Assembly: GCF_009469605.1 (NCBI RefSeq)
Contig: NZ_SSXU01000011.1
Location: 1-64,000, forward strand
Direction of reading: 5' to 3'
Origin: Zoogloea sp. 1C4
Lineage (GTDB): Bacteria > Pseudomonadota > Gammaproteobacteria > Burkholderiales > Rhodocyclaceae
Length of the DNA stretch: 64,000 nt
Part shown: positions 1 through 64,000 of the stretch, piece by piece
Layout of the letters: each line of letters begins with the position of its first letter
Numbering within the stretch: position 1 is the stretch's first letter
Made by a program: the position numbers and the translations under genes
Notes under the pieces: model-generated
The model's input: only the letters and a program-made list of their open reading frames with translations
The model's database searches: none
Told to the model about the DNA's origin: nothing

Positions 1-664
1 CCACCAGCAGGCCGCGGGGGTTCTCGATCAGCTTTTCGGCCAGGGCTTCGACGGTGGCGGAGGCCACGGTGTAGCGGCGCAGGATGGGCGCGTCGTCGCC
101 ATCGGCTTGAAGGAAGCTCGCCACGTCCACCAAGGCGTTCGGGTCTTTGCGTAGCGCCCTGGTGGCCTCGCCCTTGCGGGCTTCGGCGCGGGCCTTGGCA
201 ATCTCGGCTTCTGCCTTCCATTGCCCTTGGGCGGCGGTCCATTCGTCCAGGGCGCGGGCTTCCAGGCGCACCAGCGGGGCGAGGGCCGCAGACATGGCGG
301 GGGATTTCATCATCCCCGGCCGGCCGACGATGCAGCCCCACAAGTTGGGGAATTCCTGCCAATCGCTCAGCGCCTGCGGCCGGATCGCGCAGCGCCGGCC
401 GATCAGGTTGCCCAGGGCGGCCACCATCGGCACGGCCACGAAATCCGGCGGGCATTGCATCCGCTCGGCCACGTCGGCCACCCAGGGGCGCAGGCGATCC
501 GGCAACAGGGCCGCGTCAAAAGGCGCAACCGGCGCCAGCCCTTCGGGGATGGGCTGCGGATCGGGCCACGATGCCGCCGGCCAGGTGCGCGGGTCGCCCA
601 GGGCCGGGGCCAGGGCGGCGCGTTCGGCCGGCGTTGCGGGGGTGAAGGTGGGCGGGGCCGTCAT
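1..664 (-). CDS. DUF3987 (YfjI-type) protein, C-terminal part missing
   Basis: The reading frame opens with ATG at 664 and stays open to the window edge (221 codons seen). The N-terminus reads MTAPPTFTPATP. Residues 58-75 (LRPWVADVAERMQCPPDF) and the P-loop-like GRPGMMKSP at about 114-122 match the start of DUF3987/YfjI-type proteins, which are large putative ATPases found in prophage-like and satellite elements. A charged helix with AEIAKARAEARKGEA follows. The start overlaps the stop of the upstream gene (ATGA), so it is the last visible gene of a nine-gene overlapping operon. Its biochemical role is not established; helicase or replication support is a guess from the family and from the DUF927 protein nearby. 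Confidence 0.72.
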   Translation of the reverse strand, partial: MTAPPTFTPATPAERAALAPALGDPRTWPAASWPDPQPIPEGLAPVAPFDAALLPDRLRPWVADVAERMQCPPDFVAVPMVAALGNLIGRRCAIRPQALSDWQEFPNLWGCIVGRPGMMKSPAMSAALAPLVRLEARALDEWTAAQGQWKAEAEIAKARAEARKGEATRALRKDPNALVDVASFLQADGDDAPILRRYTVASATVEALAEKLIENPRGLLV

Positions 665-1068
665 GGCTGCACCTCCAGGCCGCGGGCAGCACTGACGATG
701 AACACCGCGGCCGGTGTGCCGCCCGGCTGTAGCAGGATCAGCCGTTTGGGCTGCACCGCGACCAGCTCGGCCAGCAGGTGGCGCAGCCTGTCCTTGGCCG
801 GCGTCGGCTCGGTCACTACCAGCACCGACAGGGCCGCCAGGTAACGCCAGTCAAGGCGGCAAGGGTGCATGTCGGGCGGGCAGCAGATCGCCGGCCCAAG
901 GGCCGTAGCGGGTGCCACCGGCCAGCGGTCGAGATACACCGCCACCTGACGCCCCGCCGGCACCAGATCGCGGGCGCGGGCATCGGCCAGGGGGCGGGCA
1001 TGGGCCGGCAGACGCCGACCCGGCGAGCACCGCCAATAGATGCGCGGGTCGGGGTGCGGGGCGGTCAT
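661..1068 (-). CDS. hypothetical protein, 135 aa
   Basis: The gene starts MTAPHPDPRIYWRC at 1068, overlapping the stop of the gene upstream by ATGA, and its own stop overlaps the DUF3987 start. A longer in-frame extension upstream exists but would be buried inside the neighbouring gene. The protein is mixed and probably soluble, with VAVYLDRWPVAP in the middle and a hydrophobic C-terminal half (LAALSVLVVTEPTP, RLILLQPGG, AAVFIVSAA). I do not recognise a family. Tight coupling suggests co-translation with the element operon. Confidence 0.6.
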   Translation of the reverse strand: MTAPHPDPRIYWRCSPGRRLPAHARPLADARARDLVPAGRQVAVYLDRWPVAPATALGPAICCPPDMHPCRLDWRYLAALSVLVVTEPTPAKDRLRHLLAELVAVQPKRLILLQPGGTPAAVFIVSAARGLEVQP

Positions 1069-1391
1069 GGCGCCACCCCCGGCACAGCCAGGCGCAGGGC
1101 CGCGGCCAACGCATCGACGGCCCGGCCGCAGGCGGCGACGCGGGCCGGGCTGGTGTCGGCCAGCACGCCCACGGTGAGAAAGCCCGAATCGATCCACCCG
1201 GCCACCTCGGCAGCGGCCAGGTAAAGGGCCGGGGCGGCGGCAATCAGGGCTTCGTTGGCGTCGGCCTCTTCGAGTGGGCCGGGGCCGGAGAACACTTCGC
1301 AGATCGTCACCAAACGCCCGCCGCGATCTGCGGCAATGGTGCGGTGTCCGATGCAGCGCCAGGGGGGCGGGGTGAAGGTTGGGGCGGTCAT
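1065..1391 (-). CDS. hypothetical element protein, paralogue of the gene at 2246-2566
   Basis: This 108-residue protein starts MTAPTFTPPPWRCIGHRTIAADRG. Its first 50 or so residues (through EEADANEALIAAAP) are almost identical to those of the gene at 2246-2566, at DNA level too, while the C-terminal halves differ. Start and stop both overlap neighbours by ATGA. Small proteins with this GRLVTICEVFSGPGPLEEADANEALIAAAP-like core look like accessory proteins of prophage-type elements. No enzymatic motif is visible and the function is unknown. Confidence 0.65.
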   Translation of the reverse strand: MTAPTFTPPPWRCIGHRTIAADRGGRLVTICEVFSGPGPLEEADANEALIAAAPALYLAAAEVAGWIDSGFLTVGVLADTSPARVAACGRAVDALAAALRLAVPGVAP

Positions 1392-1567
1392 GACAGCCTC
1401 CTTTGCTTCTGGTGCTGCAGCGGCACCGGCTGAGTGATGGGATACGGGCGGGCCACGCTGGTGGGCGCTACCGGCGCAGCGGCAGTCAGGAAGGCAGACA
1501 GGCGCACCGGGCCGGCGGTGTTGCGGGGCGTGGCCGGGGTATGGATGGGGCGCGGGCGGATGCTCAT
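1388..1567 (-). CDS. small hypothetical protein, 59 aa
   Basis: The frame begins MSIRPRPIHTPATP at 1567 and ends in ATGA overlap with the next gene. It overlaps the stop of the preceding gene the same way, which is the main support for its being real. The protein is basic and proline/threonine-rich, has no transmembrane segment and no recognisable domain. The same frame is open further upstream, but that extension runs across a better-supported gene and is not used. Confidence 0.45.
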   Translation of the reverse strand: MSIRPRPIHTPATPRNTAGPVRLSAFLTAAAPVAPTSVARPYPITQPVPLQHQKQRRLS

Positions 1568-1854
1568 GACAGTTCCCCCCGGTGGCCTTGCCGCCCCTCC
1601 ACCTCGAACCACAGGGCCGCCGCCAGGGTTTCGGTGAGCAGGGACAGCCCGCGGGTTTCGTTGGCGTTCAGTGGGTCCGGGTTGAAGCCGCCGGCCGTCT
1701 CGCCCAGGAATAGGCCGTCCGCCCGGTCGAGCTGATACCGGGCCAGGAAGGAGGCCACGCACGCGGCCTGGTGGAGGGTGTCGGCCCGCGTGTCGCCGAT
1801 GATCGGATTTCGAAGGCGGGACGGCCTGTCCGGGGTCGGGGCTTGCGGATTCAT
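1564..1854 (-). CDS. hypothetical protein, 96 aa
   Basis: The start MNPQAPTPDRPSR at 1854 overlaps the upstream stop by ATGA. Downstream residues LHQAACVASFLARYQLDRADGLF and LSLLTETLAAALWFEVE look like two amphipathic helices with normal amino-acid composition, unlike the arginine-rich translation of the other frames. No family recognised. It belongs to the same overlapping operon of the integrated element. Confidence 0.55.
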   Translation of the reverse strand: MNPQAPTPDRPSRLRNPIIGDTRADTLHQAACVASFLARYQLDRADGLFLGETAGGFNPDPLNANETRGLSLLTETLAAALWFEVEGRQGHRGELS

Positions 1855-2249
1855 GCGACCCCCTGTTCGGCGACGATGCCGGCAAGCTGCCCGACCATGG
1901 TGAGCATGTCGGCGGAGGAGAGCGGGATAACCACCATCTCCCGCCCGTCCATCTCGCCACCTGGTGCGGTGAGCGTGGCTACCTTGCCGGCAGCACCATC
2001 CGCCGAAGCATCGAGCCAGGGTGCGGACGACAGCAGCCACATGAAGCCCTTGCGGGTGGGCAGGATCAGCCCGAAGGCGCCCGCAGCGCGGGCGGCGGGC
2101 GACATGGGCGGCAACGGCAACAGCTCGCCACGGCGCAGAGCCAGGCGGGCTGCAGGGTCTTTGCGGAGGAAGCTGAAGGCAGCAAGCAGCGCCGACAGGG
2201 TGCGCCACCGCTGAACGACCACCGCGGGGCAAAGGACGTTCGCGCTCAT
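1851..2249 (-). CDS. hypothetical protein, 132 aa
   Basis: The protein starts MSANVLCPAVVVQRW and contains LSALLAAFSFLRKDPAARLALRRGELLPLPP followed by a central hydrophobic patch (AFGLILPTRKGFMWLLSSAPWL). The C-terminus (SSADMLTMVGQLAGIVAEQGVA) looks helical. Both ends overlap neighbours by ATGA. No catalytic motif, signal peptide or known family is visible. Accessory function in the element is inferred only from position. Confidence 0.58.
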   Translation of the reverse strand: MSANVLCPAVVVQRWRTLSALLAAFSFLRKDPAARLALRRGELLPLPPMSPAARAAGAFGLILPTRKGFMWLLSSAPWLDASADGAAGKVATLTAPGGEMDGREMVVIPLSSADMLTMVGQLAGIVAEQGVA

Positions 2250-2566
2250 GCTCTCGCCCTCCCATCGATGGTGGTCAGCACCCTCCCAAGAATCCGAACC
2301 ATCTCCAGCACGGCGGCGGTATTGTGGGAATCAACCCCCAGCTTGATGCCGATGGAAATCAGGCCGCAATCGAAAAGGCTGAAGACTTCCGATGCGGCTT
2401 CGTACAGCTCGGGGGCGGCGGCAATCAGCGCTTCGTTGGCGTCGGCCTCTTCGAGCGGGCCGGGGCCGGAGAACACTTCGCAGATCGTCACCAAACGCCC
2501 GCCGCGATCTGCGGCAATGGTGCGGTGACCGATGCGACGCCAGGGGGTGAAGGTGGGGGCGGTCAT
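2246..2566 (-). CDS. hypothetical element protein, paralogue of the gene at 1065-1391
   Basis: This 106-residue protein starts MTAPTFTPWRRIGHRTIAADRG. Its first half is nearly identical to that of the 1065-1391 gene, including almost identical DNA over roughly the first 140 bases. The second half differs completely (SLFDCGLISIGIKLGVDSHNT, then a short helical tail). This pattern suggests a duplicated 5' module joined to different 3' ends. ATGA overlaps at both ends. Function unknown. Confidence 0.65.
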   Translation of the reverse strand: MTAPTFTPWRRIGHRTIAADRGGRLVTICEVFSGPGPLEEADANEALIAAAPELYEAASEVFSLFDCGLISIGIKLGVDSHNTAAVLEMVRILGRVLTTIDGRARA

Positions 2567-2799
2567 GAGCGGACCCCGCCTTTCTGCACCTGTTCGGCCG
2601 TGAAGCCGGCGTAGTTGTCCATATCACAGGCCACCGTCCAGCCCAGGGCGGCAAGCTTGGCGGCGTCGGAGTGCTCAGGGGATTTGTCGCGGATCACCGC
2701 CAGGAGGGCAGCGAGCTGGGCAAAGGCCTTGGCGCAGCACTCGAAGCCAGAGAACACGTCTTCGACGTGGACGGGCTTGAAATCGGGATCGGCGCTCAT
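2563..2799 (-). CDS. small hypothetical protein, 78 aa
   Basis: The start MSADPDFKPVHVEDV at 2799 overlaps the stop of the first operon gene by ATGA. The rest reads FSGFECCAKAFAQLAALLAVIRDK and ALGWTVACDMDNYAGF, a compact acidic-helical protein with adjacent cysteines (CC) and one more cysteine. No recognised domain. It is the second gene of the nine-gene element operon. Confidence 0.58.
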   Translation of the reverse strand: MSADPDFKPVHVEDVFSGFECCAKAFAQLAALLAVIRDKSPEHSDAAKLAALGWTVACDMDNYAGFTAEQVQKGGVRS

Positions 2800-2939
2800 G
2801 CTCCGGCCCTCCACGCAAAGGCGATGCGCCACGCCAGCACGGGGCCGACGAAGAGGCGCAGGGCGCGGTAAAGCTTGAGGGAGAAAACGGGGGATACGGA
2901 CGCGTGCATACGCTTGCACGGTAGGGCATGGGTTGCCAT
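2796..2939 (-). CDS. small basic hydrophobic protein, 47 aa, first gene of the element operon
   Basis: The start ATG at 2939 (MATHALPCKRMHASV) has a clear AGGAG about 8 bases upstream, and the stop overlaps the next gene by ATGA. The C-terminal half (SLKLYRALRLFVGPVLAWRIAFAW) could be one membrane-associated helix flanked by basic residues. A longer in-frame start exists upstream but lacks comparable support. No family recognised. A TTGACA box lies upstream on the minus strand at 2978-2983 without a convincing -10. Confidence 0.55.
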   Translation of the reverse strand: MATHALPCKRMHASVSPVFSLKLYRALRLFVGPVLAWRIAFAWRAGA

Positions 2940-3152
2940 GGTGCGGACTCCTTTGTCGGACTGAATCCACCCCTCGCTGTCAAACGGGGGGCGGGCCAAA
3001 GCGGGGTTGACAGACCGGGACAAAGGAACCGGCAGGCCGAAGCCTCCCCGCCCGGCCCACCATTGATCGAGGGCGCACCTTGGGCGATACGGACGCAAAA
3101 AAAGCCGCTGGGCGGCTTGAGTCCGCCTTTGTCGTTCGGGCTGTCAAACCCG

Positions 3153-3172
3153 GTCACCACTGTTTAGGTGAC
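3153..3172. promoter_or_regulatory. short inverted repeat, operator-like
   Basis: GTCACC and GGTGAC flank an 8-base AT-rich centre (ACTGTTTA). It lies in the gene-free DNA upstream of the nine-gene operon, together with repeated TGTCAAAC and CTTTGTCG words at about 2951-2983 and 3127-3147. A repressor site is plausible, but no protein partner can be assigned. Confidence 0.3.
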
Positions 3173-3238
3173 GGCGTGAGTATCGGCCCGGCATGGGGCG
3201 GGCGTCAAGCGTTTATCTCCCATACACCCCCGCGGGGT

Positions 3239-3283
3239 CACTGACAAAACTGACAGAAGGGGCTTTTGTCAGTTTTGTCAGTG
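3239..3283. repeat. 17-bp perfect inverted repeat (operator, terminator or origin element)
   Basis: CACTGACAAAACTGACA at 3239-3255 is the exact reverse complement of 3267-3283, with an 11-base centre. Each arm itself contains two copies of the TGACA/TGTCA word. There is no T-tract after it, so a simple terminator is less likely than a protein-binding or origin structure. It sits at the edge of the repeat region between the small-gene operon and the replication gene. Confidence 0.6.
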
Positions 3284-3308
3284 CCGCCCCGGTGCATATC
3301 CGTAGAAA

Positions 3309-4225
3309 TTCGCCCCGCCCCGCAGGGCTACCAGAAGCCGCGGGATCGCAGCCAGGCAGGGGCTGGCTGCGGCGCCCCAGGGGCGGGCCAGGTAACGGCA
3401 CAGAGGGCCGGCACCGGCCGGCCAGACGCCCCGGCGCCGGCAGCTTGGGCAGGGTCACCAGCCAGGCGAACGGCCCACCGGCCGGGCCGCCCCGGCGAGG
3501 CCTTCGGGCTGGCGGCGGGGGCAGCTCCGGCAGGACCGCCCCCGCAGGGCCACCAGAAGCCGCAGGGTCGCAGCCAGACAGGGGCCGGCAGCGGTGCCCC
3601 AGGGGCGGGCCGGGTAACGGCACAGAGGGCCGGAACCGGCCGGCCAGACGCCCCGGCGCCGGCAGCTTGGGCAGGGTCACCAGCCAGGCGAACGGCCCAC
3701 CGGCCGGGCCGCCCCGGCGAGGCCTTCGGGCTGGCGGCGGGGGCAGCTCCGGCAGGACCGCCCCGGCAGGGCCGCCAGAAGCCGCAGGGTCGCAGCCAGA
3801 CAGGGGCCGGCAGCGGTGCCCCAGGGGCGGGCCGGGTAACGGCACAGAGGGCCGGAACCGGCCGGCCAGACGCCCCGGCGCCGGCAGCTTGGGCAGGGTC
3901 ACCAGCCAGGCGAACGGCCCACCGGCCGGGCCGCCCCGGCGAGGCCTTCGGGCTGGCGGCGGGGGCAGCTCCGGCAGGACCGCCAGAAGCCGCAGGGTCG
4001 CAGCCAGACAGGGGCCGGCAGCGGTGCCCCAGGGGCGGGCCGGGTAACGGCACAGAGGGCCGGAACCGGCCGGCCAGACGCCCCGGCGCCGGCCGCTCCG
4101 GCAGGACCGCCCCCGCAGGGCCACCAGAAGCCGCAGGATCGCAGCCAGGCCGGGGCCGGCAGCGGTGCCCCAGGGGCGGGCCGGGTAACGGCACAGAGGG
4201 CCGGCACCGGCCGGCCAGCGGTCCC
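3309..4225. repeat. five-copy tandem array of a roughly 222-bp GC-rich unit
   Basis: The marker word CCAGAAGCCGC or close variants recurs at about 3331, 3553, 3775, 3983 and 4124. Copies 1-2 and 2-3 are exactly 222 bases apart; the later intervals shrink to 208 and 141 through internal deletions. Each unit contains CGGCACAGAGGGCCGG, a GC-rich palindromic middle (GCCCCGGCGCCGGC) and GGCCTTCGGGCTGGC. Long frames are open on both strands because 222 is divisible by three and the DNA lacks AT-rich stops, so I do not call a gene. Stretch 2940-4706 holds no supported gene; it holds this array, the nearby inverted repeats and part of the iteron cluster. A structural, partition or origin role is possible. 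Confidence 0.75.
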
Positions 4226-4317
4226 GGCCTTGTGCAGACGCCTGCACTCATCGGCAAAAGCCGGGGGGCGAGGGTTCGGCGCCAGACTGCGCAGGGCGAG
4301 GGCCGAAGGCGGGGAAT

Positions 4318-5131
4318 GTTCCGAGTGTTCCGACTTAGTTAACTGAGAGTCGGAACTACTACTATCCCTCGGAACCCGCGCCCCGTCTGGGCTTCCAGTT
4401 TCTGTTCCGACTGTTCCGAGCGTTCCGACCTGTTTTAGTTGTGCCGGATGTTGGGGCGTGCCGTTTGGGGGGGTGTGCGGGGCGGTTCGTCCTATCTGGC
4501 ATGGGGGCGGGCGCCCCCTGCGAACACCGCCAGCGCCAGGCGTGGCAGGGCTTGCGGGCGTGGTCTGACTCGATACATCACCCTCACTGCTGCAAAGTGT
4601 GTATGCACATGAAGTAAAACTAATTAACCCTATGCGCGCTTCCAGCTAGAAAAAGAACGCGGTGCGAATTACCCGCATGAGGAACCCCTCAGGAAGGACC
4701 CGCGACCTATTTCACCCCAGCTGAAGCGCAGGTATCGAAGCCAGGGTGAAGCACCCAGGCCGTGCAGCTCGCCCCACCATCGGCAGGCAACTGGTTCAGA
4801 GGGTGCCCAGACGTATAGGCCGGCGGCAGGTCGGCACGCTCGCCGCAGTAGCCGTCAGAGAGCCCCGGCCGTCGCCGATGGGTGCATGTCTGGCACGCTG
4901 GTTCAACAGGTGTTTTATGCGGCGCGGATTGCCCTTGAACCCCACCCCCGGCCGGCACGTAAAATGCCTTTTGGCTTGAATTTTCACTCTCTTCAACCCT
5001 TTTTCTTTCAAAATCGATCGGAACAGTCGGAACGTCGGAACAAGAAGATAAAAATTCATATTTATCAGTTGGTTGCGGGTTGATCTCTGTTCCGACCACT
5101 AGGCCGATGTTCCGACCGCTCGACTCGGAAC
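4318..5131. repeat. iteron-like cluster: thirteen GTTCCGA/TCGGAAC 7-mers
   Basis: GTTCCGA occurs at 4318, 4327, 4404, 4413, 4422, 5089 and 5109, and its complement TCGGAAC at 4350, 4369, 5018, 5027, 5035 and 5125. Several copies are spaced 9 bases apart in tandem, and 4327/4350 form a 9-bp inverted repeat (GTTCCGACT/AGTCGGAAC). AT-rich stretches near 4605-4660 and 4985-5070 stand out in the GC-rich background. Tandem short repeats plus AT-rich DNA downstream of a primase/helicase-like gene are the usual marks of an iteron-type origin in plasmids and satellites. The right-hand copies lie inside the small gene at 4707-5237. Confidence 0.6.
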
Positions 5132-5237
5132 AGGTCATTTTTGCCTCATTATTAGGCAATTTTTCAGCCGAATCCCCGACAAGTGCAGCCCAATCGATCA
5201 CGGTTATCAGATCTCCAGAATGCTCGGCTTTATGCAA
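4707..5237 (-). CDS. hypothetical cysteine-containing protein downstream of the replication gene
   Basis: The frame overlaps the 3' end of the DUF927 gene by 31 bases if the TTG at 5237 is used (176 aa). An ATG at 5138 with GAGG upstream gives a 143-residue alternative, so the start is uncertain. The C-terminal 60 residues carry a CxxC pair followed by RRRPGLSDGYCGERADLPPA and LPADGGASC, a compact cysteine/arginine module I have the impression of seeing at the end of other element-encoded proteins. A zinc-binding role is a guess. The iteron-like repeats at 5018-5131 lie within it. Confidence 0.55.
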   Translation of the reverse strand: MHKAEHSGDLITVIDWAALVGDSAEKLPNNEAKMTCSESSGRNIGLVVGTEINPQPTDKYEFLSSCSDVPTVPIDFERKRVEESENSSQKAFYVPAGGGVQGQSAPHKTPVEPACQTCTHRRRPGLSDGYCGERADLPPAYTSGHPLNQLPADGGASCTAWVLHPGFDTCASAGVK

Positions 5238-8155
5238 AACAGGCGGCTTGAACCGCCCCCGCCCGGCTCCCGCACTTTGATGGGAATGTTCTTGCCGTCT
5301 CCCTTCTCCAGTACGTCATTCTTGAGCAACACCTTTGCCACCTGCGCCGGGTCAAACCCGCTGCACAGCTCGCCTTTGAATGCCGCGGGATAGATCAGGT
5401 ACTCAAAGACGTGATCGGCTTCGTTGAGGCTTGCCGTCTCCTTCGTCGGGCGCTTCCACCCGGCCCGGTTCATCGTTCGGGGGGCGTGGGTATCCGTTAC
5501 GCTGGGGCGTCGCCAGTCTTCCAGGCGGGTGCCGGCGTTGGCCTGAATCCACGCCTGCACCTGTTCCACCATCTTGCGGGGCTCGCGGTCTTCCTCGCCG
5601 CCAAAGGCGCGCAGCCAGTCGGCAAACATGCGGAAAGCCGCCTTTATCGCCTCGCCCTGCGGCCACCCTGTGAGGCCCCATTCGGTGGCCTTCTCGCCCG
5701 CGTAGGCCACCGCAGCGAACCGCGTTGCCGCCCGGATCGCCTGCCCGCCGGCCTTGTCGGTCAAGGCGCGTTGCTCGAAGGCGGTGCGCAGCTTCTCGAA
5801 CTCGGCGGGCATCGCTTCCCGTTCGGCAATCACTCGCCGGATGAACTCGGGGTAGGCCGTGCCGTAGTGCTTGCCGGCGTTGCGCTGCAGGGTTTCGGAG
5901 AAGCGGGCGCCATCGGGCAGGCCGTGCAGATCCTCCCAGCAGCCGAAGCCGGCGCCGGCATCGGCGGGCAGCTCGCAGAAGCGCACCTCCTGCCCGGCGT
6001 AGGCGCGTTCCTGGTTCTCTTCCAGGAACTGGGTGAGGCCGATTTCCCCGTTCGACTGGAAGAGCAGGGAGAAGGAGGCGGTTTCCCGCAGCCCCCCGGC
6101 GGCCTGCCCCCGGCCTTTGCCCTGACCGCTGGTCAGCATGTAGGCCGCTTGGGCCACGTCCCGCGGGTTGCCGGCCTGCTTGAGTTCATCGAGCAGCAAG
6201 GGCGCGTCACAGTGCCCGGCGGCCACGCCCTCAATCGCGGTGGCGGTCAGCAGCCAGGTGCGGCGGTAGGTGGCAGGGCCGCACAGGCTGGCGGCAGCGT
6301 AGAGCAAGGACGATTTGCCCAGGGAGCTACCGCCGGCCCAATGGAAGCCGCCCGAGATGTTGGGATGCAACCAGCACAGGCCACCCGCAAAGCCCGCCGA
6401 CAAGGCGAACACCGCCCGGCTGTTGCCCACCGCCAGGGCAGCGACGTTATCCCGCCAGTCGGCCAGGGTGCCGGCGCTCTTGAACTGAGCGTGCCCGCTG
6501 CCTTGCGCCTGGTGCAGCCAGAGTTCCGCCCCAGTGGCGGCCAGCGGGTCGGCATCGCCTCCCAGGATGAAGGACCAGCGGCCGGGCTCGCTTACGTCAT
6601 CATGCCAGCCGATGCGCGTGGTGAGGCGGGCGCGGGCATCGGGGCGGGAGCGGTTCACGTACATCTTCAGCAAGCCGCCCTTGTTGTCGCCAATGAACAA
6701 ACCTTGCTGCCGCAGCAGCCGGGCCAAGGCGGCGCCGTCACCTTCCAGCATTTCGTCAGGCACCAGCACCCGGCGGCGCCTGCCGTCGTGGTCATTGAAG
6801 GTCGCCAGGCGTTGCCAGTTCTCGCCGCGGGCGTCGCGCACCTGGTGGGTGATTTCGAGCGGGGCGCAGACGAATTGCCCGATCTGTTCCAGGCTCTCGC
6901 CGCGGCGCTCGACCTTGAGGCGATAGACGCCCCGCCCTTCGTCGCCGTCGCGCAGCTCGAACAGATCGCCAACGGGCGCAGCAGCAGGCGCGGTGCCCTT
7001 GCCCTTGGCCTTCGAGCGGGGGCGCTTGGTAGGCTTGGCGGCATCGTCCGAAGGCGCAGCGGGGGCCGTTTCCGGGGCGCTGGCGAGCGTTTCATTCTCG
7101 GGGTTGGGGGTAGGTGCGTCGATGGGCGTTTCGTCGCCTACGGGGCCGGAAATCGCGTCGAGAGTGGCGCGGGCCGCTTCGAGGATTGAGCGCACCGCAT
7201 CAAGGCCGGCGAGGGCGTGCAGATCGTTGAAGTCGGTCACGTGGTCAGGGCGATCCAGGCCGAACTCGGGCACGGCCACCACGCCACCCACCGCACGGGC
7301 TGCAGCTTCGGCCTTCGTCCGGCCGGGGTTGCCGGGGGTCTGGTGATCGTCGTCGGCGCACAGGATGAAGCGGGCGTCGGGGTGGGCGCCGTGCAAGGCA
7401 GCGGCCACGGGCGCTAGGCTGCCGGCATCGAAGGCCACCGCCACCGGCCAGCCGGTGGCCTGGTGGATGCTGGCGGCCGTCGCGTAGCCCTCGGCCACGC
7501 ACAGCGGCACGGCCGCGGCAATCTCGCCGATCAGGTGGAACTTGCCGGCCTTCTCGCCGTGGGGCAGAAAATCCTTGTCGCGGCCGTCCACCTTGTCGGC
7601 GTAGATCGCTTGGAGGCTGTGCAGCGTGCCGGACGGGCTGCGCATCGGCACCAGCAAGGCACCGGCAATGCGTTCTTCCCGCCACTCGCCGGGCCGCACC
7701 TCCTGCCACTTCGGCCAGGCACCCACCCGCAGGCCGAAGGACGGAACGCCCTTGCGGACCAAATAGGCGTGATCGTCGGGCGCCGGCTTGGCGCGGTTCC
7801 AGATCGCATTGGCCTTGCGGCGGGCCTTCTCTCGCTTGGCCTTGGCTTCGGCCTCGCGTTCGGCCCGCTGGGCGTCGATGCGGGCGCGGGCGGCGGCTTC
7901 TTCCTCGGGCGTGAGCTGGCGGCCGATGTCGGCCCGCCAGTTCTCCCACTCCAGGCCATCGCGGAAGTTCTGGAAGCCGCCGGCCGGTACGCCGTCGAGG
8001 TGCAGGAGGTAAGCCCCGTCGTTTTTGCCTTTGGGGCCGTCTTGCAGCTCGCAGCGGTGCAGCTTGCCGTCCGCATCGATGCGGGCCGGCAGGCGCAGGC
8101 CGCGGGCTTCGGCAGCGGTGCGGAACTGGGCGAGGATCGAGGCAGTATCGATCAT
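5207..8155 (-). CDS. Toprim / DUF927 primase-helicase-like replication protein
   Basis: This 982-residue protein has an N-terminal basic, lysine/arginine-rich region, then a Toprim-type fold (CVAEGYATAASI at about 218 and ILCADDD at about 269, the expected acidic residues). An alanine/proline linker follows at about 330-390, then a DUF927 helicase-like domain with Walker A GGSSLGKSS near 608 and a Walker B-like LLLDELKQ near 650. Proteins of this make-up act as primase-helicases in plasmids, satellites and integrative elements. ATG at 8155 overlaps the stop of the upstream gene (ATGA). It lies beside the iteron-like cluster, which supports an autonomous replication module. The trigger of replication cannot be seen. 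Confidence 0.85.
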   Translation of the reverse strand: MIDTASILAQFRTAAEARGLRLPARIDADGKLHRCELQDGPKGKNDGAYLLHLDGVPAGGFQNFRDGLEWENWRADIGRQLTPEEEAAARARIDAQRAEREAEAKAKREKARRKANAIWNRAKPAPDDHAYLVRKGVPSFGLRVGAWPKWQEVRPGEWREERIAGALLVPMRSPSGTLHSLQAIYADKVDGRDKDFLPHGEKAGKFHLIGEIAAAVPLCVAEGYATAASIHQATGWPVAVAFDAGSLAPVAAALHGAHPDARFILCADDDHQTPGNPGRTKAEAAARAVGGVVAVPEFGLDRPDHVTDFNDLHALAGLDAVRSILEAARATLDAISGPVGDETPIDAPTPNPENETLASAPETAPAAPSDDAAKPTKRPRSKAKGKGTAPAAAPVGDLFELRDGDEGRGVYRLKVERRGESLEQIGQFVCAPLEITHQVRDARGENWQRLATFNDHDGRRRRVLVPDEMLEGDGAALARLLRQQGLFIGDNKGGLLKMYVNRSRPDARARLTTRIGWHDDVSEPGRWSFILGGDADPLAATGAELWLHQAQGSGHAQFKSAGTLADWRDNVAALAVGNSRAVFALSAGFAGGLCWLHPNISGGFHWAGGSSLGKSSLLYAAASLCGPATYRRTWLLTATAIEGVAAGHCDAPLLLDELKQAGNPRDVAQAAYMLTSGQGKGRGQAAGGLRETASFSLLFQSNGEIGLTQFLEENQERAYAGQEVRFCELPADAGAGFGCWEDLHGLPDGARFSETLQRNAGKHYGTAYPEFIRRVIAEREAMPAEFEKLRTAFEQRALTDKAGGQAIRAATRFAAVAYAGEKATEWGLTGWPQGEAIKAAFRMFADWLRAFGGEEDREPRKMVEQVQAWIQANAGTRLEDWRRPSVTDTHAPRTMNRAGWKRPTKETASLNEADHVFEYLIYPAAFKGELCSGFDPAQVAKVLLKNDVLEKGDGKNIPIKVREPGGGGSSRLFCIKPSILEI

Positions 8156-8460
8156 CCGAATCGCTCCAGGACGCGTGCGCGGTAATCGTCCATCGACTCC
8201 CCAGGACGGGGTTCGATGCCCAAGGCGCGCCCCTTGGCTTTGGTGCCGGCGTCGCTGGTCATCCAGTGATAGGCCCGTGCAGACGCCTGCACGATCTTGG
8301 CCGTCCGCTCAAGTGATCGCCGCAGCAGGAACGCAGCGACCAGACCGGGATTCGCGGCGGCATGGCCCACCCCGTAGCACGCGTCCACATCGGCGTGAGC
8401 CTGCGCAAAGTCGTCCTCGAGGCTGTCGGTCGTCAGGCCGGGAATAATGTGCTTGCTCAT
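8152..8460 (-). CDS. hypothetical protein, 102 aa
   Basis: The protein starts MSKHIIPGLTTDSLEDDFAQAHADVDACYG and continues with a helical segment (AAFLLRRSLERTAKIVQASARAYHWM) and a C-terminal SMDDYRARVLERFG. Start and stop overlap the neighbouring genes by ATGA, so it is translated with the DNA-binding gene before it and the replication gene after it. No known domain. It contains one of two copies in the window of the 16-mer GTGCAGACGCCTGCAC (8277-8292). Confidence 0.6.
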   Translation of the reverse strand: MSKHIIPGLTTDSLEDDFAQAHADVDACYGVGHAAANPGLVAAFLLRRSLERTAKIVQASARAYHWMTSDAGTKAKGRALGIEPRPGESMDDYRARVLERFG

Positions 8461-8726
8461 TGCCAGGCCTCCCCGTTCAGTGCTTTGCGCAGCTCGCCGA
8501 CGTTCCAGGCGGTGACGGCTTCGGAGAGCTTGCGGGGGGCGGGCAGAGTGCCCCGTTTGACCCGGCGCCAGACGGTCGCGGGTGACGAAGCGAAGAGGGC
8601 GACCACTACCGGCAGGCGCACATAGCCGGCGTCCGGAAGGGCGTCGAAGTTACGCAGGGCATCGGGAACGCCAGAAGGGGCGGCTTCGCAGCTTTGAACC
8701 GCCGTGGAAGAGGGGCGGCGGCTCAT
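8457..8726 (-). CDS. helix-turn-helix DNA-binding protein (AlpA/excisionase-like)
   Basis: This 89-residue protein contains YVRLPVVVALFASSPATVWRRVKRGTLPAPRKLSEAVTAW. This is the typical layout of AlpA/MerR-like winged helix proteins of prophages, where a helix-turn-helix is followed by a KRG-x-LPAP wing. Such proteins act as excisionases or regulators of integrase and replication genes. ATGA overlaps join it to the genes on either side. Whether it promotes excision or regulates the replication operon cannot be decided from sequence. Confidence 0.72.
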   Translation of the reverse strand: MSRRPSSTAVQSCEAAPSGVPDALRNFDALPDAGYVRLPVVVALFASSPATVWRRVKRGTLPAPRKLSEAVTAWNVGELRKALNGEAWQ

Positions 8727-8953
8727 TGCTGGGCCTCACGTTCTTTCGGGGTGGTGAGGCGCTCGATTGCAGCGGCATCCCACAGAAGCCGGCCGTTCGG
8801 CAACTTCGCGGGGCGTTCCCCGAGATAGTGGCCCTTGTCGACCAGATAGCGGCGGATGCTCTGGGGCTGTACGGAGTGGCCTGCAGCGCGAAGGGCTGCG
8901 GCAAATTCGGATGTTCCCAGGCGGGCAGGCCGGGAGATAACGCGGAGTTTCAT
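8723..8953 (-). CDS. small probable DNA-binding protein, 76 aa
   Basis: The sequence LGTSEFAAALRAAGHSVQPQ then SIRRYLVDKGHYLGERPAKLPNGRLLWDAAAIERL resembles a small winged helix: a helix-turn-helix that reads DNA, then a wing with LPNGRLLW. It precedes the AlpA-like gene with an ATGA overlap and heads the replication operon. The long near-perfect palindrome at 9023-9070 lies just upstream and could be its operator or that of the downstream gene product. Confidence 0.6.
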   Translation of the reverse strand: MKLRVISRPARLGTSEFAAALRAAGHSVQPQSIRRYLVDKGHYLGERPAKLPNGRLLWDAAAIERLTTPKEREAQQ

Positions 8954-9022
8954 GGCGTGTCGTCCTCATGGTGAGTGCGTTGAAAACGACACGAATACTG
9001 AGCACTACTTTGCAGCTAAACA

Positions 9023-9070
9023 CCTAGGGCACCCTAGGGCACCCCGAAAAGTGCCCCAGGGTGCCCTAGG
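9023..9070. repeat. 20-bp near-perfect palindrome with internal CCTAGGGCAC direct repeats
   Basis: The left arm is CCTAGGGCACCCTAGGGCAC (9023-9042); the right arm (9051-9070) is its reverse complement with one mismatch. The 8-base centre is CCCGAAAA. Each arm holds two tandem CCTAGGGCAC-type words, so four half-sites are present. It lies between the stop of the replication-operon promoter region and the convergent end of the 276-residue gene. It could be a strong operator or a terminator; there is no clear T-tract. Confidence 0.6.
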
Positions 9071-9101
9071 GTTGGTGTAGTGGAATCAAGGGCTTATGAG
9101 G

Positions 9102-9932
9102 CTATGCCTTCCGACGTTTTCCCGGTTGTGCCCCGGCGGTCGGGAATGCTTCCGGGAACAGCTTCTGATACAGGGGCGTTGCATCGTCGTTAGCCCTTGC
9201 TTGAAGGGACCACCTACACCGACCGGCCTTGGTGTATCGCTTGAAGCTGTCGATACTGGTTTGCCGCCCGAACACCGGATCAAGTCGGCTGCACAGGTCA
9301 TGGAACTGGGCGATCTGGCCAGGCATGTTATTGACGTCGAAGCTCAGGCCAAGCGCCTTGGCTCGTCGCTGGCACTCGCCAAGAATCCGCTCCAGCACAT
9401 CGCCGGGGGATTCGGATGGCGGTACGGCTGGGGTCGGGGGCGCGGCCGTATTGCGGCCGCCTGCATCGAACCACGCTTGAACATGCGCGCTGGGCGGCTC
9501 TCCTTGCTCTTCCAGCCAGCGCCGAAACGAATCCCGCGTCACCGCAGCGTATGCGGTGCTCTCGAACCCCGCAGAGACTTCCCGGAAACGGCCGCCAACC
9601 GCTTTCCATTGGTCGGGGTCAATGTACGGCTCATCGATGTCCACGCCCTCGTGAGGGCAGCGGCGGACAGGTATGCACCGGAAGACTTCTTCCGAATAGG
9701 TGCGTTCGACCATCTCCAGGTTTCCCTGGTCAAGGGCGTCCTCCAGCGCGTCGATCAATGTTTGCCGGTTCCGCCGGGCGGCGGCCTTGTCCTTGGCGGT
9801 GCCTGTCGGTGGGTACTGAAGGGTGGACAGGTTTTCAATATCTAAGGCATCGGGCCAGCCTGCCGCCTTTTCATCGGCGGTAAGCGTCAATCCGCTGAGG
9901 CTTAATGCCCGTTTCCAAGACAAACTAAACAT
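9102..9932 (-). CDS. hypothetical protein, 276 aa
   Basis: The N-terminus reads MFSLSWKRALSLSGLTLTADEKAAGWPDALDIENL. The body is hydrophilic with TLIDALEDALDQGNLEMVERTYSEE and two cysteine-containing stretches (RCIPVRRCPHEG), and the C-terminus is very basic (PGKRRKA). There is no signal peptide or membrane segment. It stands alone between the integrase and the replication operon, separated from the latter by the 9023-9070 palindrome. I do not recognise a family; a regulatory role is only a positional guess. Confidence 0.6.
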   Translation of the reverse strand: MFSLSWKRALSLSGLTLTADEKAAGWPDALDIENLSTLQYPPTGTAKDKAAARRNRQTLIDALEDALDQGNLEMVERTYSEEVFRCIPVRRCPHEGVDIDEPYIDPDQWKAVGGRFREVSAGFESTAYAAVTRDSFRRWLEEQGEPPSAHVQAWFDAGGRNTAAPPTPAVPPSESPGDVLERILGECQRRAKALGLSFDVNNMPGQIAQFHDLCSRLDPVFGRQTSIDSFKRYTKAGRCRWSLQARANDDATPLYQKLFPEAFPTAGAQPGKRRKA

Positions 9933-9979
9933 GCTTTGCGTCCTTCGTGGGGCGGGGTGCTGCTCGGTTGATCCTCAGT

Positions 9980-11254
9980 TCATGCTGCATGGCCCCGTAG
10001 CGGGACCACGTTGTTACCCGGTGCCACCCACTCCCGCCCCGCCTCGCAGGCCAGCAGGAAGCACGCCCACAGATCGAGGGCGGCGCGGCGTTCGGTCATG
10101 TAGTCGTGTTGGTCATACACAGCCACCAGCCCGCCCAGGGTGTGATTCAGGCAGCGTTCGGCAATGAGCACGGGCACCCCCAGGGCCGCCAGATGGCTGC
10201 GGGCGGTGCTTCGCAGATCGTGCGGGGTGAAGCGGCGGCACGTATCCCCCAGTCGGTCGCACAGCTTGTGCAGGATGGCGTTCAGGGCGCGTTGCTCGAA
10301 GTGCGTTTCTTGCCCGTGCGATGCGATGCGCCTTTGCTGGCGGGCCGGCATCACGAAGCGCGAACCACAGGCTAGCTCTTCAAGCTCCCGAAACCAGCCC
10401 ACCGCGCAGGGCGGCAGCGGCACGGTAAAGCCCTTGCCGGTCTTGCTGTTCTCGTCTGGAATGAACCATTCCCCCGCCTGAAAATCGACGTGCTGCCATT
10501 CGGCGCGGGTCAGCTCGCCGACGCGGGCGCAGGTCACAAGCAGCACCTTGACGGCCAGGGCGTTCTCGCGGCCAATCGACGGCAGGGCGGGGAAGATCGC
10601 CCGTAGTTCGGCTTCGGTCAGCATGAGGCGCTTTCGCCGGGGCTCGGGCTTGCCGCAGATCGCAGAAACCGAAATGCCCGCGCACGGGTTGGCCGTCACG
10701 ACCCGGCGGGCAACCCCATGCTTGAAGATTTCCGATAGTGCGGTGAAGACCAGTTCCGCCACATTCACCGATTTGGCGCCTACCGACTCAATCAGGGCGA
10801 CCACATCGGCGCCGGTCACTTCGCGGGCTGGCAGGCTGCCCAGCTTCGGCAGAATCACGCCCTCGATGTGCTGCCGGCGCTGCTTGACCGTGGTGCCTGC
10901 CAGGCGGGGGAACGCCTTATCCATGTAGTCGGACGCCAGCACGCGGAAGTCTTGGGCCGCGGCGCGCTCGATCTTGCCCCGCTGCTTGTCGCGGGCAGGG
11001 TCGGCGCCTTGGGTGATCTTGACGCGCATCTCGGCGGCGAGCTGGCGGGCAACGGCCAGGGAGATGTCCGGGTATCGGCCCAGGGTCAGTTCGCGGGGCT
11101 TGCCCCCGAAGCGATAGCGCAGCACCCATGTTCCGCCACGCTGGCGGGACTGGTGGGCGCTCATGGTGAACGTGAGGCCGCCGCCGTCCGCCTTGGCTAC
11201 AGGCTGGCCGGCTTTGATCCATGCACGGAGGGCGATGTCAGTCAGATTTCCCAA
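9980..11254 (-). CDS. tyrosine recombinase / integrase with DUF4102-type arm-binding domain
   Basis: This 424-residue protein starts MGNLTDIALRAWIKAG at a TTG codon (11254); an in-frame TAA lies shortly upstream and there is no nearby ATG, so TTG is the likely start. Residues 1-100 look like the DUF4102 arm-type DNA-binding domain of prophage integrases. The catalytic set is complete: R244 (TCARVGELTRAEW), K near 271-274, H345xxR348, H371 and Y380. It should insert the element at a specific target, often the 3' end of a tRNA gene. The gene points away from the repeat-rich DNA at 11255-11516. Confidence 0.9.
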   Translation of the reverse strand: MGNLTDIALRAWIKAGQPVAKADGGGLTFTMSAHQSRQRGGTWVLRYRFGGKPRELTLGRYPDISLAVARQLAAEMRVKITQGADPARDKQRGKIERAAAQDFRVLASDYMDKAFPRLAGTTVKQRRQHIEGVILPKLGSLPAREVTGADVVALIESVGAKSVNVAELVFTALSEIFKHGVARRVVTANPCAGISVSAICGKPEPRRKRLMLTEAELRAIFPALPSIGRENALAVKVLLVTCARVGELTRAEWQHVDFQAGEWFIPDENSKTGKGFTVPLPPCAVGWFRELEELACGSRFVMPARQQRRIASHGQETHFEQRALNAILHKLCDRLGDTCRRFTPHDLRSTARSHLAALGVPVLIAERCLNHTLGGLVAVYDQHDYMTERRAALDLWACFLLACEAGREWVAPGNNVVPLRGHAA

Positions 11255-11516
11255 GGGGCCGATTTTGGAATCTTAATTGTCTAGCTACGCAAATAGCTAC
11301 ACAGATTATAGGCGCTTGGGTGATACGGCGTAATGTTAATTGATACGTAAAAATCCCGTTTTTATGCGGGTTTCGGCGCTTGGTGATACGTCATGAAGCT
11401 ACACAAAATTCGGAATTAACTTGCAGGTGGCGATCTTCATGAAGGCTTGAAATCCAGTGGTGGGGCGGGTTTTGCGTTTTTGTTGTGCGGTTATCTACAC
11501 AATCGCTGAAGGGGTT
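11255..11516. other. candidate attachment / integrase arm-binding region
   Basis: This 262-base gene-free stretch is AT-richer than its surroundings. It carries repeated words: GGCGCTTGGGTGATACG (11311-11327) and GGCGCTTGGTGATACG (11375-11390), TTGATACG near 11340, and TAGCTACGC, TAGCTACACA and AGCTACACAAA near 11282, 11295 and 11397. A small hairpin (AATCCCGTTTTTATGCGGG) lies between them. Direct repeats next to an integrase gene are what arm-type binding sites look like. The exact core site cannot be defined without the other end of the element. Confidence 0.4.
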
Positions 11517-11708
11517 TCAGTGATTGTGCCAGCCGTACGTCTGACCGTGTTCGTGCTTTACGCTCGCGTTGCGGCCAAGGCGGTCGATTGCCGTGACGAT
11601 CGGCACGTCACCTTCCCGCACGCATGCGAGTAGGGCGGACATGGCCGGGCGCTGGGTGGCTGCCTCCGCGTCTCGCCCCTCTGGTTGTTCGTCAGCGTAA
11701 CCTACCCC
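11517..11708 (-). pseudogene. serine resolvase/invertase N-terminal fragment
   Basis: On the minus strand the translation includes GYADEQPEGRDAEA, then RPAMSALLACVREGDVPIVTAIDRLGRN. This matches the conserved N-terminal core of resolvase/DNA-invertase family proteins, where the RP-x-L..-LREGD..-..-DRLGR element carries conserved active-site arginines. The N-terminal strand with its catalytic serine is missing or damaged (GYADEQ instead of Y-x-RVS-x-DEQ) and the frame ends at 11517, so this is a remnant. It slightly overlaps the stop of the fic gene. Confidence 0.6.
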
Positions 11709-13048
11709 CGCGCCGCCCGCTCGATCCGCTCCTTCAGATCCGCCGGGGCGTAGAACACGAAGGCCGCGCCCTGCTTGAACCGCTCCAGAAAGCCCAGGGC
11801 CTCCAGATCGATGAGATCCGTCCGGGCGGTCTGATACACCACGCTGTGGTACTGCTGATGGGCGCTCACCCGGTAGGCCTCGCCGGGGTTGCGCAGGGCG
11901 TGGGTGAGGAGCGTCACCTGCCGGTGATTGAGTCGGCTGCGTAGTGCCGGGGCGCTCGCCAGCAGGCGTTCGGCGTCCTTCTGCTCGTGCGTCTTGCGGG
12001 CCAGATACGCGTAGAGCGCCTCGATGGCCTTGCGGATGATGTCCAGTTGGTGGAGCACGAAGTACGTCGTGTCGCCGTTGTCCGTCTCGGTGTGGAGGTA
12101 GGCGGTCACGTACTGGGCTGGCGCCTGGCGGAGGAACTGGGAAATGGACAGGAACTCCATCAGCCAATAGCCGCTGCGCGCCATGGCCCAGTAGAAGAGG
12201 GCGCGGGCGGTGCGGCCGTTGCCGTCCACAAAGGGGTGGTCGTAGCCAATCATGAAGTGCAGCAGGATCGCCCGCACCACCGGATGGACGAAGGGTTCGG
12301 CGTGCTCGTCGGCATTGGCGAAGGCGCACAGGCGCTCAAGGCGGGCGGGCAGCTCCTCCCAGTGGGGCGGTTCATGCAGCACGGTGCCGGTGCGGTTGTC
12401 GACCACCCGCACATCGTCGCTGTGCCGCAGGCGGCCGGCGTCTGCCGGGTCGTCCAGCGTGTCGGCAGTGAGCATGCGGTGAAGCTCCAGGATGCGTTCG
12501 GGCGTGAAGGGCTCGTTCCGCAGGCTCCGGATGTGCGCCATGGTGGCGTAGTTGTTGAAGATCATCGCCTCGCTGCGGTCCCGCGGGCGGCGCCCCTCCC
12601 GCAGCATGGCTTCGGCAACCCGCCGCGTGGTGGAGGCGCCTTCGAGCTGGCTTGAGGTGATCGCCTCCTCAATCAGCGAATGCAGCAGGTAGCGTTCCCG
12701 GTTCTCGTGGATCGGCGCGCCCACGGGCGCCCGGATTTGCCCCGCAGCGTCCCGGTCGATGTGATGCAGGTGGATCTGCACCGGCTCGGGCATCGCAAAG
12801 CGGAAGGACTGCCCCCGGTTGTCGAGCAGCGGTAACGGCTTGAACGCAGGCGCCCGACCCAGCCAGATCGACAGCCACCACTCCTCAAGGGTGAAGCCTT
12901 CCGGTGGTGCGCGGTGGCGCAGCTCGTCCCAATGCAGATAGCGGCCGGCGCCAGCGGTCTGGGGGATCTCGATGAGCCGAGCGAGCGTCTCGGGCTGCAG
13001 CTTTGAAAGCAGGCCGGTGGGGTCTGGCGGTGGCAGGGGAAGTTTCAT
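11702..13048 (-). CDS. Fic family protein (probable AMPylator, class II with inhibitory helix)
   Basis: This 448-residue protein has the full Fic core HPFVDGNGR at 271-279 with the catalytic His, plus a phosphate-binding loop. The SSQLEGA segment at about 132-138 fits the (S/T)xxxE(G/N) inhibitory motif, placed N-terminal to the core, so the protein is probably self-inhibited. An N-terminal domain (1-115) and a winged-helix-like C-terminus (about 370-440) flank the core. Fic enzymes transfer AMP or related groups to Tyr/Thr/Ser of targets; the target here is unknown. It lies between the integrase region and the tRNA-like fragment and is probably cargo of the element. No antitoxin partner is seen beside it. 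Confidence 0.85.
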   Translation of the reverse strand: MKLPLPPPDPTGLLSKLQPETLARLIEIPQTAGAGRYLHWDELRHRAPPEGFTLEEWWLSIWLGRAPAFKPLPLLDNRGQSFRFAMPEPVQIHLHHIDRDAAGQIRAPVGAPIHENRERYLLHSLIEEAITSSQLEGASTTRRVAEAMLREGRRPRDRSEAMIFNNYATMAHIRSLRNEPFTPERILELHRMLTADTLDDPADAGRLRHSDDVRVVDNRTGTVLHEPPHWEELPARLERLCAFANADEHAEPFVHPVVRAILLHFMIGYDHPFVDGNGRTARALFYWAMARSGYWLMEFLSISQFLRQAPAQYVTAYLHTETDNGDTTYFVLHQLDIIRKAIEALYAYLARKTHEQKDAERLLASAPALRSRLNHRQVTLLTHALRNPGEAYRVSAHQQYHSVVYQTARTDLIDLEALGFLERFKQGAAFVFYAPADLKERIERAARG

Positions 13049-13154
13049 AAAACTACTAATTTGTGTGTTTATTAGTAGTAATTAGTGTAATCCGATTGTC
13101 CGTTTTTCTGGACTGTTGCTCGCAAGAAGTGCAAGAAACTGGACCGACGACGGC

Positions 13155-13200
13155 AGGCGAGGGATGCCGAACGTTCGTGAGTTCGAATCTCACCGTCCAT
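13155..13200 (+). other. tRNA 3'-end-like fragment, candidate attachment-site remnant
   Basis: Near 13177-13193 the sequence GTGAG-TTCGAAT-CTCAC reads as a perfect T-arm (5-bp stem, 7-base loop with the invariant TTCGA) followed by CGTCCAT, as in the 3' part of an acceptor stem. A matching 5' half with D-arm and anticodon arm is not present upstream. Such orphan 3' ends mark the border of elements that integrate into tRNA genes, and integrase, Fic gene and fragment lie in that order. It could also be a decayed tRNA unrelated to this element. Confidence 0.4.
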
Positions 13201-13231
13201 TGCGCCTTGCCCGGGCCAGTCTCACCAGAAG

Positions 13232-14383
13232 CTAGAAGCGGATCGCCAGACCGGCCGTTGCGCCTACGGCGCGGGCGTCGTTGAGGTTGCTGCGGTCGGT
13301 GCGCAGGCCGGCGTAGAAGGGGCCGTAATGCACGGCGGCGCCGGCGCTCTTGAAGCGGGCTTCGTAGGAGACGCGCAGCAGCAGGCCGTCCGCGCGGCCC
13401 CAGCTGGCGTTGGCTTCGGGGAGGATCAGCCCGCGGGTGGCGGCGAGGCCGGCGCCGACGCTCCAGCCCGGCTGGCTCCATTCGACGGCGGCCGCGGCCT
13501 TGGGCTTGAGCTGCAGGGTGTAATCCTGGTAGCGGTTGGTGCCGGTGATCTTGGCGACCGCGGAGGGGCTGTTGAACTCCAGCGGCCAGCTGGCGTTGTT
13601 GAAGTCCTGGGTGAGTTGGGGCACGTTGTTCCAGCGCAGCTGGCCGAAGAGGTCGGTCAGGGCCGCGCTGACCCGCAGGTCGTCGCGGGGGCGCCACTGG
13701 AGGCCGAGGTCGATGGCCTGGCCCCAGCCGTTGTCGGTCTGCTCGCGGGTGGCGGGGGCGAAGTCGTTGAGGTCGGCTCGGTCGGGCGAGGTGTAGTCGA
13801 GGCCGGTGTAGAGGAGCTCGCGGCGACCATTGACGGTGGCCACGCCGCCGCCGCTGACGGCGCTGCCGCTGACCGACTCGACCCGCAGCGTGCCGGCCTT
13901 GAGCAGGTTGACCGCGACGCCGACGGTGAGCCGTTCGCTCATGGCGCCGGCCCATGCGAAGCGCAGGCCGTCGGCCGAGTAGCCCTTGAAGCGGTAGTTG
14001 AGCTTGTAGTGCCCGCTATGGGCGAGGAGGCTGTCCGGGGCGTCGAAGGCGGCGTAGATGCGTACGGTGTCGCGGCTGCCTTCCCCCAGCGCATCGACCC
14101 GCTTGAAGGTGCCGAACGTCCAGCCGCCGTACGACTGGCTGACTTCGGCGCGGCCGAAGCCGACGGCGAGGTTGCGGCCCGGGCGGGGCGTGGGCGCGTC
14201 GCGCCAGGTTTCGGCGATTCGGTGGGCGGGCACGAAGTCGTCGGCGGCAAAGCCGGTGGCGGTGGCGCGGAGAGTCGGACGGGCATCGACCACGGCCGGG
14301 TTGGTGATGGCCATCAGGTCCGCGGCGTCGGCGAGGGCCAGCGCGGGCAGGCTGGCGAAGCCGAGGATGAGCAGGTTGCGCAT
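13232..14383 (-). CDS. exported outer-membrane beta-barrel-like protein
   Basis: This 383-residue protein begins with a signal peptide (MRNLLILGFASLPALALA, cleavage near ADA). It then shows alternating strands typical of a barrel (LNYRFKGYS, RLTVGVAVNLL, AIDLGLQWRPRDDLRVSAALTDLFG, YTLQLKPKAAAAVEW) and ends in IRF, a terminal Phe as used for outer-membrane insertion. No exact family is recognised; transport or adhesion cannot be told apart. ATG at 14383 is used, although the frame continues upstream. The large lipoprotein gene lies just upstream in the same direction, with a terminator between. Confidence 0.72.
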   Translation of the reverse strand: MRNLLILGFASLPALALADAADLMAITNPAVVDARPTLRATATGFAADDFVPAHRIAETWRDAPTPRPGRNLAVGFGRAEVSQSYGGWTFGTFKRVDALGEGSRDTVRIYAAFDAPDSLLAHSGHYKLNYRFKGYSADGLRFAWAGAMSERLTVGVAVNLLKAGTLRVESVSGSAVSGGGVATVNGRRELLYTGLDYTSPDRADLNDFAPATREQTDNGWGQAIDLGLQWRPRDDLRVSAALTDLFGQLRWNNVPQLTQDFNNASWPLEFNSPSAVAKITGTNRYQDYTLQLKPKAAAAVEWSQPGWSVGAGLAATRGLILPEANASWGRADGLLLRVSYEARFKSAGAAVHYGPFYAGLRTDRSNLNDARAVGATAGLAIRF

Positions 14384-14408
14384 GGGTCGGGCGGTGCGGG
14401 GTGGAACG

Positions 14409-14433
14409 AAAAAGCGGGCGCCAGGCGCCCGCT
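14409..14433 (-). terminator. rho-independent terminator after the lipoprotein gene
   Basis: On the minus strand a 9-bp perfect stem (AGCGGGCGC/GCGCCCGCT) with a 3-base loop is followed by TTTTT. It lies 24 bases beyond the lipoprotein stop at 14458. Confidence 0.75.
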
Positions 14434-14457
14434 CGGTGGGGTGGATGGGCGCGGACC

Positions 14458-16518
14458 TCAGATCAGCGATTCGTAGCTGCCGTCGATGAAGCTGACGCGC
14501 TGTTTGCTGATGGTGCCAAGGGTGGTGCCGTCGGCGTTGCGGACGGTGCCGGTGCCGGCGGCGGTCGAGTAGCTGACGGTGATGCCGTTGCTGTTCTTGA
14601 TTTCCCAGACCCAGCCGGTGGCGGTCTGGGTGGCCTTGCCGGTAAGGGTGAGGCCGTTCAGCCCGGTGAGTGTGAACTCGCCGCGCTGGCTGGCGGGGCC
14701 GTCGGCGTTGGTGGCGGAGAGGATCAGGCCGATGCCGGTGACGCCCGCCGACTTGTAGGCGGCGCCGGTAAAGCCCAGGGTCTGGCGGATGTAGTTGGTG
14801 GTGCTCGGGGCGAGGTCGGCGTTGAAGGCGCTCAGGTCCTGGCTGTAGTTGACGGTGCCTTCGAGGAACTTGAAGGGGGCTACCGGGTTGGAGATGTCGG
14901 TGAAGCTGCCGACGAGGCGGCCGTTCTTCGGCTCGGTGGTGCCGTCGAGGGCGACGGTCGGCGTGCCGATCTCGAGGTTGCCGTCGAAGCGGTGGTGGGG
15001 GCTGATGAGGCTGCCGACGAAGCGCGAGGATTTGGTGCCCTGGTTGCCGGCGGCGTCGCTGACGATGACCTTGAGGGCGCTGCTGCCGTCGCCCTTGAGG
15101 GCGTCGAGGCTGCCGCTGCCGGCCCACACCTGGGCGGCATCGCGGCTGCCGTCGTAGGTGAAGCTGAAGCTCGCCACGGTGCGGGTGCTGTCGCCGGTCA
15201 TTGGGTAGAAGTTGCCGGATGCAGTGTAGCGGCCGGCGGCGTCGCGGGTGAGGGTGCCGGTGAGGCCCGTGAGGGGCGTGCTGGCGCCGGTTTCAAGGCT
15301 CCGGACGCGGGTGAATTCCCAGGTGACGCCGTTGGCGGCGGGGCGGACGGTGGCGTGATATTCGCGCTTGGTGCGGCCCGCGATGAAGGTGCACTCGAAG
15401 TAGTTGGCGGTGAATGGATACGGAACCATGCAGTCGCTCTCGCGGTGGCCGACGGAGGGGCTCTCGGGGTTGGGGAGCGTGTCGGCAGCCCAGGCCATCA
15501 GCGAGAGGTGGTCGATGACCAGCACGGCATCCACGCCATGCTGGAAGTCGCCCTGCATGAGCGCGTTCTGCTGGTCGAGGGAGCCGGTGCCGGCGTCGTT
15601 GGCGATGGACAGGATGCTGGTGCGCAGGTCGGCGAAGATCTGCCGGGCCTGCTGCAGCGAGGTGCCGGCGGTGAGGGCCGTGCGGGCCTGATCCCTGGCG
15701 GTGGCAGCATCGGTGACGAGGTTGATGTTGGCGGCTGCGTCGGTGAGGCTGGCCTTGGCGGAATCGCTGGCGTACTTGCCGATGGCGGCGTCGAGGCCGG
15801 CCTGCATGCGGCTGGAGTCGATGCTGTCGAGGCGGCCGTCCGTCAGGTCGTCGGCGAGGTGGCTGGCGAGGCTGGCGACGCCCATCGACAGGCCGCTGGC
15901 AACTTCGGCCAGCGCGGCGAGGCGGGTGGCGAGGCGCCCGGATTCGGTGTTGTCGAGCACCTTGCCGCTGCCGCGGTGGATCAGGACGGGCGTTGCGAAC
16001 ATGTCGCTCACCTGGAACATCACCTGGACGGCGGCGTTTTCCTGCTTGATGGTGTCGGCGGTGGCGCCGCTGGCGAGCGAACCGCGGGAGGTGTCGAGCA
16101 CGCGGGTGGCGGCGAGGTTGGTGAAGATGTTGATGCCGAATTCCTGGCGCAGGTTATCGATCACCGCGCTGATCTGGCTGCTGGCGTCGAAGGGCTTGTC
16201 GGTGCCGCTGGCTTCGTCGAAATAGGTGCAGGTGGGCGAGCCCTTGACGGCGGCGATCACCGCGCCGGTGTAGCCGCTGACCGGGATGACGGCCCTGCCG
16301 TTGATGCCGACGCTGGCGGTGCCCAGCACTTCGCCGGTGGCCTTGCGCAGCTCGACGGTGCAGCCGGGGGAAAACTGGCCGAGGGACGGGGTGACCGTGA
16401 CGTCCACGGAGGCGGGCGTGGCCGCCGGGGTGCTGGCGCCGCCACCACCGCCGCCGCAGGCCGAAAGGGTGAGGGCGCCGCCGAGGGCGAGGACAAGGGG
16501 AGTGAGTCTGGGAGCCAT
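14458..16518 (-). CDS. large lipoprotein of unknown function
   Basis: This 686-residue protein starts MAPRLTPLVLALGGALTLSACGG, a lipoprotein signal with lipobox LSAC and lipidated cysteine at about 21, followed by a glycine run. ATG at 16518 has GGAAGA upstream and is preferred to an upstream in-frame ATG at 16590 that would precede the signal peptide. Residues 40-130 form a beta-rich domain (VDVTVTPSLGQFSPGCTVELRK), a long helical middle follows, and the C-terminal half is repetitive beta-sheet with glycine-rich turns (TGLTGTLTRDAAGRYTASG). It is probably anchored at the outer membrane and may act with the barrel protein downstream. No family recognised. Confidence 0.75.
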   Translation of the reverse strand: MAPRLTPLVLALGGALTLSACGGGGGGASTPAATPASVDVTVTPSLGQFSPGCTVELRKATGEVLGTASVGINGRAVIPVSGYTGAVIAAVKGSPTCTYFDEASGTDKPFDASSQISAVIDNLRQEFGINIFTNLAATRVLDTSRGSLASGATADTIKQENAAVQVMFQVSDMFATPVLIHRGSGKVLDNTESGRLATRLAALAEVASGLSMGVASLASHLADDLTDGRLDSIDSSRMQAGLDAAIGKYASDSAKASLTDAAANINLVTDAATARDQARTALTAGTSLQQARQIFADLRTSILSIANDAGTGSLDQQNALMQGDFQHGVDAVLVIDHLSLMAWAADTLPNPESPSVGHRESDCMVPYPFTANYFECTFIAGRTKREYHATVRPAANGVTWEFTRVRSLETGASTPLTGLTGTLTRDAAGRYTASGNFYPMTGDSTRTVASFSFTYDGSRDAAQVWAGSGSLDALKGDGSSALKVIVSDAAGNQGTKSSRFVGSLISPHHRFDGNLEIGTPTVALDGTTEPKNGRLVGSFTDISNPVAPFKFLEGTVNYSQDLSAFNADLAPSTTNYIRQTLGFTGAAYKSAGVTGIGLILSATNADGPASQRGEFTLTGLNGLTLTGKATQTATGWVWEIKNSNGITVSYSTAAGTGTVRNADGTTLGTISKQRVSFIDGSYESLI

Positions 16519-16706
16519 CCGTTCTTCCTGGTGAAAACTGCTGTCTATTGATATCGGGTAGTCGAATTGCAAGATTATCATGCAATCCACCTACTGTTAA
16601 TATCGACAGTGCGTTTTTCTTGTGCTGGACGGAATGTCGCCAGACAGCAGGCGAGCGCACCCGGCCTGCGGCGCGAGGCGGCAGGCGGGGGCGGATTGGC
16701 GGGAGG

Positions 16707-17177
16707 CTAGCGTTTGCCGGCGGGGTAGCCGGCGTTGTCGAGGAGGCCGTTCCAGGCGGAAGCGGCGAAGCCCATTTCGCTTTCGCGGCCGACGGTGAGG
16801 GTCGGCACGAAGGGCTCCTTGCCGAAGCGGGCCTTGAAGGCGGCCACGTCTTCGGCGGATTCGAGTTTGGTCTCGGAGAACGGCACGCCGCGCTGGGTGA
16901 GCAGGGCGCGGCCGTCGTCGCAGGGCTTGCCGCATTCGCGGCCGGTGTACAGGGCTACCGGGTAGGTTTCGGCTGCCTTGCGGGTCGCAAAGGGCAACTG
17001 GGCGTTGCCCTTGTTGGGCTGGACCTTGCGCTCCTCGAACTTCTTGACCTCCTGGGGCGGGGGCTGGTCGCTGTATTGCACGCGACCATCCTTGTCCACC
17101 CAGCGATAGGCGGTCTGGGCCGCAGCCGGCAGGGCCGCGGCGAGGAGCATCAGGGCGAGGAGGTGTCGGCTTGTCAT
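16707..17177 (-). CDS. periplasmic DUF4124 plus glutaredoxin-like protein
   Basis: This 156-residue protein has a signal peptide (MTSRHLLALMLLAAALPAAAQ), then DUF4124 (AYRWVDKDGRVQYSDQPPP) at 22-45. A glutaredoxin-like fold follows (YPVALYTGRECGKPCDDGRALLTQRGVPF) at about 72-150, with cysteines in the ECGKPC active-site position (CxxxC rather than CxxC). The partner glutathione-binding segment appears as FVPTLTVG. It overlaps the prlC stop by ATGA and is expressed with it. A periplasmic thiol role is inferred from the fold. Confidence 0.78.
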   Translation of the reverse strand: MTSRHLLALMLLAAALPAAAQTAYRWVDKDGRVQYSDQPPPQEVKKFEERKVQPNKGNAQLPFATRKAAETYPVALYTGRECGKPCDDGRALLTQRGVPFSETKLESAEDVAAFKARFGKEPFVPTLTVGRESEMGFAASAWNGLLDNAGYPAGKR

Positions 17178-19243
17178 GAGGTCACCATGCCACTGTGGCG
17201 CAGGAGGGCGTCCACCTGCGGTTCGCGGCCGCGGAAGGCCTTGAAGGACTCGAGGGCGGGGCGGCTGCCGCCGACGGCCAGGATCTCGTTCCAGAAGCGT
17301 TCGCCGGTTTCGGCGTCGAGCACGCTGCCCTTGGGCCGGCCGCTCTCCTCGAAGGCAGCGAAGGCGTCGGCGGAGAGCACCTCGGCCCACTTGTAGCTGT
17401 AGTAGCCCGCCGCGTAGCCGCCGGCGAAGATGTGGCTGAAGCTGTTGGGGAAGCGGTGCCATTCGGGCGGCACGAGCACGGCGACTTCCTTGCGCACTTC
17501 GGCGAGCAGGTCCATCACGTGCTGGTGGGCGGGGTCGAAGTCCATGTGCAGGAGCAGGTCGAACAGCGAGAACTCCAACTGGCGCACGGTTTGCATGCCG
17601 CTCTGGAAGTTCTTGGCGGCGAGCATCTTGTCGAAGAGTTCGCGCGGCAGCGGGGCGCCGGTGTCCATGTGGGCAGTCATCTCGCGCACCACGTCCCATT
17701 CCCAGCAGAAGTTTTCCATGAACTGGCTGGGCAGCTCGACGGCGTCCCATTCCACACCGTGGATGCCGGAGACGGCCAGGTCATCGACCCGGGTGAGCAG
17801 GTGGTGCAGGCCGTGGCCGGCTTCGTGGAAGAGGGTGATCACGTCGTCGTGGCTGAAGGTGGCGGGCTTGCCACCCACCGGGCCGGGGAAGTTGCACACC
17901 AGATAGGCCACAGGCGTCTCGATGCCGTTGCCGATGCGCCGGCGGGTGATCGCCGAATCCATCCACGCGCCGCCCTTCTTGGTGTCGCGGGCGTAGAGGT
18001 CGAGGTAGAACTGGCCGATGAGCTGGCCGTCGCGTTCGATGCGGAAGAAGCGTACGTCCGGGTGCCACACGGGGCCGGTGTCGGGCTTGATGTCCACCTG
18101 GTAGAGGCGCTCCACCACCTTGAACAGGCCGTCGAGCACCTTGGGCTCGGGCAGGTATTCCTTCACTTCCTGCTCGGAGAAGGCGTACTGGGCGACGCGC
18201 AGCTTTTCGGACACATAGGACGCATCCCACGGCTCCAGCGGGTCGAGGCCCAGCTCGTCCTTGGCGAAGGCCTTGAGTTCGGCCAGATCGCGCTCGGCGA
18301 AGGGCTTGGCCTTCACGGCGAGCTCACGCAGGAAGCCCAGCACCTGCTCGGTGGATTCGGCCATCTTGGGCACCAGCGAGACGTCGGCGTAGTGGCGGTA
18401 GCCGAGCATCTTCGCTTCTTCGGCGCGCAGGGCGAGGATCTGCTTGATGAGCGGGCCGTTGTCCCACTCGGGCTTGCTGTAGCCGTTGTCCACCTCGGCG
18501 GCGCGGGTGGCGTAGGCGCGGTAGAGCGTCTCGCGCAGGCTGCGGCTGTCGGCGTACTGCATCACCGGAAGGTAGGACGGCATCTTGAGGCCGAACTTCC
18601 AGCCCTCCACGCCGGCCTTCTCGGCGGCTTCGCGGGCGGCGGCGATCACGTCGGCGGGCAGGCCGGCGAGCTCGGATTCATCGGTGACCACGTGGCTGTA
18701 GGCGTTGGTGGCGTCGAGGATGTTCTCGGAGAACTTGGCGCCGAGGCCGGCCATCTCTTCCTGGATGGCCTGGAAGCGGGGCTTCTGGTCGTCGGGCAGC
18801 TCGGCGCCGGAGAGGCGAAAGCCGCGCAGCTCGTTGTCGATGATGCGCTGGCGGGCCGGGCTGAGGGTGGCGAAGGCCTCGCTATTACGGATCGATTTAT
18901 ATTTTTCAAAAAGCTTAAGGTTTTGCCCTAATTCGGCGTAAAAACGGGTGACCTCGGGCAGCATGACGTTGTAAGCCTCGCGCCATTCCGGCGTGTCCAT
19001 CACGCTGTGCATGTGCGCGGCGATGCCCCAGGCGCGGCCGAGACGCTCGCCATCGTTTTCGATGGGTTCGACGAAGTTGTCCCAGGTGGGCGGCGTGGGG
19101 TCGTCCTGCAGGCGCGCGATGGTGGCGCCCAGGGCGTCCAGCAGGCTGCGCACGGCGGGCTCCACATGGGCCGGCTCGATCGCGTCGAAGCGCGGCAGGC
19201 CGGAAAGATCGAGAAGGGGCGAGGTGGCTGGCGTTGTGGTCAT
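17174..19243 (-). CDS. prlC: oligopeptidase A (M3 zinc metallopeptidase)
   Basis: This 689-residue protein has the usual length for oligopeptidase A. It carries the M3 zinc site HEAGHGLHHLL at about 472-482 (HExxH with the downstream Glu in the C-terminal half) and family blocks such as FYLDLYARDTKKGGAWMDS and VAYLVCNFPGP. It degrades cytosolic peptides, including cleaved signal peptides. The start MTTTPATSPLLDLSGLPRFD at 19243 is preceded by gene-free DNA that separates it from the divergent HDOD gene. The DUF4124/glutaredoxin gene follows with a 4-base overlap. Confidence 0.93.
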   Translation of the reverse strand: MTTTPATSPLLDLSGLPRFDAIEPAHVEPAVRSLLDALGATIARLQDDPTPPTWDNFVEPIENDGERLGRAWGIAAHMHSVMDTPEWREAYNVMLPEVTRFYAELGQNLKLFEKYKSIRNSEAFATLSPARQRIIDNELRGFRLSGAELPDDQKPRFQAIQEEMAGLGAKFSENILDATNAYSHVVTDESELAGLPADVIAAAREAAEKAGVEGWKFGLKMPSYLPVMQYADSRSLRETLYRAYATRAAEVDNGYSKPEWDNGPLIKQILALRAEEAKMLGYRHYADVSLVPKMAESTEQVLGFLRELAVKAKPFAERDLAELKAFAKDELGLDPLEPWDASYVSEKLRVAQYAFSEQEVKEYLPEPKVLDGLFKVVERLYQVDIKPDTGPVWHPDVRFFRIERDGQLIGQFYLDLYARDTKKGGAWMDSAITRRRIGNGIETPVAYLVCNFPGPVGGKPATFSHDDVITLFHEAGHGLHHLLTRVDDLAVSGIHGVEWDAVELPSQFMENFCWEWDVVREMTAHMDTGAPLPRELFDKMLAAKNFQSGMQTVRQLEFSLFDLLLHMDFDPAHQHVMDLLAEVRKEVAVLVPPEWHRFPNSFSHIFAGGYAAGYYSYKWAEVLSADAFAAFEESGRPKGSVLDAETGERFWNEILAVGGSRPALESFKAFRGREPQVDALLRHSGMVTS

Positions 19244-19370
19244 GGTTGTCGGGGCGTGTTCGATTGAATGGTTTTATTGTGCCGAATTCCGGGCGGGGTG
19301 TCGCCTATGCTGCGGATAGGCGCGTATGTCTGACATGGGGTTGTATGAATTGGTTTGAAAGGGGCACGGT

Positions 19371-20237
19371 GTGACCGACAAGGCGTTGAATCTCACGGAG
19401 CAGGCCTTCCTGCACACGATTTCCCAGGAACTCGAGGAAGGCGAGCTGCGCTTTCCGACGTCGATGGAAGTGACGATGCGGGTGCTCGAGGCGCTCGATG
19501 ACCCGGACATGGATCTGGGCCGGATGTCGGCGATGGTGGCGGCCGAGCCGCTGCTGGCGGCGCGTACCGTGGCGCTGGCCAACTCGGCCTGGTACAACCC
19601 GGGCGGCCGGCTGGTAACCGACGTGCCGAAGGCGCTGGTGCGCATCGGCTTCGGCAAGCTACGGGCGCTGGCGATGGCGGTGGCGGCCGAGCAGCTGATC
19701 CACCGGGATGTGCTGGGGCCTTTCCAGCCGATGATCCGCAAGCTGTGGGCCCACTGCGTGGACGTGGCGGCGACGGCCTCGGTGCTGGCGCGCAAGTGCA
19801 CCAAGCTCGACCGGGACGCGGCTTTCTTCGCCGGCATGGTGCACGACATCGGGCAGTTCTTTCTGCTGGCCCGCGTTTGGGAATACCCCGAGATGCTGAA
19901 GGACGACAGCCCGCTGTCGGATCTGGTGCGGGTGTGGCACGCGCCCATCGGCCGGGCGGTGCTGGCGGCGATGAACATGCCCCAGGAGCTGGTGGATGCG
20001 GTGGACGACCCTGAGCTTTACGGGGGCGTGTGGCCGCCGGACTGCATTCCAGATCTGATCTTCGTGGCCAACCTGATCGCCGAGACGCCCAACCCCTTCT
20101 CGCCGGAGCCCGAGGATCTGCGCCACGGCCTCGCCAAGGCGGCCACCCTGGGGCTGGACGAAGTGCGGCTGGCCGAGGTGCTGGCCGAATCGGAGGAGGA
20201 GCGGAAGGCGCTGACCGACCTGTTCAACGTGGTCTGA
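19371..20237 (+). CDS. HDOD domain signalling protein
   Basis: This 288-residue protein starts at GTG 19371 with AAGGGG upstream. Residues 25-230 form an HDOD domain: RFPTSMEVTMRVLEALDDPDMDLGRMSAMV, then LLAARTVALANSAWYN and later the HD-like VHDIG. HDOD proteins are non-catalytic relatives of HD-GYP domains and act in signalling, cell-cycle or biofilm control. It is a single-gene unit, divergent from prlC and closed by a terminator at 20260-20285. Confidence 0.85.
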   Translation: MTDKALNLTEQAFLHTISQELEEGELRFPTSMEVTMRVLEALDDPDMDLGRMSAMVAAEPLLAARTVALANSAWYNPGGRLVTDVPKALVRIGFGKLRALAMAVAAEQLIHRDVLGPFQPMIRKLWAHCVDVAATASVLARKCTKLDRDAAFFAGMVHDIGQFFLLARVWEYPEMLKDDSPLSDLVRVWHAPIGRAVLAAMNMPQELVDAVDDPELYGGVWPPDCIPDLIFVANLIAETPNPFSPEPEDLRHGLAKAATLGLDEVRLAEVLAESEEERKALTDLFNVV

Positions 20238-20259
20238 GCGCGCGCTGCCCGTCAAACGA

Positions 20260-20285
20260 AACAACCCGCCGGAAGGCGGGTTGTT
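20260..20285. terminator. bidirectional terminator between the HDOD gene and purC
   Basis: An 11-bp perfect stem (AACAACCCGCC/GGCGGGTTGTT) with GGAA tetraloop is followed by a short T-rich run on the plus strand, and an A/T-flanked stem is seen from the minus strand. It lies between two convergent genes. Confidence 0.75.
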
Positions 20286-20314
20286 GCTTTGTGGTGCCGG
20301 AAGAGCGCGGCTGG

Positions 20315-21247
20315 TCAGAGGGTCTGGCCGGTGAGCTTTTCGTAGGCTTCCACGTACTTGGCGGCGGTGCGCTCGATGACTTCGGCGGGCAGCTTGGGGC
20401 CGGGGGCAACCTTGCCCCAGTCGAGGGTCTCGAGGTAGTCGCGCACGTACTGCTTGTCGTAGCTCGGGGGGCTGATCCCCACGGCGTAGCTGTCGGCGGG
20501 CCAGAAGCGGGAGGAGTCCGGCGTCAGGGCTTCGTCGATGAGGTGCAGGGTGCCGGCGGCGTCGATGCCGAACTCGAACTTGGTGTCGGCGATGATGATG
20601 CCGCGGGTGGCGGCGTAGTCGGCGGCCTGGGTGTACAGCGCGATGGCGGCGTCACGGGCTTCGGCGACGAGCTGGGCGCCGGTCTTGCCGGTGCCCTTGA
20701 GGGCGTCGGCGAGGAGGGCGTCGGTGCGGGCCTGGGCTTGCTCGAAGCTGATGTTCTCGTCGTGATCGCCCACGTCGGCCTTGCTGGCCGGGGTGAAGAT
20801 CGGGGCGGGGAGCTTCTGGGCCTGCTGCAGGCCGGCGGGAAGCTGGATGCCGCAGATGGCGCCGGTTTCCTTGTAGTCCTTCCAGCCGGAGCCGATGACG
20901 TAGCCGCGCACGACCGCTTCGATGGGCAGCGGGGTGAGGCGCTTGACCACCAGCGCGCGGCCGCGGACCTGCTCGCGCTCGTCGGCGGCGACCACGGTTT
21001 CCGGGTCGATGCCGGTGAGCTGGTTGGGGACGATGTGGCCGAGGCGGGCAAACCAGAAACCGGCCATGGCGGTGAGCACTTGGCCCTTCTGCGGAATCGG
21101 ATCCGGCAGGATCACGTCGAAGGCCGACAGGCGGTCGGAGGTGACGATGAGCAGCTTGTCGGCGTCGACGGCGTAGATGTCGCGCACCTTGCCGCGGCCC
21201 AGGAGGGCCAGGCTGCGGATGGAGGATTCGAAGAGCGGAGTGGTCAC
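20315..21247 (-). CDS. purC: SAICAR synthetase (phosphoribosylaminoimidazole-succinocarboxamide synthase)
   Basis: This 310-residue protein has the family blocks [64 protein letters not shown] and [15 protein letters not shown]. It joins aspartate to CAIR in purine synthesis. I use GTG at 21247 (reading [13 protein letters not shown]), the start typical of betaproteobacterial PurC; a TTG slightly upstream is a weaker option. A promoter with a perfect TATAAT lies just upstream. Confidence 0.95.
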
Positions 21248-21274
21248 GGTCGAAAGTCCGTTGGACAAAACGAG

Positions 21275-21303
21275 ATTATAGCGGTGAGGGGAGGGTGTGA
21301 CGA
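21275..21303 (-). promoter_or_regulatory. sigma70 promoter for purC
   Basis: On the minus strand TCGTCA (21303-21298) and a perfect TATAAT (21280-21275) are separated by 17 bases, which puts the transcript start about 20 bases before the GTG of purC. A hairpin (GGAGGGTGTG/CACACCCTCC, 21290-21319) overlaps it and may end the DUF3422 transcript. Confidence 0.65.
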
Positions 21304-21330
21304 GACGCGCACACCCTCCGCGGGGATGGG

Positions 21331-22632
21331 CTAGTGCCCGGCCTCGGCTTCGGCCAGGTGCTTGCGCATGCGGCGCGTGCCGAGGGCGACGATCAGGGCG
21401 ATGACCGGGATCGCCGCGGCGGTGAGGCCTTCGGGGGTGAGCGGCTCGATCTGGTGCTTCACGCCCTTGGCGAGGTACTGGACCAGCTGCGAGGCGTAGT
21501 AGGTGATCGCCACCACCGACAGGCCCTCGACGGTTTCCTGCAGGTGCAGCTGGAGCTTGGCGCGGCGGTTCATCTGGGCCAGGAGCTCCTGGTTCTGGCG
21601 TTCCAGCTCGACCTCGACCCGGGTGCGCAGGAGCTGGCTGTTGCGGGCCACGCGGCTGGAGAGATCCTCCTGCCGGCGGGCCATGGTCACGCAGGTGTTC
21701 ATGGCCGGCAGCAGGCGGCGTTCCATGAATTCGTGGAAGGTCGGCAGGCCGGAGATGCGCTGCTCGCGGAGCTCGGCGATGCGCTGCATCACCAGGCTGT
21801 GGTAGGCCCGGGCGGCGCCGAAGCGGAAGGTGGTGCGGGCCACGGAGTGCTCGACCTCGGCGGCCATGGTGGTGAGGTCGGCCAGCACGCTGCGCTCGTC
21901 CTCGGGCGTGCGGGCGCTGCCGGTGCGGTCCATCAGGTCGGCGAGGCGCTGCTCGGCGGTGCCGATCATGCGGCCCACGTCCTTGGCCACCGGGAAGGCC
22001 AGCAGGGCCATCAGGCGGTAGGTCTCGATCTCGACGAGGCGCTGCACGGTGCGGCCCGACTGGCGGCGGGTGAGGGACACGTCGATCACCAGGAAGCGCG
22101 AGAAGCCGTCTTCGAACAGGAAGTCGGTGAACACCCAGGCGGCGCCGTCGGCCACCTTGGCGCCGACCATCTGGGTGCCGGTGGGCGACAGCTTGGCCAT
22201 CACCCTCTCGGGCGTCACCTCGGCGGCGGAGCGCAGCTCGACGTGGGTGGCGACGATGAGCTTGCCGGGCATCTGGCGCAGCCAGTCCTGGGGCACCACG
22301 GCGAGGGCCGAGGTGCTGCCACCCACGCCTTCGCCGCGGGCCACCGGGCGGAAGAAGGTGTAGCTGGAGAACTCGTTGTGGAGCTCCCACTTGAGCTGGA
22401 AGCTGCCGAAGTCGATCAGGCGGTGGCTGCCTTCGGCGTCGATGGGCTGGCCGAGGCGGGTGCCCAGGTCGATCAGGTGCTCGAGCGCGGCGCCGGCGGG
22501 CTCGCTGTTGTGGTGCATGGCGAGGTAGCTGATCAGCGTGGGGCTTTCCAGCGGCACCGGCGGGCGGGCGTGGAATTCGTCGTTGAGGGCCTGGCGCAGG
22601 TCGTGCTCGGCGAAGTAGTCGGGCAGGGTCAT
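21331..22632 (-). CDS. DUF3422 family membrane-anchored protein
   Basis: This 433-residue protein begins [31 protein letters not shown], a hallmark of the DUF3422 family found in alpha- and betaproteobacteria. The middle is a soluble alpha/beta part with a long helical stretch (about 230-370). The C-terminus has two membrane segments (about 375-395 and 405-425, [16 protein letters not shown]). Function unknown in the family. It is upstream of purC in the same direction, with a hairpin between them. Confidence 0.85.
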
Positions 22633-22766
22633 GGTGTCAGGTGAACGGCGCTGGCCGCGAGGCGTGATCGGGCAGCCATCTTGCCGTTACGGCAGATGGG
22701 CTGGCAAGGTCGGGGAAACCCGCGCCCGTGGCGGGTGTCACACCTTGTTGTTGCGGTGCAACAAAA

Positions 22767-23147
22767 TCAGCGGATCAGGATCAGCCCGAGGGTGCCGAGG
22801 AGGCCGGCGGCGAGAACCACGAAGCCGATGCCGAGCTGGCGCACGCGGCCGCGGAGTTCTTCGGTGGCGCGGATGAGTTCGGCGTTCTGGGTGGCGAGGG
22901 CGGCGAGGAGTTCGGCGCTTTCCTGCTGGCGGGCGCCCACGTCGGCAAGGCGGGCGTCGAGGGCGTCGATGCGTTCGCCGACCGAGGGCGCGCTGCTGGC
23001 CGGGGTTTCGGGCGGGGCGGGCGGTGTGGCTTCGCGCTTGCCGACCTTCTGCCACAGCTTGCGGGCGCCCTGGGCGAGCTCGGGCGCCTTGGCGATGACG
23101 TCGGTCCAGGGGATGGCGCTGAACAGGGCGGACCAGGGCACGGGCAT
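22767..23147 (-). CDS. small coiled-coil membrane protein, 126 aa
   Basis: The start is MPVPWSALFSAIPWTDVIAKAPELAQGARKLW at ATG 23147. Residues 55-105 (SVGERIDALDARLADVGARQQESAELLAAL) form a predicted coiled coil, followed by one transmembrane helix near the C-terminus (LGIGFVVLAAGLLGTLGLILIR). It is probably inner-membrane with a cytosolic coiled coil. No assigned function. It follows fba after a terminator. Confidence 0.7.
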   Translation of the reverse strand: MPVPWSALFSAIPWTDVIAKAPELAQGARKLWQKVGKREATPPAPPETPASSAPSVGERIDALDARLADVGARQQESAELLAALATQNAELIRATEELRGRVRQLGIGFVVLAAGLLGTLGLILIR

Positions 23148-23172
23148 CGGGGAATGTCTCCAGAAAATGAAA

Positions 23173-23196
23173 CAGGGCCGGAAATCTCCGGCCCTG
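23173..23196 (-). terminator. rho-independent terminator after fba
   Basis: A 10-bp perfect stem (CAGGGCCGGA/TCCGGCCCTG on the plus strand) with a 4-base loop is followed on the minus strand by TTTCATTTT. It closes the fba transcript before the 126-residue gene. Confidence 0.7.
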
Positions 23197-23235
23197 AGTG
23201 TGACACGCAGCGGCGGGCGAAGTGCCCGGCTTGGC

Positions 23236-24300
23236 TTAGCGGATGACCTGGTTCAGGGCGCCGCTCTTGTAGGCTGCGGCGATCTTGTCGAGGCTGATCG
23301 GCTTGATCTTGCTGGCGTTGCCGGCGGTGCCGAAGGCTTCGAAGCGGGCCTTGCAGACCTGCTTGGCGGCTTCACGGGCGGGCTTGAGGAACTCGCGCGG
23401 GTCGAACTTGGAGGGGTTCTCGACGAAGAACTTGCGGATCGCACCGGTCATGGCGAGACGGATGTCGGTGTCGATGTTGATCTTGCGCACGCCGTACTTG
23501 ATGCCGCGGACGATCTCTTCGACCGGCACGCCGTAGGTTTCCTTCATGTCGCCGCCGTACTCGCGGATGATCTCCAGCAGATCCTGCGGCACCGAGGAGG
23601 AGCCGTGCATCACCAGGTGGGTGTTGGGGATGCGGGCGTTGATTTCCTTGATGCGCTCGATGGCGAGGATGTCGCCGGTGGGCTTGCGGGTGAACTTGTA
23701 GGCGCCGTGGCTGGTGCCGATGGCGATGGCGAGGGCGTCCACGTTGGTCTGGCGGACGAAGTCGGCGGCCTGGTCGGGGTCGGTCAGCATCTGGGAGTGA
23801 TCCAGGGTGCCTTCGGCGCCGATGCCGTCTTCTTCGCCGGCCTGGCCGGTTTCGAGGGAGCCGAGGCAGCCCAGTTCGCCTTCGACGCTGACGCCGATGG
23901 CGTGGGACATCTCGACGACGCGGCGGGTGACGTCCACGTTGTACTCATAGGAGGACGGGGTCTTGCCGTCTTCCATCAGGGAGCCGTCCATCATCACCGA
24001 CGAGAAGCCGGAGCGGATGGCGCCCATGCAGATGGCGGGGGACTGGCCGTGGTCCTGGTGCATCACGACCGGGATGTGCGGGTAGGCTTCGACGGCGGCG
24101 TCGATCAGGTGGCGCAGGAAGGCTTCGCCGGCGTATTTGCGGGCGCCGGCGCTGGCCTGCATGATCACCGGGCTGTCGGTTTCCGCAGCCGCTTCCATGA
24201 TGGCCTGGACTTGTTCGAGGTTGTTGACGTTGAACGCGGGCAGTCCGTAGCCGTTTTCGGCGGCGTGGTCGAGAAGCTGACGCATGGAAACGAGGGACAT
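23236..24300 (-). CDS. fba: class II fructose-bisphosphate aldolase
   Basis: This 354-residue protein reads [27 protein letters not shown]. It carries the zinc-binding block [21 protein letters not shown], then GTSHGAYKF and [11 protein letters not shown], all class II aldolase (CbbA type) signatures. It splits fructose 1,6-bisphosphate into glyceraldehyde 3-phosphate and dihydroxyacetone phosphate in glycolysis and gluconeogenesis. It lies downstream of pyk in the same direction, a common order in betaproteobacteria. Confidence 0.96.
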
Positions 24301-24420
24301 GTGTTTTCTCCGGTGGCCGGTGAGCCCGGCCGGGTGTAGGCGTAAAAAACCGAATTCTAGCGTGCCGGCATGCCGACTGCGAACCCGGCCGGAGCAAGAT
24401 TTGCTTGTTGGCGTTACCGG

Positions 24421-25866
24421 TTACACGATACCCGGCTTGGGCGTGTCGCCGACGCGGACGATCTTCATGGTGTTGGTGCCGCCTGCGGCGCCGATCGGCT
24501 CGCCGATGGTGAGCACGATGAGGTCGCCGTAGGTGACCACGCCCTGCTCCAGCAGGATCTGCTCGGCTTCCCACAGGAGCACGTCGCGGTCGGCGTGTAC
24601 CTGAGACATCAGCAGCGGATAGACCTCGCGGTAGAGCGTCATCTGGTTGCGGGCGGAGGTTTCCGGGGTGAGGGCGTAGATGGGCACGCCGCTGTTGAGG
24701 CGGCTCATCCACAGGGCGGTGGAGCCGGTTTGCGTGAGGGACGCGATGGCCTTCACCTTGAGGTGGTAGGCGGTCCACATGGCGGCCATGGCGATGGACT
24801 GGTCGATGCGCGTGAAGATGCGGTCGAGGAAGTCGCGGTCCATCGTGACCTCGGCGGACTTCTCGGCCTCCAGGCAGATGCGCGCCATGGATTCGACCAC
24901 CTCGATGGGGAACTTGCCGGAGGCGGTTTCGGCGGAGAGCATCACCGCGTCGGTGCCGTCGAGCACCGCGTTGGCCACGTCGGAGACCTCGGCGCGGGTG
25001 GGTACCGGGCTCAGGATCATGGATTCCATCATCTGGGTGGCGGTGATGGTGAGCTTGTTGCGCTCGCGGGCGAGCCGGATCATGCGCTTCTGCAGGGCCG
25101 GCACCGCGGCGTCGCCCACTTCGACGGCCAGGTCGCCTCGGGCCACCATGATGCCGTCGGAGGCGTCGAGGATTTCTTCAAGGTTGGCGACGGCTTCGGT
25201 GCGTTCGATCTTGGCGATCAGCACCGCGCTGCTGCCGGCGGCGCGCAGCAGCTGGCGGGCCATGTACATGTCGGCCGAGCTCTTGGGGAAAGAGATGGCG
25301 ACGAAATCGACGCCGATCTGGGCGGCGGTCTTGATGTCATCCATGTCCTTGGCGGTGAGGGCCGGCGCGGTGAGGCCGCCGCCCTGACGGTTGATGCCCT
25401 TGTTGTTGGAGAGCTCGCCGCCGACCTTCACGCGGGTGTGGATCTCGTGGCCGAGTACGCGCTCGACGCCCAGCTTGAGCCGGCCGTCGTCGAGCAGCAG
25501 CACGTCGCCGGGCTTCACGTCGCGGGGCAGGTCCTTGTAATCGAGGCCGACCCGGTGGGCGTCGCCGGGGGTGCTGAGGGCTGCGTCGAGGATGAAGGGG
25601 GCGTCCTTGACGAGGGTGATCTTGCCCTCCTCGAACTTGCCGACGCGGATCTTGGGGCCCTGCATGTCGGCCAGGATGCCCACCGGGCGGCCGGCGAGGA
25701 GCGAGGCTTCGCGGATCTGGCTGGCGCGGCGGATGTGGTCTTCCGCGGTGCCGTGGGAGAAGTTGAGGCGCACCACATCCACGCCCGATTGAACCAGGCG
25801 CTCGAGGGTGGCGAGATCGGAGGAGGCGGGGCCGAGGGTGGCGACGATCTTGGTGTGGCGGGACAT
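24421..25866 (-). CDS. pyk: pyruvate kinase
   Basis: The 481-residue protein starts MSRHTKIVATLGPASSD at ATG 25866. It contains NFSHG, LADMQGPKIRVG, the active-site block IAKIERTEAVANLEEILDASDG, GIMVARGDLAVEVG and TATQMMESM, so all substrate and metal residues look intact. It makes pyruvate and ATP from phosphoenolpyruvate and ADP, the last step of glycolysis. The gene directly precedes fba. No T-tract terminator is visible in the 120-base gap. Confidence 0.96.
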   Translation of the reverse strand: MSRHTKIVATLGPASSDLATLERLVQSGVDVVRLNFSHGTAEDHIRRASQIREASLLAGRPVGILADMQGPKIRVGKFEEGKITLVKDAPFILDAALSTPGDAHRVGLDYKDLPRDVKPGDVLLLDDGRLKLGVERVLGHEIHTRVKVGGELSNNKGINRQGGGLTAPALTAKDMDDIKTAAQIGVDFVAISFPKSSADMYMARQLLRAAGSSAVLIAKIERTEAVANLEEILDASDGIMVARGDLAVEVGDAAVPALQKRMIRLARERNKLTITATQMMESMILSPVPTRAEVSDVANAVLDGTDAVMLSAETASGKFPIEVVESMARICLEAEKSAEVTMDRDFLDRIFTRIDQSIAMAAMWTAYHLKVKAIASLTQTGSTALWMSRLNSGVPIYALTPETSARNQMTLYREVYPLLMSQVHADRDVLLWEAEQILLEQGVVTYGDLIVLTIGEPIGAAGGTNTMKIVRVGDTPKPGIV

Positions 25867-25909
25867 GGGGTCTCCGGTTGGACTGGACGCGTGGGTGAAT
25901 GACGGGATT

Positions 25910-27856
25910 CTATGCGTTCCCGGGGGTGATGCGGGCAGGAAGGTCGGTCTTGCTGCGTCCCGTCGCCTTGGCGCGGTACATGGCGGCGTCGGCGTGGCGG
26001 GTGAGGGTTTCGATGTCGGTGCCATCCTCGGGGTAGAGGGCGATGCCGATGCTCACCGAGATGTGCTGCTCGGTGCCTTCGAGGGTGAAGGGCTGGCGGA
26101 TGGCCTGGCGGATCTTCCCGGCGACGGCTTCGGCTTCGTCGGGGCTGTGGACGTCGTGCAGCAGCACCATGAATTCGTCGCCGCCCTGGCGGGCGAGCAG
26201 GTCGCTGGCCCGCAGGCCCTGCTGCATGCGGCGGGCGGCTTCGATCAGCAGGGCGTCGCCGGCGGCGTGGCCGAGGGTGTCGTTCACCTCCTTGAAGCGG
26301 TCGAGATCGAGCAACAGCAGCGCGAAGCGCGTGCGGTGGCGCATCGCCAGCAGCAGGCTGGTGTTCATCTGGTCGAGGAACTGGGCTCGGTTGGCCAGCC
26401 CGGTGAGGGCGTCGTGGGTGGCCAGGTAGTGGATGCGCTGCTCGGAGGCCTTGCGCTCCGAGATGTCGGTGATGGTCAGGATGGCGCCCTGCAGGTTGCC
26501 GGCGGCGTCCAGGTGCGGCGCATCGGTGACGATGGCGGTGAGCAGGCCGCCGTCGGCCCGGCGTAGCTCCTGCTCGTAGGTGGCGGCCTTGCCCTGGCGC
26601 AGCCGGGTGACCAGCGCCAGCACACGGGGCGGATCGGCGGCAGGCCACAGGCTGTCGAGGCGCCGGTCGATGAGGTAGCCGTCCGGGTAGCCCAGCAGGG
26701 TGTTGAGGCGCGGGTTGAGGAAGGTGAAGCGCAGATCCCGGTCAAGGGAGGCGATGCCGTCGTGGGAGAGGTTGACCAGGGCGCTGTAGCGGGCTTCGCT
26801 GGCGCGCAGGGAGGCGCTGGTCCGGTCAAGGGCGATGGCGTGCTGGCGGGCCGCGGTGAAGGACACCGCCAGCAGCACGAACAGCGCACCGATCAGCACC
26901 ACGGCGGTCTTCTCGGCCGTTGCGCTGCCGCGCCCCCGGGCCAGCTGGGGCGCTTCGTCGAAGATCAGCGTCCATACCCGGTTGTCCAGTTCGAGCTCCG
27001 CCTTGCGCGTCAGGCCCTTGCCGTCGGCGGTGCGTTTCGGGTCGCTGTCGAAGAGCAGTGCGGCCGGTTCTTCCCCGTGGCCGTCGTAGATGCGGATGCG
27101 GCTGGTCGACTCGCCGAGGGTGCCGACGATCAGGTCGCCGAGCCGGAATGGGGCATAGACCCAGCCAACGAAGGCCTGGGCGCGCTGGGCCGGGGTTTCG
27201 AGGGGCGCGCCTGTGCGGAACACCGGCAGATACAGCAGCACGCCGGCCTGGACGTCGGTGGTGGTTTCCTGAACCAGCCGCACCTTGCCCGACAGCGCAG
27301 GCACGCCGAGAAGCCGGGCGCGCTCCATCGCCTCGCGGCGCACCGGCTCCGAGTACATGTCGTAGCCGAAGGCGCGCTGGTTGCGCCAGTCGAAGGGTTC
27401 GAGATAGACGATCGCGCTGTAGATGTCGCGCCGGCCCGGCGGGCTGATCCGGTAATCGGGGAAGCCTTCGGCGCGCACCCGCTGCTCGTGGCTCGCCAGT
27501 TGTGCCGCCGGCACCTGCACCGCGAAGCCGACGCCCTGGATGCCGCCGAAGTCGGCCTGAAGGCGCAGCCCGGTGACGTAATCCCGCCATTCGGTGCGGG
27601 TCACCTCCTGGGACGCCGCAAACAGCGCCCGCGCGCCGCGCAGCACCTGCCGATAGGCCTTGAAGCGCTCCTCGACCTTCAGCGTGATCTCGTTGGTCTC
27701 GAGGACGAAGGCGTTTTCCCGCCCGGCCCGGTTGGCTTCGTCGATCCGCTGGATGGCCAGCCAGCCCACCGTGATCGACAGCAGCAATGACACGACGGCC
27801 GGCACGAAGACCTCCCGCAGCAGGCCTTGCGGATCCGCCCCGATGAATTTCATCAT
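25910..27856 (-). CDS. CHASE-PAS-GGDEF membrane diguanylate cyclase
   Basis: This 648-residue protein has a transmembrane helix at about 17-35, an extracytoplasmic CHASE sensor at about 70-300 (FGGIQGVGFAVQVP, YLEPFDWRNQRAFGYDMYSEPVRREAM), a second membrane helix near 325-345, a PAS domain at about 360-475 and a GGDEF domain at 485-640. The active-site GGDEF is intact, and an RxxD product-inhibition site (RASD) sits five residues upstream. It should make cyclic di-GMP from GTP in response to an unknown signal. It is divergent from rmlB, whose polysaccharide pathway is a common c-di-GMP output; that link is inference. Confidence 0.92.
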   Translation of the reverse strand: MMKFIGADPQGLLREVFVPAVVSLLLSITVGWLAIQRIDEANRAGRENAFVLETNEITLKVEERFKAYRQVLRGARALFAASQEVTRTEWRDYVTGLRLQADFGGIQGVGFAVQVPAAQLASHEQRVRAEGFPDYRISPPGRRDIYSAIVYLEPFDWRNQRAFGYDMYSEPVRREAMERARLLGVPALSGKVRLVQETTTDVQAGVLLYLPVFRTGAPLETPAQRAQAFVGWVYAPFRLGDLIVGTLGESTSRIRIYDGHGEEPAALLFDSDPKRTADGKGLTRKAELELDNRVWTLIFDEAPQLARGRGSATAEKTAVVLIGALFVLLAVSFTAARQHAIALDRTSASLRASEARYSALVNLSHDGIASLDRDLRFTFLNPRLNTLLGYPDGYLIDRRLDSLWPAADPPRVLALVTRLRQGKAATYEQELRRADGGLLTAIVTDAPHLDAAGNLQGAILTITDISERKASEQRIHYLATHDALTGLANRAQFLDQMNTSLLLAMRHRTRFALLLLDLDRFKEVNDTLGHAAGDALLIEAARRMQQGLRASDLLARQGGDEFMVLLHDVHSPDEAEAVAGKIRQAIRQPFTLEGTEQHISVSIGIALYPEDGTDIETLTRHADAAMYRAKATGRSKTDLPARITPGNA

Positions 27857-27993
27857 GCTCTGCCAGCCTCTCTCGCGCCAAAACAGCGGATTGCGCTTGA
27901 AAACCCGCTCCGACGCCTATAACGGCACGAGATGGCAGGAGTTTGATCCCCGCGCCCAAACTGCCTGCCGATGTCCTTCAAGGCGCGTCCAGC

Positions 27994-28023
27994 CTGACCC
28001 GGCGTGGCTTGAAGTGTCATAAT
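27994..28023 (+). promoter_or_regulatory. probable sigma70 promoter for rmlB
   Basis: CTGACC (27994-27999) and CATAAT (28018-28023) are separated by 18 bases, about 80 bases before the rmlB start. It is a fair, not perfect, match. Confidence 0.4.
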
Positions 28024-28101
28024 CCCCCACCTTCCGGCGCGGCTGGCGGCCTCTGATGGCCAGGCCGCTCGCGCCATGATCAGCTTTCCCAAGGATTTTC
28101 G

Positions 28102-29163
28102 ATGATTCTCGTAACCGGCGGCGCCGGCTTTATCGGTGCAAACTTTGTCCTCGACTGGCTGCGCGTGAGCGACGAGCCGGTGGTGAACCTCGACGCCCTC
28201 ACCTACGCGGGCAACCTGGAAAACCTCGCCTCCCTCAAGGGCGACGCGCGGCACATCTTCGTGCAGGGCGACATCTGCGACCGCGAGCTCATCGACCGCC
28301 TGCTCGCCCAGCACCAGCCCCGCGCCATCGTCCACTTTGCCGCCGAGAGCCACGTGGATCGCTCCATTCACGGCCCGGGCGATTTCATCCGCACCAACGT
28401 CAATGGCACCTTCACGCTGTTGGAGGCCGCCCGCGGCTACTGGATGGGCCTCGACGCCGAGGCGAAGGCCGCCTTCCGCTTCCACCACGTGAGCACGGAC
28501 GAGGTCTATGGTTCCCTCGGCCCCAACGATCCGGCCTTCACCGAGACCAAGACCTACGAGCCCAACAGCCCGTACTCCGCCAGCAAGGCCGCGTCGGATC
28601 ACCTCGTGCGCGCCTGGCACCACACCTACGGTCTGCCCGTCACCACCAGCAACTGCTCCAACAACTACGGCCCGTACCACTTCCCGGAAAAGCTCATCCC
28701 GCTGATGATCGCCAACGCGCTGGCCGGCAAGCCGCTGCCGGTGTATGGCGACGGCCAGCAGATCCGCGACTGGCTGTACGTCACCGACCACTGCAGCGCC
28801 ATCCGCGCCATCCTCGAAACCGGCAAGCCGGGCGAGGTGTACAACGTGGGCGGCTGGAACGAGAAGCCGAACATCGAGATCGTCCACACGCTCTGCGCGC
28901 TCCTCGACGAGCTCAAGCCCGACGCCGCCGGCAGCTACAGCCGCCTCATCACCTACGTCACCGACCGCCCCGGCCACGACCGTCGCTACGCCATCGACGC
29001 CCGCAAGATCGAGCGCGAGCTCGGCTGGCGCCCCGCCGAAACCTTTGAAACCGGCATCCGCAAGACCGTCGAGTGGTACCTCGCCAACCAGGAATGGGTC
29101 GCCCACGTCCAGAGCGGCGCCTACCGCGAGTGGGTCGAGAAGAACTACGAGAGCCGCAGCTGA
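28102..29163 (+). CDS. rmlB: dTDP-glucose 4,6-dehydratase
   Basis: This 353-residue protein starts [16 protein letters not shown] (NAD-binding GGAGFIG at 6-12). It has the RmlB active site S131-T132-D133-E134 and Y158xxxK162 ([10 protein letters not shown]), and ends with [23 protein letters not shown]. It converts dTDP-glucose to dTDP-4-keto-6-deoxyglucose for dTDP-L-rhamnose. It opens an rmlBDAC group, only 3 bases before rmlD. Confidence 0.97.
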
Positions 29164-29166
29164 GCC

Positions 29167-30060
29167 ATGAAGATCCTCCTCCTCGGCAAGAACGGCCAGG
29201 TCGGCTGGGAGCTCCAGCGCAGCCTCGCCCCCCTCGGTGAAGTCATCGCCCTCGACCACGACGGCGCTCCCGGCCTCTCGGGCGACTTCGCCCAGCCCGA
29301 AAGCCTCGCTGCCACCGTGCGCGACGTGGCCCCGGATCTCATCGTCAACGCCGCCGCCCACACGGCAGTGGACAAGGCCGAGAGCGAACCCGAGCTCGCC
29401 CGCGCCATCAACGCGCTGGCCCCCGGCGTGCTCGCCCGCGAAGCCGCCGCGCTCGGCGCGCTGCTGGTGCATTACTCCACCGACTACGTCTTCGACGGCA
29501 GCGGCGATGCCCCCTGGACGGAGGACGCCCCCACTGGCCCGCTGTCGGTTTACGGCGCCACCAAGCTGGAGGGCGAACAGCTGATCCGCGACAGCGGCTG
29601 CCGCCACCTGATCTTCCGCACCAGCTGGGTGTACGCCGCTCGCGGCGGCAACTTCGCCAAAACGATGCTCAAGCTCGCCGCGGATCGCGACGCCCTCACC
29701 ATCATCGACGACCAGCACGGCGCCCCCACCGGCGCCGAGCTGCTCGCCGACGTCACCGCCCAAGCGGCCCGGATGACCCTCGTGAGCCCCGAGCTCGCCG
29801 GCACCTACCACCTCGCCGCCGGTGGCGAGACCACCTGGCACGGCTACGCCCACCACGTGATCGAGTTCGCCCGCACCCGCGGTGTGGCGATCAAGGTCGC
29901 CCGCGACGCCATCCGCCCTGTGCCCACCAGCGCTTTCCCGACCCCCGCCAAGCGCCCGGCCAACTCCCGCCTCGACACCCGCAAGCTCCAGCAGGCCTTC
30001 GGCCTTGTGCTGCCGGCGTGGCAAAGCGGCGTCGAGCGGATGCTCACCGAGATCATCTGA
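29167..30060 (+). CDS. rmlD: dTDP-4-dehydrorhamnose reductase
   Basis: This 297-residue protein begins MKILLLGKNGQVGWELQ (NAD(P)-binding GKNGQVG). It contains YSTDYVFDG at about 103-111, YGATKLEGE (Y129, K133) and FRTSWVYA, the RmlD reductase pattern. It reduces dTDP-4-keto-L-rhamnose to dTDP-L-rhamnose. Start at 29167 is 3 bases after rmlB. Directly after its stop lies the inserted four-helix-bundle gene, so rmlD and rmlA are separated. Confidence 0.96.
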   Translation: MKILLLGKNGQVGWELQRSLAPLGEVIALDHDGAPGLSGDFAQPESLAATVRDVAPDLIVNAAAHTAVDKAESEPELARAINALAPGVLAREAAALGALLVHYSTDYVFDGSGDAPWTEDAPTGPLSVYGATKLEGEQLIRDSGCRHLIFRTSWVYAARGGNFAKTMLKLAADRDALTIIDDQHGAPTGAELLADVTAQAARMTLVSPELAGTYHLAAGGETTWHGYAHHVIEFARTRGVAIKVARDAIRPVPTSAFPTPAKRPANSRLDTRKLQQAFGLVLPAWQSGVERMLTEII

Positions 30061-30064
30061 GGCA

Positions 30065-30100
30065 ATGGGCAATGGGAAATGGGGGGAGTGGGAAGTGGGC
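30065..30100. repeat. G-rich left flank of the four-helix-bundle insertion
   Basis: The stretch consists of GGGCAATGGGAAATGGG-like words ending in GTGGGAAGTGGGCGGG. A C-rich stretch just after the inserted gene (30452-30474, CCCCCCACTTCCCACTTCCC) resembles its reverse complement. The two could be the ends of a small transferred unit. Confidence 0.45.
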
Positions 30101-30451
30101 GGGAGACCGCACGAACGGCTGGATGCGTGGCGGCAGGGCATGCTGCTCGTGAAGGCGGTTTATGGGCTGTCGGCCTGCTTCCCCGGTGATGAACGTTTCG
30201 GGCTGACCCAGCAGATGCGCCGCGCCGCCGTTTCCATCCCCAGCAACATCGCCGAAGGCGCTGCGCGCAGTGGCGCAAAGGAATACGCCCACTTCATCTC
30301 CGTTGCCCGTGGCTCGCTTGCCGAACTGACCACGCAGATCCAGATCGCCAGGATGCTTGGCTATCTGGACGACACCACCGAAATCCTGAACCTTACCGAC
30401 CACGTTGGCCGCTTGCTGACGGGTCTCTACCGAAAATGGAGCGCCCAATGA
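30065..30451 (+). CDS. four-helix bundle (S23/IVP, Avd-like) protein inserted in the rml operon
   Basis: From ATG 30065 the frame gives 128 residues. The first ten ([11 protein letters not shown]) come from the G-rich repeat, so the GTG at 30095 ([23 protein letters not shown]) may be the true start. The rest, with [30 protein letters not shown], is the standard four-helix bundle family known from 23S rRNA intervening sequences and from Avd proteins of diversity-generating retroelements. Its role here is unknown and no reverse transcriptase is nearby. Its stop TGA overlaps the ATG used by rmlA. Confidence 0.82.
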
Positions 30452-31362
30452 GCCCCCCACTTCCCACTTCCCATTCGTCCCTTACCCGAAAGGGCATCAT
30501 CCTCGCCGGTGGCTCCGGCACCCGGCTGCACCCGGCCACGCTGGCCGTCTCCAAGCAGCTGATCCCGGTCTACGACAAGCCGATGATCTACTACCCCCTC
30601 AGCACCCTGATGCTGGCGGGGATCCGCGACATCCTCATCATCTCCACGCCGCAAGACACGCCGCGCTTCGAGCAGCTCCTGGGCGATGGTGCCCAGTGGG
30701 GCCTTAACCTCAGCTACGCCGTCCAGCCCAGCCCGGACGGCCTCGCCCAGGCATTCATCATCGGCGCCGACTTCGTGGGCAACAACCCCAGCGCCCTGGT
30801 GCTCGGCGACAACCTCTTCTATGGCCACGACTTCGCCAGCGGCCTGCGTGCCGCGAGCGCCCGGGCCGACGGCGCCACCGTCTTCGCCTACCCGGTGCAC
30901 GACCCCGAGCGCTACGGCGTGGTCGAGTTCGACGCCAAGGGCCAGGCCATCAGTCTCGAAGAGAAGCCCAAGGTCCCCAAGAGCCGCTACGCCGTCACCG
31001 GGCTGTACTTCTACGACAACCGCGTCGTCGACGTGGCCCGCAACATCAAGCCCAGCGACCGGGGCGAGCTGGAGATCACCGACGTGAACCGCCAGTACCT
31101 CGACTGGGGCTCCCTCGACGTGCAGGTGATGGGCCGCGGCCACGCCTGGCTCGACACCGGCACCCACGAGAGCCTGCTGGAGGCCAGCCTCTTCATCCAG
31201 ACCATCGAGAAGCGCCAGGGCCTCAAGATCGCGTGTCCAGAAGAGATCGCCTGGCGCGCCGGCTGGATTGGCGCCGAGCAGCTCCAGAAGCTCGCCGCGC
31301 CGCTCGCCAAGAACGGCTACGGCCAGTACCTGCTGCGCATCCTCGACGAAAAAGTCTTCTGA
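30448..31362 (+). CDS. rmlA: glucose-1-phosphate thymidylyltransferase
   Basis: The RmlA core is complete: [41 protein letters not shown], then VLGDNLFYG and [21 protein letters not shown]. It makes dTDP-glucose from dTTP and glucose 1-phosphate. The usual start [11 protein letters not shown] is lost because the TRKG codons are preceded by CTT. The first in-frame ATG (30448) adds about 11 residues, [11 protein letters not shown], translated from the C-rich repeat at the end of the inserted gene, and it overlaps that gene's stop by ATGA. The enzyme is likely active, since the extension lies outside the fold. Confidence 0.94.
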
Positions 31363-31375
31363 CCAAGGTGTTCCG

Positions 31376-31930
31376 ATGAACGTCATTCAAACGGCAATCT
31401 CCGACCTGCTGATCCTCGAACCCAAGGTCTTTGGCGACGCCCGCGGCTTCTTCATGGAAAGCTTCAACGCCAAGGCCTTCCAGGCGGCCACCGGGCTCGA
31501 CGTGCACTTCGTGCAGGACAACCACTCCCGCTCCGCCAAGGGCGTGCTGCGCGGCCTGCACTACCAGATCGAGCAGGCCCAGGGAAAACTCGTGCGCGTC
31601 ACCCGCGGCAGTGTGTTCGACGTGGCGGTGGATCTGCGCAAGTCGTCGGCCAGTTTCGGCCAGTGGGTTGGCGTCGAGCTCTCGGAAGAGAACAACCGCC
31701 AGTTCTGGATTCCGCCGGGCTTTGCCCACGGCTTTCTGGTCACCAGCGACTCGGCGGATTTCCTCTACAAGACCACCGACTACTACGCCCCGCAGTTCGA
31801 GCGCAGCCTGGCCTGGAACGACCCGACCGTGGGCGTCGAGTGGCCGCTGCACCTGCTGGACGGCGCGCCGCTACTGTCGGCCAAGGACGTGGCCGGCAAG
31901 CCGCTCGCCGAGTGCGAGACCTTCGCCTGA
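31376..31930 (+). CDS. rmlC: dTDP-4-dehydrorhamnose 3,5-epimerase
   Basis: This 184-residue protein starts MNVIQTAISDLLILEPKVFGDARGFFMESFN. It has the cupin-type active-site blocks VLRGLHYQ, HGFLVTSDSADFLYKTTDYYAPQFE and PTVGVEWPL, with the catalytic His and Asp/Tyr positions in place. It makes dTDP-4-keto-L-rhamnose, the RmlD substrate. It is 13 bases after rmlA and ends the rml group before the gap to wecB. Confidence 0.96.
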   Translation: MNVIQTAISDLLILEPKVFGDARGFFMESFNAKAFQAATGLDVHFVQDNHSRSAKGVLRGLHYQIEQAQGKLVRVTRGSVFDVAVDLRKSSASFGQWVGVELSEENNRQFWIPPGFAHGFLVTSDSADFLYKTTDYYAPQFERSLAWNDPTVGVEWPLHLLDGAPLLSAKDVAGKPLAECETFA

Positions 31931-32041
31931 TCCGGCCCGGGCTTTCGGGGCCGCCTGCGCCAATCTGACAATTATTTCTTCGTCTTGCCCACGCCGGGCG
32001 CGCGATAATGCGCGCCTGTCATTCTGCCCGTGGAGCCCCGC

Positions 32042-33148
32042 ATGTCCCGTTCGCTGATCTACCTCGTTGCCGGCGCGCGTCCCAATTTCATGAAGATCGC
32101 CCCGATCGTGCGTGCCCTGCAGGCCCGCGCCGATCGCTTCGAGTTCAAGATCATCCACACCGGCCAGCACTACGACCGGGAGATGAGCGACGTCTTCTTC
32201 GACGAGCTGGGCATTCCCAAGCCGGATTACCACCTGGAAGCCGGCGGCGGCAGCCACGCCACGCAAACGGCCAAGATCATGGTGGCCTTCGAGGAGATCT
32301 GCCAGAAGGCCCGCCCCGACTGCGTGCTGGTGGTGGGCGATGTGAACTCCACGCTGGCCTGCTCCATCGACGCCAAGAAGCTCGACATTCCGGTGGCCCA
32401 CGTGGAAGCGGGCCTGCGCAGTGGCGACATGCGCATGCCCGAGGAAATCAACCGCCTCGTCACCGACAGCATCTCCGACTGGTTCTTCTGCACCGAACCC
32501 GCCGGCGTCGACAACCTGCTGAAGGAAGGCAAGGCCCAGGACGTGGTCTTCCACGTGGGCCACGTGATGGTCGACAACCTGCTCTTCCAGCGCGACAAGC
32601 TCGACGCCTCCGACAAGTCCGGCATGGATACCGAGGCCATCAAGGCCAAGTATCCCAAGTACGGCGTGGTCACGCTGCACCGCCCGTCCAACGTGGACGA
32701 CGAAGCCAACCTGCGCGGCATTGCCGGTGCGCTCAAGCAGATCGCCGCCGACCTGCCGCTGATCTTCCCGGTGCACCCGCGCACCCGGGGCAACCTCGAG
32801 AAGTTCGGGCTCGATCTCGGCCCCAACGTGGTGCTCACCAAGCCCCAGTCGTACATGGAGTTCCTCAACCTATGGAAGGACGCCGCGCTGATCATGACCG
32901 ACAGCGGCGGCCTGCAGGAAGAAACCACCGCCCTCGGCATTCCCTGCCTCACCCTGCGCGAGAACACCGAGCGCCCGGTGACCATCGACGAAGGCAGCAA
33001 CGTGCTGGTGGGCACCGATCCGGCGCGCATCCTCGAAGAAGCCGCCAAGGTGCTGGCCGGCCAGGGCAAGCACGGCTGTCGCCCGCTGCTTTGGGACGGC
33101 AAGGCCGCCGAGCGGATCGTCGCCGATCTGGATCGCCTGCTGCCCTGA
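32042..33148 (+). CDS. wecB: UDP-N-acetylglucosamine 2-epimerase (non-hydrolysing)
   Basis: This 368-residue protein starts MSRSLIYLVAGARPNFMKIAP at ATG 32042. It contains HTGQHYD, VVGDVNST, HVEAGLRSGDMRMPEEINR, LVTDSIS and TLRENTERP, typical of the non-hydrolysing epimerase family. It converts UDP-GlcNAc to UDP-ManNAc for surface polysaccharide. The 111-base gap before it has a GATAAT box at 32004-32009 without a clear -35. It fits an O-antigen or capsule role together with the rml genes. Confidence 0.94.
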   Translation: MSRSLIYLVAGARPNFMKIAPIVRALQARADRFEFKIIHTGQHYDREMSDVFFDELGIPKPDYHLEAGGGSHATQTAKIMVAFEEICQKARPDCVLVVGDVNSTLACSIDAKKLDIPVAHVEAGLRSGDMRMPEEINRLVTDSISDWFFCTEPAGVDNLLKEGKAQDVVFHVGHVMVDNLLFQRDKLDASDKSGMDTEAIKAKYPKYGVVTLHRPSNVDDEANLRGIAGALKQIAADLPLIFPVHPRTRGNLEKFGLDLGPNVVLTKPQSYMEFLNLWKDAALIMTDSGGLQEETTALGIPCLTLRENTERPVTIDEGSNVLVGTDPARILEEAAKVLAGQGKHGCRPLLWDGKAAERIVADLDRLLP

Positions 33149-33181
33149 GGTTGCCAGCCCCGTTCAGGGGTGTTGTATTTG

Positions 33182-33218
33182 AAACGGCGGATGTTGCGAA
33201 AGCAACATCCGCCGTTTT
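33182..33218 (+). terminator. rho-independent terminator after wecB
   Basis: A stem of at least 14 bp (ACGGCGGATGTTGC with its complement) around a GAAA tetraloop is followed by TTTTTA. It ends about 35 bases beyond the wecB stop. Confidence 0.88.
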
Positions 33219-33247
33219 TACGTTCAGGCTATTCAAACGAGCGCGAT

Positions 33248-33324
33248 CCTGTAGGTCGGACTTCAGTCCGACAGCACGCGTCCCGTCAGGCACCGTTTTG
33301 TCGGACTGAAGTCCGACCTACAGG
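33248..33324. repeat. REP/REPIN-like paired inverted repeat
   Basis: CCTGTAGGTCGGACTTCAGT and the six bases after it (33248-33273) are the exact reverse complement of 33299-33324, with a 25-base centre. GTAGGTCGGACTTCAGTCCGAC-type palindromes are dispersed in many proteobacterial genomes as REP units. It separates the wecB terminator from the end of the tail operon. Confidence 0.75.
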
Positions 33325-33338
33325 GCCGCCGGCGCTCC

Positions 33339-34094
33339 TCACGCCTTGTGCAGCCGCACGTCCACCTCGCCGATGCGCCCTTCGGGTTCCGGCGCACCGA
33401 GGGTGAGGCCCAGCTCCAGTTCGCCCCGCACCACGCAGCGGGCCACGCCCAGTTGCCAGCCGGGGGCCGCAGGATCGAGGCTGCGGGTGATGCCGGCGAG
33501 GCTCACCTGCGGCTTGGCGAGGCGCAGGGCGAGGCGTGGCGCGGCGCCTTCAAGTTCGATCACGTTGGTCTCCGCGAAGGCTGCCAGCACCGCCGCGAGG
33601 CTGCTGGCGAGGAGCGCATCGGCGGTGGTGATGTCCTTCGCCCAGGCACGCAGCTCCAGGTCAATCCAGCCGCTGCGGCGCTCCCGGTAGCCTGCGCTGG
33701 GGGCGCCGCGGGTGCGCGCCTCCACCGGGCCGGGTGGCTCGCGGAAGAAGCGCAGGGTGCGGCCGTCCAGCAGATACGCGTCGCCGCCCGTCACGATGCG
33801 GCCCGGCGGGCAATGCACCTCGGCCAGCTCGCCCGACGCGTCGTCGGGCAGGGTGAAATCCAGCGGGTGGTCGGGCGTGGCGGTGAGCGTGCCCTGCCAG
33901 CCGAGGAAGGCCGGGTCGCGGATCGGCGTGTCGTCCGGGGCGGCGGGCGGGTCGAATTCGAGGCGCAGGGCGTGGAGGGCCACACGGCTGGCGGCGCCAT
34001 TGGGCGCGCTGGCGGGGCCGGTCTGAATGTCCTGCCCCGGCGGCAGGGCGGCGGTGAGGGCGGGGTTGAGCAGCTGTTCGAGGGGGCCGAGCAT
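33339..34094 (-). CDS. tail-operon distal protein, 251 aa, unknown
   Basis: The start MLGPLEQLLNPALTAALPPGQDIQTGP at 34094 is 3 bases after the preceding stop. The protein is all-beta-looking with acidic and proline-rich loops, then a helical stretch (ITTADALLASSLAAVLAAFAETN) and a beta end. The layout vaguely resembles cap/terminator proteins of contractile tails (DUF4255/Pvc16 type), but no diagnostic motif supports that. It is the last gene of the 27-kb array, just before the REP repeat. Payload, cap or fibre part all remain possible. Confidence 0.6.
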   Translation of the reverse strand: MLGPLEQLLNPALTAALPPGQDIQTGPASAPNGAASRVALHALRLEFDPPAAPDDTPIRDPAFLGWQGTLTATPDHPLDFTLPDDASGELAEVHCPPGRIVTGGDAYLLDGRTLRFFREPPGPVEARTRGAPSAGYRERRSGWIDLELRAWAKDITTADALLASSLAAVLAAFAETNVIELEGAAPRLALRLAKPQVSLAGITRSLDPAAPGWQLGVARCVVRGELELGLTLGAPEPEGRIGEVDVRLHKA

Positions 34095-34097
34095 GGG

Positions 34098-35399
34098 TCA
34101 GGGCTCCGGGTCGAGCACGCCGGCCTGGACTTGCAGCCACGGGCAGGGTGCGGGGGCGTCGAGAGGTAGCCAGGGGCCGTTTGCGCGGCGATGGAAGGCG
34201 CCGTCGACACCGGCGGGGCGGTGGTCGTCGGCGTACCACAGCAGGCTGCCGTGGTCGATGCGGCACACCAGCCACCAGGCTTGGCCGGTCAGCAGCTGGG
34301 GCGCCGGCAGGCGGCTGGTGGCCCAGCGGGGTTCGGCTTCGTCGTCGGCCGCGACGGCAAAAGGCCAGCGGACGATGGGTGCCTCCGCCGGGCTGCCGTG
34401 GCTGTCGGCGTGCAGGCTCAGCTCGCCGCTGGCGGCGTCGCCGGGGGTGCGCAGGTGCAGGCTCACGCTGGAAAGCTGCACGCCCTTGGGCAGCGCCGCG
34501 AAACGCTGCCCGGCGGTGTGGTCCGCATCGCACAGGCGGGCGACGCGGGTGGTGCCGGCGGCGGGCGCCAGCAGGTCGCGCTCGCCGGGGCGGGGCTTGT
34601 CGGGCGGTTCGGGCTGGGGCGCTGGCGGCGTGGTGGGCTTGGGCGGGGCTTCGAGTTCGGCGGCGAAGCTGACGCGCAGGGGCTGGGCGTTGGCGGTGGC
34701 GATGGTGAGCGGCACGGCGGTGGCCGACGGGTGATCGGCCAGATAGCGGTTGATGGCGCGGACGAGGCCATCCACAGTGAGCCCGGCGCCGGGCACCGGG
34801 CCATCCGGGCTGAAGAAGGGCGGATCGTCGCCCACCGCCACGCTGACGAGGCAGGGCTGCTTGGTGAAGCGCACGCCGATGCGCCGGCCGGTGAGGCTGC
34901 CAGGGATCAGCACGCCGGTGCGTTTCTCGGCGGCGTCGCCCTCGATCAGCATCTCGGCCATCAGGCGCGATGCGCACTGGGCGGGGAAGCGCTGCTCCGG
35001 CCCGGCGGGCAGGGTGTCAAGCGGCTGGAGCGGCAGCCAGGTGCCGCGGCTGAACACCCGCAGGCGGGCGCCGGTCTTGCGCGGCGGGGTGAGCGCGCCG
35101 GCTGCCGGGGGCGAGGCGTCGAGGTGGATGCCCACCAGGGCGCGGGTCTCGCCCCAGTCGGCGCTGGCCCACAGCCACGGGGCGTCGGCCTTGCCGGCCA
35201 TGGGGCCGGAGTCGGCGGTGAGGGCCGGATACTCCAAGGCCAGCTCGCCGCCGTCGGCGGCAGCGATCACCAGCTGCGCACTGGCTAGCCGGCGCCCGGC
35301 CGGCAGCACGATGCGGCAGGCCAGCCCGGCGGCGGCGTTGAAATCCCGCCCGGTGGCGGGCTTGCCGTCCGGGGCGAGGAGGGTGGCGGTGTCGGCCAC
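34098..35399 (-). CDS. tail-operon protein, 433 aa, unknown
   Basis: GTG at 35399 gives MADTATLLAPDGKPATGRDFN. The first 130 residues look like a beta-sandwich (CRIVLPAGRRLASAQLVIAA). A central domain holds VSVAVGDDPPFFSPDGPVPGAGLTV, and after a proline-rich linker (KPTTPPAPQPEPPDKPRPGE) a second beta domain ends with WLLVCR-like and WYADDHRP segments. Multi-domain beta architecture with a proline linker fits a surface or fibre-associated protein. No toxin motif is visible. Confidence 0.6.
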   Translation of the reverse strand: MADTATLLAPDGKPATGRDFNAAAGLACRIVLPAGRRLASAQLVIAAADGGELALEYPALTADSGPMAGKADAPWLWASADWGETRALVGIHLDASPPAAGALTPPRKTGARLRVFSRGTWLPLQPLDTLPAGPEQRFPAQCASRLMAEMLIEGDAAEKRTGVLIPGSLTGRRIGVRFTKQPCLVSVAVGDDPPFFSPDGPVPGAGLTVDGLVRAINRYLADHPSATAVPLTIATANAQPLRVSFAAELEAPPKPTTPPAPQPEPPDKPRPGERDLLAPAAGTTRVARLCDADHTAGQRFAALPKGVQLSSVSLHLRTPGDAASGELSLHADSHGSPAEAPIVRWPFAVAADDEAEPRWATSRLPAPQLLTGQAWWLVCRIDHGSLLWYADDHRPAGVDGAFHRRANGPWLPLDAPAPCPWLQVQAGVLDPEP

Positions 35400-35412
35400 G
35401 GCGGTGGGCGGT

Positions 35413-35628
35413 CTAGCGGGCGACGAGGCGTGGGCCGGCGGCTTCGCCGGTTTCGGCTGGCGGAGTCTCGGCGGCGAGGATTTCCTCGAGCACCTGGATG
35501 GCGCCGCTGATGCGCATGAGGGTGGTGCGCAGGTCTTCCTCCTTCTTCTGGAGGTCGGCTATCACGCCGAGGCCGGCGTCGTATTCGCTGCGCAGTTCGG
35601 CAAGGCGGCTTTCGATCTGTTCTTTCAT
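35413..35628 (-). CDS. small coiled-coil protein in the tail operon, 71 aa
   Basis: MKEQIESRLAELRSEYDAGLGVIADLQKKEEDLRTTLMRISGAIQVLEEIL is a single long heptad-patterned helix, followed by an acidic proline/threonine tail. It is probably a homo-oligomeric coiled coil. Its place right after the two fibre genes suggests a fibre-assembly or linker part; that is inference. Confidence 0.6.
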   Translation of the reverse strand: MKEQIESRLAELRSEYDAGLGVIADLQKKEEDLRTTLMRISGAIQVLEEILAAETPPAETGEAAGPRLVAR

Positions 35629-35647
35629 GGCGGTTTTCCGGTTGAGG

Positions 35648-37114
35648 TCAGCGGAGGAAGACGAACACGTCGATGAGGCCGGTGTCGCCGTCGAAATCGG
35701 CCAGGGCCTTGCCGATGGTGCAGCCGGTGGTGTTGTCGCCGGCGCGCATGGCGTGGCCGGGGAGCGATGCCGGCACCAGCAGGTTGCCCTTGCGGATCGG
35801 GCCGTTCTCGGCGCACACCTTGCACGGCACGCGGCCGGCCAGGGCGATGGGCTGCTCGCCGGCGATCCGCTCGTGCTGGAGGGCGTCGGCGCCCAGCAGC
35901 ATGCCGGGCTCGGTGGACACGACGCCCAGTACCAGCGGGTCGTGGGGCTGGCGGCAGCGTTCGACGCCGCTGCCGTCGGCGGTGAGGCTCACCACGTCGC
36001 CCGGCTCGATGGCTTCGAGGGTGGCGAAGTTTTCGGCCAGATCGCGGGCGCCGGTCTGCACGCCGTTCTTCGACCACATCGAGCCTTCGGCTTCGACGTC
36101 CCAGGTGTGGATGCCGCCGCCCCAGCCGCGGGTCTTGGGCGTTGGCGGGAAGCCGTTGGTGCCGAGGTTGCCAGTGATGGTCACGTTGCCGGTGATCGCC
36201 TGGCTACCCGCGAAGGTGTTGGCGCCGCGGGTGGCGAGTTCGTTCCAGGCGGAGTTCTGCGCGGTGGTCAGGCTGCCCGAGGCCATCTTGCGGAAGAACA
36301 GCCGGTCGTTCTCGGCGTAGCTAGCGCCAATCTGCAGCTGATAGTTGTTGGTAGTGTTGCTGTGGCGGCAGACGATCAGGTGGGTCCACGGGTGGGTGCC
36401 GTCGGGCACGTCGCCGGTGAGCTCGGCACCGCCGTTCTGGTAGAAGCCGGACTTGAGCGGCATGCCGAAATCTCCCGGCAGGCCGCCGGCGTTGAGGGAG
36501 CTGGCGTAGCCCAGCAGGGCGCCGCCTTCCACGTCGAGCCGGGCGCCCGGGCGGGCGATGCCGATGCCCAGATTGCCGTTGGTGTCGAGGCTGAGCCCGG
36601 TAGCGGTGCCGGTTTCGCCGGTGGGCGAGAACTGGTAGCCCACGTTGCCGCTGGCGACGACGAAGGATTTCACGTCGAGGAAGTAGCGGGTGTCGGGCGA
36701 GACGATGCGCAGGCTCGATTTGTTGCCGTCCCAGCCGCGGTCGTTCTGGGTGCTTACCTCGAGCCGGGCGGTGGGGGTGGCGGTGCCGACGCCCACGTCG
36801 CCGCTGGTGGTGAGCTTCGCGCCGGAGAAGCTGGCCAGCGCGGCGCGGATTTCGGCGAGCTGGGCGGTGCCGGTGACCTTGAGGGGGCCGCCGACGGTCA
36901 GCTCCTTCATGGCGTACCTGCTGTCCGGGTCGAGCTTGCTGGCGTCGATGGCCTTGTTCTGGATGGCGTCCCGGGGCAGCGGGGCGCCGAAGCCGCCGGT
37001 GTGGTTATGGGCGGCGATGTCTTCCTGGGCGCGGATCTGGACTTCGTTCCATTCGTCGGCGCGGATGATGTCGCCGGCGGTGCGTTTGACGTAGGGGGTG
37101 GGGCGGTCGGCCAT
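35648..37114 (-). CDS. tail fibre with shared N-terminal anchor
   Basis: This 488-residue protein starts MADRPTPYVKRTAGDIIRADEWNEVQIRAQEDIAAHNHTGG. This roughly 100-residue block (through VGGPLKVTGTAQLAEIRAALAS) matches the start of the next fibre (37127-38503). Beta-rich repeats with LGIGIARPGARLDVEGG-type turns follow. The C-terminal ARDLAENFATLEAIEPGDVVSL and LVLGVVSTEPGMLLG resembles the autocleaving or tip regions of phage fibres (Peptidase_G2-like, tentative). It presumably projects from the baseplate and recognises a surface. Confidence 0.78.
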   Translation of the reverse strand: MADRPTPYVKRTAGDIIRADEWNEVQIRAQEDIAAHNHTGGFGAPLPRDAIQNKAIDASKLDPDSRYAMKELTVGGPLKVTGTAQLAEIRAALASFSGAKLTTSGDVGVGTATPTARLEVSTQNDRGWDGNKSSLRIVSPDTRYFLDVKSFVVASGNVGYQFSPTGETGTATGLSLDTNGNLGIGIARPGARLDVEGGALLGYASSLNAGGLPGDFGMPLKSGFYQNGGAELTGDVPDGTHPWTHLIVCRHSNTTNNYQLQIGASYAENDRLFFRKMASGSLTTAQNSAWNELATRGANTFAGSQAITGNVTITGNLGTNGFPPTPKTRGWGGGIHTWDVEAEGSMWSKNGVQTGARDLAENFATLEAIEPGDVVSLTADGSGVERCRQPHDPLVLGVVSTEPGMLLGADALQHERIAGEQPIALAGRVPCKVCAENGPIRKGNLLVPASLPGHAMRAGDNTTGCTIGKALADFDGDTGLIDVFVFLR

Positions 37115-37126
37115 GGTGGGTCTTCC

Positions 37127-38503
37127 TCAGGGGTGGGCCGGCAGCGCGGCGCGCAGTTCGTCGATCATGGCCTGTTGCTCTTTCACGGCCTGGACGAGCA
37201 GGCCGATGACCGCCGCCGGGTTGATGCCTTTCCAGCCGTCGGGGCCTTCGGCGACGGCGTCGGGGAGTACGGCCTCGAGTTCCTGGGCGATCAGACCGAC
37301 GGAGCGGCCGCCGCTGCGCCAGTCGAAGCGCACGCCGCGCAGCTTGCAGAGGGCGGCGGTGGCGTTTTCGAGGACGCGGACGTTGTCCTTCAGGCGCAGG
37401 TCGGAGCCCGTGAAGCCGCCTTTGGTGCACCACATTTCGCCGGCCGCGAAGCCGCCGTAGTAGCCGGTGTTGTCCACGTTGAACAGGCGCAGCCAGCCGT
37501 CGTTGCCGTGGGCGTCGCCGACGGCCGACATGCGCCATTTCTTGCCCAGGCGCAGCACGTCGGTCTGGAGCACGCCGTCGTTCACGTTGAGCTGGAAGCG
37601 CGTGTCGCCGGTGCGCGCGTTGACGATGTTGAGGCTGTGGGTGACGCTCAGATAGCCTTTCTCGGGGGCGCTGGGTTCGTCGCGCTTGTTCCAGATGGCG
37701 AACTTGGGCGTGCCTGCCGGGGGGGCGTCGACGGTGTAGTCGAGCACGAGCGCGCCATTGACCTCCAGGCGGTCCCAGACGGAAACACGCCGCCCCAGGC
37801 CGGCGCTGCGGTTGCCCATGAGCATCAGGGTCTGGTACTTGTCGGTGTCGTTGCGGATCTCGGCTTCGCCGGGGCCCAGGGCGGGGGCGGTCGTCGTGCC
37901 CGTGCGTCCCGACGCGGAGATGCGCAGGAGGCTCTGGCTGGGAAACAGGTCGAGGATCGGAAGGCCCGGGTCCTGCTTGATGCCCAGGCGCAGGCGCATC
38001 TCGCCGCCGACGATCAGGCTGAGCGGGTGGGCGCTGCGGGTGCCGACGATCAGGCCCGCGTCGGCGCCGTAGATGCCGGCGCCGTGGGCCATCACCCGGC
38101 CGTCCACGCCGCCGGCGCGGATCGACAGCTTGGCGTGGGCGCCGCCCAGGATGTCCACCACGCGGCTCCAGCCTTCGCCGTTCTCGGGGGCGTCGGTGCC
38201 CACCGCGAGATCGCCGCTGAGACTGGCGAGGGTGGCCTGGATGTCGGCGAGCTGGGCGGTGCCGCTGACCTTGAGGGGGCCGCCCACCGCGAGGCCCTTG
38301 AGGGTGAGCCGGCTTTCCGGGTCGACCTTGCTGCCGTCGATGGCCTTGTCGGCGATACCGTCGCGGGGGATGCGGGTGGCGTCGCCGGTGTGGTCGTGGG
38401 TGCGCAGCTCGGTGCGGGCGCGCACCTGGATCTCGTTCCAGTCGGCGGCGAGCATGATGTCGCCAGGCTCCTTCCGGATGTAGGGGGTGGGGGTTTCGGC
38501 CAT
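37127..38503 (-). CDS. tail fibre with S74 intramolecular chaperone domain
   Basis: This 458-residue protein starts MAETPTPYIRKEPGDIMLAADWNEIQ, paralogous to the N-terminus of the neighbouring fibre. The middle is a beta-rich shaft. The C-terminus (about 370-458) has TGSDLRLKDNVRVL, VRFDWRSGG and SVGLIAQELEAVLPDAV, the peptidase S74 (endosialidase chaperone) signature that trimerises and cuts itself off. The start codon shares one base with the preceding stop (TGATG). It is probably a trimeric receptor-binding fibre. Confidence 0.88.
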   Translation of the reverse strand: MAETPTPYIRKEPGDIMLAADWNEIQVRARTELRTHDHTGDATRIPRDGIADKAIDGSKVDPESRLTLKGLAVGGPLKVSGTAQLADIQATLASLSGDLAVGTDAPENGEGWSRVVDILGGAHAKLSIRAGGVDGRVMAHGAGIYGADAGLIVGTRSAHPLSLIVGGEMRLRLGIKQDPGLPILDLFPSQSLLRISASGRTGTTTAPALGPGEAEIRNDTDKYQTLMLMGNRSAGLGRRVSVWDRLEVNGALVLDYTVDAPPAGTPKFAIWNKRDEPSAPEKGYLSVTHSLNIVNARTGDTRFQLNVNDGVLQTDVLRLGKKWRMSAVGDAHGNDGWLRLFNVDNTGYYGGFAAGEMWCTKGGFTGSDLRLKDNVRVLENATAALCKLRGVRFDWRSGGRSVGLIAQELEAVLPDAVAEGPDGWKGINPAAVIGLLVQAVKEQQAMIDELRAALPAHP

Positions 38504-38979
38504 CAGAAGATCACCTCCCAGCTGAGCGTCATCTCCAGGTTGCCGGCGCGATTGACCACCGGAAACGTGACGCGGTTGTAGAGCACGGGTTCGGCGCCGG
38601 TGACGCTGATCAGGATCCCGGCCTCCTGGAGCGGCTGCGGGTCGGCGCTGCCGGTGGGCGGCAGGGTGGCCACCACCCGGGCGATGACGCGCGGCTGGCC
38701 TTCGTAGTCGCCGCTCGCAACGCTGGGGATGGTGGCGGGCGCGGCCACGACGAAATCGCCCAGGGCGGTGTCGGTGACCTGCGCCGGGGCGGCCGAGCGG
38801 CCCACCGCGATCTGCAGATCCGGGCTCTGGGCGCTGCCGGTGAACAGCCGGGCGAGCAGCGCGCGGCCGGCGCTGGTGATGAGGTTGTTCACCCGGCGGG
38901 CGTCCACCAGCCGGCCGCTGGCGTCGCGCAGTTCGATGGAAAGGCGTCCGGCGAGACCGTGGGATTCGTGCATCGGCAT
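38503..38979 (-). CDS. tail-associated protein, 158 aa, unknown
   Basis: The protein reads MPMHESHGLAGRLSIELRDASGRLVDARRVNNLITSAGRALLARLF. The RRVNNLITSAGRALLARLF block and a final beta segment (LYNRVTFPVVNRAGNLEMTLSWEVIF) recall short phage-tail proteins located next to fibre genes, which often join fibre to baseplate. No catalytic site. It overlaps the start of the S74 fibre by one base, so they are co-translated. Confidence 0.62.
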   Translation of the reverse strand: MPMHESHGLAGRLSIELRDASGRLVDARRVNNLITSAGRALLARLFTGSAQSPDLQIAVGRSAAPAQVTDTALGDFVVAAPATIPSVASGDYEGQPRVIARVVATLPPTGSADPQPLQEAGILISVTGAEPVLYNRVTFPVVNRAGNLEMTLSWEVIF

Positions 38980-39027
38980 GGGGTCACTCCTTCGATGGGG
39001 CGGGGCTGGAGGGCGGGCGGCGAGGGC

Positions 39028-40911
39028 TCATCGGCTGTGGCTCCAGTCGAGGCGGGTGGTGTCGAACACGCCGCCGACGGAGAACGGACCGTCGGCGCTG
39101 TCGTGGGCGTCCCGCAGGGTGGTGGCGAGGGTGAAGCGCAGCGGGCCGTCGGCGGGGGCGGCGTCCTCGGTCCAGCGCTGGCCGGTGGCGAGGCCCAGGC
39201 GCTCGGCGCTGTTTAGGGCGTCGCGGTGGGTGGGTTCGGGGAAGTCGATGCTGGCGCGCACGCCGGCGGCGGTGGCCCGGGCGATGTCGTCCCGCAGGAG
39301 CGGCAGCGCGCCCCGGGCGGCGGCGGCGGCAACCCATTCGTTGCGCGGGATGCGCAGCCGGATGCTGGCCGGCGGGCGGGTCATCCAGTCGAGGCGCAGG
39401 CTGAGGCGCGGCGTGTGGGCGGTGTCGGTCTCGGTGGTGCCGCCGGTGTCGGTCTTGTTGAAGGATTCGAGGAGCACCGAGGCGTAGCGGGCGTCGCCTT
39501 CGCCGATGGTGCCGTCCAGCAGCGCGAAGCGCGTGCCGTCCAGGTCGTCGTGGCCGGCGAAGCGGGAGGCGTGCACGGTATCGCCGGGGCCGGCGAAGGC
39601 GGCGTCGGGCTGGGCGAAGGTGAGCAGCATCCAGCCGTTGGCGCCGGGGGCGAGGCGGGGGGTGAGCACGCGCTGCTCCAGCACCCCGCAGCGCATGCTG
39701 CCGAAGGCGGCGCCGCGGTCGTCGAGGCGGTTGCCCCACAGGTAGAAGATCGAGTTGCTCACGTCGCGCTCGTGGCCCTCGCGGTTGATGAGCACGGCCC
39801 GCCCGGCCGGGTGGTTGGCGGCCCAGGCGTGGTGGCCGGGGGCGTCGAAGCCGTCGAAGGGGGCCGTCTCGGCTGGGCTGACGGCCGGGTACAGGACGAG
39901 GGTGTCGCCGGGCTGAAGGGTGCCGGCGTAGAGGGTGATCTCGCCGCTGCCCAGGCTGCGCAGGGCCGGGTAGGGGGCGGGCTGGTCGCGCACGCCAAGG
40001 GTGACCACCGGGCGATCCGGGTGCAGGCTGGCGCTGGTTACGGTGAACACCCGGCGCAGGCGCGGCGCGGGCTCGACGTGGCGGGCGGCGAGGGTCGGGT
40101 TCTCGGTGATCCACGCTTCCACCACCGCCTGGGCGCGGCTGGGACAGGGCTGGGTGCGGTCGCTGCCGGTACAGCCGGCGCAGCGCTTGCGAGTGCCCGG
40201 CGGCATGCCGAAGGCGAGGGTGGCGTCCTGGCGGCGTTCGAGGCGCGGGCAGGGCTCGGCGCCCAGGTCGGCGATGGCGAGGGACAGCAGGGCGCGGGGC
40301 GTGGTGAGGCCGCCGGTGCGCACCCGGGCGGTGATCAGCAGGCGCTGGCGGAAGGTCTCGCCGGGTTCGGGGTCGAGCACCGCCTGGAAGCGGGCGAGGG
40401 CGGCGGGGGCGGTTTCGGGCGGGGCGGCGGGATCGGGCTCGGCGGTGAGGCCCTGGCCGTCGCCACCGAGCACAAAACGCAGGCCGTCGAAGCGGGCGGC
40501 GAGGAGCACCGCCGGGTCGTCGGGCGGCTGGCCGCCCTGGCTGCGCCGCCAGCCGCTGCCCACCAGCTCGTCGAGGGCGTCGGCAAGCGGCGCGACGTGG
40601 TCGAAGCGCACGCTGATCTCGCCGGGGTTGCGGCTGTAGCCGGCGTGGTGGACCCGCGGTGGCAGGCGCGACACCTGCAGCAGGCGGCCCAGGCCTTCGA
40701 GGGCGCTGGCTTCGTCCGGCGCGGGCAGCTGCGCGCTGGCGAGGCCGACCCAGCGGTCGTACTGGATGCGGGTGAGGGTGTCGTCCACCCGCCCGAGGCT
40801 GGCCGCCATGCTGTCGATCAGCGCGCCCACGGCGCTCGACGAGGGCTGGGCGGTGAAGATCCGCGGCAGGAGGGCGAGGAGGCGCTCGCGGCGCACCCGC
40901 AGGTCAGCCAT
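39028..40911 (-). CDS. large baseplate wedge / fibre adaptor protein
   Basis: The first 70 residues (MADLRVRRERLLALLPRIFTAQPSSSAVGALIDSMAASLGRVDDTL) look like the gpI-type wedge adaptor that follows gpJ in contractile tails, and the gene starts 8 bases inside the gpJ gene. The 627-residue length is far above gpI. A cysteine-rich GTRKRCAGCTGSDRTQPC segment (about 245-262) and long beta-rich domains follow, with FLDWM..RPPASIRLRIPRNEW late in the chain. It probably combines a wedge end with a decoration or receptor domain. Confidence 0.68.
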   Translation of the reverse strand: MADLRVRRERLLALLPRIFTAQPSSSAVGALIDSMAASLGRVDDTLTRIQYDRWVGLASAQLPAPDEASALEGLGRLLQVSRLPPRVHHAGYSRNPGEISVRFDHVAPLADALDELVGSGWRRSQGGQPPDDPAVLLAARFDGLRFVLGGDGQGLTAEPDPAAPPETAPAALARFQAVLDPEPGETFRQRLLITARVRTGGLTTPRALLSLAIADLGAEPCPRLERRQDATLAFGMPPGTRKRCAGCTGSDRTQPCPSRAQAVVEAWITENPTLAARHVEPAPRLRRVFTVTSASLHPDRPVVTLGVRDQPAPYPALRSLGSGEITLYAGTLQPGDTLVLYPAVSPAETAPFDGFDAPGHHAWAANHPAGRAVLINREGHERDVSNSIFYLWGNRLDDRGAAFGSMRCGVLEQRVLTPRLAPGANGWMLLTFAQPDAAFAGPGDTVHASRFAGHDDLDGTRFALLDGTIGEGDARYASVLLESFNKTDTGGTTETDTAHTPRLSLRLDWMTRPPASIRLRIPRNEWVAAAAARGALPLLRDDIARATAAGVRASIDFPEPTHRDALNSAERLGLATGQRWTEDAAPADGPLRFTLATTLRDAHDSADGPFSVGGVFDTTRLDWSHSR

Positions 40912-42424
40912 CGCTGCCCTCCGCGCGCAGGGTGAGCTTGCGCGGCATAGGCTGTTCGCGGGGGCCGATGCTGGCCTGGTCGGTGTCGTCGTCGAGCTCT
41001 TCGGCCAGCCCGTCGCGCTGGTGGGTGACGGTGACCCGCAGGCGCACGATGGCCTCGGGCGGGATGATGTTGGTGACGGCCTCGCGCACCGCGGCGTAGG
41101 CGATGCTTGCCGGGGCGTCCGGGGTGGCCCGGCCGGCGGCCTTGTCGAAGACGTCCTTGATGGCGCCGGTGATGCGCGCCTGCACCCCGGCGGTGGGCGT
41201 GCCGGCGGCCACCGTGAGGGTGGTGTCCACCCACAGGTCGAGCTTGGGCGGCTCCAGGCTCAGGCGCAGGGGCAGGGCTTCTGGGTAGAGGCCGATGCGC
41301 TCGCCGGGGCCGGCCAGCACGTCGCCGTTGCCCATCAGCGCCCGGTAGGCGACGGATTCGAGCCCGCTGCCGTCCTTCCACACGAAGGGCTCCAGCAGCG
41401 GGCGCTGGCCCGTGCGCTCGCAGCCCACCACCGCTTCGTGACCCAGCAGCAGGGCGCGGATCTTGGCGTCGCGCACCGCCTCGCCCACCTTGAGGGCGCC
41501 GAAGTAGTCGGTGAGCACGGCGCGGAGGCGTTTCAGGATGTCGGCCTGCTCGCGCTCGGAGAAGACCGCGTTGAGGGTGAGGGTGGCGGTGATCTGCACG
41601 AACACCGGGGTGGCCGGCCCGCAGCGCAGCACGATGCCGGCGGGGCGGACGTTCTCGAGGCGGTTCCTCACCTCTTCGAGCAGTTCGCTGCCGATGTCCC
41701 GGTCGCCCAGCACCACCTCGACTTCGCCGGGGCGGCCGCCGGGGTTCTCGATCACCTGCACTTCGCGGATGCCCAGGCTGCGGGCGGCCTCTTCGAGTGC
41801 GGCGACGGTGCCGGTGTTGGACGACAGCACCAGCCGGCGGGCGCGGGCGCGCAGCTCGTCGTCGGTTTCCTCCCGCTGGCGCAGCACCAGATCGCCCGGG
41901 TTGCTCACCTGGTCAATGCCGGCGATGGGGCGCGGCAGGCTGGCCAGCGCGCCGGCCTTGACCGTCGTCCCGCCCGGTTCCACCGCCCGCACGCCCACCA
42001 CCACCAGCCGTTCGCCCTTGTCGAGCACCGCGTTGGCGGTGGTGGCGAAGAGCGGCACGTCGCGCCCGGCCACCAGTGTGCCCAGCGGAATGTGGATGTC
42101 CTCCGGCGCCGGCTGGCCGCGGCTGAACACGGCGGTGCCTTCCAGATGGCCGCCCCGCTGGCGTTCGAGACCCAGCAGCGCCACCACGTTGTCGAGGGCC
42201 GGGCCGCTGGCCGAATCGAGATAGGCGTTGCGATACACGCTGTCGAGCTGCTCGTAGCACACCGCCAGCTCCCGGGCGAAGGCTTCGGCGAGGGTGCGCA
42301 CCACGCTGCCCTCGTTGGCGTCGGTGAGCGCCAGCCGGCCGCCCAGCCCCGAGGCGATGTCGGCGAGCAGGGCGTCCACCACCTCCGAGAAGCCCTTCTT
42401 GAGATAAACCCGCTCAAGTGCCAT
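40904..42424 (-). CDS. baseplate J-like protein (gpJ/gp6 wedge)
   Basis: This 506-residue protein has the J-family core: the N-terminal DANEGSVVRTLAEAFARELAVCYEQLDSVYRNAYLDSASG, the block RGGHLEGTAVFSR, and VSNPGDLVLRQREETDDELRARARRLVLSSNTGTVAALEEAARSL. It forms the baseplate wedge that locks or releases the sheath. The start overlaps the gp25 gene by 11 bases and the end overlaps the next gene by 8. Confidence 0.9.
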   Translation of the reverse strand: MALERVYLKKGFSEVVDALLADIASGLGGRLALTDANEGSVVRTLAEAFARELAVCYEQLDSVYRNAYLDSASGPALDNVVALLGLERQRGGHLEGTAVFSRGQPAPEDIHIPLGTLVAGRDVPLFATTANAVLDKGERLVVVGVRAVEPGGTTVKAGALASLPRPIAGIDQVSNPGDLVLRQREETDDELRARARRLVLSSNTGTVAALEEAARSLGIREVQVIENPGGRPGEVEVVLGDRDIGSELLEEVRNRLENVRPAGIVLRCGPATPVFVQITATLTLNAVFSEREQADILKRLRAVLTDYFGALKVGEAVRDAKIRALLLGHEAVVGCERTGQRPLLEPFVWKDGSGLESVAYRALMGNGDVLAGPGERIGLYPEALPLRLSLEPPKLDLWVDTTLTVAAGTPTAGVQARITGAIKDVFDKAAGRATPDAPASIAYAAVREAVTNIIPPEAIVRLRVTVTHQRDGLAEELDDDTDQASIGPREQPMPRKLTLRAEGSDG

Positions 42425-42827
42425 CGATTCGCACCTCCAGGCTGGTTTCCAGGCCGCTCACCGCGCGCACCCGGGCTTCCACGTCCACCCCGTCGCGGGT
42501 GGGTTCGTGGGGGGTGACGCGCACCTGCAGGACTTCCTCCACCCGCGGGTCGCGGAGGAGCTCCTGGCGCACGTAGCGGCGCAGCAGTTCAAGGTTGGCC
42601 CGGTCGAGGGGCTCGCCGATCAGGTCGCGGATGCGGCTGCCGTAGCGCGGGTGGCCGAGGCCGTCGAGCTCGCCCCGGTCCACCAGCAGGCGCAGGGTGA
42701 GGGCCTGGACGAGGTTCTCCACGCCGCTCACGGTTTCGAGATCCTGCAGGCCGACGGCAAGATCGGCCCCCTCGCTGCCGCGGGCAAAGACGAGGCGCAG
42801 ATCGGTGCCGAAGGGATCGATGGCCAT
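42414..42827 (-). CDS. gp25/gpW-like baseplate wedge protein
   Basis: This 137-residue protein reads MAIDPFGTDLRLVFARGSEGADLAVGLQDLETVSGVENLVQALTLRLLVDRGELDGLGHPRYGSRI. It contains the gp25-family run (ENLxQALxLRLL...LxxHPxYGS) and a C-terminal RVEEVLQVRV strand. It sits before gpJ, as in P2, Mu and contractile injection systems, where the pair starts sheath polymerisation. Confidence 0.88.
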   Translation of the reverse strand: MAIDPFGTDLRLVFARGSEGADLAVGLQDLETVSGVENLVQALTLRLLVDRGELDGLGHPRYGSRIRDLIGEPLDRANLELLRRYVRQELLRDPRVEEVLQVRVTPHEPTRDGVDVEARVRAVSGLETSLEVRIDGT

Positions 42828-42837
42828 CAGCGCGTCC

Positions 42838-43485
42838 TCACATCAGCCGGCCGGGGCCGGCGCTGGCGCCCGGCGGGCAGGGGATGCCCGGCGACACCAT
42901 CACCTGCCCGGCGAACATCGTCAGGCCCAGATCGACGCCCTGGGCGAGGGCCTTGGCCAGATCGGGCGCCGCCTCACCGCGGATGCCGTTCTGGCTGAGC
43001 AGGCCATTGGCGATGCCCTCCAGCGTCGACGCCAGCGGCACCGGCTGGAGCATGCCCGGCCCGCTGCTCACGAAGCCGGCCACCGGGATGCCGGGCATCA
43101 CCATGCTCTGGGCGCAGAACAGCGCGATGCCCTGGGCGACGGTGCCGGCGATGGCCTTGGCGAGCCCGTCGGCGTCTTCGCCGCGCAGGCCCTGGGCCTG
43201 GCACTGGCCGCTGGCGAGGCCTTCGAGCTGCGACGCGCCGGGGCCGCCCGCCGGCGGCGGCATCAGCTTGCCGGGGCCGGCGCTGGCGCCGCTGCCACTG
43301 ATCGGGTCGGCCGCCACGGGGATGCCGGGCATCGTCATGGCCTGGGACAGGAACATCGTGAGCGCCTGCCCGGTGGTGTTGGCAATGGCCGCGGCGAGGC
43401 CCGGCACGTCTTCGCCCTGCAGGCCGGCGGCGTTGAGAAAACCTTTGGTCGGTGATTCGATCTGGGATGGACTCGGAGCGGGCAT
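42838..43485 (-). CDS. triple-repeat protein, candidate spike-tip cap
   Basis: This 215-residue protein is made of three tandem repeats of about 65-70 residues. Each has a GLQGEDVPGLAAAIANT-like helix, a QALTMFLSQAMTMPGIPV-like helix and a glycine/proline-rich SGPGKLM-like turn (the GxxGE, MPGIPV and GPGxLM elements recur). It follows directly after the spike gene, in the place where PAAR-tip genes lie in related systems, yet has no PAAR-type motif that I can recognise. A three-fold repeat in one chain fits capping a trimeric spike. This is inference, and the family is unknown to me. Confidence 0.65.
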   Translation of the reverse strand: MPAPSPSQIESPTKGFLNAAGLQGEDVPGLAAAIANTTGQALTMFLSQAMTMPGIPVAADPISGSGASAGPGKLMPPPAGGPGASQLEGLASGQCQAQGLRGEDADGLAKAIAGTVAQGIALFCAQSMVMPGIPVAGFVSSGPGMLQPVPLASTLEGIANGLLSQNGIRGEAAPDLAKALAQGVDLGLTMFAGQVMVSPGIPCPPGASAGPGRLM

Positions 43486-43492
43486 CGTTAGC

Positions 43493-44131
43493 CTAGCCTT
43501 TCGCCTTGACGGTGCCGGAGGGCACCAGCGCCTTGCCGGTGAAGTAGCACTTGTGGGATTTCTCGGTGATCACGCCAGCGCCGTCCTTGCCCAGATCCAC
43601 GTTGCCCGAGGCATCCAGCGTGAAGTCGGTGCATTTGATCGTCACCTTGCCCTTGGCCTCGATGGTCAGGTCCGCCTCGCCCAGCACCTCCACGTTGCCG
43701 TCCTTTTTCACCGTGACCACCGTCTTGCCGGCGGTGACGATGCAGGATTCGTCCGCGTCGATGGCGAAGCTGCTCACCCCGTCGGCGGTGGCGAACACGT
43801 GCCACTCCTTCTCCTTGTGGAGGGGCGGGTTGATCTTCTCGGAGTACAGCCGGCCGATGACCACCGCCCGGTTGGGGTCGCCGCCCACGTAGTTGAGCAG
43901 CACCAGATCGCCCACCTGGGGCGCGCTCGCCATGCCCACGTGGGGCGTGGCGATGGGCACCTTGCGCAGTTCCAGCCCGCCTTCGCGCAGCTGCACGGTG
44001 CACTCGAGGTTGTTGCCGTCGTCCGCCCCGGTGTGGGGGAAGACGCTGGTCACCACCGCGAGCTCGCCCAGGCGCAGGCTGCGTAGCTCGTCGCGGACCA
44101 CCGCGCGGATGATGTCGATCGGGTCGCTCAT
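43493..44131 (-). CDS. gpV-like baseplate spike protein
   Basis: This 212-residue protein reads MSDPIDIIRAVVRDELRSLRLGELAVVTSVFPH, then TVQLREGGLELRKVPIATPHVGMASAPQVGDLVLLNYVGGDPNRAVVIGRLYSE, the OB-fold of gpV/VgrG-type spikes. A beta-helix with short repeated strands follows (TVVTVKKDGNVEVLGEADLTIEAKGKVTIKC). It should trimerise into the membrane-puncturing spike. Hub and spike are separate genes here, unlike the fused Afp8/VgrG proteins. Confidence 0.88.
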   Translation of the reverse strand: MSDPIDIIRAVVRDELRSLRLGELAVVTSVFPHTGADDGNNLECTVQLREGGLELRKVPIATPHVGMASAPQVGDLVLLNYVGGDPNRAVVIGRLYSEKINPPLHKEKEWHVFATADGVSSFAIDADESCIVTAGKTVVTVKKDGNVEVLGEADLTIEAKGKVTIKCTDFTLDASGNVDLGKDGAGVITEKSHKCYFTGKALVPSGTVKAKG

Positions 44132-44160
44132 GGCGTGTCGCTACCGGCCGGGGGGTGGGC

Positions 44161-45213
44161 TCACTTCTTCATCGGGTCGAAGCCCTTGGGCAGCGCGTCC
44201 GCCTTGTAGCGCTTGGCGCGCTTGAGGTTCTTGGCGTCGAAATCCAGGTGGAACAGGCGGTTGAGGGTGGCGTTGTCGAGCGCGCCGGTGAGCGGAAGCT
44301 CGTTGAGCTGCTGGAAGGTGCGCAGCCGCCCGGTGAGCGCGGGGCTGAACTTCTTGCGGTCGTCCACGGCGGGTTCGGTGTAGCCCAGGGCTTCGAGGAC
44401 GCTGTTGAGCTCCTGCGCGTCGATGCCCTTCTTGTCGGTGGAGAAATCCAGCTCCCAGATGGTCTCCACGTCCGGCGCCTCGCCAAACTTGCCCACCGAC
44501 TTGGCGGGCAGCTTGTCGTCGGTGGCTTCCCACAGGCGGCGCGCGCCCAGGCGGTTTACGTCCAGCGACGACTGGCTGGCGCCTTTGCCGAAGTTCTGCA
44601 GTCGGAAGTTCTGGTCGAAGGCGAACTGCACCAGACGCAGCTTGCCGGTGCGCTCCACCACGATGTGGCTCTCGGTGGCGGCGCCCAGCTTGGCTTCGTC
44701 CAGCGGCGCCTGCTCGATGCCCAGTAGCTTGTAGAGCGCCGCGCCGATCACCTTCAGGTCGTCGGGCTCGGGCACCTTGTCGGCGATCTGGACGATCTTG
44801 TCCATGATGTTGCCCACGTCGGGGATCGGCGAATCGGGGCTCGGGTCCTGGCCCACGGCCACTTCCAGTGCGTTGATGAACTGCTTGCTGGTGGCCGTCT
44901 TCACGAACTCGGCCGATACCTCGACCAGCGCCTTGGCGGCGTCGCCCTGGATCAGCAGGTCGTTGGCGTCGAGGGTGAAGCGCTGCAGGTAGGCGACGGC
45001 CAGGGTGAGCACGTCCATCGCCTTCATCACGCCCTTGGCGATGGCGTCGTCGCGGAACTCGCGCACCCGCACCACGCGCACCCAGCGGGGGGCCTGGTCC
45101 TGGCGCTTGCTGCTCTCGAGGGCCACGCGCACGCCGTCGAGCAGGATGGCGACGGTGCGGAAGGGGTTGTCGGCACGACCGTCGTCGGTGGTGGCGGGAA
45201 GGTTGTCGGCCAT
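44161..45213 (-). CDS. baseplate-region protein with peptidoglycan-binding-like C-terminus
   Basis: ATG 45213 (MADNLPATTDDGRADNPFRTV) has GGAGGATAAG upstream. The N-terminal two-thirds has TVAILLDGVRVALES and a helical region (AKGVMKAMDVLTLAVAYLQRF). The final 90 residues, DAQELNSVLEALGYTEPAVDDRKKFSPALTGRLRTFQQLNELPLTGALD, follow the peptidoglycan-binding domain pattern (short helices with GxLTGALDNATLNRLF). It could fix or cut through the wall layer, or just act as a tail part. The 350-residue length matches no standard tail protein known to me. Confidence 0.65.
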   Translation of the reverse strand: MADNLPATTDDGRADNPFRTVAILLDGVRVALESSKRQDQAPRWVRVVRVREFRDDAIAKGVMKAMDVLTLAVAYLQRFTLDANDLLIQGDAAKALVEVSAEFVKTATSKQFINALEVAVGQDPSPDSPIPDVGNIMDKIVQIADKVPEPDDLKVIGAALYKLLGIEQAPLDEAKLGAATESHIVVERTGKLRLVQFAFDQNFRLQNFGKGASQSSLDVNRLGARRLWEATDDKLPAKSVGKFGEAPDVETIWELDFSTDKKGIDAQELNSVLEALGYTEPAVDDRKKFSPALTGRLRTFQQLNELPLTGALDNATLNRLFHLDFDAKNLKRAKRYKADALPKGFDPMKK

Positions 45214-45218
45214 GATGC

Positions 45219-45776
45219 TTATCCTCCAGAAAGGGCGGCGCCAGGGGTGGAAGGCGTCGTCGGGGTGGTCGGGGGGGCTGGCGTCTTGAGGGCCAGCAGT
45301 GCGGCGGACAGACGGTCGAGGGCGGCGATGAGGTTGCGCCACTCGGCGGGAGCAAGCAGGGACACGGCGCCCTCGGCCACATCGACGCCCATGTCGAGCA
45401 CGCCGGAGACCTGGCGCAGCGGGTCGGACACCGTGTGGGCCGACTGGGCCGCGTCGGCGAGGCCGATGCCCATCTCGGCCAGCCAGCCGCCGCCGGCATC
45501 GGCCGCGTCGCCCACCCCGGCCACGAAGCCCGGCACGCAGCCGAGCAGCGCCACCAGGGCGTCGGCGTCGAGGGCGGCCCGGCGCAGGGGCACGGCGCCG
45601 CCGCGGATCTCGGAGAGCACCCGGCCGAGGGCGTCCACGCCCTGGGCCAGCTGGGGCTGGGCGCCCAGGTCGCGGGCGATGTTGGGGATTTCCTTGGCGG
45701 TCTGGGTTTCCAGCAGTGCGGCCAGGCTTTTCACCAGCCCGGCCAGATCGCGGACCACGTCGGCGGGCGTGCTCAC
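45219..45776 (-). CDS. tail-operon protein, 185 aa, unknown
   Basis: GTG 45776 overlaps the preceding stop by GTGA. The protein (MSTPADVVRDLAGLVKSLAALLETQTAKEIPNIARDLG) is mostly helical with hydrophobic surfaces and ends in a proline/threonine-rich tail (PAPPTTPTTPSTPGAALSGG). A mostly helical structural or chaperone part is likely; no domain is recognised. Confidence 0.6.
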   Translation of the reverse strand: MSTPADVVRDLAGLVKSLAALLETQTAKEIPNIARDLGAQPQLAQGVDALGRVLSEIRGGAVPLRRAALDADALVALLGCVPGFVAGVGDAADAGGGWLAEMGIGLADAAQSAHTVSDPLRQVSGVLDMGVDVAEGAVSLLAPAEWRNLIAALDRLSAALLALKTPAPPTTPTTPSTPGAALSGG

Positions 45777-46654
45777 TTCAGCCCTCCCTTGATGATGCGG
45801 TCGAGCTCGGGCGGCAGCTTGAGATCCTTGATGGAGCCGGCGAGGCGGGTGGCGCTGTCGGCCACCTCCTTGAGCTGCTTGAGGAAATCCAGCCCGCCGG
45901 AGAAGGCCTTCATCAGCGAGCTGAGCTTGGACGGGTCGAGCTGCTTGAGGAAGGCGGCGCCCTCCTGGGCGTACTTGGCGAGCATGCCGCCCAGCGCGCC
46001 GGCCTTGCCCAGGGCCTCGAAGAAGCCGCCGGCCTTGGTGGGGTCGGCCGCGGCGAGGGTGTCGAGCACGCCGTTGAGCTGGCCGGTGTCGAGGTTGTCC
46101 AGGTTGTTGGCGACGGCGTCGCCCAGGGCGTCCATGTCGAGGTTTTCGAGCAGGGCCGGGTTGGCGGCCAGCGCCGCGGGCAGCGAGGCCGGATCCTGCA
46201 GCACGCCGGCGGCGGCGAGGCTGGTGTCGCCCCACGCGGCGCCGTCGGCAGCCACGCCGGCGTTCACGTCGGCTACGGCGGCGTCACTGGCCTGGGGCGG
46301 CTCGATGTGTTCGCGCAGGCGCAGGCTGAAGCGGTAGCGGTCCTTGTAGCCGGCCACCTGACGCACCCGGAAGTCCTCGATGATGACTTCGGTGAGGTCG
46401 GTGCCCACCACCAGATCGGCGGCGAAGGACTGGGGCTCGGCCTTGGCGTGGGCCTGGCGCAGGGTCTCGAGGGCCGACAGGGATTCGTCGCCGAACAGCA
46501 GGCCGTCGATCAGGATCGTCACCGGCTCGCGGCCCAGATCCTGGAACACGCTGCCCTGCTGCTCGGGCACCCGCTGCTCGACGAGGGTGCGCGCCTCTTC
46601 GGTGTGCAGATCCTGCACGCAGGTGAGTTCGATCTTGCCGATGCGTACCGTCAT
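45773..46654 (-). CDS. DNA-circularisation N-terminal domain tail protein
   Basis: The first 120 residues (MTVRIGKIELTCVQDLHTEEARTLVEQRVPEQQGSVFQDLGREPVTILIDG, then FRVRQVAGYKDRYRFSLRLREH) match the N-terminal domain of the so-called DNA circularisation proteins of Mu-like phages. These belong to the tail, between tape measure and hub. The rest is a helical, alanine-rich region. It is translated in tandem after a 28-codon reading frame through ATGA. Confidence 0.8.
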   Translation of the reverse strand: MTVRIGKIELTCVQDLHTEEARTLVEQRVPEQQGSVFQDLGREPVTILIDGLLFGDESLSALETLRQAHAKAEPQSFAADLVVGTDLTEVIIEDFRVRQVAGYKDRYRFSLRLREHIEPPQASDAAVADVNAGVAADGAAWGDTSLAAAGVLQDPASLPAALAANPALLENLDMDALGDAVANNLDNLDTGQLNGVLDTLAAADPTKAGGFFEALGKAGALGGMLAKYAQEGAAFLKQLDPSKLSSLMKAFSGGLDFLKQLKEVADSATRLAGSIKDLKLPPELDRIIKGGLK

Positions 46655-46737
46655 TGGACGACCCTCCGGTCACTGCGTGACCACCTCCCCGCGGGAGGAT
46701 GAGCGCCCCCTTCGGGCGGCCGGGCGGTGTCGCTCAT
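46651..46737 (-). CDS. 28-codon coupled small reading frame
   Basis: ATG 46737 is preceded by GGGAGG at good distance, and its stop TGA overlaps the ATG of the next gene by ATGA. The peptide (MSDTARPPEGGAHPPAGRWS, then RSDRRVVQ) is basic and proline-rich, without a fold of its own. It may be a real micro-protein or only a translational coupling device that fills the gap between the hub gene and the next gene. Confidence 0.42.
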   Translation of the reverse strand: MSDTARPPEGGAHPPAGRWSRSDRRVVQ

Positions 46738-46750
46738 GGCCGGCCTCCCG

Positions 46751-47788
46751 TCAGAATCCCAAGCGGGTCAAAGCGCCCCGCTGGCGGTCGAGCACATGGC
46801 GCACCGCGCGCACGTGGAGCAGCCGGCCCTGGCCGAGGAGCCCGGCGGCGGGGTGGCCGTCGGGCAGGCCGGCGATCTCCACCAGATCGCCCGGCAGCAC
46901 CGTTGGCGCAGCGAAAACTTCGACGCTGCCCCGCAGCAGGCGCGCGGCCAGCCCGGCGGCCCAGGCTTTGGCGACGGCTTCGACCGCCTCGCCCGAGCGC
47001 AGCGCGCCTTCGCGCAGGCGCAGGGGGCGTTCGCCCAGCTTGCCGGCCTGCACCTGCCCGTCGGGCGTGATGCAGGCCTTGGCGCTGACGCCGGACAGAT
47101 CGGTGCTGAGCCAGTGGGCCTTGTCGGCGCCCTTGGCGCTGGCCGCGCCTTCGCCCCACACCTCCACGCTGTCGAAGGCCGCCGGCACCTGCTGGAGGGC
47201 TAGCTGGGTGACCGTCTCGCCGAAGGTGAACTGATGATCGGCGCTGCCCGACTTGGGCGTGGCGCAGTGGATCTTGCCGCCGCCGTCGGCAAACAGCCCG
47301 GCACCGCACAGCGTGGCTAGCCCGCGCAGGTGGCTCAGGGCGGTGGGGCCTCGGTGCAGCGCCCAGGCGGAAAGCTCCGGCCCCTTGGCGATGGTGCCGG
47401 CCGTGGCGCCGGCCTTGCTGATGAGGTCCTTGATGATGAAGTCGGCCGAGACGCTCTCGTAGCTGCCTTCCACCTCGGTCTGGCCCAGGCGGGTGAAGGC
47501 GCCGTGGGCGACGATGCGCTGGCCGGTGGTGCCGGCCTCCACCGCGGCCACGGTGCCGGTGAACACCGCCACCATGCCGCTGCCCACGTCGAGCTTGACC
47601 TCCACCGGATCGCCCGATGCCGGCGGCAGGCCATCGGCGAGCTCGATGAAGCAGTGGGCGGCCGGGCCGTCCATGTCCAGCTCGACGCGCAGCTGCAGCA
47701 GCTGGCGGGTGGATTCGCTGGCCGTGCTGCTGGCGGTGGCGCCGCCCACCTGGATGCGGAACGCGGTGCGCGGGGTGGCGGATTTCAT
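46751..47788 (-). CDS. gpD-like tail hub protein
   Basis: This 345-residue protein reads MKSATPRTAFRIQVGGATASSTASESTRQLLQLRVELDMDGPAAHCFIEL. It continues VVEAGTTGQRIVAHGAFTRLGQTEVEGSYESVSADFIIKDLISKAG and ends in beta strands (SVEVFAAPTVLPGDLVEIAGLP), the pattern of phage late-control gene D/tail hub proteins. The hub joins spike to tube. Start overlaps the preceding gene (ATGA). Confidence 0.85.
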   Translation of the reverse strand: MKSATPRTAFRIQVGGATASSTASESTRQLLQLRVELDMDGPAAHCFIELADGLPPASGDPVEVKLDVGSGMVAVFTGTVAAVEAGTTGQRIVAHGAFTRLGQTEVEGSYESVSADFIIKDLISKAGATAGTIAKGPELSAWALHRGPTALSHLRGLATLCGAGLFADGGGKIHCATPKSGSADHQFTFGETVTQLALQQVPAAFDSVEVWGEGAASAKGADKAHWLSTDLSGVSAKACITPDGQVQAGKLGERPLRLREGALRSGEAVEAVAKAWAAGLAARLLRGSVEVFAAPTVLPGDLVEIAGLPDGHPAAGLLGQGRLLHVRAVRHVLDRQRGALTRLGF

Positions 47789-48963
47789 ACGTCCAGCCCC
47801 TGACGCCGGGCTGCGTCGCGGAGCAGCGCCACGAGGGCGTCCTCCAGCTGGCGCGGGTCGCGGCCGGCGGTGTCGGTGGCCGCGCCGAGGGCGACGGTCA
47901 CGTTGAACTGGTTGGTGACCCGCGGAGCTTCGGCGGCCATGTCGGAGGGCGCGTCCCGGCCGGCGGGCAGGGCCGCGTCGGTGAGCTGCCAGGCCTTGTC
48001 GAGCACCGGGTCCATCGCCTGCATGACGCGGGTCAGTGCCGGGTTGCGCGGGAGCAGGCTCGGCGCGGCGGTGGCTCGGGCTGGTGCGGGAGCCTCGGTG
48101 GTATCGGCGCCCCGGGTGTCGTCGGCGACGGAGGGCGTGGTTTCGATGGGTGCGGCGGGGCGCAGGCGCCAGTGGCGGGGCGGATGTGCCAACGGTGTGC
48201 TGGTGGGCTGGGCTGGCGCGGGGGGGCCGGGATGGACCGCGGCCAGCGGGGGTGTGCCTGCCGGGCGGGTTGTTTTGAGGGTGGCGGGCGTGGTCGACGC
48301 GGCGGCGTTTGCGGCGACGGACGGTGCGGGTGGCTGGTCGGCGAGGGCGTCGGTGCGGACGAGGCGGATCGCGGCCGGCGACGGCGCAGTGCTTGCACGC
48401 TCGCCCGGGGCGGCGGGCGGACTTGCAGGTTGCGGGGCTGCGTCGAGCACGGCTTCGGGCGAGTGCGGAGCGGTGCCGGTGCGAAACTGGCCGGGCGTCG
48501 GGGCCGTGGCCGGTGGGCTCGCAGGTTCCGGGGCGGAGGCCGGTACTTGGCGGGCGGTACCCGCTGCCGGCGGGGCGACGGAAGCTGACGACGTATTGCC
48601 GGCTGTTGAAAACGCGGGTTGGACGCTCGGCGCAGCGCCGGGTGTGACGGCTGCCGCGCTGGCCGGTGTTACCGGCGCCCGCGGGCGGAGCGATGGTGTC
48701 GCTTGCGGCCCGGAGCGGTCGATCCCGGCCGCGGGCGTGGTGTGGCGTCCGCTGGAGGGGGGCGGCTGGAGGTGAGAAGCGGAACCGTGGGGCGTGAGCC
48801 GGAGCACCGGGGCGGCGTCGGGCGCCGGGGGGCTCTCCTCGTCGGCCGGGGTGTCGTCCACGTCTTCCAGCGCGAGGTGTTGCCGGGCTTCCTCCAGGCT
48901 GCGGGCGAGGGGCTGGAGGATGCGGGCGACGAGATCGGCCGGGGTGGTGTGGGCGGAGATCAT
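47785..48963 (-). CDS. Pro/Ala-rich tail protein, possible ruler or tape-measure
   Basis: The protein starts MISAHTTPADLVARILQPLARSLEEARQ and the stop overlaps the hub gene. About residues 60-310 are low-complexity, proline/alanine/threonine-rich and probably disordered. The C-terminus (VTNQFNVTVALGAATDTAGRDPRQLEDALVALLRDAARRQGLDV) is structured. It lies between tube and hub genes, where the tape measure is found in contractile tails, but lacks the long coiled coil of a normal tape measure. Its disorder argues for another role, such as lumen linker or cargo adaptor. Confidence 0.6.
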   Translation of the reverse strand: MISAHTTPADLVARILQPLARSLEEARQHLALEDVDDTPADEESPPAPDAAPVLRLTPHGSASHLQPPPSSGRHTTPAAGIDRSGPQATPSLRPRAPVTPASAAAVTPGAAPSVQPAFSTAGNTSSASVAPPAAGTARQVPASAPEPASPPATAPTPGQFRTGTAPHSPEAVLDAAPQPASPPAAPGERASTAPSPAAIRLVRTDALADQPPAPSVAANAAASTTPATLKTTRPAGTPPLAAVHPGPPAPAQPTSTPLAHPPRHWRLRPAAPIETTPSVADDTRGADTTEAPAPARATAAPSLLPRNPALTRVMQAMDPVLDKAWQLTDAALPAGRDAPSDMAAEAPRVTNQFNVTVALGAATDTAGRDPRQLEDALVALLRDAARRQGLDV

Positions 48964-49778
48964 CGCGCGGCCCTCGGGGGATCGTCCTCGATGCGGATCA
49001 CAGTGGCGTCCGGGTGGTCGGCGAGGCGCGGGGCGCGGGCGGGCCGGGCTTGCGGGCGGACCATGTCGAGCAGGCGCAGCAGGCGGTCGATCTCGGCGGC
49101 GGGGGTGGCCCATACGCGGGCGGGTGTCCAGCCGAGGGCCTGGCACAGGCGGAGTGTGCGGGCGGCCCATTCGCGGGCGGCGGGGCCACCTTCGAGCAGG
49201 GTTTCTTCCTCGTCGCTGGCAAGGTTGAGGGCGACGGTGGCGTGGAGCAGCACGGCGGTGGCGCGGGCGTCGACATCATCCAGCGGGGCGGGGCCGTCGA
49301 GCACCAGCAGGCTGGCGCGGACCATGGCGTCGAGGTAGCTCACCGGGTCGAACCAGGTGTCGTCGCCTTCGCCGTCGAGGGCGGCCGAGAGGGCGGTGAA
49401 GCGCTGGCGCTCGCTCCACGGGCGCAGGCGGGCGCGGCCGGCGGGGCCCAGGTCGAGCCAGTCGCCATCTGGCGGCGGGGTGGGCAGGGCGTCGTCGCCG
49501 CCGGCGGCCCACCACAGTGCGAGGGGTTCGAGGGCGCGGGCGAGCGCGTCGGGCAGGTTGAGGCCAGCCAGCACGGCGGCGGTGAGGCGTCGGGTGTCGA
49601 GGCGCAGGCCGGGGCCGGCGGCGCGGGTGCTGGCGCGCAGGGTGTCCATGTGGCGGCGGTAGGTCCAGGGCGCCAGGGTGAAGGCGGTGGTGCCGGCGGT
49701 GACGCCCAGCGGGCGGTGGAAGCCCTCGAAATCGAGCAGGCAGGGCGTGCCGGAGAGGTCCAGCGCCAGCCTGCTCAT
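48960..49778 (-). CDS. tail-operon protein, 272 aa, unknown (assembly-chaperone position)
   Basis: The start MSRLALDLSGTPCLLDFEGFHRPLGVTAG is read from ATG 49778, with GAGGAG overlapping the stop of the tube gene. It carries GDWLDLGPAGRARLRPWSERQRF, then FDPVSYLDAMVRASLLVLDGPAP, and a helical C-terminus. It lies between tube and tape-measure-like genes, where phages often encode chaperone-like proteins. No definite family. Confidence 0.6.
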   Translation of the reverse strand: MSRLALDLSGTPCLLDFEGFHRPLGVTAGTTAFTLAPWTYRRHMDTLRASTRAAGPGLRLDTRRLTAAVLAGLNLPDALARALEPLALWWAAGGDDALPTPPPDGDWLDLGPAGRARLRPWSERQRFTALSAALDGEGDDTWFDPVSYLDAMVRASLLVLDGPAPLDDVDARATAVLLHATVALNLASDEEETLLEGGPAAREWAARTLRLCQALGWTPARVWATPAAEIDRLLRLLDMVRPQARPARAPRLADHPDATVIRIEDDPPRAAR

Positions 49779-49782
49779 GGCC

Positions 49783-50175
49783 TTACTCCTCGCGCACGCG
49801 GGTGGCGCTGAAACTGTAGGCGGTCACCACCGTGCCACCGGCGCCGAGGCTGAACGACTTGTCCTCGATGTAGCAGTCGTCGAAGGACAGGGTGCGCTTG
49901 GGCGAGTCGGCGGCGTCGTCCTTCTTGAGGTTGGCGACGAGCTGGAACTTGGCCTGCTTGTCCAGGTGGCCGTCGAGCTTGAAGTTGGCCGAGCGCACGG
50001 TGAGTTCGCCCTGCACGGTGCGCAGGCCGAAGCTCACGGCGACCCGTTCGTCGCTGCCCACGGCGCGGATGTCCTCGCGCTCGGTGACGACCCGGAAGGC
50101 CAGCGATTGCAGCCCTTCGATGGCTTCGCCATCGACCAGCACGCTGGAGCGGTTGGCGGAAAAGACGGTCGGCAT
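49783..50175 (-). CDS. contractile tail tube protein
   Basis: This 130-residue protein starts MPTVFSANRSSVLVDGEAIEGLQSLAFRVVTEREDIRAVGSDERVAVSFG. It continues LTVRSANFKLDGHLDKQAKFQLVANLKKD and ends FDDCYIEDKSFSLGAGGTVVTAYSFSATRVREE. The alternating beta-strand pattern and size fit an inner-tube (gp19/Hcp-like) protein. It follows the sheath gene, as tubes do. Only one tube gene is present, whereas eCIS usually have two or more. Confidence 0.78.
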   Translation of the reverse strand: MPTVFSANRSSVLVDGEAIEGLQSLAFRVVTEREDIRAVGSDERVAVSFGLRTVQGELTVRSANFKLDGHLDKQAKFQLVANLKKDDAADSPKRTLSFDDCYIEDKSFSLGAGGTVVTAYSFSATRVREE

Positions 50176-50224
50176 GGCGGGTTCTCCGGTGAGTCAGGGG
50201 TTGGAGGAGGCGGTCGGCCGGGGC

Positions 50225-51655
50225 TTACACCTGGACCAGCACCGTGGCGTAGATGTAGTCGATGGCGCGCACCGGGCGCACCGCCAGATCGACCCGCACG
50301 ATGCCCTGGGCGAAATCCTGCTGGCTGGAATACACGCTCACCTTGAAGGCCGGGTCGGTGCCGTCGGTGGAGGGCACGATGGCGCCTTCCTTCTGCATCT
50401 GGACGAGGAACTCCACCAGCTTCTGCTTGAGGGCGCCGCGGCCTTCCTCGTTGTTGAGCCGGCCGATGAAGAGCTCGCCGATGGTCTTGACGCCGCGCAC
50501 CGCGTGGTCGGCCACCCGGCGCACGCTGATCTGGTCGTTGTCGGTGGTGAGCCCGCGCACCACGATCACCCCGCGGCCGCGCTGGGCGACGATGGGCACG
50601 ACGTTCTTGCGCAACAGTTCCTGCTGGGATTCGACGCCCAGCGCCGGCGAGGGCTCGCCGAGGCCCGACAGGCGCTTGAAGGTGGGCGACTGGAAGTAGT
50701 CGAGGCTGCCGGTCATGCCGGCCACCGCGCCCACCACGCCGGCCGGGGCGACGAGCACGAAGCGATCGGACACCAGCGTGCCGGTGAGCTTGTCGGCGGC
50801 GGTGGCGATCTCCCTGGCGCTGGCGCCGGGCACTTCGCCAAAGCCGATGCGGCCCTGGCTGAGGGCGCTCATGCGGTCGCAGTGGCTGATCACGTCGGCG
50901 TAGATGCGCCCGACGCGGGTGGTGTCGGCGGTGTCCTGCACCGAGACGAGCACCATGTCCACGTCGGATTCGTTTTCGAGCAGGGCCACGGCGGCGCGGT
51001 AGGCGTCCGGCTCGGCATCCACGGCGCCGGCGAGCGCATAGGCTGCGCCGCCGCCGGCCGCGGTGTCGGGGCTGTCCTTGGGCTGCTTGAGTTTGTCGCG
51101 GGCTTCGTCGATGCGCACCAGTTGGGATTGCGCGGCCAGCACGTCGCGGGCGTTGCGGATCTGGTCGCCGGTATCTACCGACAGGTTGCGGTGCACCTCG
51201 GTGTAGGCGGTGCCCTTGTAGCGCAGGGTGAGGTCGAACACCGCGCGGGTCTCGTCGGCGCCTTCGGCGGTCTTCCTGCCGGTGGGCACCTGGCGGCCGG
51301 TGATGCTGGCGGTGATGGCGTTGCCCCACGGCCCCGGCGCCTTCGCGGAGAGCGTGAAGGCCGCGCCACTGCCGGTGGCCGGCGGAATCTTGATGCTCGC
51401 CCGGCTTTCGCAGGCCACCGGGCACACCACCAGCTCGAACACGCCGTTGGCCAGCGCCTGGGCCGCTTCGGGCAGGCTGAAGGTGCTGGCGCCGCCGTAG
51501 GCGGTGAGGAAACTGCGCCAGCTGGCGGCACGCCCCACGCCTTCGGCAGCGTTCTCGACGATGCCCACCAGGCCCAGCACGCCCGACGGGGCCAGCTGGG
51601 GTGCCAGGACTTCCTTGACGACGGTGACTTCGACGCCGGGGATGATGAGGGTCAT
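50225..51655 (-). CDS. contractile tail sheath protein
   Basis: The 476-residue protein starts MTLIIPGVEVTVVKEVLAPQLAPSGVLGLVGIVENAAEG, with GGGAGG upstream of ATG 51655. The middle contains the variable domain; the C-terminal TTDNDQISVRRVADHAVRGVKTIGELFIGRLNNEEGRGALKQKLVEFLVQMQKEGAIVPS and DLAVRPVRAIDYIYATVLVQV match phage tail sheath C-terminal domains, which hold the handshake strands that pull the sheath together. There is a single sheath gene. It opens the structural operon after a 133-base gap. Confidence 0.93.
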   Translation of the reverse strand: MTLIIPGVEVTVVKEVLAPQLAPSGVLGLVGIVENAAEGVGRAASWRSFLTAYGGASTFSLPEAAQALANGVFELVVCPVACESRASIKIPPATGSGAAFTLSAKAPGPWGNAITASITGRQVPTGRKTAEGADETRAVFDLTLRYKGTAYTEVHRNLSVDTGDQIRNARDVLAAQSQLVRIDEARDKLKQPKDSPDTAAGGGAAYALAGAVDAEPDAYRAAVALLENESDVDMVLVSVQDTADTTRVGRIYADVISHCDRMSALSQGRIGFGEVPGASAREIATAADKLTGTLVSDRFVLVAPAGVVGAVAGMTGSLDYFQSPTFKRLSGLGEPSPALGVESQQELLRKNVVPIVAQRGRGVIVVRGLTTDNDQISVRRVADHAVRGVKTIGELFIGRLNNEEGRGALKQKLVEFLVQMQKEGAIVPSTDGTDPAFKVSVYSSQQDFAQGIVRVDLAVRPVRAIDYIYATVLVQV

Positions 51656-51696
51656 GGGGGCCTCCCGATCACGCTTTGAACGATGGCGATGGGCCG

Positions 51697-51792
51697 CTTC
51701 GCGGATGCGAAGGGTTTATGACGCAGGGTTCGCGTTTCGTCATGGAAACGCGGTCTGCCTAATCAGACTAGATCGCGGCGTGCCGATGTCAA
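51697..51792 (-). promoter_or_regulatory. promoter and structured leader before the sheath operon
   Basis: A perfect TTGACA (51792-51787) overlaps the stop codon of the WD40 gene. A weak TAGTCT lies 16 bases further (51770-51765). The leader that follows would contain two hairpins: CGCGTTTC/GAAACGCG (51731-51752) and CTTCGC/GCGAAG (51697-51712) before the Shine-Dalgarno. The -10 is poor, so an activator or other sigma factor may be needed. Confidence 0.4.
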
Positions 51793-54700
51793 GGCCGGGT
51801 TGGCGCTTGCCCGCACGAGGGTGTGTCGGCGCCCTCTGGTGGATTGAGGCGGACGAGGCTGCAGGCGTGCTCCGCCCAGGCGTCGGCGGCGGTGCGGGAG
51901 ATGAGCACGCCCTGGCCCCAGCCGGTGGTGGCGAGCCGGGCGCTGTCCGGGGCCCACGCCAGGGCCAGCCCGGGCCCGGCGTGGCGCAGGAGCGGCGCGT
52001 GGAGGGGCTGGCCGCTGCTCATGTCCCACAGGAAGACGCGGCCATCCCGGTCGGTGCTGGCGAGGGTCTGCCCGTCGGGGGAGAGGGCCAGGTCGAGGAG
52101 CGGCGCGGCCTCGCGCCCCAGCGGGCGGGCCGGGCCGCCGCTCGCGGGCCACAGGATCAGGCCCTGGCGCTGGGTGGCGAGGGCCAGCGCGTAGCCGTCG
52201 CCCGTCCAGGCGAGGCGGTAGAGGGCGCCGGCGTCGGGCGGGGCGAAGTCGCCGGCGGGCTGCAGATCGCTGCCGCGCCATAGGCGCAGGTGGCCGTCGA
52301 GCCCGCTGCTGGCGAGCAGGCTGCCGTCGCGTCGCCAGGCGAGATCCGACACCGGGCCGCCGTGGTCGGCGCTGGTGGCGAGCGGCGCGCCGTCGGGCAG
52401 GCGCCACAGGCGGATGCGTCCGTCGAGCCCCGCCGCCGCAAGCTGCTGGCCGTCGCCGCGGATGGCGACCCGGCGCAGGGGCGGGCCGCCATCGACAAGG
52501 CGCAGGGGCGGGTTGGCCGGGGCCGCGGTGTTCCACACCAGCAGCCGGCCGTCCTGCCCGGCACCGGCCAGCAGACGCCCGTCCGGGCTCCAGGCGAGGC
52601 TGGCGACGATGGCGTCGTGGCCGGCCAGCGGCGGGGCGACGGGCTTGCCGGTGACGCCATCGCGCAGCTCGATGCGGGCGCCGGCGGCGCTGGCGATCAC
52701 CCGGCCGTCCGGCCGCCAGGCCAGGGCCCATGCGGTGTCGTCGGCGCCGGGCAGGGGCGTGGTGAGGGGACCGTGGCCGCTGCGGCCGTGGGTGACCAGC
52801 AGATCGTCGCTGCCGGCGGTGACGAAGCTGCCGTCGGGCTGGAAGACCAGCGCCAGCACGTTGCCCCGGTGCACCGCATGTTCGACCGGCCGGTTGCCGG
52901 GGCGGGCGAGGTCGTGGATGCGCACCTGGCCGTCTTCGCCCACGGCCACCAGCCGCCGACCGTCGTCGCTGAAACCCACCTTGCGCAGCGCGGCGTCGCG
53001 GCCGGGGAGGGGCTCGCCGATGGGTACGAGGCGGTCGGCCTGCCACAGCACGGCATGGCCGTCGGCGCTGGCGGTGGCGATCTGTCGGCCGTCCGGCGAC
53101 CAGGCGAGGCCGTGGAGCACGGCCGGGTGGCTGGCGCTGCGTCGGGGTGCCGGGTTGTCGCCGAGGGGGTGGACGATGAGGTTGCCGTCGTAGCCGGTGG
53201 AGGCGAGCGTCTTGCCATCGGGGCTGAAGGCGAGGCCGGTGACGGTGTCGGCGTGGTCGGTGATGGCCGGGCCGACGGGCGCGCCGGTGGTGCCGTCACG
53301 CAGCACGATGCGGCGGTCGGCGCCGGCGCTGGCCAGCACCCGGCCGTCGGGGCTCCAGGCGAGCGCCAGCACCGGGCCGTCGTGGTCCTCAAGCGTGGCG
53401 ACGGGTTTGCGATCGGCCATCCGCCACAGGATGACCCGGTGGTCGATGCCGGCGGAGGCGAGCAGCGTGCCATCCGGGCTGAAGGCGAGGGCGAGCACCT
53501 GCTCCTGGTGGGCGGCGAGGGGCGGGCCGCGATCCGGAAAGAAGCGGATGCTGCCGTCGCGCCCGCCGCTGGCGAGGGTGCCGTCGGGGCTGCGGGCGAG
53601 GGCCTGCACGCCCCGCTGGCCGGCGTGGCGCCAGTCGAGGGGCGCGTCGGCCAGCGCGGCGAGGAGGCTGTCGCGGGCTTCGAAGCTGGGTTCGTGGGCG
53701 TAGCCGGCGGCGGCCAGCGAGAGCGCCCGGGCGAGGTTGCCGCCGGTGAGCTCGGCGGCCGACTGGGCGGCGAGCTGGCGGGAGATGGCGACTTCCGACG
53801 CTCGCTCGGCCCGCTGCCACAGCACGCCGGTGACGCCGGCCACCAGCGTGGCGGCGATGATGGCGCCGAGGGTGGCGCGCCATACCCGGCGGTTGCGGCG
53901 GCGTTCGGCCTCGGCCTTGCGCTCGGCTTCGAGCCGGGCGGCCTCGGCGGCGACGGCCGCGTCGCGGGCCTCGCGGCTGGCGTCGAGGAAGGCCAGCGCC
54001 GGGGCGAGGGGGCGGCCGTACTGGCGGGCCCAGGCTTCGGTGGGGTGGTTGCGGGTGCGCCAGTCGAGGGCGAACTGGAGCTCCGGGTCGCGCCACAGGC
54101 TGGCTTCGCCGGCGGCGTGGAGGTCGGTGGCGTCGGCCAGCCGGCGCAGCATGCGGGCGGCGTCGGCCTCGCGCTCGCCCCATTCGCGCAGGCGGTCCCA
54201 GATGCGCATCAGGCTCTCGTGGGCGAGGTCGATCACCGTGTCGGCCTCGAGTGGCTCGCCGGCCGGCGGCATCAGGAAGGCGGCGCCCGGGGCGCGGAAG
54301 GGGTCGAGCACCTGGGCCAGCGGCGCGGAGGCGGCTTCGGCGTTGCCGGCGGTGATGGCTTCGAGCACCGCGAAGCGGGTCGGCCGGCGGATTCCGCGGG
54401 TGTCGGTGCTGGTGTCGGTGAGGGCCCGGAAGGCGGCGGCGCAGCGCAGCTGATGAGCCGCCGGCAGGGTGGCGAAGATCTCCTCGGCGTGCTGGTTGAG
54501 GGCGTGGGCGAGGGTGCCCACCGCGTCGTAGTGGCGGGCCTCGACGGGGCTGGGCTCGCCGCTGGCCTGCCAGTGGGCCCAGCTGCGGGCCAGGGCGTGC
54601 TGGAGCAGCGAGAGCTGATCCGGGTCGTCGCCCACGTCGTTGACGAGGCGGGTGAGGAGGGTGGGCTCGATGTCGGCGCCGCACACCCGGGCCGGGCCGA

Positions 54701-55388
54701 GGATGGCGGCACGGCGGTCGTCGCGGCTCATCCGCGGCACCAGGTACTGCCCGCCGTTGATGGCCTCGGGCAGGCCGGCGAAGCGGGCGCAGTCGCCGAG
54801 GAAATCCGAGCGCATGGTGAGCACGATGTGGATCGGCACGTCCTCGGTGCGGGCCTGGAGCAGCAGATTGACGAAGGCCGTGGCCGGGTCTTCGTCGGCG
54901 GGGCCGGTGTCGCCCAGCTGGCGGTAGCGGAAAAGTTCTTCGAACTGGTCGACGATCACCAGCAGGTTGGTGCCTTCGGGCAGGCGGGCCTGCTGCCAGG
55001 CTTCGACCAGCCCCCGGCGGCTCATGGCGAGGGTGGTCTCGATGAATTCGGCGAGGCTGAAGGGGCCGGCGTCCATCTCCCGGTGCAGCGCGCCGGGGGC
55101 GGCGAGGGCCTGGGCCAGCGCCCGCAGCGGGTGGCCGCCGGGGCGGCAGCTGGCCATCCGCCAGGCGCTGCCGGCGCGGGTGAGGAGGCCCCGGTGCAGG
55201 GCCGGGCGCAGGCCGCAGTTGACCAGCGACGACTTGCCGCAGCCCGAGCTGCCGATCACCGCCAGGAAGCGCCCCCGGGCGAGGGTGTCGACCATCGCGT
55301 CCACCTGGGATTCGCGGCCGAAGAAGAGGTATTCCTCGTCCTCGCGGAAGGGGCGGATGCCGGGGTAGGGTGCGGCTGGCGTGCTCAT
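51789..55388 (-). CDS. nSTAND NTPase with transmembrane helix and 14 WD40 repeats
   Basis: The 1199-residue protein starts MSTPAAPYPGIRPFREDEEYLFFGRESQVD, the classic entry to nSTAND1 NTPases. Walker A GSSGCGKSS is at 46-54 and the Walker B-like NLLVIVDQFEELFRYR comes later, followed by winged-helix and helical parts. A single transmembrane helix lies at about 503-523 (VWRATLGAIIAATLVAGVTGVLW). Residues 590-1199 contain fourteen WD40 units (SPDG...ASAG...DGxVxLW type), enough for two seven-bladed propellers. STAND proteins work as ligand-triggered switches in defence and signalling. It overlaps the TIR gene (ATGA) and precedes the sheath operon. Confidence 0.9.
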   Translation of the reverse strand: MSTPAAPYPGIRPFREDEEYLFFGRESQVDAMVDTLARGRFLAVIGSSGCGKSSLVNCGLRPALHRGLLTRAGSAWRMASCRPGGHPLRALAQALAAPGALHREMDAGPFSLAEFIETTLAMSRRGLVEAWQQARLPEGTNLLVIVDQFEELFRYRQLGDTGPADEDPATAFVNLLLQARTEDVPIHIVLTMRSDFLGDCARFAGLPEAINGGQYLVPRMSRDDRRAAILGPARVCGADIEPTLLTRLVNDVGDDPDQLSLLQHALARSWAHWQASGEPSPVEARHYDAVGTLAHALNQHAEEIFATLPAAHQLRCAAAFRALTDTSTDTRGIRRPTRFAVLEAITAGNAEAASAPLAQVLDPFRAPGAAFLMPPAGEPLEADTVIDLAHESLMRIWDRLREWGEREADAARMLRRLADATDLHAAGEASLWRDPELQFALDWRTRNHPTEAWARQYGRPLAPALAFLDASREARDAAVAAEAARLEAERKAEAERRRNRRVWRATLGAIIAATLVAGVTGVLWQRAERASEVAISRQLAAQSAAELTGGNLARALSLAAAGYAHEPSFEARDSLLAALADAPLDWRHAGQRGVQALARSPDGTLASGGRDGSIRFFPDRGPPLAAHQEQVLALAFSPDGTLLASAGIDHRVILWRMADRKPVATLEDHDGPVLALAWSPDGRVLASAGADRRIVLRDGTTGAPVGPAITDHADTVTGLAFSPDGKTLASTGYDGNLIVHPLGDNPAPRRSASHPAVLHGLAWSPDGRQIATASADGHAVLWQADRLVPIGEPLPGRDAALRKVGFSDDGRRLVAVGEDGQVRIHDLARPGNRPVEHAVHRGNVLALVFQPDGSFVTAGSDDLLVTHGRSGHGPLTTPLPGADDTAWALAWRPDGRVIASAAGARIELRDGVTGKPVAPPLAGHDAIVASLAWSPDGRLLAGAGQDGRLLVWNTAAPANPPLRLVDGGPPLRRVAIRGDGQQLAAAGLDGRIRLWRLPDGAPLATSADHGGPVSDLAWRRDGSLLASSGLDGHLRLWRGSDLQPAGDFAPPDAGALYRLAWTGDGYALALATQRQGLILWPASGGPARPLGREAAPLLDLALSPDGQTLASTDRDGRVFLWDMSSGQPLHAPLLRHAGPGLALAWAPDSARLATTGWGQGVLISRTAADAWAEHACSLVRLNPPEGADTPSCGQAPTRP

Positions 55389-56872
55389 GGCGTCGCTCCT
55401 GCGCCAAGCGCGGCGAAGAGCGGGGCGAGGGTGGCTTCGTCGATGCCGCCGAGGCCGTCGAGCACGCCGGGTTCGGCGAGGGCCTGGAGGACTTCCTTGT
55501 CGTCGCTGGGGGGCTCGGCGAGGAGCGTCAGGCTGGCCTTGAGGGGGCGCTCGCGGGCGCTGCCCAGGAGCTTGCGCAGGTCGTTCTGCTGGTGGAACTT
55601 CCACGCTTCGTCGCCGGCGCCGTAGTAGAGCACGATGGCGTCGCAGTCGAGGGCGAACTGGCGGTTGGTCTCGCGCACCTGGGCGGCGTCGCCCACGAAG
55701 GCCGGCAGGCTCACCTCCAGTCCGCGGGCGCGCAGCAGCTTGATGAGAGGCACGACGGCCTTGCGGTCGGCGGCGTCGCACACCAGATGGACCCGGGCGC
55801 TGCCGGCCACCGGCGGGGCGGGCGGCGGTTCGGGGGGCTTGAGGGCGGCGTGGACGGCGGACTTGGTGGTCTCCAGGTCGCCGCTCACCAGATCGGCGCC
55901 GAACTGCAGCGCGGCGTCGGTCTGCAGGGCGTCGATGAAGGCCTGCTGGGCGGGCTGGGGCGAGGTGACGCCAGCGGGCAGCCAGATCACCCGGCGCAGG
56001 CCGTGGCTGCGGCTGCGGGCGGCGGCGAGCTCGTTCTGCAGCATCACTACCGATTGCTGGCGGTCGCCGTCCGGGACGCGGCCGTAGCCCGTGCCCACCA
56101 GATGCACCGACAGCACGCAGCGTTCGAGGAGTGCATCCACCGCGGCGAGGTATTCGTCCTCGTCGTCGGGCAGGCGTTCGTCGGGCAGCACGGTGAAGCC
56201 GCAGCAGGCGAGCTCGCTGGCGATGCAGTCGCGGGCCTCGCGCCGGTCGCGGCTGCATTCGGCGAGGTACACCGCGGGTTTCGGGCCGGGGTCGTTGGCG
56301 GCGTCTTCGGTGACCTGCGGGCGGCGCTGGAGTTCGGTGAGCTGGGCGGCGAGATCCCAGGCGAGCTTGTTGGCCTTGCGCAGGAAGGCCTGGCGCGGCT
56401 TGTCGCCGTAGGCGGGGTCGAGCTCGTGGGGGACGTGCTCCTCGTCGATCTCATAGAAGTCGTAGCCCAGGAGGCGCCCGAGCACCGGCGGGAGCTGGTC
56501 GCCGGCATCGACCGGCAGCTTGAGCACCTTGATGACCCGGGCCTTGTTGTCCAGCACCAGGCTGTTGTCGGCCTCGGCGCGCTGGCAGAAGCTGCGGATT
56601 TCCTTCTTGCACCAGTCGGACTTGAGGTAGCGCGGGGTGAGGATGGAGACGAACACCGCGGTGCCGGCGAGCTGGTCGAGGATCTCGTCGGAGAAGTCGT
56701 CGTTGCCGTGGAGCTTGTCGTCGCGCCAGATGTCGGCGGGGGCGCCGAGGCGCTGACTGAGGAGCGTCTGCAGGGTTGAATGGAACAGGCTCACCCAGCC
56801 GGACTGATCCGCGCTGAGGGGCTGGTTGTCCAGGTGGGCGTAGCTGATGAAGATCTGCCGGGCGAACTTCAT
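55385..56872 (-). CDS. TIR-domain protein with two further TIR-like domains
   Basis: ATG 56872 (MKFARQIFISYAHLDNQPL) gives 495 residues. Residues 1-140 are a TIR domain: FISYAH, IWRDDKLHGNDDFSDEILDQL, AVFVSILTPRYLKSDWCKKEI with the WCxxE (W87, E91) that aligns with the catalytic Glu of TIR NADases. Residues 205-330 (KPAVYLAECSRDRREARDCIASEL, VLSVHLVGTGYG) and 365-490 (ARVHLVCDAADRKAVVPLIKLLRARGLEVSLP, CDAIVLYYGAGDEAW) look like degenerate TIR/DUF4062-type folds without that Glu. Start and stop are coupled by ATGA to both neighbours. It is probably the effector or adaptor of the STAND protein. Confidence 0.88.
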   Translation of the reverse strand: MKFARQIFISYAHLDNQPLSADQSGWVSLFHSTLQTLLSQRLGAPADIWRDDKLHGNDDFSDEILDQLAGTAVFVSILTPRYLKSDWCKKEIRSFCQRAEADNSLVLDNKARVIKVLKLPVDAGDQLPPVLGRLLGYDFYEIDEEHVPHELDPAYGDKPRQAFLRKANKLAWDLAAQLTELQRRPQVTEDAANDPGPKPAVYLAECSRDRREARDCIASELACCGFTVLPDERLPDDEDEYLAAVDALLERCVLSVHLVGTGYGRVPDGDRQQSVVMLQNELAAARSRSHGLRRVIWLPAGVTSPQPAQQAFIDALQTDAALQFGADLVSGDLETTKSAVHAALKPPEPPPAPPVAGSARVHLVCDAADRKAVVPLIKLLRARGLEVSLPAFVGDAAQVRETNRQFALDCDAIVLYYGAGDEAWKFHQQNDLRKLLGSARERPLKASLTLLAEPPSDDKEVLQALAEPGVLDGLGGIDEATLAPLFAALGAGATP

Positions 56873-57717
56873 CGTAAGGCTCCGGGCAGGGGCGGCAGGG
56901 CGACGCCGGGGGGCAGGTAGCGGCCGAGCCAGGCGGCGAGGGCGTCCGGGTGCCACAGCTTCATGCCGAGGCGGGCGAGGGCGGCGAATGGCGCCGCGTC
57001 GGGCATCGAGTGGTAGCGGCGCAGGCGCAGATCCTGGGGCGTGCCGGCGGGGCGGTGGCCGGCGGCGCAGGCCTCGATGGCGGCGAGCAGGGTGGGGATG
57101 GCCAGCGGGTAGAGGGCGGCAGTCTGGTCGAGCAGGTTGCCGGCCAGGTCGATGGGCTGGTCGATGACGTTGAGCAGCGGGCCGTCGTCGATGCCCGGGG
57201 TGATCCAGTGCACGCTGCAGCCGAAGGCCCCGGCGCCGTCGGTGACGGCCCGGAGCGGCGCGTGCAGCCCTGCGTAGCCGGGCAGGCGGCCGGGATGGAC
57301 GTTGAGGATGCCGTGGCGCGGGATGGCGATGCTGGCGGCGTCGAAGAGGTGGCTGAAGCGGGCGACGATGACGAGATCGGGCGCAAGGGTGGCGAAGCGG
57401 GCGCGAGTGGCGGCGTCGAGGGCAGTGATGACTTCCACCGGTGTGGCGTGGCGCCGGCCGAGGGTGGCGAAGGTGGCGTCCGGGGCGCGGTCGGCCTGGT
57501 CAAAGGGCAGGGCGTCGATCAGCGGGAAGAGCAGGTCGATGGGAAGCAGGCGTTCAAGAAAGCGCAGCTGGGCGAGCTCGGGCACGTGGTCTTCGGCCGG
57601 GCGGTTCTTGTCGGCCAGCCACAGGCTGACGATCTCGTGCCCGGCGAGGGCCGGCAGCAGGCGGTTGGCGAAGTGGGCGCCGTGCAGATCGAGCTTGGTG
57701 CACACCAGGATGCGCAT
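56869..57717 (-). CDS. formyltransferase-like enzyme
   Basis: The 282-residue protein reads MRILVCTKLDLHGAHFANRLLPALAGHEIVSLW, then LDLVIVARFSHLF, ILNVHPGRLPGYAGLHAPLRAV and CSVHWITPGIDDGPLLNVIDQPI. These are the formyltransferase motifs, with the catalytic Asn-x-His and the later His and Asp in place. Substrate could be a nucleotide sugar, amino sugar or glycinamide ribotide; nothing decides it. It shares one base (TGATG) with the previous gene and overlaps the TIR gene, so it is part of the operon. Confidence 0.75.
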   Translation of the reverse strand: MRILVCTKLDLHGAHFANRLLPALAGHEIVSLWLADKNRPAEDHVPELAQLRFLERLLPIDLLFPLIDALPFDQADRAPDATFATLGRRHATPVEVITALDAATRARFATLAPDLVIVARFSHLFDAASIAIPRHGILNVHPGRLPGYAGLHAPLRAVTDGAGAFGCSVHWITPGIDDGPLLNVIDQPIDLAGNLLDQTAALYPLAIPTLLAAIEACAAGHRPAGTPQDLRLRRYHSMPDAAPFAALARLGMKLWHPDALAAWLGRYLPPGVALPPLPGALR

Positions 57718-58739
57718 CAGCGGTCCTCCGCCTGGATGCCGACGATCTCGGCCACGTCGAGCAGCTTGAGGGGCGGGTAGCGGCCCAGCTGCAGGGCCAC
57801 CGGCAGGTTGATGAGGTAGGAGAAGTTGCGCGGCAGTTCCACCGGGATGCGCGCCGGCGGGGTGTGGTCGCGCAGGATGCGCAGGGCCTGGGTGGCGGTG
57901 AAGCGGCCGACGTCCTCGTATTTGTTCACCACGCCCAGCAGGGCGCGGGCGTTCTGCACCGGGTTCTCGGCGGCGGCGAAGACGGGGATGCCGAGGGCCA
58001 GCGCGCCGTCGGTGAGCTGCTCGCGGCGGCTGTTGAGGAAGGTGTCGGGGCCCTGGTAGATGAGATCCACCTTCTCCTGCCGGAAGGCGTCGAGGATGGC
58101 GGGGATCGCCCGGGCGTCCGGCGCGCCGGCGGGCGACACCGGCAGGCTGCGCTCCACCAGCGTGAAGCCGTGGGTTTTGGCCAGGGCCCGCAGGTCGTCC
58201 CGGGCGGTGATCGAGTTGTTCTCGGTTTCGTTCACGATGTAGCCGACCCGCTTGAAATCCAGATAGCTGCGGGCGGCCTTGATCTGGGTTTCCATGGGCA
58301 GCAGGTAGAGCGTGCCGGTGACGTTGCCGCGGGGCTTGTCCGGCGCCTCGATGACGCCCAGCGCCACGGGGTCGGAGACGATCATGAAGACCACTGGCAG
58401 CTCGGTGATGTGGCGGCGCGGATCGGCGCCCTTCCACGGGCCGACGGTTTCCAGCGTCACCGTCGAGCCCCAGGTGACCACCAGATCGGGCTTCAGGCGG
58501 CGGATCTCGTCCACCATCGTCGGGATGCGCCGCTTGTCCTGGGCGGCGTCGCGGAGGATGAACTCGGCCGGAATGCCGTGCTGGCGGAAGTAGCCCTGAA
58601 AGCCCCGGCAGGCTTCCTCGCAGCCCCGGAAGAGCAGCATCGCCACCCGGTAGGGCGCGGCTTCGGCGGCGGCGGGCGTCGGCAGCAGGCTGGTGGCGGC
58701 CAGCAGCAGCGGAAGCAGGCGATCGGTCAGGCGTTTCAT
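57717..58739 (-). CDS. ABC-type periplasmic binding protein
   Basis: The 340-residue protein has a signal peptide (MKRLTDRLLPLLLAATSLLPTPAAAEA). The mature part matches the ABC_sub_bind family: YRVAMLLFRGCEEACRGFQGYFRQHGIP, DLVVTWGSTVTLETVGPW, VVFMIVSDPVALGVIEAPDKPRGNVTG and PVFAAAENPVQNARALLGVVNKYEDVGR. Such proteins usually sit beside a permease and ATPase, but here only a sensor-MFS protein is next to it, so it may be a ligand-sensing lipid-like partner rather than part of a transporter. The ATGA overlap links it to that gene. Confidence 0.8.
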   Translation of the reverse strand: MKRLTDRLLPLLLAATSLLPTPAAAEAAPYRVAMLLFRGCEEACRGFQGYFRQHGIPAEFILRDAAQDKRRIPTMVDEIRRLKPDLVVTWGSTVTLETVGPWKGADPRRHITELPVVFMIVSDPVALGVIEAPDKPRGNVTGTLYLLPMETQIKAARSYLDFKRVGYIVNETENNSITARDDLRALAKTHGFTLVERSLPVSPAGAPDARAIPAILDAFRQEKVDLIYQGPDTFLNSRREQLTDGALALGIPVFAAAENPVQNARALLGVVNKYEDVGRFTATQALRILRDHTPPARIPVELPRNFSYLINLPVALQLGRYPPLKLLDVAEIVGIQAEDR

Positions 58740-61006
58740 GGAGCGGGTTCCTTCCCGTTCGACAGGGCGAAAACCAGGATCGCCGTGAGGACCACGGCAC
58801 CGATTGCCGCCATCGTACCGCCATATGCCAAAAGCCCGAACAGGCTGCCGGCAAAGAGGGGGCCGGCCACCGCGCCAAGGCGTTCGCCGGTGCGCAGCAG
58901 CACCAGGGCCGGCGGGCCGTCGCGGCCGATCATCGACTGCAGCGCGGCGGCGCCCAGCCCGGTGCCGATGCCGAGGGTGGCGATCCCCACCACCAGCGCG
59001 CCGGGCCCCGGCATCAGCCCGGCCAGCCCGCCGGCGCCGATGATGAGCCCGCCGACCACCACCAGCCGGCGGTTCCAGCCGTAGCGATCCGACAGCCACG
59101 AGCCGAGGGGGTTGGCGAGCGCGGCGAGCAGGAAATACAGCATCAGCGCCCGCCCGGTGGCGCCGCTGCCGTAGCCCTCCTGGCGCAGGGCTAGCGGCAC
59201 CAGATAGAACAGGAAGCCGGCCAGGGCCAGCTTGGCGGGCAGGGCCGCGGTGAGCAGCGGCAGCCACACCCGCGGGCGGGCCAGCACCGGCAGCAGCGGG
59301 GCCGACGGGCGGGGCGTTGCCGCCGGGCCCGGGCTCGCGTCGGCCCGCTGGACGGCCAGCGCCAACACGCCCAGCACTGCGGCGCCGGCAAACACCACGG
59401 CCGCGCCGAAGCGTTCGGCGATCAGCCCGCCGATGGCCGAGCCGCAGATCGCCGCGGTCTGCAGCGCGCCCACGTAGAGCGCCAGGGCGCGGGTGCGTTC
59501 GCCGGCCGCGGCGGCGTTCAGGAAGTGCTGCTGCATCGCCATCGTGCCCACCGCGTAGCCGGCGGCGCACAGGCAGCGGGCGGCCACGAAGGCCCAGTAG
59601 CCGCCGCCGGCCATCGCCCAGCCGAAGCCGGCCGCCGACAGCAGGGCGCCGGCGGCGAAGGTGCGGGCCACGCCGTAGCGCTCGGCCCAGCGCCCGGCAA
59701 ACGGGGTGAACAGCGCAAAACTGAGCATGTAGGCGGAGATCGGCAGCCCGATGGCGGCGCCGTCGGCGGGGGCGAGGCTGGCGATGTGGAGCGGCAGGAA
59801 GGCGCGGGTGAGCTCTTCCGACAGGATCAGCAGGAACACCGACAGCCGGGCCAGGCCCAGGCGGGCGCGGCTGGCGGCGGGGGCGAGCTCGTCGCCGGCG
59901 AGGATCGCCCCGAGGGCTTCGTTGAACAGCACCACGGCCACCACGAAGACGATGGCGAGGTCGAGGGTCAGGCTGCGCAGCTCCCGGGCTACCACGTCGC
60001 CGTCGGTGACGACGCGCACCTGCGCGCCGGGCTGGGCGCCGAGGGGCGTGACGACCTCGCTGCCGGCCTCGCCGGGGCGTCGGGCGGTGTCGCTCCGGCC
60101 CGGGCCTTCCAGATGGAAGGCGAGGATCTCCGGGTGGCGGGCGAGGGTGTCGTCGAAGTAGTCGCCGACGCCGGCAAGATGCTCGAAGGGGATGCCCAGA
60201 TCGACGGCGTTGTCGATGCGTCCGGCCAGCAGCCGGCCCAGCGCCGCGGCCTTGGCGTCGAGGGCCGGGGCGAGCTGCTCCGAAAACCCCGGCAGCGCCT
60301 GCAGGCTGAGGGTGAGGCTGCTTGCGCAGGCGAGGAGGAGGGCAGCGGCGAGCAGCCGCACGCGCAGGGCGATGCGCCGGCCAAGGTGGGCCGCGGCCGC
60401 GAGCAGCAGGGGCAGGGCGAGGGCGACGCCGGCGAGGGTCAGGCCGAGGCGCAGGAAGGTGGCGTCGCGGCCCGCCTTCAGTCGCGCTTCCAGCGCATCG
60501 CTGCGTACCGTGAAGAGCACGCCGCCGGCCAGCTGGTCTTCTGCATCGCGCAGCGACTGGCCGACCAGCAGCGGCTCGCCCGGCGCGCAGTGGGACCACA
60601 GGCTGGTGCGGTGGAGGACGGCGTCGGCGGCGCCGGCGGGCGGCTCGCCCGGGCCGAGGGCGAAGCGCAGCTGCCGGTGGCTGTCGAAGACGTGGATGGC
60701 GGTGATGTCGGCGTCGTCGGCGACGAGCCGGGGCAGGAGCCGCGCGATGCCACGGGCTTCGGCGAGGGTCAGGCCGTTGGCAGCGCTGCGGGTGAAGGTG
60801 GCGCGGATCTCGTCGGCGGCAATGCCGATGCGGGACGCGGTGAGGCCGGTGAGGAGCTCGCCTTCCTTGTGGATCAGCAGCAGGGCCTGCAGGCCGAGGG
60901 CGAGGGCCTGGGCGACGAACAGAAGGAGCCCGATGCGCAGCCAGCGGGCGAGGGTGAGTCTGGGGGCTGCCGCCGGAAGCGGGGGCTGGCTGGCTGAGGG
61001 GGACAT
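58736..61006 (-). CDS. MFS permease fused to two extracytoplasmic sensor domains
   Basis: ATG 61006 with AGGAG at good spacing is preferred to a GTG nine bases upstream. Residues 22-45 and 188-235 are membrane helices bordering a first extracytoplasmic sensor (50-185, HVFDSHRQLRFALGPG). A second sensor-like stretch lies at about 240-350. From about 360 come the twelve helices of an MFS transporter (FTPFAGRWAERYGVARTF, NPLGSWLSDRYGWNRRLV). Sensor-plus-MFS fusions are uncommon. With the binding protein next to it, it may sense a ligand for the whole array. Confidence 0.82.
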   Translation of the reverse strand: MSPSASQPPLPAAAPRLTLARWLRIGLLLFVAQALALGLQALLLIHKEGELLTGLTASRIGIAADEIRATFTRSAANGLTLAEARGIARLLPRLVADDADITAIHVFDSHRQLRFALGPGEPPAGAADAVLHRTSLWSHCAPGEPLLVGQSLRDAEDQLAGGVLFTVRSDALEARLKAGRDATFLRLGLTLAGVALALPLLLAAAAHLGRRIALRVRLLAAALLLACASSLTLSLQALPGFSEQLAPALDAKAAALGRLLAGRIDNAVDLGIPFEHLAGVGDYFDDTLARHPEILAFHLEGPGRSDTARRPGEAGSEVVTPLGAQPGAQVRVVTDGDVVARELRSLTLDLAIVFVVAVVLFNEALGAILAGDELAPAASRARLGLARLSVFLLILSEELTRAFLPLHIASLAPADGAAIGLPISAYMLSFALFTPFAGRWAERYGVARTFAAGALLSAAGFGWAMAGGGYWAFVAARCLCAAGYAVGTMAMQQHFLNAAAAGERTRALALYVGALQTAAICGSAIGGLIAERFGAAVVFAGAAVLGVLALAVQRADASPGPAATPRPSAPLLPVLARPRVWLPLLTAALPAKLALAGFLFYLVPLALRQEGYGSGATGRALMLYFLLAALANPLGSWLSDRYGWNRRLVVVGGLIIGAGGLAGLMPGPGALVVGIATLGIGTGLGAAALQSMIGRDGPPALVLLRTGERLGAVAGPLFAGSLFGLLAYGGTMAAIGAVVLTAILVFALSNGKEPAP

Positions 61007-61125
61007 CCGCGGCACTCCTGCGCGGGGGCGGGATGCCGGGAAGATTGCCGCCCCTTCATTTGACCAGCATAGGCCAAGGGGCGCGGCGGCGCACGCCGGA
61101 ATGACGTGCAGCGAAAGGCTGGGTG

Positions 61126-61159
61126 CATCATCCGCGGGGCGGGCGCCCCACGGATGATG
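61126..61159 (-). terminator. terminator-like hairpin after ftsY
   Basis: CATCATCCG (61126-61134) pairs with CGGATGATG (61151-61159) around an inner GGGGC/GCCCC stem. No long T-run follows. It probably ends ftsY transcription before the sensor-MFS gene. Confidence 0.5.
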
Positions 61160-61168
61160 GCGGGTGGA

Positions 61169-62257
61169 TCAGCCCTGGCTGTCGGCGCTGCCGCCGACCG
61201 GGGTGAACAGGGCGTCGACGAACTCCTTGGCGCGGAAGGCCTGGAGGTCGTCGATCTGCTCGCCCACGCCGATGAAGCGCAGGGGCTTGGGGCTCTGGCG
61301 GGCGATGGCGGCCACCACGCCGCCCTTGGCGGTGCCGTCGAGCTTGGTGAGCACGAGGCCGGTGACGCCGATGGCGGCGTCGAAGGCCTTGACCTGCTGC
61401 AGGGCGTTCTGGCCGATGTTGGCGTCGAGCACCAGCAGGACTTCGTGGGGGCCGGAGGGCTCGGCCTTCTGGATCACCCGGCGCACCTTGGCGATCTCTT
61501 CCATCAGGTGCAGCTGGGTGGGCAGGCGTCCGGCGGTGTCGGCCAGCACGATGTCGATGTTGCGGGCGCGGGCGGCGCTGATCGCATCGAACACCACGGC
61601 GGCCGGATCGCCGGATTCCTGGGCGATGACGGCCACGCCGTTGCGTTCACCCCAGGTCATCAGCTGCTCGCGGGCTGCGGCGCGGAAGGTGTCGCCGGCG
61701 GCCAGCAGCACGCTCTTGCCCTGGTTCTGGAAGTGCTTTGCGAGCTTGCCGATGGAGGTCGTCTTGCCCGAGCCGTTAACGCCCGCGATCATGATGATGT
61801 AGGGCTTGTGGCTGCTGATCTCGAGGGGTTGCTCGAGCGGCTGGAGGATGGACAGCAGACCTTCCTGCAGTGCGCCCTGGAGCTGGTCGGCGGTTTCGAG
61901 CTTGTCGCGCTTCCAGCGCAGGCGCAGTTCTTTTAGGAGGTGCTGGGTGGCCTCGACGCCGCAGTCGGCCATCAGAAGGGTGGTCTCCAGTTCTTCGAGG
62001 AATTCCTCGTCGATCTTGCGTCGGGAGAACAGGCTGGTGATGCCGCCGAGGCCACCGCCGATCTGCTCGCGGGTGCGGGACAGGCCGGAGCGCAGACGGT
62101 CCATCCACGAACGCTTCTTCTCGGGTTCGGGGGCAGGCGCCGGCGCGGCGGCGGGTGTGGAAGCCGGTGCCTGGGCAGGGGCCGCGGCCGTTTCCGGCGT
62201 TGGCGTTTCGGGAGGCGTATCGCCGCCCTTGAGGGTTTTCTTCAGGAAACCAAACAT
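61169..62257 (-). CDS. ftsY: signal recognition particle receptor FtsY
   Basis: The 362-residue protein has an acidic, proline/alanine-rich N-terminal segment (about 10-50), then the NG domain: GVNGSGKTTSIGKLA at about 160-172, DTAGRLPTQ, TKLDGTAKGG and GVGEQIDDLQAF. It guides ribosome-nascent chain complexes to the Sec translocon together with Ffh. ATG 62257 lacks a strong Shine-Dalgarno. It is divergent from the M16 peptidases, a common order in betaproteobacteria. Confidence 0.97.
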   Translation of the reverse strand: MFGFLKKTLKGGDTPPETPTPETAAAPAQAPASTPAAAPAPAPEPEKKRSWMDRLRSGLSRTREQIGGGLGGITSLFSRRKIDEEFLEELETTLLMADCGVEATQHLLKELRLRWKRDKLETADQLQGALQEGLLSILQPLEQPLEISSHKPYIIMIAGVNGSGKTTSIGKLAKHFQNQGKSVLLAAGDTFRAAAREQLMTWGERNGVAVIAQESGDPAAVVFDAISAARARNIDIVLADTAGRLPTQLHLMEEIAKVRRVIQKAEPSGPHEVLLVLDANIGQNALQQVKAFDAAIGVTGLVLTKLDGTAKGGVVAAIARQSPKPLRFIGVGEQIDDLQAFRAKEFVDALFTPVGGSADSQG

Positions 62258-62324
62258 GAGGAGCCGGGTCTGAGTGTGGGTCGAATCTTGGCGGTCAGCG
62301 CGCGAAGCCGCGTGCCAAAGCCGG

Positions 62325-62353
62325 TTGGCCGGGGTGTCGGATGCCGCTATGAT
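62325..62353 (+). promoter_or_regulatory. probable sigma70 promoter for the M16 peptidase genes
   Basis: TTGGCC (62325-62330) and TATGAT (62348-62353) are 17 bases apart, about 95 bases before the start at 62449. Confidence 0.5.
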
Positions 62354-62448
62354 GCCGCGCGAACACGTGGGGCGCAGCGGGCAATGAGTTGGCAGAAAAG
62401 CTTCCGACAGCCTGCATCTTCAAATTTTACCAGATGCTTCAAAAGCCT

Positions 62449-63828
62449 ATGATGAATCGCAGTTTGCGCTCCGGCATCGTTGCCGGCGCCCTGGCGGTGG
62501 CCTTTGCCATGCCGGCCTGGGCCAATCCCTTCGAGCACACCCTTCCCAACGGAATGAAGCTGATCGTCAAGGAAGACCGGCGGGCGCCGTCGGTGGTGCA
62601 CATGGTCTGGTACAAGGTGGGCGCGATGGACGAGGTGGATGGCACCTCGGGCGTGGCCCATCTGCTCGAGCACATGATGTTCAAGGGCACGAAGAAGGTC
62701 GGCCCCGGGGAGTTCAACAAGCAGGTGGCGGCCGCCGGTGGGCGCGACAACGCCTTCACCAGCTACGACTACACCGCCTACTTCCAGCAGGTGCCAAAGG
62801 AAGCCCTCGGCAAGATGATGACGCTCGAGGCCGACCGGATGAGCAACCTCCAGATCACCGAGGAGGGTTTCCGCAAGGAGATCGAGGTGGTCAAGGAAGA
62901 GCGCCGCCTGCGCACCGACGACAAGCCCCGCTCGCTGGTGGTCGAGCAGCTGATGGCCACCGCCTTCCAGGCCCATCCGTATCGCCGGCCCATCATCGGC
63001 TGGATGTCCGATCTCGACAACATGACCGCCCAGGATGCCCGCGACTGGCACCAGCGCTGGTACGTGCCCAACAACGCCACCCTGGTGGTGGTGGGCGACG
63101 TGGATCACGCCGCGGTCTTCAAGGAAGCCGAGCGCACCTACGGCCACGCAAAGGCCCGCGCCCTGCCGGTGCGCAAGCCGCTGTCCGAGCCCGAGCAGGC
63201 CGGCGCCCGCCGCACCGTGGTGAAGGCCCCGGCAGAGCTGCCCTACGTGGCCCTCGCCTGGCGTGTGCCCACCCTGCGTGACATCCACAAGGATGGCGAC
63301 TACTACGCCCTGCAGGTGCTTGCCGCGGTGCTCGACGGCTACGACGGCGCCCGCCTGGCCAAGAACATCGTGCGTGGCAGCCGTGTGGCGGTGACCGCCG
63401 GCGCCGGTTACGACGGCACTGCCCGCGGTGAATCCCTCTTCGTGATGGATGGCGCCCCCGCCGCCGGCAAGACCGTCGCCGACGTGGAGGCCGCCCTGCG
63501 CGCCGAGCTCGCCCGCATTCAGACCGACGGTGTCTCGGACGACGAGCTGCGCCGGGTGAAGGCCCAGGCGGTGTCCGGCCAGGTCTACAAGCGCGATTCC
63601 CTGATGGGCCAGGCCATGGAAATCGGCATGGTCGAGATGGTCGGCCTGTCGTGGAAGAACGACGCCGAGATGCTGGCGCGCATCCGAGCGGTGACCCCGG
63701 CCGAGGTTCAGGCCGTGGCCCGCAAGTATTTCAGCGACGACCACCTCACCGTCGCCCAGCTTGATCCCCTGCCGGTGGACCCGCAGGCCCGCGCCAAGGC
63801 GCAGGCAGCCGGCGGCCATCACCACTGA
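62449..63828 (+). CDS. exported M16 zinc peptidase (catalytic type)
   Basis: ATG 62449 (MMNRSLRSGIVAGALAVAFAMPAWA) gives a signal peptide; an earlier in-frame ATG would put 20 residues before it. The pitrilysin zinc motif is intact as HLLEH at 71-75 (inverted HxxEH), with the third ligand Glu expected near EIEVVKEERR. The protein (459 residues) ends in a histidine-rich GGHHH. The family degrades peptides in the periplasm and usually pairs with an inactive M16 subunit, the next gene. The substrate is unknown. Confidence 0.92.
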   Translation: MMNRSLRSGIVAGALAVAFAMPAWANPFEHTLPNGMKLIVKEDRRAPSVVHMVWYKVGAMDEVDGTSGVAHLLEHMMFKGTKKVGPGEFNKQVAAAGGRDNAFTSYDYTAYFQQVPKEALGKMMTLEADRMSNLQITEEGFRKEIEVVKEERRLRTDDKPRSLVVEQLMATAFQAHPYRRPIIGWMSDLDNMTAQDARDWHQRWYVPNNATLVVVGDVDHAAVFKEAERTYGHAKARALPVRKPLSEPEQAGARRTVVKAPAELPYVALAWRVPTLRDIHKDGDYYALQVLAAVLDGYDGARLAKNIVRGSRVAVTAGAGYDGTARGESLFVMDGAPAAGKTVADVEAALRAELARIQTDGVSDDELRRVKAQAVSGQVYKRDSLMGQAMEIGMVEMVGLSWKNDAEMLARIRAVTPAEVQAVARKYFSDDHLTVAQLDPLPVDPQARAKAQAAGGHHH

Positions 63829-63855
63829 CGCCCTGCTTTCCTGGTGAATCGACTG

Positions 63856-64000
63856 ATGATCTCTCCTCGCCAACGCTTCGGTCTGGCCCTCGCCCTGACC
63901 GTCGCCACCCTGATTTCGTCCCCCGCCCGCGCCGGGCTGGCCATCCAGAACTGGACCACCCCCGGCGGCACCCGCGTGTTCTTCGTCGAGAGCCGGGCCC
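63856..64000 (+). CDS. second M16 peptidase subunit, truncated at window end
   Basis: From ATG 63856 the frame MISPRQRFGLALALTVATLISSPARAGLAIQNW is a signal peptide followed by the start of an M16-type domain (TTPGGTRVFFVESRA). A GTG at 63844 in the same frame is another possible start. In this gene order the second subunit usually lacks the zinc site, but that part is outside the window. Confidence 0.8.
   Translation, partial: MISPRQRFGLALALTVATLISSPARAGLAIQNWTTPGGTRVFFVESRA

Follow-up and report, generated by a model that had tools for sequence, protein, structure and literature searches.

A 19-gene contractile injection system (CIS) and a five-gene operon upstream of it, encoding a sensor-MFS protein, a binding protein (SBP), a formyltransferase, a TIR protein and an nSTAND1-WD40 protein, form a single block in the floc-forming bacterium Zoogloea, and the same 9 of 23 genus genomes carry the sheath, the MFS, the formyltransferase and strong TIR matches. 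The block is composed of three modules that also live apart: the tail, the MFS-SBP-formyltransferase trio and the TIR-nSTAND pair. In the window, meaning the whole 64,000-nucleotide stretch of DNA that was analysed, gene calling placed 24 minus-strand genes (g25 to g48) exactly at 33339-61006, flanked by wecB (g24, plus strand) on one side and ftsY (g49, minus strand) on the other. Our preferred explanation, held tentatively and with slightly less than even confidence, is that a TIR/STAND death switch, gated by a ligand or by stress, is joined to a chromosomal, non-prophage CIS in one co-inherited block.

The sequence-only reading had described about 20 tail-type genes on the same strand behind five overlapping genes for sensing and conflict. 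Gene calling together with Pfam and PHROG searches bore out this array, with the number of tail genes corrected to 19, 12 of which had no Pfam match at E<=0.01. The overlaps were also confirmed and are conserved across the block-bearing genomes, with a spacing of -4 between MFS and SBP in 8 of 8 genomes, of -1 (5 of 9) or +1 (4 of 9) between SBP and formyltransferase, and of -4 at both the formyltransferase-TIR and TIR-STAND junctions in 9 of 9. Measured over two or three pairs per gene, dN/dS was 0.00-0.30 for 23 of the 24 genes, the exception being g40 (0.44-0.53, three pairs).

The five upstream genes and the gap before the tail

The operon begins with g48 (58736-61006, minus strand), a sensor-MFS protein (Pfam MFS_1, 2.8e-41) whose hydropathy peaks outline membrane-bounded N-terminal loops followed by an MFS transporter; the loops would constitute the sensor part. 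This gene is near full length in 8 of the 23 genus genomes, including G000, and partial at a contig end in G007. The next gene, g47 (57717-58739, minus strand), encodes an ABC_sub_bind binding protein (Pfam, 3.1e-23; NCBIfam TrpX-like, far below cut-off) that is probably periplasmic, and no ABC permease was matched within the block. The formyltransferase-fold enzyme g46 (56869-57717, minus strand; Pfam Formyl_trans_N, 2.2e-17) has residues N139, H141 and D177, which we take to be catalytic, invariant in 9 of 9 genomes. An MFS match was obtained in 17 genomes of the order, of which the loci of G000 and four others were inspected and the remaining 12 align over the MFS half only. The trio recurs in the same order in three genomes of other genera (G647, G030 and G170), where its partner is a divergent caspase-FGE gene, whereas the partner in Zoogloea is TIR-STAND; a caspase protein adjoins the trio at three of five loci outside the genus.

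The TIR protein g45 (55385-56872, minus strand; Pfam TIR_2, 4.3e-11) has a middle part resembling DUF4062 below the Pfam cut-off and a third part that, by eye, we take to be TIR-like. Its residue E91, presumably the catalytic Glu of TIR NADases, is conserved in 9 of 9 genomes. The NCBIfam equivalog scores for Thoeris type III and FxsC-type TIR proteins both fell far below cut-off (FxsC_Nterm, 2.8e-18, 66.5 bits against 130; Thoeris ThcB4, 5.2e-5, 22.3 bits against 220). PADLOC gave no match for g45-g48 and named no defence system for the TIR protein, and its matches to g44 were confined to repeats and the P-loop (HEAT-ARM_XIII on the WD40 part, mad8 and mad3).

With an nSTAND1 domain (Pfam, 1.1e-90), WD40 propellers (5.9e-81), a P-loop GSSGCGKSS and a DQFEELF box, the last two invariant in 8 of 8 aligned sequences, g44 (51789-55388, minus strand) is a predicted nSTAND1-WD40 NTPase. 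It was the sole nSTAND1 match at E<=1e-10 among the 52 of 72 first-look candidates scored in G000, and hydropathy predicts one transmembrane helix at 505-523. In the five more distant genomes the WD40 part is the less conserved one (54-59% against 79-86% identity), and it varies in length through in-frame changes, a combination that fits the expectation for a recognition surface. Adjacent TIR and nSTAND1 genes in the order seen in Zoogloea were also found in G866 and G017, but no tail genes were matched beside either pair; the G866 pair includes a DUF4062 part, as g45 does. The sequence-only reading of the five genes as one module stands as an operon but not as a unit, as the three-gene sensor unit and the TIR-STAND unit each occur elsewhere without the other and without an adjoining tail.

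Between switch and tail lies a gap of 130-144 bp holding a promoter-like box, TTGACA-N16-TAnnCT with the start of a dyad (51763-51792, minus strand), which begins at the g44 stop codon and is kept in 9 of 9 genomes. Of the first 45 alignment columns, 24 are invariant in the nine genomes, compared with one of the next 45. The box is matched once within the window (0.01 expected) and is absent from the sigma-70 scan listing. Covariation in the dyad is modest, its observed score being reached by 32 of 500 shuffles and its number of pairs altered on both sides by 205 of 500. The conserved box suggests that the tail probably has a promoter of its own; the proposed single array shares one strand but is probably made up of two transcription units.

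The contractile tail and its relatives

All 19 tail genes lie on the minus strand. The sheath gene, g43 (50225-51655; Pfam Phage_sheath_1, 8.3e-11; PHROG, 1.9e-27), yields a profile matching seven solved sheath sequences, Afp3 among them (best 9ezm, 1.7e-16). It is followed by an inner-tube candidate, g42 (49783-50175), which is 94-98% identical within the genus and matches a minor tail PHROG (4.1e-6) and, more weakly, a major-head one (2.7e-4), with no Pfam or PDB sequence match. The tail-locus protein g41 (48960-49778) has no Pfam or PHROG match, and its position after the tube is kept in Chitiniphilus, Chitinolyticbacter and Thiolinea; TALE-repeat PDB matches to it were discarded because no stretch passed on its own. 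The fast-evolving g40 (47785-49170; start codon uncertain, 48450 being the gene caller's choice) is Pro/Ala-rich, a linker or tape-like candidate with no Pfam or PHROG family match. A hub role for g39 (46751-47788; no Pfam or PHROG match) is indicated by profile matches to solved spike/VgrG chains (9gtr, 1.5e-6; 7aef, 9.5e-6), and g38 (45773-46654) resembles a baseplate hub or DNA_circ_N protein (PHROG hub, 6.1e-6; a weak Pfam DNA_circ_N match, 1.3e-4). Both g36 and g37 (44161-45776) are conserved in Chitiniphilus, the former a peptidoglycan-binding protein (44161-45213; Pfam PG_binding_1, 1e-8) and the latter a small protein with no family match.

The spike, g35 (43493-44131), carries a gp5/VgrG OB domain (Pfam, 9.3e-7), and its profile matches PDB 7aef, Pvc8, All3320, Afp8 and several VgrG. 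The spike-tip candidate g34 (42838-43485) has three repeats that look PAAR-like by eye alone, with no Pfam or PHROG match. Pfam and PHROGs assign g32-g33 (40904-42827) to baseplate J (40904-42424; 3.2e-21 and 7.6e-52, respectively) and a gp25/sheath-initiator-like wedge (42414-42827; PHROG baseplate, 3e-19; Pfam GPW_gp25, 23.3 bits, below its cut-off of 27.2). From their position, g30-g31 (38503-40911) may be baseplate or fibre-attachment proteins; g30 matches PHROG 5417 (1.5e-16), and g31 gave no useful Pfam or PHROG match and one chance-level PDB match. Genes g28-g29 (35648-38503) are tail fibres by their matches to fibre PHROGs, that of g28 being weak (2.1e-5), with g29 (37127-38503) carrying an S74 chaperone (Pfam, 2e-13) whose end also matches a head-category PHROG (4.6e-8). 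Genes g25-g27 (33339-35628), at the 3' end of the tail operon, matched no family and have Chitiniphilus orthologues in order at 36-53% identity. No toxin-like effector was matched by Pfam among the tail genes.

Judged by the domains tested, the layout departs, as first proposed, from standard eCIS, tailocin, Mu/P2 and T6SS arrangements. Its profiles match members of the eCIS superfamily (AlgoCIS, tCIS, PVC and AFP), namely 7aef and 7adz, which we take to be AlgoCIS, All3320, which we take to be the tCIS of Anabaena, and Pvc8, Afp8 and Afp3. With eCIS core domains taken from passages of PMC8213781, both sheath and baseplate J were found above cut-off (Phage_sheath_1, 42.4 bits against 31.4; Baseplate_J, 76.2 against 21.1). 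Unlike that superfamily, the 19 tail genes gave no Pfam match to an AAA ATPase, the DUF4255 terminator or DUF4157; nor did a Phage_T4_gp19 tube, PAAR motif or Phage_GPD match at E<=0.01, although the hub profile does match spike/VgrG chains. Hub and spike are also separate genes in Zoogloea, and a fibre bears S74. The OB domain of the spike is shared with T6SS, of which neither the membrane complex nor ClpV was matched in the block by Pfam or PHROGs.

Tails of the same type occur in Chitiniphilus, Chitinolyticbacter, Thiolinea and archaeal MAGs, in each case with no match to the five upstream genes at the locus; Chitiniphilus has all 19 tail genes in the same order with no switch beside them. 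Ten sheath loci outside the genus were available, and the upstream genes were found in none of the six with at least 7 kb upstream, a search of locus DNA that allows for copies elsewhere in those genomes. A TIR/STAND head as a general property of this tail type is rejected in view of tail-only relatives and of switch modules that stand without tails. A P-loop/TPR protein encoded upstream in Thiolinea was considered as a possible convergent STAND head; its only matches are to families of TPR-type repeats, and two genes, one for a kinase and one response-regulator-like, set it apart. Transfer by plasmid or phage was rejected, as at 1e-5 neither the 50,697 phage records nor the 72,556 plasmid records yielded a match to the sheath, and plasmids gave none to the TIR protein. 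A search of viral_contigs with short peptide patterns returned a single sheath contig, archaeal-like and 55-73% identical to archaeal sheaths, and nothing for gpJ, tube or TIR.

Distribution within the genus

The 23 genus genomes comprise nine with the block, 11 with an empty ftsY-wecB site, one (G022) with a deletion scar joining the g48 and g25 ends of the block, one (G016) ending in a diverged MFS fragment, and one impossible to judge. A cultured isolate, Zoogloea sp. LCSB751, is among the carriers. The sister of G022, G005, has the block (100% support). The proposed co-occurrence check found the five upstream genes in 9 of 9 assessable tail-bearing genus genomes and, the G022 scar and the G016 fragment aside, in none of the 13 others at the search cut-offs. 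Accidental adjacency is thus rejected within the genus, as the same nine genomes carry switch and tail genes; the association was found in this one genus only. When only the 15 genomes with completeness of 90% or more and contamination of 5% or less are counted, eight have the sheath, MFS, formyltransferase and strong TIR matches and seven have none of them, a weak TIR match in G017 aside, giving 1/C(15,8)=1.6e-4 in a calculation that leaves out phylogeny. This concordance is weak evidence of coupling, because a single deletion or allele exchange removes neighbouring genes jointly, irrespective of what they do. Site and gene order are kept in six complete loci besides the window (g30 undetected in G005), two further loci were seen in pieces (g36-g40 and g25-g27 of G007 incompletely), and sheath identity to that of the window is 83-97% across the genus.

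Proposed coupling of switch and tail

Shared inheritance suggests that the switch may time the death of the producer cell or its firing of the machine, and we hypothesise that it may control tail firing or expression. In such a scheme, the binding protein and sensor-MFS would signal an extracytoplasmic ligand or stress, and the membrane-anchored nSTAND1-WD40 protein, going by its family, would take in this signal, or else a cue from phage or from stress, and would then oligomerise. Its TIR partner would deplete or convert NAD, killing or arresting the producer, and this death step would free preassembled particles or expose them to a target; alternatively, as in Streptomyces, particles may fire while still within the dying cell. 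Pfam searches of all 24 genes and PHROG searches of the 19 tail genes gave no holin, endolysin or spanin match; with no lysis gene recognised there, particle release would fall to the TIR/STAND death step. Given the probable promoter of the tail, coupling would run through the timing of death, release or firing and not through simple co-transcription.

Passages of PMC10066040 and PMC12237407 attribute cell death under stress to the cytoplasmic CIS of Streptomyces and report that CisA, which has a periplasmic SBP-like domain, is required for contraction and function. In that CIS-Sc, the SBP-like domain lies within the membrane factor CisA, whereas Zoogloea has a separate SBP and sensor-MFS; the Zoogloea block also has a TIR/nSTAND pair, which those passages do not mention for CIS-Sc (PMC10066040, PMC12237407). 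A bolder version, in which an NLR-like switch of membrane nSTAND1-WD40 and TIR, fed by the periplasmic sensor trio, triggers death-and-release or firing of the CIS in place of a holin/lysin or CisA step, seems to us rather unlikely.

Nearly as likely as the death-switch coupling is an island of independent weapons, where an antagonism CIS, a TIR-nSTAND abortive-infection pair and a sensor-transport trio would have been gained and lost together only as neighbours. Every module is found alone elsewhere, the tail has its own promoter-like box, and one-event loss of the whole block explains the G022 scar, all of which fit this account. It is countered by the lack of any assessable genome that kept a single module across the divergence of the genus, by the constant gene order of the complete loci with all modules under purifying selection, and by the overlap joining trio and pair in every block-bearing genome. 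We consider it improbable that the TIR-nSTAND pair acts instead as a guard, a containment switch that would use WD40 to detect particles that are misassembled or misfired, or the tails of incoming phages, and would then kill the cell: the nSTAND-WD40 architecture would suit a receptor, from what is known of the family, and WD40 is the fast-diverging part of g44, but tail-only relatives lack the pair alongside. That the locus is a prophage or R-tailocin, degenerate or domesticated and carrying passenger genes, is very improbable and was rejected. In its favour, tail parts match phage-tail families, g42 (weakly) and the S74 end of g29 have head-category matches, and one solved sheath matched is labelled a major tail sheath protein. 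Against it, no other head gene, packaging gene, integrase, phage regulator or tailocin/P2/Mu lysis cassette was recognised: Pfam for the 24 genes and PHROGs for the 19 tail genes matched neither terminase nor portal, and neither integrase, repressor nor lysis families (among the best 25 families for g29 and g44). The ftsY-wecB site is empty in 11 genomes, the sheath went unmatched in phage and plasmid records, the one viral contig is archaeal-like, and chains matched by the profiles of spike and sheath include Pvc8, Afp8, Afp3 and VgrG.

A passage of one review calls the regulation of contractile systems without a lysis cassette unclear (PMC10598620). If the TIR/STAND death switch does regulate the CIS, a single locus would bring immune signalling and an injection machine together, in an environmental genus that is cultured and allows tests, and if the NLR-like trigger is real, the launch of an injection machine would be among the outputs of an immune receptor in Zoogloea. 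Should the coupling prove false, the locus is still a stable three-module island, with a CIS type that has no recognisable AAA ATPase and is common to bacteria and archaea.

Gene content of the block

Gene calling placed 24 minus-strand genes at window 33339-61006, flanked by wecB and ftsY. The contig that holds the window is 149 kb long and belongs to an assembly of 5.0 Mb. The sequence-only reading of a tail array preceded by five genes for sensing and conflict was borne out by gene calling, Pfam and PHROGs, which together delimit a contractile tail unit of 19 genes (g25-g43) and an upstream operon of five (sensor-MFS g48, SBP g47, formyltransferase g46, TIR g45 and nSTAND1-WD40 g44), both on the minus strand. 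Pfam matches at E ≤ 0.01 were obtained for 12 of the 24 genes, namely the whole upstream operon and seven genes of the tail unit, and for none of the remaining twelve tail genes. PHROGs supplied matches for some of these, including the tube candidate g42, g28 and g30, and the hub g39 was recognised through a profile search against solved structures; for g31, g34, g37, g40 and g41 the labels were guessed from gene position and sequence.

GC content in 2-kb steps is 0.69-0.78 across window 34000-62000, above the 0.64-0.70 of the 4-34 kb stretch. Window 5207-13048 holds a DUF927/Toprim protein, a phage-type integrase and a Fic protein, possibly another integrated element unrelated to the tail block, and a called ORF at window 19371-20237 that overlies a tRNA-Ser (19519-19612) is probably spurious. 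Within g44, the WD40 part (window 51789-53630) contains many repeats at 126-129 nt spacing; it diverges faster than the nSTAND part, with in-frame losses of about 31 amino acids in one genus genome (G014) and 125 in another (G015).

Inheritance and selection within the genus

Eight genus records share the locus, with sheath identities of 82-97%. When the co-occurrence check proposed from sequence alone was run, the sheath, MFS, formyltransferase and high-scoring TIR were found in the same 9 of 23 genus genomes (searched for the sheath among 149 relatives), with one weak TIR match elsewhere. The tail protein gpJ was found in a tenth, G001, where g34 to the start of g29 lie on a 4.2-kb contig of a 72% complete assembly, so that the upstream half cannot be assessed there. 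Gene order is identical in six complete loci, save that g30 was undetected in G005, and both the block of G014, split over two contigs, and the parts of it seen on three contigs in G007 agree with it. In 11 of the 14 sheath-less genomes ftsY adjoins wecB, the two matches lying no more than about 380 nt apart; G022 retains a scar fusing codons 17-96 of g48 to codons 182-249 of g25, the contig of G016 stops inside a g48 of 43% identity, and ftsY was not found in G001. On a two-gene tree, three deep nodes of which have a support of only 34, the block is scattered across the genus, the block-bearing G005 being sister to G022 and G012 to G002, and this scatter therefore indicates either repeated loss of the whole block or exchange at one site.

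Across three close pairs, with each gene represented in two or three of them, dN/dS was 0.00 to 0.30 for 23 of the 24 genes and 0.44-0.53 for g40, so that switch and tail are both maintained. The block joins sensor, STAND, TIR and contractile injection system (CIS) genes in a unit that is co-inherited and under selection.

The gap between switch and tail is 130-144 bp in all nine genomes. Invariant columns make up 53% of the 45 starting just before the STAND stop, versus 2% of the next 45, and the conserved stretch contains TTGACA, 16 bases and TAnnCT, plus a five-pair dyad. This pattern, allowing up to one mismatch, occurs once in the window against an expected 0.01; a mechanical sigma-70 scan of promoters did not list the box, whose second hexamer is a poor match. 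Two pairs of the dyad are altered on both sides, and shuffles leave this covariation not strong.

Switch and tail modules apart from each other

A genome_contigs scan returned 18 sheath loci, eight from the genus and ten others. The sequence-only claim of a tail headed by a TIR/STAND switch is upheld in part: the association is real and co-inherited in the genus, but this tail type stands without g44-g48 in the ten other loci, none of which gave a match to these genes at E ≤ 1e-3 (at least 7 kb of upstream sequence in six, less in four). In Chitiniphilus all 19 tail genes keep this order, with identities of 30-85%, and the tail there needs its own promoter because the upstream neighbour of the sheath was called on the opposite strand. 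The tail module thus occurs elsewhere on its own. The same tail type was seen on archaeal MAG contigs (Bathyarchaeota, Thermoprotei; L085-L088) and on a contig filed as viral (L129), with sheaths at 40-44% identity; the L129 sheath and those of the archaeal contigs share 55-73% identity. The stretch L083:4985-9542, upstream of the Thiolinea disciformis tail, holds a P-loop/TPR protein whose likeness to STAND was judged by eye only, a histidine kinase and a response-regulator-like gene on the opposite strand.

The TIR-nSTAND pair also occurs on its own. Among 321 class genomes the TIR protein was found in one other, followed by an nSTAND1 protein in which no WD40 part was seen, and the block-free genus genome G017 carries a more distant pair with overlapping genes (L041:1-2508) and no tail match beside it. 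Matches to nSTAND1 are sparse in the genus, at 0 to 4 per genome, with one in the Zoogloea sp. 1C4 genome.

The MFS-SBP-formyltransferase trio likewise occurs on its own. The formyltransferase was found in 10 of 296 family genomes, and all four outside the genus have SBP and MFS genes nearby: in block order in G647 and G030, convergent with the formyltransferase in G511 (where gene calling splits the MFS part into two ORFs and the formyltransferase has one internal stop), and at a distance of about 4 kb in G633. An order-level search added two trios in the same order (G170, G245) and two genomes (G325, G435) with SBP and MFS genes and no formyltransferase match. A divergent caspase (Peptidase_C14)-FGE-sulfatase gene lies beside the trio at three of the five non-Zoogloea loci long enough to judge (L101:10637-14877, L102:10292-14528, L125:8217-12603); it is absent, judging from gene starts, at L103 and L104, and L126 was too short to count. 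This neighbour suggests that the trio is a sensor unit paired with varying conflict effectors. Two further proteins are encoded near the G647 trio, at L101:3274-7141: a TPR protein of AAA_16/NACHT-like type and another of AAA type.

Possible coupling of switch and tail

Searches of the block with Pfam and PHROGs recognised no lysis gene. Because of this, because a CIS has a part in producer death in Streptomyces (excerpts of PMC10066040 and PMC12237407), and because lysis and regulatory genes are missing from some eCIS loci, whose control is described as unclear (excerpt of PMC10598620), we infer that the TIR-STAND pair, on a cue, would kill or arrest the producer and that this step may release or fire the CIS. 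An island of independent weapons would account for most of the facts nearly as well. A search of open-licence literature on CIS with TIR, STAND/WD40, formyltransferase or Zoogloea yielded no description of a switch-headed arrangement among the papers listed, and words starting with TIR or WD40 are absent from the main text of PMC8213781. Of two papers that combine CIS with TIR and STAND or WD40 vocabulary, one names CIS in its references alone and the other deals with a T6SS PAAR protein. Haloarchaeal systems, as excerpted from PMC11566945, carry an upstream membrane gene, a parallel to the upstream accessory genes here. In total, functional coupling of switch and tail is plausible but unproven, and the locus itself is real, co-inherited and unusual, a variant contractile injection locus.
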